NCBI GenBank assembly: GCA_025917655.1 | Contig: CP084616.1 | Location: forward strand, 1,860,001-1,924,000 | DNA length: 64,000 nucleotides | Source: Chlorella sorokiniana | Lineage: Eukaryota; Chlorophyta; Trebouxiophyceae; Chlorellales; Chlorellaceae | Direction of reading: 5' to 3' | In this document: in pieces, positions 1-64,000 of the stretch | Numbering within the stretch: the first letter of the stretch is position 1 | How the letters are laid out: each line of letters opens with the position of its first letter | The notes under the pieces: generated by a model | What the model was told of the DNA's origin: nothing | The model's input: only the letters and a program-made list of their open reading frames with translations | Databases searched by the model: none | Made by a program: the position numbers and the translations under genes

Positions 1-1001
1 CCTTCACCCTCACCTTTTTGGCGGAGTGGGGCGACCGCAGCCAGATCGCCACAATCGGTGCGCAACGGCGGCGAGGAAGAAAGAACTGGCGGCCGCCGCC
101 GCCGATGCGCTTGCCTGCGCTCGTTCCTGCGGTCTGCCTGTGGCAAGTTTGAGCTACGCCGCGTGAGGCCCGGCTGCTGCCCACGGCGAGAGGAGTTGGG
201 TGGGCTGGTGCCGCGCGGGTACGCGCGCGCCACGGCCTGACCCGGCCAGCGTCCTTGCCGCAGGCCTGGCGGCGGCTTCCGACGTGTTTGGCGTGACGCT
301 CGGCGGCATCCTGGGGCACGCCATGTGCACAGGTGCGTGCGACGGCCGTGCTGGCCTGTGCCTGTCCCGCTTTTTTGCTTCCTCCTCTTCTGGTTTATTT
401 CTCCTGGCTGGTTTGCCTGTGCCGGGCCCAAGGACCTGTTGCGCAGGCAGGGCTGCTCGGGTTGAGGCGGCGCGGTGGCACCCGTCTGCCCTGAGGCTGG
501 GGCCCGACCCTGCCGCTGACCGCAGCGGCTCCTGGCTGTAATCAACCCTGTGCTGTGGTTCCCCGCACCTGGCGTTGCTGCAGGCGCGGCGGTGCTGGGC
601 GGGAAGCATCTGGCGGAGCACATCCATGAGCGCATGGTGGCCTACTGGTGAGGCACGAGGGTGGTGTGTATCGGTGGAGGCCGGCATGCCAGGCGGGGCA
701 CACTGTGGACACTGTGTGGAGGCCCCGGGACCACGTGCGGGGCATCCAGCAGCGCATGCTTGCCTCGGCAGCAGGCTGGCTGGCTGCCCAGGGTGCTCGC
801 ATGCGGGGGTTGGCGGGCCGCAGCGCCAGGCGGGGGTGCAGGAGCAGCCCGCACGGAGCCCAGCCTGCCTGGCCCCCGAGCAGCGGCTGGCCCCGCACCG
901 AGGCTCACGCACACCCCTCCCCCTTCCCTGTGTGCTGCAGCGGCGGCGTGCTGTTCCTGCTGTTTGGCGCACACTCGCTCTGGTCCGGCGTGCCCGAGTG
1001 A
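1..1001 (+). CDS. GDT1/TMEM165-family (UPF0016) cation transporter, 3' end only
   Basis: The window opens inside this gene. Visible exons are 1-57, 264-332, 584-647 and 941-1001, all GT-AG and phase-consistent. The first exon encodes the family motif E-W-G-D-R-S-Q inside FTLTFLAEWGDRSQIATIG. The next exons give LAAASDVFGVTLGGILGHAM and a final hydrophobic helix ending in WSGVPE and a stop. This matches the second conserved half of the family, in which the ExGD motif binds the transported ion. Members move Mn2+ and/or Ca2+, probably against H+, across Golgi, plastid or thylakoid membranes. The N-terminus with the targeting signal lies outside the window, so the compartment is unknown. Family assignment is firm; substrate is inferred. 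Confidence 0.88.
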
Positions 1002-1653
1002 AGCCGCTTGCATCGGGCGCTGCACGCAAACCGTCTGGCTTTGGACCGCGGGCTGCTGCTGCTGCTGGCGAGGGTTGAGGCCCCCCCCGCCCGGCCTGCC
1101 AGCTGGTCTGCGGGATGCTGGCATTTTATGAAACCATTGCAGCAGTATTGTTTCCCTGCTCCTACTTTGCTTGCTGCGAACTGGGCGCCGAGGCAGTCTG
1201 GGGCGCCCCCCTTGCAGGGTGCCCGACCCACTGAATTTGGGCCTCCGCCCTCTCTATCTCCATACCTTCAGTCTTCATCAACTACATCTGTGTGATGCTT
1301 GGTCCGAAAGAGCTGGCCACGCTTGTGGTGGGCAAGGGTCACACCTGTGCGCAGCGCGCTGACGTGGGCGCCAGCCAGCTGTTGCATGGTGGCAGCTGCC
1401 CAAAAGTGCCCTTGTGATTGCAGCTGCAACTCCTGTGCATCCCTTCGAAACATCATCGGCGTCACTGCGCTGTTGCGTCGTTCACGAATCACACGCAACT
1501 CTAACCGACTTTTGGGCACCCCTCGAACTCCCGGCTGGCTTCTCAACGTTACGTTTCGCCGTTTGATTTGTTCACCATATCACTAGTTGCAGCTGTTCTC
1601 GCTGAAGGCGCCAGCTGAGCGCCGAAAGCGCTCGCAGATGTGCGGCTGGAGGC
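1002..1653. other. Intergenic: 3' UTR and upstream region
   Basis: This lies between the GDT1-like stop and the first ATG of the next + strand gene. I see no convincing exon and no TGTAA signal. It presumably holds the 3' UTR of the first gene and the promoter of the second. Confidence 0.5.
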
Positions 1654-4058
1654 ATGAGCAGCTTGGCGGAGCTAGAACCGGCGGACTGGGCCGTCATAGG
1701 CACCGCAGGTGGGCCGACACCCTCGGCGAGTCCAAGGGCCCCTGCCACTATTTCGTGCGGCGGCCCGCCTGCTGACTGTGGGTACTGGGTGCAGGTGCCG
1801 CCACCGTGCTGGCCCTGGCCGCCTGCCTGTACACCATCCCCTGGCGCCGTGGCGGCTGCAAGGATGCCGCTCGCAGCTTCTCCGTGCTGTGGCGCGGCCG
1901 CGCCTGGCTCAGCCTGCTGGCGGCGGCGCTCTCGCTCTCCCTCCTGCTGCGCGTCAGCCTGCTGTGGGGCCCCAACTCGCTGCTCTTCCCCGCCAGCATC
2001 ACCAGCTGGACAGGGGCGGGCTGGATGTGCAGGTGGGTGCTGCGCTGCCACTGCAAACATGCTTCCCCTCAGGCCCTCCCGGCCGGCCCACCCCCTGGCT
2101 ATGCGCCCTGGCACCGGCATGCTTTGCCTGCAGACTTTTTAGTTGATCCATCCTGCTTGCTGCGCTCACCCCGCAGGATATACCTGACCGTTAGCCTGGG
2201 GGTACTGCAGCCGCTCTGCGCTTTCACAGCGCTGCTGATGCTCACGGCAGCCTTGAGGTGCGACGCCGTGCCTTGAGCACAGCCTGCCGCCCGGCATGCC
2301 GGCTCCTTTGCTGGCTCCTCTGCAGCAGCACAGGCCAGACGTGGCTGTCTGACAATGGCATGGAGCCCCCTCACCTCCTTCGCCCTCCGTCGTCCTCCTC
2401 CAACCCCTCTTCACCTCCTGTAACCTCTTTCAACTGCTGCCCCCCTTGCAGCCGCCGCCACCGCCCGGCGACGAGCGGCACCCCGCCGCGCGGCTGGTTG
2501 GGCTGGCACTGCTGTGCTCGCTGCCGTCTGCTGCCGTGCAGGCGGTGGTGGCCTGGCTGGGGCTGTGGGTGCAGCCAGGGGCCAGCCGATCGAGGCTTCG
2601 CCCCGCTCGGCGCTGGGCATCTTTTTTCGCCACTTACTGGCAGGGCAGCCCGGAGCAGTGCGGCACCGGCAGCGGCGTCAGCGACGGCGTCGGGCGGCGG
2701 CGGCGATGCCCGCGCCCTGTGCCGCTTGCACGTTCCCGGCGGCGGCGGTGATTGCGCACGCCGCGTGCACGCTGGCTTTCCTGGCTGCGCTGTGGACCAC
2801 CGCGGCGCGCCTGGCGGCGGCCGTGCTCAACACGCGGCTCAAGCGCAGGGTGCATGCCTTCCGGCTGTCCGTGTCGGCGCTGGCTGTGGCAGGTGAGCGC
2901 TTGCGGGCCTTGCGCATGCATGCCTGCCGCAAGCTGCTTCTCCCTACTCTCTGTGGGCTGCTGCAGCCTACACCTTGCGGAACCTCCTCGCTCGACTGAA
3001 GGTCGGCTGTGTGATGCCTACGGGTTCCTCACGCTTTTAGGCCCACTCTTGCCGCCCGCCCCGCCTGCAGGCGTGGCGGCCCTGGCTGTCAGCGTGGTGC
3101 AGGGCCCCTTCTCCTGGCTCAACGCCGCCTGCTGGCTGGTCTACGTCGCCAGCGTGGTGCTCAGCGCTGCAGTGCTGGTGTGGGGGTGGCGGTGTGGCCG
3201 GTGCGGGAGCTGCGAGCGGTGGACAAGGTGGGTGGGTGGGTGGCGGTGTGGGTGCGGGGGGGGACAGGGGGCGTTGGCAGCAGCGTGAGGGTCTGGCTCA
3301 GCAATGAGGGTTTCAGCACACATCCCCTTCCTTGTGTCTTCTGCACCGAATGTGTCTGTTGGCGATGCGGGTGCTCAGGGAAAGGGCTGGGCTGCCCTGC
3401 TGCCCGCGCCGTGACTGGGGGTGCCGCCGCTGCTGCACCGAGGGCCAGGGGCTGGGCGTCTGCCCTGCCCAGCTTGCCGGCCTGTCCCACGTCTGCGGCC
3501 GTCTCCCTGCCCATTCAGCGCTTGGCGTTGTGGGCCGACGCCTCAACCGCTGCCCTGGCAGCCGCTGGCGAGGAGGCTGTCGGCGGGGCAGGGGGTAGCA
3601 GCAGCGGCGGCGGGGCAGGCTTGATCAAGGCGCACAACCGTTCCTCGGACGCCGATGCTTACGTGGCGGCGTCAGCGGTGGCACGCACGCTGTCCGCCAG
3701 CCGCCCCCCTCCACAGCCGGGACGCCGCCGCGGCCGTCGCTGACGCTGCCGCAGCCGCAGCAGGCCCTGCTGACGCTGCCGCCCGGGCGCCGCCGCCGTC
3801 GCCGCAGCGCCCGCTGTCGCCGCTGGGAGGGGGCACACCCAAGCGGGCGTCGTCGCAGCAGCGGGGGCTTCCCTGCTAGGGCAGAAGACGCCGCTGCGGC
3901 TGTCGGCTCTGCCCGAGCAGCTTGCCTATCCGACGCAGCTGGCGGCGGCGCACCACCCGTCCTCGTTGGCGGCCGAGCCGACTGCACTGCAGCCCCTCTT
4001 CACGGCGGCGGTGCCCGCTGCAGCGCAGAGCGAGGACCAGCAGCTTTTGTACCCTTGA
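1654..4058 (+). CDS. Unrecognised multi-pass membrane protein
   Basis: I do not recognise the family. Exon 1 (1654-1708) starts MSSLAELEPADWAVIGTA. Exon 2 (1795-2032) and exon 3 (2177-2257) are well supported and encode strong hydrophobic helices, for example around WLSLLAAALSLSLLLRVSLL and YLTVSLGVLQPLCAFTALLM. A further exon from about 2452 to 2892 and one from 3071 add more helices (AVIAHAACTLAFLAALWTTA; VASVVLSAAVLVW). The C-terminal part, from about 3520, is Ala/Gly/Ser-rich and low in complexity. The last open segment ends at 4058, but two other frames end earlier (3743, 3879). At least two frame changes are unresolved: around 2650-2710, and at a G run near 3185 where one more G would join the last helix to VWPVRELRAVDK. 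Six or seven membrane spans are likely. Function is unknown. Confidence 0.5.
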
Positions 4059-4940
4059 CAGATTGATCGGAGCAGTTCTTGCATTGGCCCGCTGCGGCTT
4101 GGGCTCGGTGGCACTGTCGGCGCCGACTGAACCCCTGTGCTGGCGGAAGGCCTGCTGATAGTCGACTCTTACCTGCTCTGGGTCCCACCTCCCCTGTATT
4201 TTGACTTGGTTTTCAAGACTTCTGAACAATCTTGCAAGCAAACCCCCGCATGCACGACGTGTCCCTGGCCCCCTTGCTTTCTTCCCTTGTGCGTCAGCTG
4301 GCGCCCGCTCTACCTCACCACAACTCTGTTCCCGCCCTCTGAGTTCGAAACCATCGTGCGCCGCTTTGAGTTCAGCTGAGACTTTGCCAGCACTTTCCAG
4401 CTTCTGTGCTGCTGCACGCTGCCTGTCACGGTGCCCGCCCAGTTTTCCACGAATGTCTCGTTCTTCTGCCGTTGCCACAAGCACACTCCTGATAAACGAT
4501 GGCTGTGGTTCAGGATTCCTGCGCTGAGAGTGAAGTGCTGAAAGTGCGGCGTGCATGACGTGACGCGTCGCAGGCAGGGCTGCTGAAGCAGGTAACCGGC
4601 AGGGCCACAACTGGCACCCACCGCCACAATTTTGTCACAAGTAACAGATCTTCGCGGCGGGAATCCTCTAACTGCAGAAATCGGCGCAGAGTTGGCGCAG
4701 CGTAAGTGACTACGCATCCTTCACTCAAGTCCGCCATCACCGGTTCGGTCATCCTGCAAGCATGCTGAGCCTGTCATGCGCTCACATAAGGGGTGTCTTA
4801 AACCGGGATTTTCCTGACACAAATGCGTTTGTGTGTCACCATTTCGACACATTCTTTTCGTTGTGTGATTGCCAGGGAGCGCCGCTGGGCAGCCAAGTCC
4901 CATTCACGCCGACCAGCTAGCCGCTAAGCGGGCAGGCATA
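4059..4940. other. Intergenic: no gene seen
   Basis: This is less GC-rich than its surroundings and has no homology-like exon. It contains the 3' end region of the membrane-protein gene and the promoter of the first ABCG gene. No TGTAA signal was found. Confidence 0.5.
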
Positions 4941-7900
4941 ATGGATATCGAGACCGGCCATTATAATGGCCATAAAGGCACACACATTGTGCCCTCGGCC
5001 TCAACTGGCTCCCTGAACGGCATGGCCTACACCAGCAAGTCGCTCAGCAAAGCCTTCTTGAGTGCAGGGATGGTGGTGTCCATCAAAGTGAGAAATGAAT
5101 GTCGGCGGCTTGTGCCGTGTGCTTCCGTTGTCCGCTGGCGAGCCTTCCCGCCGCCGCCACGTCCTCCCGCCCTGCTGTGCCGCTGCCATGCCTGATCCTG
5201 CCGCTCGCCCCCGCCGCTGCCTGCAGGACATCACTTACACCGTCGTCAACTCCCAGAACAAGAAGGAGCAGATCAGCCTGCTGAAGAATGTGTCGGGCTA
5301 CATCCTCCCCAGCGAGATGACGGCCCTCATGGGGTGAGTTGGCTCCGTGGCAGCCCAGCCGACGGCTCTTCTGCCGCCGCAGGCGGAGGAACCCCGCCCT
5401 CTGGTGCTTCCCAACCGCCCACCCTTCCCCTGTACTCTTATGCACACAAACACGCTCCCAGGGCTGCTCGCCGCTCGACGACATAGTTGTTTCGTTTTCG
5501 TGCTCGTGCTCCAGCGCCAGCACTGAGCACCCACCACTCGCCCCCTTCCCCCGCAGCCCCTCTGGCTCCGGCAAGACCACGCTGCTGGACCTGCTGGCCG
5601 GGCGCAAGACTGTGGGCCACCTGGAGGGCCAGATCGCCTTTGCCGGCAACAAGCCCACGCCCCAGTTCCTGCGCCGCTTCACGGGTGGGGCGCTGGGCTC
5701 CTGCGCCTGAGCTGCACCGCGGACGCCCGGCCCCCATGCATGGTTGCGTGCACCAGCTCCTTCCCCTGCGCCCTTCACCTTGCTTGCCTCGGCACTGCAG
5801 GCTACGTGGAGCAGTTTGACACGCTGCTGGGCACCCTGACTGTCGAGGTGCGCGCTGTTAGTCTCTCACTTTGGACCGAGCAGCGCTGGCTGGTGCCTGC
5901 GGCGCTGCAGGCTTGCGATGCACACCTGGCTGCTGGGCACCTCTTCTTTGTAGGCAGGCCTTTCGGTGTCCCTGCTGCCTGCTTCATCCTTTGCTCTCGT
6001 GCCTGCCTCACGCCTCCCCGCCGCCCTTGCCTCTGTCTCCTCGCAGGAAATGCTCATGTACACGGCTGAGCTGAAGCGCCCCATCAGCCAGTCGCACGCC
6101 GAGAAAAAGTCGGCTGTGGAGGAGCTGATTGATGTGCTGGCCCTGGAGGGCTGCCGCAACGTGCTCATCGGCAACTCCATGACCAAGGGCATCAGCGGCG
6201 GGCAGGTGCGGCTGGGGTGGGGCTTGGCAGCGGCCCAGGCCAAGGCCACTGTGAGCAAGCATTGGGTCCAACGAATCCCTAAACACGTCCCACCCACAAC
6301 CCTCCTGCAGTCCAAGCGTGTGAACATCGGCATCGCTCTGGTCACCAACCCCGAGTGCTCTTCTTGGGTGCGTTGGGGCCGCGGCCTGCCGCTTTCCACG
6401 TCGCTGGGCTGCGGCCGGGCGTCTGCCTGCGCCGTTTCCCTATCTGCCGCTGGCGTTGAGAGGGCTTGGTCCTGCCTGCAGATGAGCCCACCTCCGGCCT
6501 TGACTCTTACACCTCCAACGAGGTCATGACGGTTGTCAAGTCGCTGGCCAGCAGCGGCATCACCGTGTGCGCCACCATCCACTCCCCCACCCCCTACTGC
6601 TTCAACCTCTTCGACCGCCTGCTGCTGCTCCTGCGCGGCGAGGTCGTGTACTTTGGCCCCAACGGTGGGTGGCAGGCTGATTGGTGCTGTGGTGCAGCGA
6701 GATGGCGGCAGCGGGAGCCACTCCGGCTGCTGCTTCAAGCTGTGTTGTGCCACCTGGCCATTGTTGTCTGCAGGCAAGATGGCCGTCGACTACTTCCACA
6801 ACCAGTGCCCCTCGGTGGAGGGCCTCAAGGAGGGCGAGAACGAGGCGGAGTGGATCGTGGACCTGACCACGCAGGTGGGGCGCTATGAACAGCCGTGTCA
6901 ACATATCAATTGATCGCAAGCAGGGTGGATGCCGGCAGCCTGCTGACCTTGTGTGTGTGTGTGCGTGTGCGTGTGTGTGTGTGTGTGTGCGTGTACGCGT
7001 GTGTGCAGCATGTTGCCAGGACTCAGCCTTGGTGCCCGCCTGAGGGAGCAACGCTGCGACTGCCCCGCCTCCTCCCGCTGCGCAGGCCGACCGCCAGGGG
7101 CGCTCCGGCGACTTTGCCGCCGCCTTCGCCAAGAGCGAGCTCAAGGCGGAGGCGGACCGCGAGATTGAGAAGCTCCTGGCCCAGTCTTCTGACCTGGGTG
7201 GGTGGCGTCGGCGTGGCTGCTTGTGATTCATGTGCTGGCACCGGCATTGAGTGCAGGCTCATGTGGGCGTCTGCCTGAGCAGCCACTGCTCCGGTCGCCC
7301 ACCTGCTCTCATACCCCCTCAGCCAGTCAGCTGTTTCACGCGCCCTGCCTGCCTGCCTTCCTGCGTGGCCGGCTGCAGACGAGGCTACCAAGAAGGACCT
7401 GGCGGTGAAGCGGGAGACTGTGACGCCCTTCTGGTGGGCGCTCAAGACCCTGTTCAAGGTGGGAGCCTGCCTGCCTGCCAGCCTGCCTGCCGGCTGCCGC
7501 CTGGCTTCCTGCTGGCCCCCTGCTTGCTGTCGTCAGGGGGCCAGGGGCGGGAGCAGGGCACTTCTGCCACCTCTGTGGTGGATGTTGGGTGATGGATGTG
7601 GCCGGGTCAGCCTGCTGGGCTCGGCCTCCTGTTGCTGCTGCTTAGCAGCCTGCCCCTTGCCTCGCCCTGTCGCAAACCCTGCATCTGCGCTGCCCCTTGC
7701 TGCAGTACCGTACCACCAAGAACTACAAGTCCCCCGACTATCTGGGCCCCGCGTGGCCGACAAGCTGATCTTCTCGTGAGCGCCGCTGCCGCTGCGGGGT
7801 GCTGTGCGGCAAGCGCTCGCCGCCGTCCGCCTGCCTCGTCGGTGCTTGCGCGCCTCCCAACGACTGCCGTCTTGTTTCTGAAATCTCTGAAAGCTCTGAA

Positions 7901-9759
7901 CCTATGGCCCTCGCTCCCTCCATGTACTGCCTGTACCGCAGCCTCATCATCTTCACGCTGTACTGGAAGGTGGGCAAGGACCTGACCTCGGCCAATGTCA
8001 ACAACATCTCGGGTGAGAGGCGAGGCAGGGCCCGCGGGCGTGGCAGCAAAGGCTTTACACGTGTCCTGCTGCACTCGGGGGCGTGCGTTTAGAGGAGGGG
8101 AGGGGTGGGCTGAGAACGGGGGGGCGGGGGCCGGTTGTGTGCGGCGAGCGGCGGCCTGTGGAGCGCACCGCGACTGCAGCAGGCCTTGGGTTCACCACCC
8201 CCAGTGCAGATGGCCTCCCAGTCGGTGGCACTGAACGCTGCTGTTCCCACCCCTCCCACTCCCCTCTCACCCCGCAGCCGTGCTGTTCATGTGGGTGTGC
8301 TTGCCCGCCTTTGGCGCCGCCTCCTACGTCCCCGCCATCGTGCTGGAACGCCCGCTGTTTGTCAGGCAAGCGTCGCCCGCCTCCTGCCACGGCTGCTGCG
8401 GCTGCCTTGCGCGCAATTATGTTGTCCCACAGAGCGTCGACGTTGCCGACATCCTGCCGCGCCTGTCTGTACCGCGTGCAGGGAGCGCAACGACGGCCTG
8501 TACCGCGTCGTCACCTACCTCGTCGCCAAGATTGTGGAGGAACTGGGCATCGCCCTGCTAAATTCCATTGCATTTGGTGAGCGACCATCATTTCTCCAGC
8601 TGCGTATCTAGGAGTGCGTGTGGGGAGCGATGAGGCTGTGTCAAGCAGCCAACGTCAACCCATCGCCCGACGACAGCTTTTCAGCGCCTCGGCTGCCAGA
8701 CTGGAGTGATGCTGCGACCCAAACCCACCCAATCACCCGCCCATTCATCACACTACCCCCCTTTCATCCGCAGCGAACCTGGTGTTCTGGACGCTCCAGC
8801 TGCAGGGCTCCTTTGCGCTCTTCTGGCTCACGTACTTCGTGACCCTGTCCACCGGCATTGGTGAGCTGCCCGGGCTGCAGACCGCTGTTTGATTCTGGTG
8901 GAGGCGCTGCCGCCCCACATGGATTTGCGCATGGATCTGCCCCTCGCCCCGCTAACGCTGGCGCCAGCCCGCCCAGCGCACAGCATCTCTTGGTGGAGCG
9001 GGACCCAACCTCGGAACTTCCTACAACCCCTGCCTCTCCCCTGCAGTGCTGGCCTACTTCATCGCCGCGCTGTCGCCCAACATGGACGTCGCCAACGCCG
9101 CGCTGCCCACCTACGTCGTCTCCCTGCTCTTCTTCTCGGGCTTCCTCATCCGCTACGACGACATCCCCAACTACTGGAAGTGGTACAGCTTCATCGACTT
9201 CCTCAAGTACGCGTGGGGCGCGCTGATGAAGAACCAGTTTGCCGGGAGCGCAACATCGACGTGAGCTTCTGCACGATCAGCGCACCGCGTGCTGGGGCAA
9301 TGGCTGGCAGCAACCTCGCTGCTGCACAGCTTGCCAGCCCCCTGCTCTTGCTGCCACAGCTGCAGCCCGCCCCAAACTCGAGCCACCGACCCCGCGGCCG
9401 TGGCGCCCAGCCCCGTGCTTATCACCGTGCCTTTGAACCTCCCTCCTTGCTGCTGCCTCCTGTCCTGCAGTTTGTCCCCGGCCAGACCGTGTTGGACTAT
9501 TACAACCTGGCCGGCATCAACCGCTGGGGCTGGCTGGGCATTGAGGCCTGCTTCACAACGGGTGAGCCGCCACCTGCGCACGCCTGCTGCTGGGCTTTGC
9601 GTTACGAGTGTACATAATGCGCCGCGGCCGGGCAGCACCTGCTGCAGCCGAGGCTCCACCTGTTGCCGACGACTTGCTTCTCGTCTGTCTGCCCCTCCTG
9701 CAGTCTTCTTCGGTTTTGCCTTCCTGGCCCTCAAGTACGTGAAGCACGTGCGGCGATGA
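4941..9759 (+). CDS. ABC transporter G family half-transporter, tandem copy 1
   Basis: This encodes an ATP-driven half-transporter (nucleotide-binding domain, then six-helix ABC2 membrane domain) that should work as a dimer in a membrane. The substrate cannot be read. It has 18 exons: 4941-5087, 5227-5333, 5557-5684, 5801-5847, 6047-6205, 6311-6367, 6482-6664, 6774-6874, 7086-7197, 7379-7458, 7706-7775, 7942-8012, 8278-8365, 8482-8576, 8774-8860, 9047-9260, 9471-9561, 9704-9759. Motifs in order are Walker A GPSGSGKTT, signature ISGGQ, D-E-P-T-S-G-L-D of Walker B/D-loop, and H-loop TIHSPT. Three one-base breaks (C run 6349-6352 in Walker B, C run 7747-7750, G run 9244-9246) interrupt the frame; adding one base to each gives 631 codons. 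The intron at 8366 has a GC donor. Copy 2 is about 0.8 kb downstream. Confidence 0.92.
6951..7006. repeat. TG/GTGC microsatellite in ABCG copy 1 intron
   Basis: This is an alternating GT tract with GC interruptions inside the intron between exons 8 and 9. Confidence 0.9.
8366..8481 (+). other. GC-AG intron in ABCG copy 1
   Basis: Exon 13 ends LERPLFVR at AG|GCAAGC and exon 14 starts G|GAGCGCAAC. No GT donor keeps the frame. The 116-nt length is not a multiple of three and the unspliced frame is wrong, so removal is required. The corresponding intron in copy 2 begins GA. Confidence 0.75.
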
Positions 9760-10600
9760 AGCGGCGGCGTGGAGAAGCTGGCGCGGCGCCTGGCGCCGTC
9801 CCTCACTGGGCGCGCCCCAGCTGCAGACTGTTCCCCAGGCTGGCAAGCTGCCGCACGCCCGCTTTTGGCAAATCGAAGTTTGCCTGCAGCTGCACACGGT
9901 TGTGTGCGTGCGTGTTGCTGGCGGCTTGGCACTGTCGCCGCCCCTAGATTGCTGCCCCGCCTGCCTTCTCCCAGCGTTCCTTGCCTGCTCGCCTGCCATT
10001 CATTGCCACCTCAGCGTTTTGCGTGGCGTTGTCAGTCCCAAGCTTGTCTCCAGTACCTCCCTCTATACTTGCCCTTCTACGCGGCCTCAAGCTGCTTCCC
10101 TGCCCCTGGCTTCTGCACCCAGCAGGCCAAGCGCACATTGCTCCCAAAACCTGGCCTTCTCCCGGGCACTCGGCTTTGCTCGCTACTGCGCGCTGTGTCC
10201 CACCACCGTACTTAGAACTTCCATCAGCCATTTCTGCAGAATCCGTGCCACACCCTTTCCATGCGGGTGTGCTGAGCGCCCGCCCGCCCGCCCTCGTTCG
10301 CCGCGCTTTTGCGGGGCGGGGCCCGTGTAACATACGCGACTCGTGCCCCTTGCCGAGCGTAGGTTTCGCTTGCGACCAGCCCTCCTGATCCAGCAGCTGC
10401 TGCTAGGGGCATAGCCGACGCCTTAGCGACCGGCTGCCGACTCGCAGCGTGCGCAGCATGCCAGGGCGCAGCCGCCTTACAGAGCAGGAATTCTGCAGGT
10501 CAATCGCTTTATGTGATTCAGAATAGGCATTACGTTGTTCTTTGCCGCTGTGTTGCGAGAATCCCCGCACTTCGAGTTGGGTTTTCACCGCTCAGCGCCC
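9760..10600. other. Spacer between tandem ABCG genes
   Basis: This holds the 3' UTR of copy 1 with a TGTAA at 10326-10330 and the promoter of copy 2. No exon was recognised. Confidence 0.6.
10326..10330 (+). promoter_or_regulatory. Candidate poly(A) signal TGTAA for ABCG copy 1
   Basis: TGTAA is the usual green-algal polyadenylation signal. It lies about 570 nt past the stop and is the only copy in this spacer. Confidence 0.45.
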
Positions 10601-13600
10601 ATGGCTGACTTGGAGGCCAACCCGATATCTGGAAAAGATGTCGACATCGTCGTTACCAAGCCAGGGCGCACAACCAGGGCACTGAGCACGGCCTTTCTCT
10701 CTCATGGGATGAGCGTGTCATTTCAGGTGTGCCTGCCTCAGTGGGTGCTTCGATCTTGAAACTGTTTCACAAATGGCGCCGAGCTGTGCGGGACCTCGTC
10801 GTTGGCGCCAACTACCAGGGCCAGCGGAGCTGCAGCCTGACGACCACCCACCATCCTGGATGTTGGGCTGCTGCAGGACGTCACCTACACCGTAGTCAAC
10901 TCTCAGAACAAGAAGGAGAAGATCAGCCTGTTGAAGCACGTGTCTGGTTACATCCTGCCGCGCGAAATGACTGCCCTTGTGAGCTCATCGCCAGCTTCTG
11001 CCCGGCCCTGGCTGCCTTCGGTCCATGCTTGAGTTGTGAACTGTGCCTTGTGGCGTCCTGCTGGCTCTGTTTTAGCCTGGAAAATCATCTTGCCTGCCGC
11101 GGTCGCTGCTCCCCTGCAGATGGGGTAAGCTGATGGCGTCCGGATGCACGCCTGCATGAACAAGGCTGGCATCACGCTCGCCTGCAGTGCTTGGCAGGCC
11201 ATTGATGCAACAGGACAGCTGTACGCACCGACTGCAGATGCTCCGGTTCCCATCTGCACCTTGACCGCCTGCCGCTTCTTGCCCTTTCCCCCGCAGCCCC
11301 TCTGGCTCCGGCAAGACCACGCTGCTGGATCTGCTGGCGGGGCGCAAGACTGTGGGCCACCTGGAGGGCCACATCGCCTTTGCCGGCAACAAGCCCACGC
11401 CCCAGTTCCTGCGACGCTTCACGGGTGGGCCCTGCTGCCAGCATGAGCAGGTCTTGGTTTGTCTTCTGCACCTTGGTTACAGACACTCGCCGGTAAGCGA
11501 GCACCCAGTGTATCAAGCAGACTGACGCGTGCGCTGCTGCTGCAGGCTACGTGGAGCAGTTTGACACCCTGCTGGCCATGCTGACCGTTGAGGTGCGCTG
11601 TCTGCAGTTTGGGGCCTTGTGGGGCTGGCTGGGCGCCGGTGACTGCACCAGTGCCGGATGTGCAGTGCACAGTGTGGCAGGCCAACTCACGTGTGAGTTG
11701 CCGTGGCCTGCTTCATTCATGTTTCTCAGCATGCGCCTGCAGGAGATGCTCATGTACACGGCTGAGCTGAAGCGCCCCATCAGCCAGTCGCACGCCGAGA
11801 AGAAGTCGGCTGTGGAGGAGCTGATTGATGTGCTGGCGCTGGAGGGCTGCCGCAACGTGCTCATCGGCAACTCCATGACCAAGGGCATCAGCGGCGGGCA
11901 GGTGCGGCTGGGGGTGGGGCTTGGCAGCGCCTCAGGCCCAGGCTGCTGTGAATAAGTAGTGATCCCAGCGAGGCAGCCGACAACGTCCCACCCACAACCC
12001 TCCTGCAGTCCAAGCGTGTGAACATCGGCATTGCGCTGGTCACCAACCCCGAGTGCTCTTCCTGGGTGCGCTGGGGCGCCAGCTCGCTTTGAGGAAGCCT
12101 GCCCTGCTGCTTCGCGCTTCCCGTGTCGCTCAATCCGGCATCTGTTGACTGCCGCTGCTTGCAGATGAGCCTACCTCTGGCCTGGACTCCTACACCGCTA
12201 ATGAGGCGAGGCTGGAACAGGGGGCAGAGGCAGCGGGCAATGACGCCTGCTGTTCAGTGTGGCCTTGTGGTGGAAGCAGCTGCTAAAAAACTTGCACGGT
12301 TGCAGTTTTGCCGCCCCGTGCCTGGTGGTGTTGAATGAGAGCCTCCCGTGCCCCTTCCACGCAGGTCATGTCGGTTGTCAAGTCGCTGGCTGCCTATGGC
12401 ATCACCGTGTGCGCCACCATCCACTCCCCCACCCCCTACTGCTTCAACCTCTTCGACCGCCTGCTGCTGCTCCTGCGCGGCGAGGTCGTGTACTTTGGCC
12501 CCAACGGTGGGTGGGAGGCTGACTTGTTTCTGTGCGGGAGCCACAGCTGGCGACATCTGTGGGGGAGCCACTCCAGCTGCTGCTTCAAACCGTCGTGCTG
12601 CCCTGCCGTTCTTCTCTGCAGGCAAGATGGCCGTCGACTACTTCCACAACCAATCGCCCTCGGTAGAGGGCCTCAAGGACGGCGAGAACGAGGCGGAGTG
12701 GATCGTGGACCTCACCACGCAGGTTGGCTGGGCCTTCCCTGGCAGCCGGGCCGCAGCAGCCCGCCAGGAGCTGCCAAGCAGCGGCCGGCTGGCAGTGTCG
12801 CTTGGGCCTCGCCCTCCTGCTTGTGTGGCAGCTAGCTGGGGTGGCTGAGCCGACACGGTGGCACAAGGAGCTGTCGCTGCTGCCCCACCCTCCTCCCTGC
12901 TGCGCAGGCCGACCGCCAGGGGCGCTCCGGCGACTTTGCCGCCGCCTTCGCCAAGAGCGAGCTCAAGGCGGAGGCGGACCGCGAGATCGGGCGCATGATG
13001 GCACAAGCGTCTGACCTGGGTGGGTTGTGGGCTTGTGGTCAGTCTTGTGAGTGGAGATGCAAGTGGCAGCATGGACGGAGCTGCGGCGTGAGGCATTCAC
13101 GCCGCAGCTGTCGGGCGTGGGTGGGGCGGACTGCAACTCGGCCCGGCGTAGTGGCTGCTGCAGTGGGCCGCTGCCTGCCGGCGGCGATCCAAACTGTCGA
13201 TGAAAGGTGGCCGGCTGCAGATGAGGAGACGAAACGCGACCTGGCGGTGAAGCGGGAGACGGTGACGCCCTTCTGGTGGGCGCTCAAGACCTGGGCACGG
13301 GTGCGACGGGTGGGGGTCCACTGGTGAAGTACGCCTGAGTGGCCTGTGTGTTTGTGTGTTTGTGCGTTGGTGTGTATGCGGTGGTGGTGGTGGTTGGTGT
13401 GTGTGTGTGTGGGGTGGGGGTGGGGGTGGGGGGGGCGCAGCGGTTTCGGGAGGCTGCCCTGGCTGCTGCAGCCTGTGGCTGGTGGTGCCCCGCTTTGACG
13501 AGCCAGTTGCTGTCGTTGTTCGCTATCTCGTGATTGCATGGCTGCGCTCCTTGCTGCCCCCGCTGCAGTACCGCACCATCAAGAACTACAAGTCTCCCGA

Positions 13601-15784
13601 GTACCTGGGGCCCCGCGTCGGCGACAAGCTCGTCTTTGCGTGAGCTGGCGCCGCCGCCGCCCGCCGCCGCCCGCTGCGCCAGCTCCGGTCCCCCAATCTT
13701 TTGGAGGGGCTGACCTGTTGCCCGCGCCAATAGTGTTGTTGGTCGCAGCCAGGGCTGCCAGCGCTGCCACTTTCCTCCCGAGTGAATGAAGCCACCTGGC
13801 CACACACACGCCTCTGCTCTCTGTCATGCGTGCCCGCGTGATGCCATTGCCTGTCCACCACCTTCCGCGCAGCTTCATCATCTTCACCTTGTTTTGGTCG
13901 GTGGGCGACAACCTGGCCGCCGACAACCTGATGAACATCTCGGGTAGGCGCCCAGCCGTTCCCCCACTGCTGCGCTGCCTTCCAACGACGCCTCAGGGCG
14001 CTGTTCTTTCTTCTTCCTTTCTTTCTGCAGCTGTGCTGTTCATGTCGCTCTCGCTGCCCGCCTTTGGCGCCGCCTCCTACGTCCCCGCCATCGTGCTGGA
14101 GCGCTCGCTGTTTGTCAGGAAAGCGCCGCCCGCCCTCTGCCACGGCTGCTGCTGCTGCCTTGCGCGCAACATATTGCCGTACAGCAGACCCACAGAATGC
14201 CGGCGTTGCCGACCTCCTGCCGCGCCTGCCCGTACCGCGTGCAGGGAGCGCAACGACGGCCTGTACCGCGTCATCACCTACCTCGTTTGCAAGATCCTGG
14301 AGGAGGTCTTCATCGCCCTGCTAAACTCCATCGTGTATGGTGAGCAAGCAGCGGCAGGGTTGTGAGGCAGCGCCGTTTCTACGGCAAGAAACACGTTTGC
14401 TTCTAGAACTCTGGTTTGGCAACCCTTTTCTGCTGGCCGCCCCCTGCAGTGTGCATCGTTTGGTGGACGCTTCAGCTGCAGGGCTCCTTTGCGCTCTTCT
14501 GGCTGGCCTACTTTGTGACGCTGTCATGCGGCATCGGTGAGTGGAACGGCGACTCGTGAGCTGCTCATGAGCTGCGGGAGCTGCAGTGCTGTTGAGCAGC
14601 CGCTGCTGCTCGGTAGATTCTCTAGCGGCCGCTTGGGGGTGGGGGTGGGGGTGGGGGGCAGGCGGCGCAAGCCCGCATGCCCGTAAGGCCCCCCCCTTCG
14701 GGCCCCTCCACGCAACTCCCCCTCCACACACTCCAGAACTTTGCCCCTGAGCTCTTTGCCTCATCTGCCGCCTTTGCGCAGTGCTGGCCTACTTCATCGC
14801 TGCCATGTCACCAAACCTGGATGTCGCAAACGCCGCGCTGCCCACCTACGTCGTCACCCTGCTCTTCTTCGGCGGCTTCCTCATCCGCTATGAAGACATC
14901 CCCAACTACTGGAAGTGGTACAGCTACATCGACTTTCTCAAGTATGCGTGGGGCGCGCTGATGAAGAACCAGTTCAACGGCGACCGCAACAAGGAGGTGC
15001 GCTGCCGGCGCCGCTTGCCTGCCCCCTCCCTCCCCTCCGCCTACCCGCCGCTCACCCCACCGACCCCCCGCCTCTTGTTTACACCAAGTCTGTTTGCAGC
15101 ACTCCCCACCAACACCAGCCCACGAACTGTGCTCAAGAATAACGCGTGCGCACCCCCCCCCCCCCCTTCCCCCTTCCCCCTCACACCCCACCCCCATTCA
15201 TCCCCACACACCCTGTGTGGCACACAGTTTGTGCAAGGCCAGACGATCCTGGACTACTACGGCTTCACCGGCATCTCAATGTGGGGCTGGCTAGCCATCG
15301 AGGCCTGCTTCTTCGTAGGTGAGGCCGCCGACTGTGTGTCTGTCTGTGTGGGGGTGGGTGGGTGGGGGGTGGGTGGGGGCTGTAGTGCTGTTGTGCTGTT
15401 ATGCACCCTTTCCTCATTTTATTGAGGCAAGGAACTGCCAGAATCTTGGGGGCTTGCGCCGCCGGCTGCCGCCCCTGCACCGGGAGTGGCGCAGCATGTG
15501 GGCATGTCACCCTGTGTGGGGACTGTGTGGACAGCGTAGCTGTGCGGCGAGAACAGCTTGTGTGGGGAAGTGCTCCCCTGCAGCTTCCAGGTCGCGGCTG
15601 TGCTGCCCAGATGCCCCGCGGCCGTGCTTGCAAGGCCCGCGGCGCAGCTGCCGCCGCCAACGCTGCCGCCGCGGCCGAGGCAGGGCAGTTGCCAACCGCC
15701 GTCGCCCTCCGCCCCGCCCCTCCTGCAGCGTTCTTCGCCTTTGCCTTCCTGGCCCTCAAGTACGTGAAGCACGTGCGGCGATGA
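10601..15784 (+). CDS. ABC transporter G family half-transporter, tandem copy 2
   Basis: This is a close paralogue of the upstream gene with the same domain order and near-identical exons. Exons: 10601-10726, 10877-10978, 11120-11124, 11297-11424, 11546-11592, 11743-11901, 12009-12065, 12165-12205, 12365-12506, 12622-12722, 12908-13019, 13221-13300, 13569-13639, 13873-13943, 14031-14118, 14245-14339, 14450-14536, 14782-14996, 15228-15318, 15729-15784. Adding one base at the C run 12047-12050 in Walker B gives 625 codons. Relative to copy 1 it has two extra introns: one creates a 5-nt exon (ATGGG), the other has a GC donor after T-A-N-E. The intron 14119-14244 has a GA donor and is stop-free in frame, so retention would add 42 residues. 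The N-terminus differs most between copies (MADLEANPISGK here). An in-frame codon further upstream is not an ATG, so 10601 is preferred. Confidence 0.92.
11120..11124 (+). other. Five-nucleotide microexon in ABCG copy 2
   Basis: The sequence is ATGGG, between CAG at 11117-11119 and the donor GTAAGC. It supplies the Met-Gly that copy 1 encodes contiguously in MTALMGPSGSGK. Without it the Walker A exon is out of phase. Confidence 0.8.
12206..12364 (+). other. GC-AG intron present only in ABCG copy 2
   Basis: The donor is AATGAG|GCGAGG and the acceptor CACGCAG|GTCATG. Copy 1 encodes the same residues (NEVM) without an intron. Confidence 0.75.
13343..13437. repeat. GT/GGTG-rich simple repeat in ABCG copy 2 intron
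   Basis: TG and GGTG tracts followed by long G runs lie between exons 12 and 13. Confidence 0.85.
14119..14244 (+). other. Intron with GA donor, open in frame
   Basis: This is the homologous position of the GC-AG intron of copy 1, but it starts GAAAGC. It is 126 nt, exactly 42 codons, without a stop. It is either non-canonically spliced, retained, or carries a base error at the donor. Confidence 0.6.
15153..15166. repeat. 14-C homopolymer in ABCG copy 2 intron
   Basis: An uninterrupted C run begins a pyrimidine-rich intron 3' half before exon 19. Confidence 0.9.
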
Positions 15785-16627
15785 AGGCCTTCGGCTCTGC
15801 ACAACCAATCCTCAACGAGGATGCCAGGCCAACTGGCCGAGAGCCACTCGCCTGCCCGCTTACCACGCTCCCTGCGCCACGCTCCTCTGCTACACCTGCT
15901 CATACTTTCATGTCCTGTGCATCATCCCGCTTGGATGCGTGTCATTACGTGCTTTAGCCTAGCCCAGATAGGCCATCTCTCAGTTGCGGCTGCAAACGTG
16001 GCGTGCTTACATGTCAGAGCGCATTTGCATGACGTGGCACAGTTGCTGGTTGGCGATGCATCTAGAACGTTGGACATTGTTGTTGATCATCGGGTGCGGC
16101 ATTCTTTGCTTCGCTAGTGAAGACGAATGAATCAGCGGATCAAGGTCAAGGGAATCAGGATGGCGTTGGCTCTGTATGTGTGCATAGGTGTGCATGGGGG
16201 ACCGTGGCGCCCGGCATGACAGAACATCGATGGCAGTGCAAAGGAGAGACGCGAGGTTGCAGGGGTGGTGAAGAACTAAGGGAACATAAAAGAAGTAATC
16301 GAGGTAGCAGGTGGTGGCAAGCGTATAGGGTGGCGGGTACACGGTGAGCATTAAACTGCGACAGCAAGCACGGCATGGGGGCTGTGGGCGGTCATGATAT
16401 GTGTGGGGCACATGGCGGGGTGCATGCATCTGGAAGAGCTGTCTACGCTACAAGCACTAGGGCGCCGCTGCTGCATCAATCAACACACATTGCGGGGCTC
16501 GCCGCCAAAGCTACGCGATGCGTGGGGCTGGGTGCGACTAACTAAGGGGCGGTGTGGCCGGCGGCCGCCAGCGGCTGGCAGCACTCAGGTAAGCCCGACA
16601 AGAGGCGCCTGCCAAACCAAGCAGCGC
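15785..16627. other. Convergent 3' region between ABCG copy 2 and bestrophin 1
   Basis: No exon was recognised. It is less GC-rich in the middle. A minus-strand TGTAA (plus TTACA, 16007-16011) could serve the bestrophin gene, though it is about 620 nt from its stop. Confidence 0.5.
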
Positions 16628-18484
16628 TCAGGCATCGGACTCGTCGAAGGAATCAAATATGGCCGCGGCCGGGGCAGGCTTGCGCGGCGCGGCCGCGCCC
16701 GCCCCAGGCCAAACGTGCCCGGGGACGGGCGCTGCGCCGTTGGCGCCGGCCGCACGCGCACGCCTCGCAGCCGCTGCCCTCTTATCGGCAGACCGCTCCA
16801 GAGAGCCACCAGGCACACCACTCAGGCCTGGGTCAGCCAGGCCGGAGGCGGCAAGAGCGGCGTCCACCTCCCGGGCGGCGGCGGCGGCCGCCGCCTTGGC
16901 TGCACGCTTGCTGGGGCCCGCCTGCTGCAGCAGGTCGGCCAGCCCGCACTCCATCTCCTGGCACATCTCCTCCAGCGGCAGGATGCCGAAAGGCTCCTCG
17001 ATGGCCACTGTGTGTATTTGGGGAAGGGGGGGGCAGCGAACTGGTGAGTATCGATTCTAAGCGGCCGGCAGCAAGGCACCCTGGGTAATATGGGGCGGCC
17101 AGGTAAGGGGGGAAGGGGAGGGGAAGGGGAGCGGGCACCAGCGGGCAGCCAGCCGGTGCAGCGGGCAGGCGAGGGCACAAACGGGAGCGCGGAGTGGAGT
17201 CGGCAGGATGGGCCCGACTCAACCGCAGCCTGGCAGGGCCACACGGGCAGCTGCATGCCCACCGGCCTCTGCCTGCCCACCGACCGGGGCCGCCCCGCAC
17301 CCCCAGCTGCAGCCGCTCACCCCGATCTCCTCGATGCCCAGCAGCAGGAACGAAATGACGACGGTGAGCGGCACGGTGCCCCAGCCGCACTGCGCCCAGA
17401 GCCCCAGCGGCAGGCAGGCCAGCCAGATGACCTTCAGAGGGAGCAGGGGGCGCACAGAACATGGCGTATGAAAAATATGTATAATCGTATCAGTGGAGCG
17501 TGTGTGTTGGGACGGGTGGCGCTGCGCATCCGTGCAGGTGGGGTTCAGGGTTGGGGAGCAGCTGGGATGCGTCAGCTGGCCCAAGCTGGGCAGGCACATA
17601 CGCATGCACAGCAGGGCCGGGCAAGACAGCGCCACAAGCCACACGGGAGGGAAGGAGCAGCGTAAGCGCGGGCCAGCCCCAGCGCTTCGCACCATGAAGC
17701 GGGAGGTGTGGCGGGTGTAGGAGAGCGGGATGGGGGTGCGCAGCAGGCGCTCGCAGCGCCCCCACGGCGTCCTCAAACGCTGCGGGAGGAGGGGAGAAGC
17801 GCGTCAGCAGCGGCGACAGGGAGGCGTGAGCCAGGGGGTGGGGCGCTGGCTCACTGCGGGTGTTTCGTGGTGGGGGACCGGCATGAAGGGTGCAGGGTGC
17901 AGCGCGGCCCCCTCAGCACACCCTCAGCCACCGGCAGCAGCGAAGCGTGCGGTGCCCACGCTCCAGGCCCACACTGGAGACAGCCGCACCACCCACCCGT
18001 GTAGTTCTCGTCCACCCGCGCGCGATGCGTCTCTCGCAGCGGCGCCCCCTCCGCCAGCTCGGTGAGCACGGCCAGCGCAAAGGCGGGGCGGTGGCGGGCA
18101 GCCAGCAGCGCCGCCGCCTCCTGCCGGCTCAGCACGCCGCGCAGCTCGGAGGCCTGAGGAGGAGGGTGGGGGGGGTGAGGTGAGGGGGATTGGTTGCAGT
18201 GGTCAGGTGCGGGAGGGGGGACAGAGGAAGGCAGGAAGGGGTCATGTGCTCAAGATGGGGCCGGAGCCCAGGCGGGGCAGCGCATCCAGAACGGTGGGAA
18301 GGGGTCCCAGCACCAAGTCCCAGTGTGAACAGCCGCGGCGAGCGGCAACAGAGAGTGAAAAACAAGAGAGCTCCCTGCAACGCCGCCCACCAAGTCTGAG
18401 TCCTCTGTCAGCTGCGACTTGAGCGCCCGGCAGAAGGCCACCAGCCAGCGGGCGGAGGAGGCGGCGGTCTGCGTGGCGCGGCGC

Positions 18485-18518
<34 letters not shown>

Positions 18519-19516
18519 GCCGCCGGCGGCCAGCAGCAGGCGCAGGGTGTCACGGGAGCGGGTGTTGATGGCGTCCCAGGCCGCCACCGCCTGCTGCCAG
18601 CGCTCGTAGGAGGTGTTGGTGCTGCGTGGGTGCATGGGTGGGGGTGGGTGGATGGGTGGGGAGGGGGGCTGTCTGTGTTTCATGAGGCGCGGAATGTGGC
18701 ACATGAGGGGCCAGCCAGGCAGCAAGCTGCGCCGTGCAGCCATGCAGCTCGCAGCATTCGCGAGCAGCAGGCAGCGGCCCCTCACCGGAAGACCAGCAGC
18801 AGGGAGAGGGCAAAGGAGGTGATGTCGAATGGCAGCGGGGGCAGGATGAGGGAGGGCAGGCCGGCGGGCAGCCAGCCCTGCCGCCGCGCCTCCTCGTACG
18901 CGCACACGGCGGCGGCGGCAGCCCCCGCAGACAGGATGGGCGGTGCAAGGCCCCGCACGATCCGGGACTGCAGGATCCCGGACATGTGCCGCGCCTGCGA
19001 TCAGGCAGAGAGGAAGGGAAACTCGAGTTGGGCTGCAGGGCGAGTTGTGGTGCAGCGGGCCAGGGAAGGAGAGTGAAACAAGGGTTGTTTGTTTGCAAGG
19101 GTCGCGTGGGCAGCAGCTCACGTAGCGGGCAGTGGACCGGTGGAACGCCCAGCGCTTGAAGGTGAACAGGCTGAGCTGGCGCATGTGCCTGCAACACAGG
19201 CGAGGAACAGCAGCGAGCGGTCGGGAGGGTCGGCAGACCTGCATGCGTTGCGGCACAGCACGTGCTTTGTGCCTGGGCTGAGAAGCGGCAGCTACGGGGC
19301 AAGGGACTGCAGCACTGGAGGCATGCCGGCTCCCGATTCGGCGCCGGCGCCAGCCCCGCCTCACCGCCGCCCCTGCTCCTTGGCGCAGTCCAGCTGCAGG
19401 TCGCTCTCAGCCTCCTCCAGGCACCAGGTGTCCTCCGAGCTGCGCGTGGACCTGGGTGCTGAGCCCAGGGTGAGGGCCGCGTCAGCCAACAAGCCCGGCA
19501 GCAGCACTTCTGCCAT
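16628..19516 (-). CDS. Bestrophin-family anion channel 1 (plant VCCN-like)
   Basis: Bestrophins form pentameric chloride/bicarbonate channels; plant and algal members sit mostly in thylakoid or plastid membranes. Exons, 5' to 3' on the minus strand: 19365-19516, 19122-19188, 18786-18994, 18391-18621, 17997-18153, 17693-17779, 17321-17431, 16628-17007. Diagnostic segments are RWAFHRSTARY, S-Y-E-R-W before RSRDTLRLLL, RTPIPLSYTRHTSRF, and GIEEIG followed by VAIEEPFGILPL. The C-terminus is Ala-rich and ends FDSFDESDA. Three frame breaks were seen: one base short in the GCG tract near 18487-18530, one C too many at 17759-17763, and one C short at 17320-17323. The start used is the ATG at 19514-19516; the frame stays open upstream to about 20011, so a transit peptide upstream is possible. 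It faces bestrophin 2 head to head. Confidence 0.85.
18487..18530. repeat. CCG trinucleotide tract in bestrophin 1 coding exon
   Basis: This is a GC-only triplet run encoding poly-Ala or poly-Gly. The reading frame changes across it, so its length is suspect. Confidence 0.85.
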
Positions 19517-20579
19517 GCCACAAGTGGGCTGCAAGTGGCGGCGGCGCCTAGGCCCAGGGCTTGTCGGCGCCCGCCGGCTGTTGATGGCCGCTTGCGGGCG
19601 CAGCCGGTGCTGCAATAACTGCGCCCTCCAGGGAGGTATGGGTTGCAGCTGTGCGGAGCTGAGCCGTGGGACAGAATGCGCATCTCGGCAAGAATGGACT
19701 AAACGAGGGGTGACCAAGTCCTTCTCGAAGTGATCGGGGATGCCGAGGAATAAAATGGCGCAAAGGTGGGCAGCGCTTAAAGCCGTCCCTCCATCCAAAG
19801 GGTCCTTGCAAGTTCCACCCTCCTTAGGACCGCGTGCGCCGTTCAAGCAATCAGACGCGGATGTCCGACGAGCACGGCAGTCAAAGAAAGAATGCAAGCA
19901 CCACGGGGCAGCACCGCGCTTCCAAGCGCGGGTGCGCTGAAGCAAGCTGTCGACACGTTTTCCGTTGAAACTTCTTCTTCTTTCCGGAAGCTGTAAAACG
20001 ACACGTGTCATGAATTTGGCACGATAGCCCTATAACAGGCCTACTACCAGCAGCTCTGACCATCACAGCCTTGCGACATGCATGCCGGTTGACCGCCGGT
20101 CTGGAGTCTCGCAGATGAGGATGCGCACCCATCAGTTGCTGTGATCCCTGCATTACAGTCAACTGACTTCCGGGCAACCAGTGCAACACCCAGCCGGCTT
20201 CCTGAAGAAGAGCACATCGCTGCTGCATGGGCAGAGGCGCCCTAGAGACGTTGACGCTGCTTCACAGTGTTGCATCCGTGGACCTGCAATGACCAACCTG
20301 ATGCTGTCACAAAGATCAAGGGCAGAGGACTGTCGAGTGCATGCAGCACCACTGCGGTCAATCGGCCGTCACCGCCGCCCGGCTGGCAACAGCTCTACCT
20401 GCCAGAGCGGGGTGATCCCCTAGCCTGCAACAAGCATGTTTGTTGCGATCTCACGTATCGAGGATTCATCAACGCGCCCTGACCTGCAGCCAGGGGCTGA
20501 TACACCTGCCGCGTGCGTCTGACTTCCCGATATGAAGGGGTTCCGCCAAGCGGGTTTGAAGACATGCATTTGTGACAGG
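19517..20579. other. Shared upstream region of the divergent bestrophin pair
   Basis: About 1.06 kb separates the two start codons. It is less GC-rich in the middle (around 19980-20180) and could be a bidirectional promoter. Part of the left side is open in the bestrophin 1 frame and may be coding. Confidence 0.5.
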
Positions 20580-23500
20580 ATGCGATCGGTACTGCAGCCC
20601 TCTGCGTCGCGATCTGACGCCCGGCCTGTGCCAGTGCTGAGACGGCGCCCGCCAGCGGCAGTGCTGCCTGCCCGTGGGCTGCAGCACAAGGCAGCGGGCC
20701 GCCGCGGAAGCTGGATTGCAGCAGCTTCTGCTGAGAAGCAGCAGGTCCAGGAAGCGGGCCAGAGGGGGCGGTCTGGAGAGGCCGCCAGCCGCAGCGCCGG
20801 CAGCACCGCCGACAGCAGCCAGGGCAGCGGCAGGCGCGGGCTGCTGGGCGGCAGCGGCCGCCTCGCGCTCGCCTCTGTGGATGAAGATGCCTCGGAAGGG
20901 GGTCTCTACAACTGGGTAGGGCAGAGGCGCAGGGCCGTGACGCGACATCCCAAGTTTGAAAGCTACCCCGTCGTGCCTCAGTGCTGCCACCGCCGCAGCT
21001 GCCGCCCCAACGCCCCCTACCCCCGGCGGCGCCACCACCACTGTGCCGCCTTTGCAGAGCTCCAGCTACGATCGGGAGGAGCAGCTGCTGGACCGAGATG
21101 CCTTCAAGGAGGATTCCCGCAGGTGGCGGCGCCGCCGCGCTCTCCTGCCACCTTGTGCTGGCTGCTGGCTGGGCCACCCACACTGCGCATTGCGCACCTG
21201 CACCTCCTGCGCTGCGCGAAGCACCCGTCTCCCAGCGCTCACGCCACGCCGCCCCACGCATCCCCCAACGGCGGACTCGACCGCGTGCGTGCATGCCGAC
21301 TTGTGCGTGCGTCTGTCTGCGGTACCGCTGCGGTACCCTGTCGCCGCAGGTACTTCCGCACCGTGTTTGACCACGACCGCTGGGCCGCCCACCGCTCCAC
21401 GCGCCGCTACCTGCGCCACGTCCTCGTGCTGCAGAGGGTGGGGCCGTCCTGCTGTCAGCGTTGAGGTCCCTGTCCTGTTTGTCGCTGTTGCCCGTGACTG
21501 TTTGAGGGCTCGGTTTCTTCCATCTCTATCGCCTGCTATTGCACCCCTCAATGGCCCCCGGGTCACGCCCCCCAACAACCTCGCATGTGCATTCGGCGGC
21601 CCCACCGCCGCTTCGCCCCGTCTGTCCGTACACCTGTGCTGCTCCTGCACTTTAGCCGTTTGGTCCCCGCTTTCACCGCTCGCTAGCGACCGAACAGCCC
21701 GTTACTATACTGGCGCCCCCTTCACACCCCACTCAATCCACCACCCCAAGCACCCGCAGTCGCGTATGGTGCGCGGCCTGGCGGCGCCACTGCTGTACAT
21801 GGCGGCGCTGACCACATCGGTAGCCCTGTACCACAGCCTGTCTGAGGTGGGCGGTACTGCGTGGGGCACCTTCCTCCTGGCGTCATGCATGAGCGACGCC
21901 CCTGACGGGGCACTGGCGAACGCGCGGGGCAAGGGTTTCAGCGGCGAGGCGGTTTAGCCCTGGGCTGCCGCTGCGCGTCGGCCTGCTGCACGCGCACGCA
22001 TGGAATGCTCCTGGCTCCCGACGCTCCCTGCCTGCGGCCCTTTCTTTCTTCCTGTGCAGGCGGGGCTGGTCCCGCAGGTGCCAGCAGACCTGCAAATCCG
22101 CTCTGGCGAGCCCTTCTCCCTGACCTCCTTTGCCCTCTCCCTCCTGCTGGTGTTCCGGTGAGGGCTGCCGCTGGGCTGCCGCTGGGCTGTCGCTGTAGAG
22201 CCGCCCAACGACGGCATGCCCTGCCCGTGCCTCAGCCGGACAGCGAGGCCCGGAAGATGGCTGGGTCTTTCTGTCAGAAGAATCCACTTGGCAGCTGGCA
22301 TTGTGCATCGTTGCCTGGCCCTCCACCTGCCCTCCACCCCTCACCGGCAACCTTCTGCTCCCTGTGCCCCTCCCTGCTCGCTTCCTTTCACCCTGCTTTG
22401 TTCTCACCTCAAAAAGCGGCGTTGCTGCCCCCCCCCCCCCTTGCAGCACAAATGCATCCTACGCTCGCTGGCTCGATGCACGCAAGGCCTGGGGCCAGGT
22501 TGTGACCCGGTGCCGGGACCTGGTGCGGTGAGCGCGGGCAGCCAGCCGGAAGCTGCGGCGCCGCTTGCTGCCTGCCCCCATCAGATGAGCAGGGCGCCGC
22601 TGCTCTGGTCGATTGCTCGCCCCTGCGGCGTAAGCAGCGGGCAACCTCCCTGGCTGTGTGTTGGCCTGCTGGCACAGCCCCGGCGCCTGCCCCGGTTGCG
22701 GCGCTGGCACTGCGTGGGGGCAGTGCGCCCTCCCTGACCCAGTATGCGATTGGTGCGGCCACGCCTGCAGGCAGGGCATCACCTACTTTCCAGCTGACCA
22801 GCCCGCCATGCTGGGCCTGCTGTGCCGCTGGACCGTGGCCTACAGGTGCGCCCCGCCGCCCCGCACCAGCACTCTGCTGCCACCCCCATGGGCAGCACTC
22901 GGTTGCTTTCTCGCGTTCCATGGGCCGTCATGCAAGGGGAAAATGGGGAGCGCCCTTCTCAAAGATAGCCACACCAGCAGCCCAGCCCACCTGCCGTCAT
23001 GCTGCGCACGCTGCCGCTGTGCTGCCTGTGCTGCCAGCTGCTCACACCTTGATCAGCGGCTGATGCCTGGCGACGTGAACCCCCCCCGCCCTGCTGCACG
23101 GCTGCAGCCGCAGTCTCATGTCTCACCTGCGCAGCGACGTGGATGCGGGTGGGTGCGGCGGCCCTGCAGGCTATGATGCTGCATTCCGGTTGTGCGCTGC
23201 AGCATGGGCCGGCGTGCTGGACTCCTGCCGCTGTCGCCAGCCCCCACCCACCCCACTCATCGACTTCCTCGCATCCACCCACACCCGACCACCCCCACAA
23301 ACGTCACCCCCTTTCTGTGGCCCCTCCTTTGGCAGGGCCGGAGCTTGAGCGGGTGCTGCACGCTGCAGAGGCGGAGGCAGCGCTGGCCGCGCAGCACCGC
23401 CCCAACTTTTGCCTGCAGGCGCGCCGTGCCGCCCTGCTGCCGCGTTGGGCGCGCTATGCGTGCCCGCTGCCAAGCCCTGCCGTCTCGCTGCCTTGGTCTG

Positions 23501-24821
23501 GGCAGGGTATCAGCGGTTTTGCTGGGATCCACAACCAGCACTGGAGGCTTGCACCCCCTCCGGCCTCGACCCCACCCCAACCCCCTTCACACATGCACCA
23601 ACAACACACGCCCCACCACCTCCCAACTCACCCCCTCTCTCACCCATACTCCCTTTGCACACTTGCTTCTCCGCAGGTGCTGTCAGAAACGATCAAGACG
23701 GCCCGCAACCCGCCGCCTGCCTCGGGCAATGGTTCGCGGCCGGCGCCGGCCACCAGTGAGGGCGCCGCCATGCAGATGGACCAAAATCTGACCCACCTCC
23801 AGGTGTGGGATGGATGTTGTGTCAGGCGTCTGAACCTTTGAGTGTTTGTTGGTTGCGGTGTGGGCGCGTGTTTCTGGCGGCTTTGTGGAGTGCATGGTGT
23901 GGCAGAAGAGTCGCCCTCTTGCACAGCCGAAGGAACGCACTGCCTTGCGCCCGCAGGACATGCAAGGCTGTTGCGAGCGCATCCTGCGCACCCCCATCCC
24001 GCTCTCCTACACCCGCCACACCTCCCGCTTCATGATGATCTGGCTCACCTTGCTGCCCTTCTGGTGAGTCGCGGCAGGAAGCCGGGCAGGGGCTGCTTGC
24101 ACGACACCGCCACCTCCGAGCATCGCTGCCCACTGCCTTCTCACCCTACCGTGCCCGCCGCCCGGTGCTTTCCTGCCGCAGCCTGTGGGACAGCTGCCGC
24201 TGGGCCACAGTCCCCATCTGCCTGGTCATCGCTTTCCTGCTGCTAGGCATCGAGGAGATTGGAGGTGAGCGGCTGCGGGCGCATGATGTGCAGGGGACGA
24301 GGGGTCGGGTGGGAGGGGGACAGAGGGGGTGGTTAGAAGTCTGTTGATTGCCAACTCGCGATGCTGCTTGGACCGTGTGGCGCAACTGCTGACTGCAACA
24401 CACACACATGTGTTGGTTGCCCGCTGCAGTGGCTATTGAAGAGCCTTTTTCCATCCTGCCGCTGGAAGTGATATGGTAAGAAGATGAGGGGGCAGTGGGG
24501 CGGTTCTGCGGGGATGTGCCCGCTGAGGACTCGCTCCGTCTGCGGTACACAAGCAGGAGCTGCTTGTGCCGCCTCAGCGCGTCACCTGCTTCATGTATTA
24601 TGGGTGTGGGCTGCCCCCACCACACACAAACACCACCCACCACACACACACAACTGTCCTGCTGTGGCCGCCCTTTCGCCGCCGCAGCGACAACCTGGAA
24701 GCCAATGTGTGGGAGCTGCAGCGCATGCACGCCGCCCAGGCCAGCGGCGGTACTGGTGACAACGGGGAAGCCCTCGTGTGCTGTCGGCTTCTGGGGTGGT
24801 GCAGGCAGCGGTGCAAGCTGA
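20580..24821 (+). CDS. Bestrophin-family anion channel 2, plastid-type N-terminus
   Basis: This is a paralogue of bestrophin 1. Well-phased exons are 21350-21437, 21760-21846, 22060-22157, 22447-22527, 22771-22845, 23108-23148, 23336-23418, 23677-23802, 23957-24063, 24182-24264, 24430-24475 and one from 24688. The first part (20580 to about 21122) begins MRSVLQPSASRSDARPV, rich in Arg, Ser and Ala, like a plastid transit peptide. Its internal splice near 20910-20985 is unclear. The core shows DHDRWAAHRSTRRY, RTPIPLSYTRHTSRF, GIEEIGVAIEEPFSILPL and DNLEANVWEL. The intron after exon 23336-23418 has a GC donor (CAG|GCGCGC). The 3' end is uncertain: splicing out 24756-24804 gives a stop at 24821, just before TGTAA at 24869; without it the frame runs to 25075. 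An in-frame ATG at 20532 is an alternative start. Confidence 0.85.
22428..22440. repeat. 13-C homopolymer at a bestrophin 2 intron end
   Basis: A C run immediately precedes TTGCAG, the acceptor of the exon beginning at 22447. Confidence 0.9.
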
Positions 24822-25222
24822 GGTCTGGCCAGAGTGACGGCCGTTGCGCCAGCAGCGAGCGGCTACACTGTAAGCACTTGCAAGCACTGGCCGGTGCTTG
24901 TCCCTGTGATCAACTGCAATCAAGCAGCTGCCTGTCTCGACAGTATGGATGCTTCACAACAGGGCAGCCAAATGTGGTGCCACCCATGAGCATCAACAGA
25001 CGCAGCGAAAAGATGTCAGCAGCAATCTGCCATGGTGCAATCGCAATGAAATGGTGTCGAGCAAAACTGGTGTGAGGGTGCAACGCAGCTCCATGGCGTC
25101 TGCTGTCGGATGATTGGGACGAGGTTGGGACGAAGGTTCTAAGGACGGCACCGGGTGCGGCACGCAGCGCTTGCGAGCTCCGCCGCGCGGCACCGACGCC
25201 TGCAGCGGGCCCTGCCTGACCC
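24822..25222. other. Convergent 3' region between bestrophin 2 and HSP90C
   Basis: A 0.4-kb gap between convergent genes contains a plus-strand TGTAA. No exon is supported other than the possible read-through of bestrophin 2 to 25075. Confidence 0.5.
24869..24873 (+). promoter_or_regulatory. Candidate poly(A) signal TGTAA for bestrophin 2
   Basis: This lies 48 nt past the preferred stop at 24821, a plausible distance, which supports that gene end over the longer frame. Confidence 0.5.
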
Positions 25223-28200
25223 TCACACCACCTCGGCGTCAACCTCCTGCGCCGCGCCGCTGCCGCCGCTGGGGCCGCCGCTGGAGCTGCCGCCGCGCTG
25301 CTCCATGAGGGAGTAGATGCGGGCTGCAAAGTCCTTGGGCGACTCGATCATGAAGCCGCCCGCCAGCAGGGCGGCCTCGTACAGCAGCTGCACCTGCGGT
25401 ACGGAACAGCAGGGACAGACGGGGAGGAGGACTCAGGGATGTCAGCTGAAGAAGGCGAGAAAGCAGGCCACGCCGCCGACGCTGCACACGCCGGGGGCTG
25501 CCGCTCCCGAGGAGTGCCGGAATCAAGCAGCGCATCCCCGCGTACTGTGCCGCCGCACAGGCCTGCCGTCAGTTTTTGCGCGGTGGCGGCACGCTGGCGG
25601 CGGCGGAGGCAGGCGCCAGGGCCCACCTGCTCCTTAGTCTCCCGGCTCTCCAGCTCCACCTTGCCCTTCAGCGCCTGAATGATGGGGTGCTGCGGCACAG
25701 GGGAGAGGGGGAGGCAGGCAGTATGCATCAAGACAGCGAGGAAAGCCAGGGAGGCGGCGGAGGGATGCAGCGCCTCAGGAAAGTGAGGCAGGCCAGCCGC
25801 CGAAGGGGGAAGGCTGCATGCCAAGAACGCTGCCACCAAGCTTTCAACAAGCGCGCAGCGGCCGCACGCCCTTCATCCCCGCTGCGGCTCTTCCCCTAGG
25901 CGTTCCCTCCTGCCGTACCCCTCCTTGGGAAAACCGTCCTCCCCAAATTCACCCACCTGTGCGTTGAGCTCCATGATGCGGCGGCCGCGCATGTACTCAG
26001 CGGCACGCGCATCACCCAGCGCCTGGGGCAAGAGGGAGGGGGGGCAACGGGAAGGCGCAAGGTGTGTGCTGAAGTTCTGATTGGGGTCAGACGTTGCACA
26101 AGGACATCAAACGCAGCGCGTGATGGTGACGCCGCCGCTGCCGCTCTGGTGCCGCTGCCGACGCAGCGGTTCCGCAGCCATGCCCGAGACCACCGCAGCA
26201 ACGCTTCAGCAGCACATCGACGCTGCGACGGCAGCCAGTACATCCGCAGCATGCCAGCAGTGCATCAGCGGTACAGCAGCGGCGTACCTGCGACCGCATG
26301 ATGCGCTCCATGTTGGCTGACCAGCCGAACTTGGAGGCCACAACGACGGCGGGGGAGTCGGTGAGCCGGCTCGTGACCGCCACCTTCTCCACCTTGTCGC
26401 CCAGAACCTGCGGTACAAAAATTGGCAGCAGTACAGGGTGCAGGGTCAGCTACGCGGTAAGGGTGGCCGACAGGCATCGCTGCAGAGGTACAGGAGGAGA
26501 GCAACAGGTGCAGGGCTGAGAAGGGGGGCCTGCGAGGCAGGAGCGCATAGTACCAGCCATGCACAAAGGCAAAGCATCAGCGCCAGTAGCTGCCAAACAG
26601 CTTCCGAGCCATACCTTCTTGATGTAGTCGGTGAGCGGCTTCAGCTCCGCGGCGGCTTCCTCTAGGGCCTTCTTGTCCTCCTCTGCATCATACATAAAGA
26701 AATATACAAAGGGCATAATGAGGGGTGAGGCATATTGAGGGCGTGGCGGTGGGTGCTGCCGGGCAGCTTAATCCTTTAGTGAGTGGGCTCCGCCACGGCA
26801 CCGGCATGCCACCTACTCTACCAAACGGGCGAGAGCAGAGCACGGCGAAGCAGTCGCAGCGTGGTGCAGCGTGGCACAGCGCAGCGCAGCGCAGCGCAGC
26901 ACCCACCGCTGTCATCCAGCTGCAGGTCCTCGCGCGAAACGTCAGCCAGCTTCATGCCGTCAAACTCCTGCGATGCAGGACGGCGCCCCAGGGGGTCAGT
27001 CATCGTTGCAGGCGGCGGCAGAACGCGATGGGGAAAGCACCTAAGCAGCAGAGCCGCCCCGTGCCACTGCGCACGTCAACAAGCGCGTGCTGCCCGAGTG
27101 TTCTGCCGCCGCACCTCCAGGTTCTGTACCGCCACCTCATCGATGGGCTCAGTAAGGTACAACACCTGCGTGGGTCAGGCAGTACAGTGTGGTACAACAC
27201 ACAGGAAAGGTTCGTGCTGGGAGGGGAGGTGGCGGGACACCAGCATAAGGGCTGGGCCCCGGCTGGGAAGAAAGGCGGGCACGGCTGCCTCCAGCCGCGC
27301 CGCCCTTGCTGCTGGCAAAGGCGGTGCCGCCGGGGAGCAGGTGCCGGCTGCTGGAGCCGTGGCAGGCCAGACCAGAGCACAAGGGCCCCCAAAGGCTCCC
27401 AAGCGCCCAAGCTGAGCCCATGAGGCGGCAGCGGCGCAGCAGCGCACCTCGTAGCCGCGCCGCGTGAGCGACTCCACGTACGGGGAGGCCTCGGCGGCGG
27501 CGCGAGAGTCGGCTGCAGAATGAAGGGGGAGCGTGTTGGCAGGCAGGCGGCTTGGCAGATGCACGGCAGGCACACAGTCTGTACACACAACGAGATCCTG
27601 TGTGTAGATGCGGTTCCGCAAGGGAAACTCTGGCAAAAGCAACGAAGCAAAGGATGCACGTGGAGAGAGGGCATCTGCTGCTGCCCACCGGCAAGGTAGT
27701 AGATCTGCGTCTGGCCCTCCTTCTTGCGGGAGACGTAATCGGCCAGGGAGGTGAGGCCCTGCTCCGCCGCCACGCCGCTGGACGGGAAACGCAGCAGCGC
27801 GCCAGCGCCTTGCGGTTGTCCTGCGCAGGGGTGGTGGTGGTGTGCGTGTGTGTGTGTGATTGTGTGTGTGGTGGTGGGGGATGTACGCCGGCACCAGCAT
27901 CAAACAACAGCGGTGTGGCGGCCCAGGAGCAGAATTTATCGTTTCAGGCTTGGCGGGCCAGGCAGCAGCTGCAGCATGCAGGCACCCACCCCGTCCTCGA
28001 TGCAGCCCAGCTTCACAAAGCGCCCAAACGACTCCCAGAAGGCGTCGTAATCCTGCAGGACAGCTGGGAGAATCCAACATTACATAGCAAAACAGAAATA
28101 CGCCGCGCAGATCCAGAGAGCGCGGCTGACGTCTAGCGGGCGCAGCCTGGCAGCTCCGCACGGCGACGCATGACCCCTGCTTGCCGCAGAAAGGGCCGAC

Positions 28201-31200
28201 ACCCTCGGCAGGTTCCCCCACCTTCTTGTCCTCCCGTCCCGCAATCTCAGCAATCATGTCCAGAGACCGCTTGATGAGCTGGCGGCGGATGAGGCGCACC
28301 ACGCGGTTCTCCTGCAGTACAGACAGCGCAACTGAACGTAGCGATCAACACACCGAAGCCGGCGCCAGGGCGGGCGCAGCGTGAGGCCGCCGCCAGGAGG
28401 GAACAGAGCGCCCCTTCCGCAGCACGCCCCCGTTGTCCCGCTGCGAAGGATGGGTGGCACTGTGCTGGCGGGGTTGTTTGAGTGCCCCACCTGCAGGATC
28501 TCGCGGGACACGTTGAGGGGCAGGTCGGAGGAGTCCACCACGCCCTTGATGAAGCTGAGGTACCGCGGCATCAGGTCCTCGTCAAACTCGTCTGCGGTAC
28601 CGCATGGGTCGGGCCAGACGTCAGGAAGCATCAACACCGACGTGGGCATGAGTAATCAATAAACCGTGGACGGGACATGACAGTGCGACAGCTGCCATGC
28701 CACTGGGCGCTAGGCGACATGGCAGCGGGCGTGTAGGCAGCGCCGCAGCCGTCGCCGCTGCCAGCTGCTGCTGGGCTGCCGCCTCACAATGGGCCCCTCC
28801 CAAAGCTGCCACTGGCGGGATGTTGCCGCCTGGCAATGCCTTGCCCTGACCTTTGCCCCAAACACTTCCAGTTCTGGGCGGAAGCAGCGGCAACCTCCCT
28901 CCTCTTTCCTTCTCAGAGAAGAAAGAACATGAAAACAGCATGCGGCTGCCTTCTGCTCACCGCTGATGAACACACGCTTCACGTAGAGGCGGATGTTGCG
29001 CGACTTGCCCACTGACCGGTCCTGGTCAAAGGGCGCCATGCCGGGGACAAACAGCATGGCGGAGAACTGCAACAGGTTAAATTGCCCCGGGGGGCAGGGG
29101 GAGGAGAGCAGCGGTCAGCAGGGGTGCCAACCGTCGCATGGCTGGGTAAAGAGAGCGTCGGTGGAAAAGCGAGGGTCAGGCACAGAGGCGGCGGCAGGTC
29201 CTGGGGCCCTTCCCTCTCCCCAGCCACGTTCCCCCAAACACAAAACGAAGACAACACAAGACACCTGCCTCACCTCAATGGTGCCCTCAACGTTGAAGTG
29301 GGACACGCCCAGCGGCTCGATAAACTCCCTGCCAGAACAAACAACAAAACAACAACATTCAGGAGGGAAGAGCAGGGGCCGGAGGATGCGAGGCGCGCAG
29401 CGCGGCTCCTCTCGCCCTGCCTGCTCCTCTGCACCCTGCCCAGCAGCCTCCGGGCGGCTCACCGGAAGGTGGTCTTGAAGAAGGCGTCGTACTCCTCCTT
29501 GCCCACCTCCTTGGGCGAGCGCACCCACAGCGGCTTGTTGTCGTTCTGCACCTTGAACCCCTCCTCGTCCTTCCACTCAGTCTTCGTGACGGGAGAGACG
29601 GGGTCGGCGCCCTCCTTGCCCTCCGCCTTGGCCTTCTCATCCGCATCAGCCTGTGGTGAGATGTCGGCCAAGGAGGGGAAGGGGAACTGTGGCCTTCCGG
29701 CTGCGCTGGCTCACGCAAGCTTGAGGGCGGGGCAGGCGCAGGGGCAGCGTGCGAGGAGAGGAAGAGGCACAGGAGCACCCAGCGTCCCACAGAGGCAATA
29801 GCCACAAGCGCCCCTGTGGCTCCCGGCTTCGGCACCTCCCCAGCCGCTTCCTGCTCGCTGCCACCACCCAACCTGGACTTGCCTGCGCCTTGGCAGTCGC
29901 CTCTTCGTCCACCACCTGCTCCGGCTGGGACGTCTTCACCCACAGCTTGATGGGGAAGGAGATGAACTCGCTGTACTGCTTGATCAGGGTCTGCGGGGGC
30001 GTGGGGGAAGCAGGGGGCGGTGTGACGGTACCATGAGTTGGCGCCGGGGTGTCCGTTCACCACCTCCCACCACCAAGACCGGCTGGCACTGAAGACCCTC
30101 CACGACTCTCAAGAGCTGCTCTTCTACTCTCAGTATTATAGCTACCCAGCATCGAAGCTAAGATTGTGGGCAGCCCTCCTTCAAGGCTTTCACCAACATC
30201 GAAGCACTCACCCGACCCGCAGCAACTGCTGTAAACACACAAGGGACCAGCGGCAACCTCCCCTACCACCCTGAAGCGCCCGCACCTGCAGCTTTGCGCT
30301 GTCGGCAAACTCCGTGGCATCCGGCTTGAGGTGCAGGGTGATGCGTGTGCCGCGCGGGATGTCGGACGCAGGGTCCTCCTTGACTGCGGTGCGACAGAAG
30401 TGTGTGTGTGTGTGTGTGAGCGCGTGTGTTTTCCTCGGGGGCAATGAGAGGCGGGGCAGGGCCAGCCACACACACACAGAAGCGCGCAGCGCCGCCACCC
30501 ACTCGTGTAGCTGTGCGCGCCGGCGGTCGACTCCCACACCCACTGCTTGTCGTCGCGGTTGGACTTGGTGGCCACGGTGACCTGGCAGGGTGGAAAGGAG
30601 GACGCAGCGCCGTGAGAAGCAGCACAGGGAGGCACCCGCGCTGGGTTGCCCTGCCTCGGCAGCTCCCACGCCCCAGTCGGCCTGTTGCCTCAAGAAGGAA
30701 GCCGGCACGCAACCGAAGCGTAAAAACTAAACCGCCGCCCACCTTGTCGGCCACCAGGAAGGCTGAGTAGAAGCCGACGCCAAACTGGCCGATCAGGTTG
30801 GCGTCCTTCTTCTCCTTCATCGCCTCCATGAACTTGGCGGTGCCTGGCGGAAGCGAAAGAGAAGAGGTGCAAGGCGCAAGCGTGGGAAGAGCAAGGATGG
30901 AAGGGGGGGGTTGAAAGTGAAGGTGCGTGGCATGAGCGTGAGAAGAGCCAGGATGGAAGGGAAGGTGCATGGCCCTACTTGTGAGAAGAGCCAGGACGAA
31001 GCGGTGAGCATGTGGGCGGGGGGTGCTTTTCTTAGCAGGGACAAGTTCTGGCCAGGACCTCGCACCCACCCGACTTGGCGATGGTGCCCAGCGTGTTGAT
31101 GAGCTCCTCGCGGGTCAGCCCCACCCCGTGTCCTCGATCACCACCGTCTGAGCGTCCTTGTCGGCGCGGATGCGGATCTCCAGGTCTGGAAAGGAACGGG

Positions 31201-32242
31201 GGCGCTCATGCACGCGTCAACGGGATGGCGGGTGGAGTGGGGCGGGCAGCTAGTAGGAGGTGCAGCCCCGCCTTCCGGTCGCCGCTACGGCATCAGCTGC
31301 TGCAGCCGTGTGCCCGCCCACAGCCACCCTCACCTATGCCCCGCCCCCTCCCCCTACACACCACCCGCTAACCATCTCAGCCACCAACACCCACACAACA
31401 CCTACACAACCACCGATGCCTGCCACACAGACACCCGCGCGGCTGCCAGCGCACCGCTGCCTGTCTTGTACTCGTCGGCGTCCTGCACCGCCAGCAGCCG
31501 GATTTTGTCCAGCGCGTCCGAGGCGTTGGACACCAGCTCGCGCAGGAAGACGTCGCGGTTGGAGTAGAGCGAGTTGACAATCAGGTCCATCAGGCGGTCC
31601 ACCTGGAACACAGAAAAAGAAACAAAGGACAGGTTTTGAAAGGGAACCGGTTTGGGCAAAAGAGGGGTGATTGACACGGGCGATACGGCGCTGCGTTCGC
31701 AGAACAAGCGGGCTCCGCAGCGTGCGGCTGTAACCGGCAGCGCATGACACGGAGTGCGCTACGAGGAGGGGGTGCTGGCAGAGAAGGTTCCGGCCCCCTG
31801 CCAACACATGCTAGCTGCCTCGTCCCCAGCCCTGCTGCCCTTCCCCCACCCTGTTTGTCACTGCGGCTCACCTCTGCCTGGTACTGGAAAGTCTCGGCAT
31901 CAGTCGTGGCCGCCGCAGCGCACATCGTGCGGCGAGCCTGGCGCAGCATCGCCGAGCTGGCGGGGGTGGCGGCAGGCGGCGCCGCCAGGCTGCCGGCCCG
32001 GCCGGCGCGGCTGCTGAGCGCGCGCACTGGTGTAGCAACGGCGGCAGCGGCGGGCCGTGCCGCCGTGGAGGCCTGCAAGGCGCACATGCACGACACTCCA
32101 ACCAGTCGGTGGAGTCTAGAACCTGGTGTATCAATGCCGCCACCATCGGCACTGAACAATTCGTCTGTGGCATTTGCATATGAAATACGGGTCGCCGACT
32201 CACCGCGCGAAGGAGACTGCCTGCCACCATCCTGAGCAGCAT
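25223..32242 (-). CDS. HSP90C: HSP90 chaperone, plastid type (HSP90C)
   Basis: This is an ATP-dependent chaperone that folds and helps import stromal proteins. It has 23 exons; the first is 32204-32242 ([13 protein letters not shown]) and the second 31872-32072. Together they give an Ala/Arg/Ser-rich transit-like leader before [19 protein letters not shown], the plastid-clade start. Later exons: 31455-31602, 31070-31185, 30743-30843, 30503-30581, 30286-30383, 29883-29990, 29463-29650, 29274-29328, 28961-29066, 28491-28591, 28222-28311, 27990-28052, 27689-27820, 27448-27512, 27115-27165, 26907-26967, 26615-26682, 26288-26407, 25957-26022, 25627-25689, 25223-25393. N-domain motifs are [20 protein letters not shown] and [12 protein letters not shown]. 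Two one-base gaps (31124-31127 at IEDTG-GLTRE; near 27797 at ALAR-LRF) restore 763 residues when filled. The end is Gly/Ser-rich and acidic ([10 protein letters not shown]), without the cytosolic MEEVD. The intron ending exon 29883-29990 has a GC donor. Confidence 0.95.
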
Positions 32243-33354
32243 ACCACGCTCCGGCAAGAGCTTTGATGTTTCAGAAGGTCTGATCCCCGCCGTAAGAATG
32301 GGGACAAGTGGGCAGGCGTGCAGCACTTGAGGGTGGGCTCTGTACAGCAGTACAGGGTGCTGCGACTCTTCCCGTCGCACCATGCTGCTGGCAGTTTTGT
32401 CAGCCTTTGCGTCTCCAGCGCATTCCATCTCTTGTTTGACATTGTCATTCTTGCCGTGAAACACCTTTGAGCAGCATCGAGCGGCAAGAATTGAAGAGAA
32501 CCTGCAAAAAGGGACAGGCGCCAGCGGCGGGTGATCTTGTGCTTCCGCCCGTCCATCCGCACTGTGGAGTTGCCAACGTCATGCCATGGAGATGTTCCTT
32601 CTGATATGCAGCTGCGTAGACAACTTACATGGCGCCACAGGCAGCTCGTGGCCGTTCCGTGGGCACGGCTTGGGCGCCGCCTGCGAGTCATCGAAGCCCT
32701 CATCTGCCGGGGGTGCTGTGCCTGGTCCTGTGCTGTTGTTGTCCTCTGGCATTGCCTGCATAGACTCGTATTTACAACAGATCTCATATGGAACGCGGCA
32801 CTGTTTTGAAAGCGCACTTGTGCACAGCGCCAATGGCGGCGGCTTGGCTTCGGCGTGCGCAGCAGGCGGGAGGAAATCGCAGGTGCTCCCTCCAGCTCAG
32901 ATCACGTGGGTGGCTGCCATCCTTCTGATTTCGTTGGCGCATTTCTCGAGTATATTGATTACCTGCGCAGGTGAGGGAAGAGAGGGAAGGGGGTGGGGGT
33001 TCCGACGAAGGGCAAAGCCGTGGTGCTTCTCTTCGTGCGACGGCGCGGCGACCCCGCTATCGATACACGGCCTCATTGTTTAGTCATAATTGAACAGCAA
33101 CGGAGCGTTGGCCGCCTAGGGTTCCTGCAGCGGCCACCTTCTCAGGAATCGCTGCTCGCTCGCCCGAGGCAGCGCATCCTTCGATCGCCACAGGCGAATT
33201 CAAGCAAAAGCAGCTGGCTTCGCAGCGCCAAGCGCCCCTTGCAAAGTGGACCCTTGCGCCCTGGTGCCGCTGTCGTCTCTGCTGCTTTTGCTCCCAGCCC
33301 TGCTGCCCCCTGGCACATGCAGAGCCCCGCAGCAAACACCCGAAGACGAGCATC
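32243..33354. other. Divergent intergenic region; possible small genes
   Basis: This lies between the start codons of HSP90C (-) and the amidase (+). On the minus strand, around 32510-32770, a Pro/Asp-rich segment containing MPEDNNSTGPG and a basic segment MDGRKHKITRRWRLSLFAG are separated by a possible intron with GTAAGT and CAG borders. On the plus strand, 32880-32970 encodes one hydrophobic stretch (VAAILLISLAHFSSILI) ending at a GTGAGG donor. Neither is recognised; both could be chance. Confidence 0.3.
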
Positions 33355-36300
33355 ATGCCTGTCGGAAGCATCTCCTCCAGCCCTGACACCGTGGGGGTCG
33401 CGGGTGGGTAGACACTCCCGCAGCACCCACCTCGGCCGCCGCACGGTTGACGTCGCCGGCTGCCTGCCGCTGCAGCAGCTGCCCCTGCGTCGCCGGCCGC
33501 CAGCCCTCCTCTCCTTTCTGTCCCCTGCAGTGGTCAACTACAAAGTGCCCATCTGCGAGTCGCGGGAGGAGGTCATGGAAAACTGCAAGTGAGGCGTCCT
33601 GCGGCTGCCCCCTTCGCCTGGTGGAGCTGCCCCGCATCGCCGCCAGCCGCCAAGGGCCAGCTCGCCCTGCCCGCTGCCTACTTCCGTTCACACATGACCC
33701 ACCTTCCCTGTGCGGCCGCTGTGTCGCTGTTGGCCCCCACATTCCCGCTCCTTTCCTCCCTCCCTTGCAGGAAGATTGCGGCCACCGTGAAAGGCCTGAA
33801 GCGTGGCTACCCCGGCCTCGACCTCGTCATCTTGTGAGCGCAGATGGGGGGTGGGGGTGTGGGGGGGGGCTGCTCTGTTTTGCATCAGCACAATATCGCG
33901 TAACAGTGGGAAAGCGGGGCGATACACGCATGTAGCTACCCCCAGACCACCTGCACCCACCCACCCTCACCCTGACCCACACCCGCTCGCTTCCCCTTCC
34001 TTCCCATCCCCCCCCAAAAAAAAACAGTCCTGAGTACTCCACCCAGGGCTTCCACCCCGACTTGTGGCCCCAGCTGACCACCACCCTGGACGGGCCCGAG
34101 GTGGCCATCTTCAAGCAGGCCTGCGTCGACGCCGGTGAGCGCACACCCCACCGCGCCTGCCGCGCCCCCTCCTGCCGCCGTCGCTCTCGCTCGCTGCGCT
34201 GCATTGCTGTTCCCCCGGAACGGCCTGGTCGAAACGTTGCCCTTTTCTTTTCACTCCACAGCTCAGTCTCATAGCTGTGGGTGAGCTGTTCGGCTCGCTG
34301 CCAGCCGGGCAGGCGGCACGGCCACCGCTGGCTGTTGCGCCAGGGGTTGCCTGGGTGCTGGGAGGGCGCTTAAACGGGAACGCCTGCGCGCACCTCTTTG
34401 CCGGTGCAGCAACACAAACTTCTCTGCTTGTACCGCAGGCGTGTACGGGATCTTCAGCCTCACTGGAGAGGAGCACCCCGAGCCCGGCAAGAACCCATAC
34501 AACACCCTCATCATGATCACCGATCAGGCAAGGGCTGCCGCTCGGGCAGACCCTGCCACTTCAGCCTGCCCTGTCCTGTTGCATGTGGGGTGGCCAGCCG
34601 TCTCCTGAGGAGTGCCCGGCAGCTTCCGGCAGCTGCCATGCGCATGCAACGGTGCGGCGAGTGTGGGGGAGGCTTCGGCCGCCCAACCCCTATGCTCAGA
34701 TTTCAACCTGCAACTGCACTGTCGGTGTGCCGCTGAGCTCTGCCAGGGCTAGCTTCCAATGCACCCCACTCCGATCCACCACCCTTCCACCCCGTCTGTA
34801 CTGCTGCAGGGCGAGATCAACCATGTGTACCGCAAGATCTTCCCGTGGTGAGCGGCCAGTCTCCAGCCGGCATGCCAGGGCTGGCTGCTGCCAGCTTGCT
34901 GACCCAGCAGCCAAGGGGCTGAGCCTGCAGCGGCGGCGTTGTCGGCCGCTGCCGCCCCCATCTGGGGGACGCCTGGGAGGTTGTTGTGAGCCCGGTTGTA
35001 AGCCGGTGCCTTCTCTGGTTCATTGCGCGCTTCCTTCTGCCCGCCAGGGTGCCCAGCGAGCTGTTTCCGTGTGTGCTGAGCCCCAACTGCTGGTTGATGG
35101 AGGACCCCCCAACCTGCCTGTTGCCCCCTCCCCTCCCCCCCAACAGGGTACCAAAGGAGCCTTGGACGGCGGGCCACGAGACGAGCGTGGCTGTGGGGCC
35201 CAAGGGCCTCATCGTGGGCGGCTGCATCTGCTGTGAGCGCGCTTCGGCTACACAGAGTTTCTGCCATCGCCGCTGCCGCCTGCGCACACTTACCCTTGCC
35301 GTTCACACGAGGGCAGCGATCAGGGCAGCAGCGCCCACCACGCCCGGCCCTCCCTGCGTGGCCTTGCCGGCTTTGTCATGGTACGCACGCATGCACTCCC
35401 CAGCATAACCGCAGCCGCCCGCCCACCCCCATCCTCCCGCCCAGATGACATGAACATGCCCGAGATCGCTCGTGACCTGGCCTTCAAGGGCGCAGAGCTG
35501 ATGATCCGCATCCAGGGCTACATGTGAGCGCGCTGTGCGAGTGGGTGTGGGTGTGGGTGTGGGTGTGGGTGTGCGGGGGGGGACGCAGGAAGGGCATGCT
35601 GGCAGCCCTTTTCTGAGTGGCGAGTGGTGAGTGGCGGTGGCGACGATTTGGCTTGCTGCCCCCAATACCACGGGCTGCCGACGCACACGCCGCCTCGGCT
35701 CTGCCCAGCGAGCTGGCCCGCTTGCGGCAGCGGCCGCATGCCCTCGCCAACGTGCCGCTGGTGTACTGCTTGTGTACCGCAGGTATCCCGCCAAGGAGCA
35801 GCAGATCGAGGTGGCCAAGATCCGCGCCTGGTGAGCCCCTCCCCCCCCGCCGCTCCACCGGTGGATCCTGCCGCCTTGCAGCCGCCGTGTAGCCGCCGTG
35901 CAGCCTCGCAGCGGCGCTCCACCTGCCTGCGCAGCCGTGGCCAGACGGAGGCTCCACGGTCCTGCGCTAAGAGCACGGACTGCCCGCCCGCGACCAGCAC
36001 AGGGTGGCCTCCTACCTGTACTGCCTCACGTGTGCCGCTTGTACTGCTGCCGTGGCACTGCAGGGAGAACAACTGCTACGTGGCGGTGGCCAACATGGCG
36101 GGCCGGGATCTGGTGTACAGGTGGGGCCGCAGGCCGGTGCAGGGGGTGGGCAGGCTGCCCTCTTGTCCCCGTCCTGCGGTACAGACAACGGCCCGTGTTG
36201 CAGTACGGCTCCCTGCCCTGGTCCTTTCGGTCCCTCCCCCTTGCTTCTGCTGCTTTAGCTTTTTCAACACTAGCATGACACTCCCATGCCCATTTATAAC

Positions 36301-37544
36301 GGTTCCCGCCCTGCCGGCTGCAGCTACTTTGGCCACTCGAACATAGTGAACTTCGACGGTACCGTGCTGGCCGAGTGCGGCACCTCCCCCGACGAGGCCA
36401 CGTACGCTGAGCTGTCGCTGTCCGCCATCCGCAACGCGCGGCGCAACTGGACCGCGGAGAACCACCTGTGAGCGCAGATGCTGCTGGGTGCTGCGTTGTG
36501 CTGCATGTCCCACTTGCCTCTCGGCACGGATCAGGGAAGGGGCCCCCGGGGATGGGCTCTGGGGATTTGTGGGCGTGTTTGCATGGGGGGCTTGAGCGTG
36601 GGCCTTGAAACATTCACGTGTCAGAGCCCAGCGGCACGCCCTCTATGGGCCCTCATGCCCTCCCCATCAACATCCCCGCGCCCCCCCGCCTCCCCCGCGC
36701 CCCCCCGGGCCCGGACAGCTACAACCTGCTGCACCGCGGCTACACCGGCGAGAGCCCCGGCGGCCACGCCACCCTGCCCTTCGACTTCTACAAGCTCTGG
36801 GCGGCGGCGCCCGAGAAGGCGAGGGCGCTGTCCGAGGCGCTGACCCGGGACGCCGGTGGGGCCCCCTGCTGCGCAGCATGCATGATTGAAAAACACGACA
36901 TGAAGGGAAGAGCCGGAATGCTTGGGCCCGTAACTCATTGCCCGCCGCGGCTGGCGTGCCCATGCTGTGTTGCACTTGGGCGGGCCGTTGCCCCTGACCC
37001 CGCATGCACCCTCTTCCCCCCCCGCCACAGACTCGCCCGCCGACGCCACGTGCCCGGATGCTCCCGTCATGCCGGCCTCCCGACTGATCCAGGTGAGCTG
37101 CGCGCTGCAGGGCAGCACGGCACAGCTCAGCACAGCAGCTGGGTTGCAGGGCAGGAGTCACAGGTAGCCGGCAGGCAGCCCCTCAGCGGGGGGCCCCATG
37201 AGGCTGTGCTGGTGGAAAAGCATGGGAAACACCGCGCAGGTGGATCCTGAGGCACCCTGCTGCTCAGCCTGCTCCACGAAAGGCAGGGCAGCACGGCACA
37301 GCAAGACCCGCTGGCCTGCCCAGAGGGACATGTCTATGTACAGCGTCAGCCGGTGGGAGGCAGGCAGGCACGCAGCGGCATGGGCGAGCCGCTGTCAGAC
37401 CAGCTCTCAAGGGCCTGGCCCCGACCTCCCCTCCCGCAGTCCACTCTTGGCAAGGCCGCCAACGGCGCTGCCAATGGCCACGCCAACGGAGTGAACGGCC
37501 ACGCCAACGGCTATGCCAACGGTCACGCCAATGGCGTGCACTGA
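33355..37544 (+). CDS. Aliphatic amidase (nitrilase superfamily, AmiE-like)
   Basis: This hydrolyses short amides (acetamide type) to the acid plus ammonium, probably in the cytosol. It has 14 exons: 33355-33403, 33531-33588, 33771-33833, 34028-34134, 34439-34527, 34810-34847, 35147-35232, 35445-35523, 35783-35830, 36064-36120, 36324-36467, 36719-36855, 37031-37092, 37440-37544, summing to 373 residues with no frame break. The start [16 protein letters not shown] aligns with bacterial AmiE. The catalytic triad is visible: Glu in FPEYSTQG, Lys in YRKIFPW, Cys in GGCICYDMNMPE. Family segments [22 protein letters not shown] and [12 protein letters not shown] follow, and the amidase-specific LHRGYTGE end is present. 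The last exon adds an Asn-Gly-His-Ala repeat tail not found in AmiE. The intron after exon 5 has a GC donor. Formamidase is the main alternative; bacterial origin is an inference. Confidence 0.93.
35541..35580. repeat. GTGGGT hexamer repeat in amidase intron
   Basis: About five tandem GTGGGT units lie just after the exon ending IQGYM. Confidence 0.9.
37440..37544 (+). repeat. Asn-Gly-His-Ala repeat tail of the amidase
   Basis: The final exon codes for repeated ANG, NGHA and NGVN units (AAC-GGC-CAC-GCC and variants) up to the stop. Codons vary between units, so the repeat is kept at protein level rather than being a fresh DNA expansion. Confidence 0.9.
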
Positions 37545-38532
37545 GGAGGTCGGTGGTACCGAGCTTGGTAGTGTTACAGCTTAACGCTGTGAAATATTCA
37601 CCTTTGCCCCCATTCCCCAGCTACCGGGCCAACGCCACTGGGAGGCCAGGCCCCTGCCACCTTCTTTTCGTCTGTCTGCATGTCAGCATCCCCTTTTCTT
37701 AGCGCGCCACACTTGTTAGCCCTACCCATGTGCATCAGCCCTCCTGGCCCGGGCCCCCTTCCCTTTCATTCCGCCACCGTGGATCGACCCTGGCGCCACA
37801 CTGGCATCCTGCCATTCGTTTCCGTAAACTTCGTTCCAGCAAACTTCAGCGAGCCTTTGCACTTAAAACCAGTACCGTATCACTGCTTCTACAGCGTCCC
37901 CTGCTGCAGCACCCGTCGCGTGGCGCTCCGGCCCCCGGCAGTACTGCTGGCTTGTGGGCCTCCCCTTTCACCCATCCCCTCTTTACAGCTGTTCTAATCT
38001 CTGATGTATACCATGTAGCATCGTATCCGTGTAAGTTTGCGCTGTGTGATTTGCCTGAATGTGTCACAAAGGAGGTAGCGATCCATACTCGCTGGCAGTG
38101 CCCAAGTGAAGCCGCCTGCGCCGCCGCTAGGTCTGCACTACACTGGACCGGTACATTGGCGGCATTTAAAGGCTGCGGAAAGGGTCATCGCAGAGTGCGT
38201 TGCTCAGCTGGCTCCTGAGTAATCAGCGGCAGGCGCTGCTCACGCTTCCAGGTGAGGGCCAGCAAGTGGCCGCTCGTGTCGAGCGACTTGCCCGTCGTCA
38301 GCCCAGGAAACGATGTTGCATTCTGTGGTTATTACGACTGTCCTGAGGAGTTGACGTTTCAAGAAGGTCGTGGCATCTCCCAGCATGGTTCTTTGGGTTA
38401 CACAGCCCTGCGCCGGCGGCCCCTGTGCCGGAGTGACGTGTGCGACATTTATCGTCAGTTTGCAGGGACCGCGACAGCAAGGGCACCACCGCCCGGCGGC
38501 AGCCCGTGGCCGCCCTGACGCTGCAGGCTGCA
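37545..38532. other. Intergenic: amidase 3' UTR and next promoter
   Basis: No exon was recognised. A TGTAA signal is at 38030-38034. Confidence 0.6.
38030..38034 (+). promoter_or_regulatory. Candidate poly(A) signal TGTAA for the amidase
   Basis: This lies about 490 nt past the amidase stop and is the only TGTAA in the gap. Confidence 0.5.
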
Positions 38533-40259
38533 ATGGTGGCGCGGCTGGCACTGCTGCTAGTCCTGGCAGCCAGCTTGGTGGCATCAGTAGCAGCTGCTTC
38601 TTACAGTGCCAGTGGTGAGCTGGGCGGCTGGCCAGAGCTCTTGCGGGGCTTCCAGCCGAGCAGCTGCCGAATGTCTCTGGCCTAAGGGCGGCCTTCCAGT
38701 TGGCGGGCACACGAGGGGCTGCAGTTCTTGTTTGAGGCGCCGCCGAACCTCAGTTGCAGCATTGAAATTTAGGAAAAGTGCTGGGAGTGTGTGCGTGCCT
38801 GCTTGCTTCCCTAATCTTTGTGCGCTGCCTGAGGCAACGCCTGCCGCTGTTGTTGTTGCCCCTCAGTGCTGGGGCGCCCCTACGCCGACCCCGAGTGATC
38901 GGCTTCAATGGGAAGAAGTCCACTTATGAGACCTTTGGGCTTGCAGGCACCATGCCGGTGAGGAGCGCAGCAAAGCATGGCCCGTCGAGCCTGTCGCTTC
39001 TTGGCCTCGGCCGAGGGGCGAAGGCCGCGGCGGGCTGTAGCCACGCTTTGCCTGGATGCTTGTTTGCTTTCCTCCCGAAGAAGGGAATACCTTGGGTTCA
39101 GATCGCCTGAATTGAACCGCTGCAGATGCTGTCTCGAGTGAACAAGTGGTGGCTCACAGGGCAGTTGACAACGGATGCTACCAAGGTGCATGGGAGGGGG
39201 CAGCAGCTCACCGGTGCCCCTGAGAGCGTGCTGCATTACCGCCCCGCCAGTGCTGCCGGCATTCTGCCTGCTGCCGCCACTGGCGTGCCTGCTGGCAAGG
39301 CCCGTCCCTCTGCTGCGCACGCTTCGCGGCAGGCTCTGCTGCACATTTGTGGTTGCACTTGCCTTTCCTGCTTGGTCAGCGCCGCTCCAAGCGCCGCCTA
39401 GCTGCACCGCCGCCATGCGCTGCAGACATCCGCCTTTGCTCGCTCGGTGGAGTTCCAGACGGCCACCATTTTCGGGAACGACATCATACGAGTGACGGCC
39501 TCAAAGCAGAACTTCATCGGTGGGTTTTGCCAGAGCAATCTCAGGCATCCGTTGCATGACTCTCCTCCTCGGATGTCGGCTGCTGCGTTGGTGGTGCACG
39601 CCGCCATGCCCTTCAACGGCATGGCACGGCTTCAACAATCAAGTCTGTGAGACCAGTCATGCGTGGCAGCGCGAGCACCGCGCGCTCGCGGTTGTCATGC
39701 AGCTGGCCTGGGACTCCCTTACCCCCACGCCCCACCCACCCATGCCCGCACCCACACCCCCAGTGACCCTCAACGGCAAGACCTTCACACCTTCCAAGCG
39801 CCGCATCATCGGCGGCACCCTCACCTACCTCCAACCCGCGGTGAGCGCGTTGGCTTGCGGCCAGCTGCCCGTTGATTTGCCAGTGGGCGCTGACTGGCGG
39901 CGCTCATGCAAGGAACAGCCCCTTCACTACCCGGCCCACCGCCTCCCAGCGCTGCACCAACCCGCCCCGCCTTTTCGCTTTCTGTTGCACTTCCGCCGGC
40001 TCTTTTAACCCCTGAGGTTTCATTCCTGCTGGTCTTCTTGCCCGCCGCCCCCACCCCACCCCACCCCCACTCTCCCTTGCAGCTGGGCCAAAGCCGGGTG
40101 GTGCAGGTGGCGCGATCGGGGGTGGACGTGCGGGTGGTGCAGCAGTACGATGCGGCCGCAGTGAAGTACCGTCCCTGGCTGGACGTGCACATCACGCTGA
40201 CCAATCCCGCGCCCCGTTCGGGGTACCGCGGCGTCCTTGCCCGCACCCTGCCACCCTGA
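38533..40259 (+). CDS. Secreted root-cap-like / vWD-like protein
   Basis: Exons are 38533-38614, 38867-38957, 39126-39185, 39426-39519, 39764-39840 and 40083-40259. The start MVARLALLLVLAASLVASVA is a clear signal peptide with an AA-A-type cleavage region. The mature part has I-G-F-N-G-K-K, KWWLTGQLTTDA, TLNGKTFTP, IIGGTLTYLQPA and the ending GYRGVLARTLPP. These resemble the plant root-cap/late-embryogenesis family, where a GVLG(K/R)TYRP-like motif closes the domain; I assign it by such motifs only. One break is present: the C run at 38889-38892 must be one base longer to pass from YADP into RVIGFNGKK, otherwise a TGA follows. Its function outside the cell is unknown. The next gene starts about 350 nt downstream on the same strand. 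Confidence 0.65.
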
Positions 40260-40613
40260 TCAGCCTCATGAAGCAGCGGTATGACCACGTGCTGTGCCCA
40301 CACGCTCGCTCTGTTGTGACGGTTACATTTCAGCTTCATTACATGTTTTTCAAAGCCCTACCATAGGATGTTCCACATGCATGACAACTGCCCGAAAGGG
40401 GGGGCGGAGGCGGGACAGGGAATGAATGGCGTGAGCTTTCGTGGCCCAACCTATCAATACAATAAAGTTCTAATCTGAATTTCGTGCCTAAGACAAAACA
40501 GCCCTGTCATTTACACACCTCTCAACCACTGGAGAGACTGCAGTGCTGCTGTACTGCTGGCGTCCTGCTTCTTTCCCCAGCAGACGTGCCCTGGCCTTCC
40601 ATTGCGTGTAAAT
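40260..40613. other. Short spacer before the SDR gene
   Basis: This contains an AATAAA at 40461-40466 and a TGTAA at 40607-40611 placed 2 nt before the next ATG. No exon is present. Confidence 0.5.
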
Positions 40614-42685
40614 ATGGCTGCACTACAGGGTAAGGTGGCCATCGTGACTGGCGCCAGCCGTGGAGCAGGCAAGTCCAACTCCCGACCCGCGAAGCCACAG
40701 AGCTGACGTTGTTGCATCCGGCAATCATTAATTATTCTGCATTACAGAGCGCTTTTCGCCGCAGTCGAGGCTCTGCATCGCCTGCGCCCGCCCCTGGCTT
40801 CCCGCACCTTCAGGCGCGGGCGTGGCCCGCGCGCTAGGCAGCGCGGGTGCCACAGTCTACGTCACCGGCCGCACGCGGCGTGGCGGCGCACGGCCGGCTG
40901 ATGGTGCAGCAGGGACGGTGGACGACACCGCGGAGGAGGTGACGCGCGGGGCGGGTGCGGGGTGGCTGTGGCATGTGACCACACGGACGACCGCCAGGTG
41001 AGGCGGCTGCTGGGTGCTGGGCTGGGCCTGTGTCTGGTATACCCTGCAGTCACGAATTCGACAGCAATAATTGTTGGCTGGGCTGCTGCCCATCTCGGTG
41101 CAACACCGCGCCCGAGCCCGGTTCAGCTTCCTCTCCTCAGGTGGCGGCGCTCTTTGAGCGGGTGCAAGAGGAGCAGGGGCGGCTGGACCTGCTGGTCAAC
41201 GCCGCTTGGGGGCAACGAGGTGCGGACAAGCGCCTGCCTCGCCCCGCTGCCACCCGCGCACAGTGTTGGCAGGTTGCAGCGCCCGGTGCTTGCCGCGGCA
41301 GGACGTGCCCCGGATGCGCCTGCCTAGAAGCTGCAGTGTTCACATCGGCAGCGGCGCTGCGCGTCACAACGAGGCATCAAGCACATCAGCATTGCAGGTG
41401 CCGGCTGACCACACCTTTCTCTTCTCGTTGCACCGCGCCGCTTCTTGCCAGGTGCCTGGCATGCTTTCCAACTGGGCCGCGCCGTGCTGGGAGGCCGACG
41501 CCGCCGTCTACTGGGAGCGCATGTTTGGTGCGGGGTGCGCCCTGCGCTCATGGGTGAGCCTGGGAGGCGCCCGCTGCGACGCGGCCCTGGTCAGGACAGT
41601 TGCGGTTGTGGGGAGGCAGGTGCAGGCAGCAGGCGCTGCAAGCCGCGTGTGCAGGCTGGCGAGCAGGCGCCGTGGCTGCTCCTTCCCCGCAGCCTCCATG
41701 CACGCTGCGCGCGTCATGACGAAGCAGCGCGGCGGCCTCATTGTCAACGTGTCATTCGTGCCCGCCGCTGACGGCGGCGGACCCGCCGACCAGTATCTCG
41801 GCAACCTGTTTTACGACCTCTCAAAGGCGGCCCTGAACAGGCGAGCAGCAGCAGCTGCCCCTGCAGGCTGCCCCGACGCGTGCTCAAGCTGCCATTGCAG
41901 GTGGTCTGCTGCGCTGTGCTTCACACCAGGACCATGCCGTTCGTCCTTCATACCAGGATTGTTTGTGCCTGCCTGCCACCTGCCACTCCCCTGCCGCCGC
42001 AGGCTGGCTTTCGGCCTCGCCACCGATCTTCGGCCGCACGGTGTGGCAGCGGTGGCGCTGTCACCGGGTCACCTGCGTACCGAGCGCGTGCTGCAGGTGA
42101 GGCCTTTGCTGCTTGGTTGTTCTGCACTTGCCAAGAAGCTGCTGTGCTGGCGCTGCTCGGCGAAACGTCTGCAGCGCCGCCAACACCAGTCGCTTACTTC
42201 TGCGTGCTCTCCAGCTCAGACTGCGATCCTAACCCCCACACCCACACCCACGCACCTTCTTTCAGACCTACGGAGCCACTGAGGCAGGCTGGCAGGAGGT
42301 GCCAGAGCTGGCTGACAGCGAAACGCCCGAGTACTTGGGCCGCGCGGTGGCGGCACTGGCCGCCGACGGCGACGTGCTGCGCTACACCGGGCAGGTGAGA
42401 CTGGCCAGGAGAGCGCTGCGTGTACTTACTTCCTTTGCTGCCTCGAAGTTATGTGACGGCGGCGTGCTATCCAGAGTGCCGAACGCGGCGACTGTGCTTC
42501 CCTGTCGTGCAGCGTGGGGCTGCTGGTGCGGCGCATCCTCAGCACTGTGCACCAGATTGTAAGCGCCTCTCCTGCGGGTGTCCCACGCTGTACTGCAGGC
42601 CCTCCTGGTTGCTGAGCTGGCAAGGCGGTACGGTTTCACGGACGTGGACGGGCGGCAGCCGCCGCCGTTCAAGGTGCCCGGCTGA
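40614..42685 (+). CDS. Short-chain dehydrogenase/reductase, DHRS1-like
   Basis: This is an NAD(P)-dependent oxidoreductase of unknown substrate. Exons are 40614-40668, 40814-40997, 41141-41219, 41452-41553, 41693-41840, 42003-42096, 42266-42394 and 42599-42685. The N-terminus MAALQGKVAIVTGASRGAG carries the nucleotide-binding TGxxxGxG loop. LDLLVN precedes the N-A-A motif, and the catalytic Tyr-x3-Lys is in F-Y-D-L-S-K. LSPGHLRTE and RRYGFTDVDGRQ match the DHRS1 branch. Introns after exons 1 and 5 have GC donors (GCAAGT at 40669; GCGAGC at 41841), giving a very unusual density. Three frame breaks at G runs (40959-40962 one short, 41208-41212 one long, 41532-41535 one short) must be allowed for. 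No targeting signal is obvious. Confidence 0.85.
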
Positions 42686-48200
<5,515 letters not shown>

Positions 48201-48986
48201 TGGCGTTCAGCTGCATGCAGCGGGGGCAGCCTTGCCTGTGGTGAAGCTGCGGGGCAGCTGTGGAGCGCCTGATCCCTGGCACTCTGGCAGCTTGCATCCG
48301 TGCGCTGCTTCGCGGCCCGGTCATTGTGCCGCCCAAGGTTTTCCTCCCTTGCCCAAGTTTTTCACTGATCCCCACGACAGTTTTATTAATCCAGATTCCT
48401 CGACTGGGTGTTTCCCTTGCCCCGGGATCCGCAGCAGTGGTGCACTGTTCGGTGGCTCGTTGCCCGGGGTCTGCTTGGCTCAGTTCCTTTCTCTCTGCTG
48501 CTAGCCTGGGCAGGTGCTTGTTTACTTCAAACCATCGCTCACCCCGCGTCCACCACACAAGCCAGAAACTCGCATGTTCATCCCCCCTGTTCATAGCCCC
48601 CTCCCTGCGTCCCCTTGCTGCGTCTGCCTCTGCTGAGTGCATCTGCCTCTGCGCAAGCTCCGCGAGCGGCGGCGCCGCTGGCGGCCCACACCCGCATCCG
48701 TGACGTTGCAGCCCGGGCCTTTTGAGCTCGTCCCGCTTTTGATAGCTTGTAACATATGCTGGGTAGGAATGGAACAACTACCCGGGGGCATGGGGGAACC
48801 AAGCAAACTGCTGCAAGCGGCTGATGGCTGCCGGCGGCTGCTCTGCCTGCTGTGATGGAAGCGGCAGGGCAAGGAGGGGCCTTCTCGTCGTCGCCCGTAG
48901 CATTGATTGGGTGCCATCCAGTGTCTGTTGCTCTGATGCAGTCCCTGCTGCAGCTGCTTCCAGGCAAAACCCCTCTGGAGGCCGCG
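48201..48986. other. Intergenic: SQD1 3' UTR and hydrolase promoter
   Basis: No exon was recognised. TGTAA is at 48748-48752. The hydrolase frame is open back to an ATG at 48855, so part of the right end may be coding. Confidence 0.5.
48748..48752 (+). promoter_or_regulatory. Candidate poly(A) signal TGTAA for SQD1
   Basis: This lies about 550 nt past the SQD1 stop and is the only TGTAA in the gap. Confidence 0.5.
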
Positions 48987-51898
48987 ATGGCCCGCAATGG
49001 CGAGACGAGCATACTCACAAACGACGGCGTGAAGCTCGTGTTCGAGCGCCACGGCCGCCTGGGCGGACCCGCCGTGGTTCTGATTCACGGCTGGAGCGGT
49101 GAGCCGGCGGCCGCTCCCGCCTGCTGCCTGCTGCTGCGGCCTCACGTGTGGTTCCCTGCTGCTTCTCCTCCTGCAGGCTCGCGGCACTACTTTGACCTGA
49201 ACGCTCGCCCTCTGGCCAACGCGGGCTGCACAGTTTACACGTACGACCAGCGGTTTCACGGCGACAGCGGGCGCCCCTCCTGGGTTCGTCGCCCTTGCTC
49301 GCACGGCACCCGCTCCGCCGTCGTGGCCGCGGCTTTCCTCCCGGGAACAGCCTTTGCTAGCTGTGGCCTCTCTCCTCGCCGGCATGATGTGTTGAGCGAG
49401 CGGCGCAAGCCCAGGCCACGGCTGAAGCCCTCAGCTTGCTCCTCTGTCTTGGCTGCCCAGCGCCGCCTCCTCACTGCGCAGCTGCCCTGCGCATGCCTCC
49501 CCTGTGCTCCAGGGCTTCCGTGTGGCGCGCCTGGCTGCCGACCTGCGAGACCTGCTGGTGCAGCTGGACTTGCAAGACGTGACAGTGGTGGGTCAGCAGC
49601 CGGGGGCCAGCAGGGCGGGTCGTCTGCCTCGCCTGCCGCTCGGCCTGTCCCTTCCTGTGTTCTTCGTTGGGGCGCGAGGCGTGCACTTGTGCTTGCTCCA
49701 GGCGGATTGCAACCATCATTGGTGTTGCTTGCCACCTGGCATCCTGCGCTGCTTCCTGCAATACCCAGCCCAGCGCTGCCTGCACTCGCCCCCGCCAGCC
49801 TGGCGAGCTACCCGTGCCCCCTGGCCTCCTTCAGGTCGGGACCAGCATGGGCGTGGCGGTGATCTGGGCGTACATAGAGCTGTACGGCGAAGACCGGCTG
49901 AAGCAGGTATTGCAGCGGCACCGCAGCGACGCACAGCATCATTTTGGACGCAGTTGCTTGCTTGCAGCGTCCTGCTTGGGATGGCCAGGCCGGATGCACA
50001 TTGGCGGAATGCACATTGGCTGCTCAGGGCAGCTTCCGGCCAGCAGGTGGCCCACATGCTCGCAGCCACGTCGTGAGCGGCGGCCGCTTCATGCTGCTGT
50101 GCTGCGCTGTGCTGTGCTGCGCTGTGCTGTGCTGTGCAGGCGGTGTTTGTGGACCAGGCCCCGCTGCAGAATGTGGGCCCGGACTGGAAGTGAGCGGGCG
50201 GCTGCACGCTGCAGCCGCTAGGGATGCCTGATCCAGGGCTGCCGTCTATGCAGCATGGCCTGCTGCGGCTCGCCGCCACCGAGCCGCAGCTGCTCTTGCT
50301 GCCGGCGGCTGAGCCGGACTGTGTGTGTGGGGGCAGCCGTTCGTCGTCGCCTCGGATGCACCATCCATTACATCATCTCTTGCACACGAACTTTGAGAGC
50401 TCCCTGCTGTGCAGGTGGGGATCCACCGGCTGCTACGACGTCGCCTCCCTCACTCGCCTGCAGTGCAAGCTGGAAACAGGTGCGTGGCGGGGGGCGGCGG
50501 GTGCGCTACGCTGCGTGTGCACATGCACATGAGCATATACATGTGCAACCACACGGGGCGTATGCTTCCTGAAAGCATTCCTCTGAGAGCAGTGCTGGCG
50601 GGGCCCCAAACACGCTGTGCCGCTGCCGCGCCCGGTTGAACCTGGTTGGCGGCACCCTAGATATCTTTACCACCCCCTGCCGCAGACTTCCAGGGCTTTG
50701 CGCGCGACAACGCCGCCTTCTGCGCCAGCCTGCCGCTGTCCAAGGAGGTCTGCCGCGTGCTGGAAGCAGAGACGCTGCGGGCGGGTGCGCCGCTGCGGCG
50801 CGAACTCCCGACAAGCATGATGCGCAAGAGCGCCTGTGTGCTGTGCTGCGCTGCTCTGCGCTGCACGCCAGGGGCGCCGACGCTGCGGACGTGTGCACTG
50901 CTTTCCGCATGCTGCGCTCGCCCCGCGGTGCTGTGCGCCCGGTTCCCGCCTTGCTGACCTCGGCTGGGCCCAGCAGCCAGTCGCCAGGCTCATGCGCTGC
51001 CCGCCTACCCGCCCCACCCCTTGCCCAACCCATTCTCTGCAAACCCCTTCATTCATGCACACCACATGCACGCCTTAGCTCCCCCTCCTAACCTCCCCTT
51101 GCACACCTCAAGCCCCCGTTCTAGGTTTTTAACATGCCCCCCCCCCCGGGCCCCCGGGTCATGCAGATCCCGCCGCCCTGGCCCGCCTCATGGCAGACCA
51201 CACCGCAATTGACTGGCGCCCCCTGCTGCCCCGCATCTCCCTGCCCTGCCTCAACCTGGTGGGCCGCCAGTCGGCTGTGTTCCCCTGGTGAGCCTAGGGG
51301 GTTTCAGGGTATTGGGAGGCTCGAGCTACCCCTGAGGGCTGCACACAAGCTGATCTGCCTCCGGGCTGCACTCAAAAGCCCGTCAGCCATCCCTCTCACG
51401 CCCCCTGCTGCTGCCCGGCACACCGGCCCACAGCTGTTTCCTGCAACCGCACCCGGCCTGGAGGCGGCGTGTCGCCCCTGCGCGTGTGCCTGCTGCCCCT
51501 CCTTGCTTGCCGCCGCTGCCCGCGCCGACTCGCGCGCCTGGTGCGGCGCCCACCTGCTTCCCACCTGACGTGCCTGCCTTGCAGGTATGGGTGCGAGGTT
51601 GTGGGCAAGCTGATCCCCAACAGCCACACCATCTTTGCTGAGGACGCAAACCATTGGCTGTACATTGAGAAGCCGGAGGCGTTCAACAAGCTGGTGAGCT
51701 GCGCTGGCAGGGCGGGCGCTGGGCGCACGCCTCAGGCTGTGTACAGGAAAGGGGAGGCGCAAGGTCGGGCACCTCGTGAGCTTTCTGGCGCCGCCGGGAT
51801 GCTCATGCCCTGCTGCTGCTGCTGTTGCCGCGCTGACGCAGGTCGCCGACTTTGTGCAGCACGGCTTCCTGAACGTCGCGAAGGTGCTTCACCTCTAG
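48987..51898 (+). CDS. Alpha/beta-hydrolase fold protein
   Basis: Ten exons sum to 288 residues with no frame break: 48987-49098, 49177-49283, 49513-49587, 49835-49906, 50140-50189, 50415-50479, 50686-50784, 51167-51287, 51585-51693, 51842-51898. The start is MARNGETSILTNDGVKLVF. It shows the oxyanion HGWSG motif, Y-D-Q-R-F-H-G-D-S-G, the nucleophile elbow V-G-T-S-M-G, and a C-terminal D-A-N-H-W carrying the catalytic His, followed by EKPEAFNKLVADFV. This is the layout of the abhydrolase_1 family (esterases, lipases, haloperoxidase-like). The substrate cannot be inferred and there is no clear targeting signal. In-frame upstream ATGs exist (48855, 48942); 48987 is chosen because family homology begins there. 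Confidence 0.85.
50093..50139. repeat. GCTGTGCT-type repeat in hydrolase intron
   Basis: Repeated GCTGTGCT and GCTGCGCT units run up to the CAG acceptor of the exon starting at 50140. Confidence 0.85.
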
Positions 51899-52479
51899 AA
51901 CATCTCTAGAAGTTAGCCAGGAGCGCGGGATGCGGGCCCGACCGGTGCCGCTGCCGCTGCCAAGCCGCTCGTCCTCACACCCCCTTCTTCCGAACGGTCT
52001 TGCACTGCTATTCTTTCTTGGCAAGCTTGCAAGTCGGCTTTCCTTTGACTGGCCTGCAAGCCGGACATGCTATCTGTGATCGTGCTGCACCCGAGAGGAT
52101 GCTGGCGGAAGCGGCTGTGCTGGCGGCAAAGCAGCTGGTTTTGATTTCAAAGTATACGTGGCGTGGCGTGACTGGCGTGGCTGCAACGCACTTTTCTAGG
52201 TGCCCACTGGCCTGATCAAGCAGGTTCCTCGGGGGCAGCAGCGACCTCTGCGGCGGCAGGGGAGTGGTCGCGGCGTGCGCCATCGAGCTGATCTCAGGTC
52301 CGCCTTCACACAGCTAGCCTTTCCATCGCGAGGCTTTGTATCGTCAACCTTGACAGCCCACACACGTCTCCTTGCTGCTGGCGATGCACATGCAGCGTAG
52401 GCACCGCCCCGCTTCCTCGCGCCTCCACGGTGACAGCGCGCATTCCCCAAAAGCTACAGGCGCTCCAGGCGTTCCAGAC
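51899..52479. other. Intergenic before the GATA gene
   Basis: No separate gene is seen. The GATA frame is open upstream to ATGs at 52384 and 52390, so the right end could be coding. Confidence 0.45.
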
Positions 52480-54175
52480 ATGTCAGCGGTGGCGCAGGCG
52501 ACCAGCGCGGTGCCGCCGCTGCTCTTGCCCGCCCACGACGATGCGATTCAATCGCTGCTCCATCTTGGAGCTGAGGTGGGCGACACGGTGTCTTTCCAGA
52601 TGAATAGCGGCGAGCCAGATGGCAGCCCCACAGCGCTGTGCGGCATGGCGGAGAAGGGCTACCCTGCGGCTGCGGCGGCGGCTGCGGCGGCTGACCGCAG
52701 CGCGGCAGGGAGCCCAATCAGCCCAGAACCACAGCTGCCTGCTGGAGGCAGCGGCACAGCAGGCTCGAAGCCTGCGACCGGAAGTTTGGCAGCAGCAGCG
52801 GCGGCGGGCGGCACCGGCAGCATGGGGCAGCAAAGGGAGGAAGAGCAGCCGGCCGCGCCGCCCACCATTGCCAACTCCGATGCGCTGGCAGCGGCGCACG
52901 AGGCAGAGGCGGTCGCTGCGCTGGCCGCCGCTGCCGATGGTGCGGACGGCGAGGGCGAGAGCCCCGGCGCGGGCGACGACGGCGGGCGGGATCCAGAGTG
53001 GCGTGCCCGCCCACGGGGCCGCGGCCGCTCGCAAGCGCCGCCCGCCGCCCCCGACGCCGCCGCCAGCGCCGCAGCTTTCCTGTGCGCACTGCGGCACGAG
53101 CGATACGCCTCGCTGGTGGAAGGACAACTTTCCGATGGGCACGCTGTGCAACGCCTGCGGCATCTGGCTCAAACGACACGGTGAGCTGGCAGCAGCCGCC
53201 TGCCCCGAAAAAGGCAGCCTCTTCCAGCCAGCGGCAGCTCCCACCAGCGCAGGGCGTCATGTGCCTCCCCAGTTTGGCTGCTGCGGTACAGAGCGCAGCT
53301 GGCTGGCCCCTGCCTGCCCTAGTCTTGCGCCGCTGAAGCGCGTTTCCTTTGCTGTACCGCTGTTGTACTGCAGGGTACCCCCGCCCCGTCCAGTTCTTCC
53401 TCAGCCCGCTGGCGGTCGCCGCCGCCACGACGGGCAACGCCGCGGTGGCCGCCGCGCAGCCGCAGCAGGCGCAGCAGGCGCAGCAGCAGCAGGCAGGCCA
53501 GCCAGCGCCGCCGCCGCCATCCGAGGAGTATTACCTGATCAACGGACGGCCCAAGCGGCGGCGCGGCGGCGGCGGCAGCACCGGCAACGCACCGGCGCCC
53601 GGCGGACATGCGGCTGAGGGCGGCGGTGCCAGCGCCGCCGCAGCAGCAGCAGCGGATGCGCCGATCAAGTTTGAGGCGGCGGGCAGTCGTGTGTTTGTGA
53701 TCCGCCGCAAGCTCATCAAGGCAAGAGTGTTTGAAAGCTGCCGCTCTGAACGAAGTTGACTGTTGTTGAGCTGCTGCTTTTACAAGGCTGACACACGCAT
53801 GCGGTTCTCCCCATTTCTGCTTTCCTTGACTGCTGGCGGGTGACTGCTATGTTCCACAGCTGTGTTTCCCCCCCACCCCCCACACCCTTTTTCCTCACCT
53901 GAACACCCCGCTTCCCTCTGCCTCCCCTTGCAACACAGGCGGATGGCGGCGCCGAGCCCGACGCCGCCCTCGTGCACTTTGGGTGGGCGCCGGGCGCGCG
54001 CGCCGCCCACGACATGTACGCCGCCGTGTCGCGGTTTGGCGAGGGCTGCGGCGAGGCTTCTGTGGACGAGTTTGAGCTGCTGGGCGACTGCAAGGCCACC
54101 GCCACGCTGCAGCGGCGGCCCGCGGCGGCGCCCAGCTGGGACGCGCTCGTGCGGCGCTTTGTGGACAGCCTCTGA
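52480..54175 (+). CDS. GATA-type zinc-finger transcription factor
   Basis: Exons are 52480-53180, 53374-53720 and 53939-54175. A long Ala/Gly/Glu-rich N-terminal region precedes a basic stretch (RKRRPPPP) and one finger: C-A-H-C, 18 residues, C-N-A-C, then GIWLKRHG. The 18-residue loop is the plant spacing, with T-P-R-W-W-K in place of the common TPLWR. Exon 2 holds Gln/Ala repeats, GRPKRRRGGG (a likely nuclear signal) and a conserved-looking VFVIRRKLIK. Exon 3 encodes an acidic, aromatic C-terminal domain ending WDALVRRFVDSL. The intron after exon 2 has a GC donor (AAG|GCAAGA). Exon 1 needs one base fewer, probably in GGCGGGCGGG near 52981, to join the N-terminal frame to the finger. DNA-binding regulator; targets unknown. 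Confidence 0.8.
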
Positions 54176-54768
54176 ATGACCGGTGCCAGCCGGGGGCGCC
54201 TCCAGGACCCTACTTCAGCAACTTCGTGGCAGCGCAACTCAAACCGCTCGATCGCTGATCGACTGCGCCTGCCGCAGCTGTGGCGCTTGCCCGATGACAG
54301 CCTGTGCAGCAAAGATGCGCTGCCTGCTGCTTGTGGGACAGGCAGGCAGCCCTGCCTCTGCATGTGGCGCCACTTGCTCTTGGTGCCCTCTGCAAGCTGC
54401 CAGCTGCCCTCTACCGGCGGCTGCCGGCTCGAGCTTGTTCTGCATGCAAGCTGAACACACCCAAACCACTTCATCCCTCTGCTTTCTCATTTGCTACGGC
54501 TTGAAAGATGCAGCTGCATGTTGAAAATTTAACAATAGGCACCAACCAAGAAGGCCATAGCATTCTCACAAGTGTCCAGTGTTGCCGCCCCGCCTGACGA
54601 GGAACACTAGCGGCGGCGGTCCGCGCCCAAGGCCGCAACATGAAGGCATGATTCTGTCATTCGTTGAATTAGGCGTGTGCTGGCTGCCAAGGGCGGCGGT
54701 GAATGATTCACGGCTTGCGCAGCTTGCGCTTCGTGTTGCTCTGGCTGCACCGCCAGGCTGCTGCCTCC
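54176..54768. other. Convergent 3' region between GATA gene and UAH
   Basis: Both neighbours end here. I see no exon and no TGTAA on either strand. Confidence 0.5.
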
Positions 54769-57700
54769 TCACAGCTCCTGCTTCGCCTCGGCAGCGTCCC
54801 CAGCAAGCTTGGCCATGGTCAGCGCCAGCACCTGCACACAATGCAGACCAACGTAGGATATGTTTAGTTTGACTGATGCGTCGCATACTGGCGCAGCGCA
54901 GCGTGGCAGCGCGCCACACCTTGACGCCCGGGCAATGTCCTCGGGAGGCGTGCTCGTCGGGCGGTGAGACCAGCCGTTGCGGCAGGGGATGAAGATCATG
55001 CCGGTGGGCGCAATCTGCAGCAGAGAGTGCCAGCCCCTCCCAAGGTTAGCTAGCCAAGGTGGAGCGGACAGACGAGGGATGGGTCGGTGCTGGCGAGCGG
55101 ATGAGCGGGGCCATTTCCCTGCAGCTTCTGCCGGTACCGTTCCCCCACCTGGGCCATGAAGAGCGAGTCGTGGTAGGCGCGGGACACCATGCGCCTGCTG
55201 CTGTACCCCAGCTCCCTGCGGTACAAACACGGCGGTACAGGCAATCAGTATCAGCATGCTGATGTGCTGCCAGGGGCAAGGGGCAGGTGGCCTGAAAAGC
55301 TTCAGTCGTGGGGGCGTGCACCCCTCACAGGACTACCGCAGGCAGATGCTAGCGACAGCTGAACACAGCTCGGCAGCGCGCAGGCTGGCCGGCGACAGCA
55401 GGAAGCTGTGTGGGAGCTCTCTCACTCGACGGCAGCGGCAACAGCCTGCACCACTTCTGCCCCGAGGTGGCTGGAGGGTCCTGGTTGATCATGTCCACGC
55501 TGTGCCGCACCTGTACCGCAGGAGGTAGCAGTACAGTGCGGCGGTCCAGCGTTTCAACGATGGTCAAACGCAATCTTGGCAGCAACAGCGGAGGTGAAAA
55601 CCAACCGTTTTGCTATTGAACAAACCGTTGGTGTAGCAAGATGCCAGCCTTACCCTGGGTCGGCTGTGTACCCCACCAGCAGCAAGACACAAAGCAGGAA
55701 GACACAAGAAGCGGTGGCAAAGGCCAGCACCCACCTTGCGCTTGTCCGCAATCTCGGCGGCCTTGGCTCGGATAGCGGCCACCACGCCGTCCCGCCGCGT
55801 ACCGTCGATGTCCCGCACATCAATCTCTAGCCGCGCCTCCCGGGGCACTGCGGCAGCGGTGTTGGTGGGTGCACCAATGTTGGTGAGTGCACCAAGATAA
55901 GATTGGCGGGTGCACCGGGCAGCAGGGATGTGGCGTGAGAGCTTGGTACAGTAGTGAGCTGAGAGGCCCCTGCAGATGCCTGGCTGGCCTGCCCCCTCCA
56001 CCACTGCTGTCCACCTTGATGCCTAGCCTTTGCAGGGTTGGCAAACAGCAGTCGCCGCCTGAATTGACCAAGGGGCTATTCTGCAAGGTTGATATGAGTC
56101 ATAGTAAAAGAAAACCCACCAGAGTTGACCGCGTTAGGCTTGATGTCCCAGTAGCCTGTGGTGGCTACAGCGTCAATGGCGCCTGCGGTATGAGCGGCGG
56201 CGCGGCGCGGTACAGTCAGTTTCGGGCGTTCAAACACCAGACGCTGACTTTGGCGCTTCCCAAGGCGAGCGCATGCCGAGACGCTGGGATGGGAGAGCAT
56301 GGCCGCAAACGCAGTGCAGCAGGGACAGAAACGTCTTAATAGATTGACTCAACAGAAAAAATACCCAACTGGCGCACCTATGCCGAGCGCCGCCTGCTCC
56401 ACGAACAGCGCCAGTTCAGCCGCCGCCAGGCTTGCGTCGTTGCGCCACGGCATCAGCTGCGCGCCCGCATGGCCGCCGTCGCCTGGCGGGGCAGCGCGCC
56501 ATGGCACGTTTGCAGGCGCTCGACGTCGCAGGCTTGCAGGCCGGCCATTCGGCCGCCCATCCCACCCTCGCCGCCTCTGCTGCCTGTCCCGCACAAGCGA
56601 GCCCTGCACCCAGGCACTCTTTGCCGCCCATCAACCCACCTGAGAACGACACGCGCAGGGCTGCGGGGGCGGCGATGGCGGTCACCACTCCGACCTGCAG
56701 GCCCTCCTGCTCCAGCTGGGGGCCCTGCGACAGGAGCGGCAGCGGTGCGGCTGTGTTTTTATCGAATTACAATGCAGTTGCATACATGAGAGCACACGTG
56801 GAGTGATTGTTCCATGGGGTCGGTCGCCCGGTCACGCTCACAACCACAGCCACCCGCCCACCTGCTCAATATGCAGCTCCACAAAGGCGGACAGGTCGGC
56901 AGGGGTGCGCCGCGCCCCCGCAGCATCTCCTCGTAGGTGGCGGCGCCGTAGCCGGCTGCGGCAGGGCGGCAGGCGGGGGCAGGCGGTCGTCAGGTGGGCG
57001 CAGATGCTGGCGAGGCACCGGCGTTGCTGCAGCAGCGCAGGGATGTGCATGGTCTGGCTCCGTCCAGGGCCCGGACGCAGGGCAATCGATGCTGCTTGCC
57101 TTGACAGGCAGGGGGAGATTTGGATCCGGCAGCAGCAAAACTAAGCCAAAAAAAAGCGGGATCCGGCAGCAGCAAAATCAAGCGAAATAAACAGCTCACC
57201 CGCGCGCGCAGCCTCCAAGTACGAGGTTCCGTTCTCGTCCCGCCGGCTGTCCAGGTAGGCAGCATCCAGCACGCCTGCGGTACAGATCATGCAGTACAAC
57301 CGATACAACCGGCTCACGTGGACCCTCCCAGCACACCTGCCCCTGTGAGCGGCACAGCAACCAAGCTGCGCAGCCAGGCAACATCTGTGAATTCCTGCGC
57401 CCTTTGCCGCCCAAGTACCGCAAGTCCCAGGGCGCTGATCACCCTTTCCATCCTTCCACCCACCCCTGCGCACCACCAACAAACATCCCCCCCCCCCCCC
57501 ACACACATCCCACATACCCACCCAACCACGCACCCGCCATTGCGCGCGAGCCGCTGCAGGAGAGCGCAAAGCGGGTGGGCTCCTCGCTCGTGAACATCAC
57601 CACCTCAAGCGGACGGGCGGGCACAAAGCCGGCGTCCTTGAGGGCCTTCAGGGCAGCAATGCCGCCCACCACGCCTGCAGCAGGGGTAGTGGTGGTGGTG

Positions 57701-58444
57701 GTTGGGGGGCACGGGAAACATTGCAGGCAGTGGGGCACATTGAAAAAGGACATTTATGAAGAGTGTACGAGCTTGACCAGAAAGTTCAAAGAGCAGGCGG
57801 CAGCACAGCAGGTCTGCACTACATCGCAGCAGCAGCTGCAGCGGTCACATTTACGACGTCACTACTTTGTTTGTATCGTAACACACGGGCAAGGGAGCGA
57901 GGGAGCAGTGGGCCGCGCGCTGGGGACCCACCCACTGTGCCATCGTACATGCCAGCCAGCGGGATGGCGTCGCAGTGGCTGCCCGTGCCCACGGCGGCGG
58001 CGCCCGGGTTGGCCCCCGCCAGCACGCCGAAGATGCTGCCCATGGTGTCCTCCCGGACCGCCAGCCCCGCCTCTCCCATCAGCTGCTTGATGTATGCACG
58101 CGCCCGCATGTCGTTCTCTGCGGCGCAGCACCAGCAACAGTGTTTCTAGGAGGTGTGAGAGGCATTGGCCTGGGGAGCAGGGCCGGGCAGCAAGAAGGGC
58201 GACCTGCAGACACGATGCAAGTGCGCCCTGCGCTGCCGCCGCCGCCCGCCGCCGCCTGCCCACCCGTGAACAGGATGCGGGTGACTGCCGGGTTGGGGTC
58301 GTCCGAGAACGTGGCCAGCTTTGTGAGCTGGTCGACGATGAGCTGGCCGTCGACTTGCAGGCTGAGGGCCGCTAGTGCCGGAGATGCCGCAAGGGCCAGG
58401 GCGAGCAGGGCAGCCCACCCCTTGGAGGCTTGTCGCCGACACAT
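54769..58444 (-). CDS. UAH: Ureidoglycolate amidohydrolase (M20 metallo-amidase)
   Basis: This catalyses the last step of ureide/purine breakdown, ureidoglycolate to glyoxylate, CO2 and two NH4+. It has 13 exons on the minus strand: 58264-58444, 57932-58117, 57534-57674, 57200-57274, 56862-56955, 56640-56724, 56378-56482, 56120-56182, 55735-55847, 55426-55510, 55149-55215, 54920-55014, 54769-54831. The start MCRRQASKGWAALLALALA is a signal peptide, fitting the ER location of plant UAH. Metal-site motifs: GTGSHCDAIP, MFTSEEPTRF, VELHIEQ, and SRAYHDSLFMA. VVTAIAAPA and FIPCRNGWSHRP match plant UAH rather than allantoate amidohydrolase. Three breaks: runs at 56915-56919, 55460-55463 and 54927-54929 are each one base short. 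About 450 residues. Confidence 0.93.
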
Positions 58445-59184
58445 GATGTGCTGCAATCTGCGTAATTACGCGTCAATGAGCGTGCGGGGTTCGCCGCCCT
58501 GCTGGGACCAGTTGGGGGTTGAAAGCGCTGGCCCCGACCCCGACTGCCAACGAATCAAGGATTGCGAGCGATGGGAACTGAACTCAACATGCGCGCGCAG
58601 CGATCTTTCATCCCCGACCATCCAGGTGGCAGGTGAGATGGCGGCGGCGGCTGTGAGGCGGCAACCCACTTCAGTGTGCGGCAATGCCCAACGTTGCAAG
58701 CTTGTCCTCAAAGGCTGCCCATTGGGTGAATGCTAATCACACACGATAAAAGATAATGCTGTGCATGTTACACGGATTCACCTTGTTTGTATGTACAGGG
58801 GGCAGGCAGGCGGCAGCGCGCAAACTATAACACCAAGTTGGCTGCTGCAATCTGATACAGTTGCATGAAGTTCTCTAGGGAAGGGGCTACATGATGAACA
58901 GGGAGTGCGCTACTGGAAGTATCGCAGGCGATCGTTATAAAAAGGCAAATGGAAATGCAAATGCGGAAAAGGAATGGCGGAGCCTCAATGCTCTGAGGCA
59001 CCTTGCTAGCGGCTTTTGATGGCAGGCTGACTCACTTGAAACTTGCTGTACAAAAAACGCCTCATGGGAGGCTTTCATGCTCCTGCGGATTGCGGATGCT
59101 ACATGTGCTGTACACATACATATACTTTCTACCTTCTCTGGCTGTGCTGTTGTTGCGGGCTGCAGCGGCTGGTCTGGCGCCGCT
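58445..59184. other. Intergenic between UAH and the last gene
   Basis: This is AT-richer than the rest, with no exon seen. It holds the UAH promoter and the 3' UTR of the next minus-strand gene, with TTACA (minus TGTAA) at 58768-58772. Confidence 0.55.
58768..58772 (-). promoter_or_regulatory. Candidate poly(A) signal TGTAA (minus) for the last gene
   Basis: This lies about 410 nt past the stop of the minus-strand gene ending at 59185. Confidence 0.45.
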
Positions 59185-62100
59185 TCACTGCCTGTCCTGC
59201 AGCAGCAGCTGCCCCAGCTGGGCCTCCACCAAGCGCTGGGCCTCCTCAGCGCTGGGTGGGGCCTGCTGGACCTGCTGGATCTGCTGCTCCAGCCAAGGGT
59301 GCTGCGCCCGCTGCGCACCCTCAAACCCAGCCGGGCCGGGCACGGCAGCCACCGCAGTCGCAACATCACCTGCGGCACCGCCAGCCGCAGAGGCCAGCCC
59401 ACCCTGCTGCTGCTGCTGCTGCTGCTGCTGCGGCGGCGGCGGCGGCTGCACCTGCTGTGGCCAGGGCCCGCCCAGGCGGATGGCGCTGTTGTTGCTGGAC
59501 CTCATCACCTCCTGCATGTGGTGCTGGTGCCGCAGCTTGGCCTTGCCATGGGTCTTCCAGCGCACGCGCTTCGGCTCCTGGCGGCGTCAGCAGGGGCAGC
59601 CGAGACGAGGGAAGGTTTCAAGAGGCGGAGAGATCAGGCAAGCGGCCCGGCTCAGTAAAGCACACAGATCAGGCAGCGGCTCGGCTCAGCAAAGCACACA
59701 CAGCTGCATCTTGATTTGATGCCGATGTGCAAAGAAGCGTGCCAGCTGCAGCATCCCAGGGACAGCCGACTGCCAGTCTTCCCCCAGCTCACCGCCGCCC
59801 AGCGCGGCCCAGGCTCCCCCGCCGGGCCAAACCCAGCCATGGGCTGCCCCGCCGCCGCCTGCTGGCAGATGCGGTCGTACCAGTTGGCCAGGACGACGTC
59901 GTCCAGCTGCAGTGAGCAATTTTGAGGAAACGAAAGGCAAGGTAAACAGTTAGATTGACACGATGGGAGGGTCAACATTGAAACCTGCAACAAGGTCGAG
60001 CCAACACCGCAGGGGAGAGGCGGGACTGTATGCTGAGGTCGGAAGGTCGCTGAGCGGTTCAGGCACAACAGTGGAGCAGCAACTCACTGCCGGGATCATA
60101 GGGTGCGCTGCGCCCGCCGCCTGTGCCACCCCGAGTGCCGCGCCCAGGCCTTCTGAGACGGCGGCGGTGGGGATTGCGCCGGTGATCTCGCTGCGGGAGA
60201 GGAGTTGGGTGGGGGAAGGTGGGGGGGGAGGGGTTGTGGGGTGGGGGAGGAGTGTTGAGCAAAGAGGGATGGCATGACCAGAGCCCACCGCAACTTCCTG
60301 GTTTCCTTATCCAGACACCCCATAGACGGGCGGCATTCTTTCCGCAGTGGCCGAGGGTGACCCACGCGGCAAACATGCCAGCAATTCAGGGAGGCAGAGA
60401 GGCGCTGGCCAGCAGCGGGCCCAGCATGGCACCCCCACCAGCGAGCCCAGCCCAGGCGGTTCAAATTCAATAATAAAAACAAACAGCAACAGCAGCAGCC
60501 CACCTCATCACATCCCCCGGACCCAGCTCAGCGGGCGGCAGCGTGGCCACACCGCCGTGCGTGCCAAACAGCGGCGGCCCGCCGGGCGCCGCCGAGCGGT
60601 CCAGGCGGCCACGCCAGTCGGGCCCCAGCACGCGCTGCACCCTGCAATGGAGGTGGGTCGGGAACCGTCCATGTAAAATTTGAAAGGCACGTACATCCAG
60701 CGCAGGCTCTACACAGTGCTGCCCTTGCGCCCTGCATGGAAATCCTCACAAGGTCAGCCCTGGCGGAGCTCCCGGCCTCACTCGGCGCTGGCTCGCTCAC
60801 CAGGCAACGTTCTTGGCACGCAGGGCGGCCACCACCTTGCCCTCCCAGAACACGCAGAGCCTGCAGTGAGGCAGCATACAGCTGTTGAGGGAAACTTGGC
60901 GGCAAGAGGCCAGCAAGCCACCAGGCCGGCTGGGGTGCCCGTGCTCTTGGCCAAACAAGACGCCCGCAAGGCAGCCAACCGCACTCAAACTTAGTGACCA
61001 TGCCACCTCTGCCCAGGTTTGACGCACTTGCGGAACTGGAGGGCCCGCATCGCTCTCTTGGCCTCGTACTGCGGCACAGAGAGGCAGTACAAGAGGCGGT
61101 GTGTCACACGGTGCAGGCAGTGGCGCGGATGCCATGCTGCTTTTGCAGCGGGAAGGCACGGCGCGATGGAGAGCAACACAGCAGAGCATGGCCGCGCAAC
61201 ACCCAGCCTTCCCTCTCTCAAGTGCACACCAGGCGGCAACCCACCTCCTTCTGCTGCACGCGGGCCGCCAGCGCCGCCATGTCCGCCACACACCGCTGCA
61301 CATCTACGCCACCGTCAATTTCCGCTCCCTGCGCCTCTCCCGCCGCCAAGGCAGCAGCGGCAGCCTGAAGGGAAGCGCTGCCATCGGCGGCGGCGGCGGC
61401 GCCAGCTGCAGCACCTGCTGTCGGCTGGCCGCTCGCGGTGCGCCGCTGCTGGCCGGCGGCGCTGCTGGAAGATGCGATTTCTGCAGCCTGAGCCGCCATC
61501 TCTGCATCACTCTTGCCGCCTGAATCAGAAACAGCAGCATCATTGTTGACAGGGCTACAAGCCAGGAAAGCCCAGCAGACGGAATGCAGGCCCAGCTTCA
61601 TAAACGGCCTCACCGCTGTTATCGCGGGCAGCCATGCCCAGCAGGCGCCGCAGGGCCGCATCCTCCTCTGCAGCTCTCTCTTCCGCGTCCCAGCCCCGCG
61701 CTTCCGCCACGCGCCGCGCCTCCAGCAGCCCGGTGACCAGCTGGTCGGCGGCGGTGCGGGCAAGGTCCTCTGCAAGAAAAAAAGTGCAAGCGGCGAGAAA
61801 GAGGGCACACTGTAAGCAGGAACCAACCCTACAAGCGAGGGATGTTGGAGGGGGCACAGACGGGCAGCAACGGGCCCGCCCTGCTGCAATGCAGGGCGCA
61901 AAGAAGCGCAGCGTTGCAGCAAAGGCGCAACGCAACGGACCAACCATGCTCCCCAAACTCACCATCCTCCAGCGTCGCCAGGGCTTCCAGGTGGGCAGGC
62001 AGCTCTGCCTCGAGGCGGCGCAGCTGTGCCATGTGCTCCTCCTGCTCCTGACTGCAACACCTCACGCGGAGAAGGGGGCCGGAAAGCGGTACTCAGCGGA

Positions 62101-64000
62101 GGAAAGGAGGAAAGCAGAACAGATGAAGGGTGAGAGGGATGTGACCGAGCTGGCAGGCGGTTTGGGAAAGGACATTGGATGGAAAGCGTGAAGGCGCATG
62201 CAGTCTGCCATCGATGATACAGGCAAACACACAATGCACAGACAGCAGCACACATATGAAAGTAAGCACAGAACAAAACTTCAATCGGCAGCCCCTGAAC
62301 AACCTGTCCTCCAGCAGCCCCAAGGTGAGGTCAGCCAGCTTAGCGGCTACAGCGCAAGGCATGGAGCGACAAATGAGCCATTCTGCGCATGTCGTGCATT
62401 ACGAGACACCCCCAAATCCCCGCCCTGCCCGCGACTCGACAAGATCTGCAGTCTCCTGCTCTTCAATTTGCCGCCCACCCGCATAGTGCTCCAGAGGGTC
62501 CATGGCCTCCTGCGCCGCCTGCACAGCATGACCGGGGGCGCTTGAGCCCAGCGAGCCGGGTCATGACAGGCAGGGCTTCACGGCGGCTGTCTTGAGACGC
62601 ATGCAGGGGAGCAAGCTGCCCCACCTTCTCCGCAGCCCAGCGCTCCTGTACTGCCGTCACCGCCTGCAGGTACAGCTCCCACTGGGTGGCAGCTCCTCCT
62701 CTGCAACGGTACATGGGCGGTACAACAACCCCTGCCCATAGCACATCACAGCTTCTCAAGTAATGCAGCAACAGAATCAAGCGATGCAACAACAGAATTT
62801 TGCAACAAGTGACGGTGGAAGTCGGAAGCCTACCCATCAGCTCCAAGTCTTTCTGGGCCCGTGCCGCCGCTCGAGCCGTGTTGCGCTCCTGCGGCGTGCC
62901 CACCGCAGCCGCTGCCGCCGCCGCCGCCTCTTGAGCCTGCAGAATGCGCTGCTGACGCCAATCATCCCTGGGCGGATTAACAGGCAGAGGATCAGAGTCA
63001 GCAGTGCAATGAAAATATGCAGCATGCGCGTCGCCCCAACCCAGCATTCAGCATGCAGTTTGGCACAAGGCAGGCAGCAGCAGCGGGCGGGGTGTGCCGG
63101 CAGCAGGCTCACAGTGCAGCCTCATAGCTGAAGCGTTGAAGACCGTACTGCGGACCGAACAGCAAAACTCACCAGGCGCTTGTCAGCACAGCACAGGCGC
63201 AGGAGGTGCCGCAACCAGCGGTGCATGCTGAGGCACACGGCAGGTGGGTACTGGCATGGTACCGCCCACCTGCTCGCAGTACATGAAGCGGACCTCAGAC
63301 GCCAGGAAGCCGCTGGCTTGGCAGGACTCCAGGTTGTCCTGCCTGCACAAAGTGTGACAGGCAGATGTGCAAGCTCTGTGCTGCAGGCAGATAAACTTAC
63401 ACATCCACCAACGACAAGGAAAGAGGGCAGGCCGCTCACTCGACCTCCAGCCAGTCTGGGCGCGGCAGGTGGCCGTACTCATCCTGCTTGGCGGCAAAGA
63501 AGAAGACAGCATGTAAGCCAGAAGCAGACAGCGATCCGAAAACAGACTAGCCGCGTGCCCACCAATCCAATGCTCACAAAGCGTGGCAGCTGCAGTGCAC
63601 AAGCAGTTCGGTGGACCCACCAGGAAGCGCTGGCGCCGCGCCGCCGTCCAGAAGGAGGCGTACTGCTCGCAAAACAGTTGATCATCATCCAGCAGGGCCG
63701 CCTCGGCTGCGGAGATTGAGGGAAGAGCAGACATGTCGCCGCACTACAGAACCGGATGGGGCGCTTACACCCTGGAGCTCAGGGGTCGGCTTGGAGACAC
63801 CCACCAGCCAGCTCGCCCCTGTCTTCCTCGCTTTCTGATGTGTCGCGGAAGGAGGAGGAGGGACTGCCCTCTTCGCTGGCGGTGCTGCTGCACTCTGCAG
63901 CGGTGATTGGAAGGACATAAGAAGGCAAAGATGGCAGACAACCACCCAGCAGCCGGGTATGGACATGACAGGGGAGCCCAGCGCTGCATGATCGCACCCG
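59185..64000 (-). CDS. Large unrecognised protein, 5' end beyond window
   Basis: I do not recognise this multi-exon minus-strand gene. Clear exons include 63805-63894 (Ser/Glu-rich, FRDTSESEEDRGEL), 63621-63706 (DDDQLFCEQYASFWTAARR), 63441-63483 (DEYGHLPRPDWLEV), one around 63271-63343 (SCQASGFLASEVRFMYCEQ), several Ala/Glu-rich helical exons between 62950 and 61250, VQRVLGPDWRGRLDR near 60640, 59793-59906 (LDDVVLANWYDRICQQ) and the last, 59185-59577 (EPKRVRWKTHGKAKLRH, then poly-Pro and poly-Gln). The middle looks like coiled coil broken by Ala/Gly linkers. A start is not seen; the exon at 63805-63894 has an acceptor, so the transcript begins to the right. One splice phase (63441 to the next exon) does not fit and may hide an error. 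Exons 60000-62950 are only partly resolved. Confidence 0.6.
59404..59442. repeat. CTG/CGG triplet repeats encoding poly-Gln and poly-Pro
   Basis: Nine CTG then four CGG on the plus strand read as poly-Gln preceded by poly-Pro in the minus-strand last exon. Confidence 0.9.

Follow-up and report, generated by a model that had tools for sequence, protein, structure and literature searches.

The window, a stretch of 64,000 nucleotides (C11:1860001-1924000) within a 38.8-Mb genome of 15 contigs, carries two ABCG copies, HSP90C, an aliphatic amidase gene, SQD1, a ureidoglycolate amidohydrolase gene, a gene without a family name, and two further genes that we take to be bestrophin-like (sites 17320 and 17759) and short-chain dehydrogenase-like (sites 40959, 41208, and 41532). 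A sequence-only reading of this DNA had proposed 18 firm one-base breaks of the reading frame, almost all at short C or G runs, and had described most of them as losses of one base. These sites are listed below together with the amidase gene, the basis of each assignment, and, where there was an alignment, the position at which the aligner placed the change; Walker B is our presumed name for the motif near 6349.

6349-6352, plus strand: ABCG copy 1, one-base loss at CCCC then GAG, near the presumed Walker B motif (alignment, 6353)
7747-7750, plus strand: ABCG copy 1, one-base loss at CCCC then G (paralogue alignment, 7742)
9244-9246, plus strand: ABCG copy 1, one-base loss at GGG after C (paralogue alignment, 9247)
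12047-12050, plus strand: ABCG copy 2, one-base loss that matches 6349 in place and motif (alignment, 12051)
17320-17323, minus strand: bestrophin-like gene, break placed by intron phase (three-frame reading)
17759-17763, minus strand: bestrophin-like gene, +1 or -2 change at a 5-base run (three-frame reading)
27797-27799, minus strand: HSP90C, one-base loss in a short CpG-rich stretch (human HSP90-beta alignment, 27799)
31124-31127, minus strand: HSP90C, one-base loss within a conserved DTG motif (human HSP90-beta alignment, 31123)
33364-36869, plus strand: aliphatic amidase, 12 exons, internal control (alignment to Pseudomonas amidase)
38889-38892, plus strand: gene without a family name, candidate break at CCCCGAG (sequence-only reading, by context only)
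40959-40962, plus strand: short-chain dehydrogenase-like gene, one-base loss at CGGGG (three-frame reading)
41208-41212, plus strand: short-chain dehydrogenase-like gene, possible +1 or -2 change at a 5-base run (three-frame reading, weak)
41532-41535, plus strand: short-chain dehydrogenase-like gene, likely one-base loss at CGGGG (three-frame reading)
43598-43601, plus strand: candidate break upstream of the SQD1 match, beyond the reference protein (sequence-only reading)
46428-46431, plus strand: SQD1, frame change of +1 (or -2) at an exon start (alignment to Arabidopsis SQD1 1i24, 46430)
48117-48119, plus strand: SQD1, one-base loss at CCCGAG (alignment to 1i24, 48115)
54927-54929, minus strand: ureidoglycolate amidohydrolase, one-base loss in a CCCGGG stretch (4pxb alignment, 54930)
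55460-55463, minus strand: ureidoglycolate amidohydrolase, one-base loss at CCCCGAG (4pxb alignment, 55456)
56915-56919, minus strand: ureidoglycolate amidohydrolase, N-terminal one-base loss at a 5-base run (three-frame reading, beyond the reference)

Proteins were fitted to genomic DNA with a custom aligner in which introns and frameshifts were both allowed, and frameshift costs of 14, 16, and 18 were tried. Pea LHCII and Pseudomonas amidase served as two of the references. The other references were human HSP90-beta, SQD1 (1i24), ureidoglycolate amidohydrolase (4pxb), alpha-tubulin (6u42), and DnaK (9dvi), joined by Chlorella ohadii Lhca7, another Lhca (9kqp), and both ABCG copies. When introns were cheaper than frameshifts, the change at 46428 was concealed by a tiny exon, and the intron cost was therefore raised above the frameshift cost. 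As a control, the same references and aligner gave no frame change in 986 codons of E. coli (502 of dnaK and 484 covering most of htpG). The HSP70 sample comprised three of about ten places in the genome, and an HSP90 gene on C4 lay outside the sample. Left out of the final counts were the tubulin locus L060, a light-harvesting loss at C1:1862904 that was seen only with the poorer of two references, and eight light-harvesting alignments scoring below 300; these held two losses and two +1 changes, most of which fell where the alignment was poor. A Pfam scan of 20 open stretches returned only three weak matches, all below the curated cutoff, because exons are short and frames are broken, and a PDB search returned no match when the query was a single raw frame of ABCG copy 2 with its introns.

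Ten of the 18 proposed breaks could be aligned to a reference protein, and all ten proved to be frame changes, with proposed and aligned positions at most 5 bases apart. Nine are one-base losses; the tenth, 46428, is a change of +1 (or -2). Read in three frames only, 40959, 41532, and 56915 also appear as one-base losses, and the break at 17320 is supported by intron phase, whereas 17759 and perhaps 41208 are +1 or -2 changes and not one-base losses. The shift at 17759 and, weakly, that at 41208 would fit a true run two bases longer but shown as 5. No additional frame change was found in the aligned stretches of the window, which come from six genes (2,722 codons) with the amidase among them, and where the earlier list was thus complete, and the amidase, described there as unbroken, indeed had none in 320 aligned codons. 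Since both ABCG copies are broken at 6349/12047, the reference at this place is their own two-frame reading and is not independent. The two-frame reading matched Pfam ABC_tran to its last position (1-137, 98.9 bits), whereas the match of a one-frame reading of the same exon ends at position 128 (80.6 bits).

Besides the window, frame changes occurred in many parts of the genome. Across 23 loci (7,466 aligned codons) we counted 27 one-base losses versus 2 changes of +1, and 17 of these loci, spread over seven contigs, were broken; the amidase makes a 24th locus. Eighteen loci, with 5,064 codons, lie outside the window and account for 18 of the losses and for one +1 change, 12 of these loci being broken (on C1, C2, C3, C4, C9, and C10) and 6 clean. 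Several genes contain two or three shifts. In alpha-tubulin, three losses fell within 260 codons against a reference 97% identical, the third being present at frameshift costs of 14 and 16 and absent at 18, and the pieces read across the breaks gave a gap-free match to a Chlamydomonas-type tubulin. Two losses were found in a cytosolic-type HSP90 on C2, and of the three HSP70 genes aligned, two had one loss each and one had a +1 change. Light-harvesting proteins are numerous in this genome (41 exon-level family matches), and their genes had from none to three losses each; C. ohadii Lhca7 matched one of them in 158 of 169 codons. Both observations point to a photosynthetic green alga of Chlorella type.

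Run lengths were distorted as well. Over 286,105 bases that include the window, there were 2293, 1039, 115, and 34 C/G runs of length 4, 5, 6, and 7, against an order-4 Markov expectation of 2410, 776, 251, and 87, and the excess of 5-runs with depletion of 6- and 7-runs was seen with each Markov order used (1, 3, and 4). A/T runs of the same lengths (451, 98, 17, and 5) fell smoothly, with no compression. C/G runs of 4, 5, and 6 bases numbered 492, 205, and 24 in the window alone and 394, 158, and 20 in five 10-kb stretches chosen arbitrarily. For the 21 modelled genes, 5- and 6-runs of C/G numbered 157 and 23 in introns (29.7 kb; expected, 118 and 44) and 40 and 0 in exons (21.5 kb; expected, 31 and 10). 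Runs of 8 (34 versus 25 expected) and of at least 9 (26 versus 13) were not depleted, and hence there is no hard ceiling on run length. Two GC-rich phages, phiC31 and VWB, together had 27 6-runs versus 31 expected; phiC31 alone also drops steeply from 5- to 6-runs (75 then 7; expected, 53 then 12), whereas VWB does not (96 then 20; expected, 84 then 20).

The losses clustered at C/G runs, particularly those ending in CpG. A C/G run of at least 3 lay within 4 bases of 19 of the 24 listed changes, a raw count that takes the longest nearby run and has no computed background; the other 5, such as those at C2:1978173 in HSP90 and C4:793408 in tubulin, were away from such runs. Seventeen of the 27 losses were near CCCG or CGGG, compared with 884 of 7,380 codons (12%; P = 5e-10), and the same held outside the window (11 of 18; P = 1e-6); the remaining 10 of the 27 were away from these motifs. 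At the 17 sites that had been proposed in the window at C/G runs of at least 3, the run ended in CpG in 14, against a background of 150 of 492 4-runs in the window. By a crude assignment of changes to runs, in which both +1 changes are included, all 6 broken 3-runs ended in CpG, as did 8 of 11 broken 4-runs; among all such runs of those exons the figures were 147 of 530 for 3-runs and 60 of 148 for 4-runs. A lower ratio of 5-runs to 4-runs before G was considered as a CpG effect and ruled out; the two phages show the same trend, and the ratio is therefore not counted as evidence.

On this indirect evidence from sequence, we regard long-read consensus error as almost certainly the best reading of the frame breaks, as had been proposed, in preference to pseudogenes; the genome-wide spread of the changes, the near-absence of changes other than losses, the breaks in essential genes, the clustering at C/G runs, and the collapse of runs in introns all support it. 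It is very likely that the single letters missing at short C or G runs in many genes reflect sequencing error and not biology. In such a scheme, the losses would have arisen during sequencing and consensus building and not by mutation: a nanopore-type pore and basecaller would under-call C and G runs, many runs of 6 or 7 would be reported as 5, shorter CpG-ended runs would lose a base in some contexts, and accurate reads would have gone unused, or not fully used, in consensus correction. We infer the nanopore platform from the pattern and from published descriptions; lack of polishing would be the reason that the losses remained, and CpG methylation may be the cause of the CpG preference.

Published work on Oxford Nanopore data describes comparable errors. 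Deletions are said there to shorten homopolymers, especially those above 4 to 5 bases, with high G+C content and methylation as further causes (PMC11649196); in a Klebsiella test, a methylated motif held about 70% of the errors made with default models, and homopolymers came next (PMC6591954); and nanopore-type indels often yield frameshifts in gene calling (PMC9262707). The present case resembles those of the three reports in its genome-wide single-base losses, its association with homopolymers and with motifs that could be methylated, and its frameshifted gene calls. It differs from the bacterial cases described in them in that a GC-rich alga is concerned, for which the platform is deduced, that C/G runs are affected and A/T runs spared, and that a CpG-ended C/G run, not the Dcm motif, forms the context. 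A report on Chlorella long-read assemblies (PMC11005252) states that Chlorella DNA was nanopore sequenced and its CpG methylation measured; HiFi reads and a polishing step were also used there, and that assembly may be distinct from the present one.

A PacBio continuous-long-read consensus, or some other fault of assembly or polishing, might have produced the losses in place of nanopore sequencing. Such an origin finds a parallel in a high-GC bacterium, for which PMC11649196 reports PacBio-derived assemblies with some G/C runs of 4 to 10 one base short, but, judging from general knowledge and the papers cited, nanopore is the better match for the step from 5 to 6 and for the CpG preference, and we consider this origin unlikely. 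Even less probable is that some of the frame changes are misplaced exon borders and not lost bases. The changes at 46428 and 17320 do fall on splice borders, and intron phase decides how they are read; against this, each of the 24 listed changes has 3 to 12 identical residues in the 12 alignment steps to its left and in the 12 to its right, and the aligner charged more for an intron than for a frameshift.

True pseudogenes, or alleles with genuine one-base deletions, would leave similar breaks, and two pairs of paralogues broken at a common codon (6349/12047 and C3:2426467/C3:3406004) could have inherited theirs. However, the broken genes are otherwise well conserved: identity to the references was 97% for tubulin, 69% for HSP90, about 70% for several light-harvesting genes, and 46 to 85% for SQD1, HSP90C, ABCG copy 1, and the amidohydrolase (stop codons being outside this tally), and, judged by this identity, conservation is not relaxed. 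At one conserved codon pair in eight alignable light-harvesting paralogues, which serve as a natural control, only two were broken (GACCCGAG), so that the shared break is missing in the other six; moreover, introns too have distorted C/G run lengths. We thus hold genuine deletions to be highly improbable. Real shifts corrected by programmed frameshifting or RNA editing, which the recurrent CpG-ended context of the losses might suggest, have a negligible chance of being the explanation, given that GACCCCGAG stands in frame at the same codon in three of the eight paralogues, that the light-harvesting break is thus neither required nor conserved, that only one of the three break sites of ABCG copy 1 is common to copy 2 (which is in frame where copy 1 breaks at 7747 and 9244), that several genes would need two or three such events, and that the collapse of C/G runs in introns would be left unexplained.

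Consensus error of this kind is already well known, but in this genome it is frequent enough to corrupt many gene models. The density of frame changes was about 1 per 268 codons (29 in 7,786), and we estimate that, if they fall at random, about 1 in 6 genes of 500 codons would be readable whole. Gene predictions from this record will often be cut short, and reads should be consulted before gene loss, pseudogenes, unusual splicing, or recoding is claimed from it.

The unbroken GACCCCGAG in three light-harvesting paralogues also indicates that a break depends on more than the motif, and the consensus errors may perhaps be partly linked to methylation. It is a tentative and rather doubtful extension that the lost bases mark methylated CpG, in which case the assembly would hold an imprint of the methylome and CpG-ended runs that kept their full length, such as those of the light-harvesting paralogues, would be unmethylated. 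CpG methylation in the alga is plausible from base composition and gene content, since CpG is depleted (observed/expected, 0.75) with an excess of TpG (1.45) and CpA (1.44), and a match to the DNMT1 RFD domain lies on C4.

Dinucleotides were counted in the window, in the gene loci and in five further stretches of 10 kb each. The observed/expected ratio of CpG was 0.75, with TpG at 1.45 and CpA at 1.44, a pattern that long-term CpG methylation would be expected to leave. DNA_methylase and DNMT1-RFD matches, which lie less than about 6 kb apart on a common strand of another contig (C4), suggest that this locus is a candidate maintenance methyltransferase of the DNMT1/MET1 type.

G000 (whole genome) C4:650317-656362, outside the window, both matches on one strand: DNA_methylase and DNMT1-RFD matches
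G000 C3:2421893-2427389: two adjoining light-harvesting genes
Window 4900-15800: two half-size ABCG transporter genes in tandem
Window 15153-15166, 22428-22440, 46373-46386 and 57487-57500: C runs of 13-14 bases

One of the light-harvesting genes carried a single one-base loss and the other carried three. When the ABCG copies were aligned with each other, 506 of 593 aligned codons were identical.

The window contains C runs of 13-14 bases despite the depletion of runs of 6-7; perhaps the true tracts are longer and were shortened in the record.
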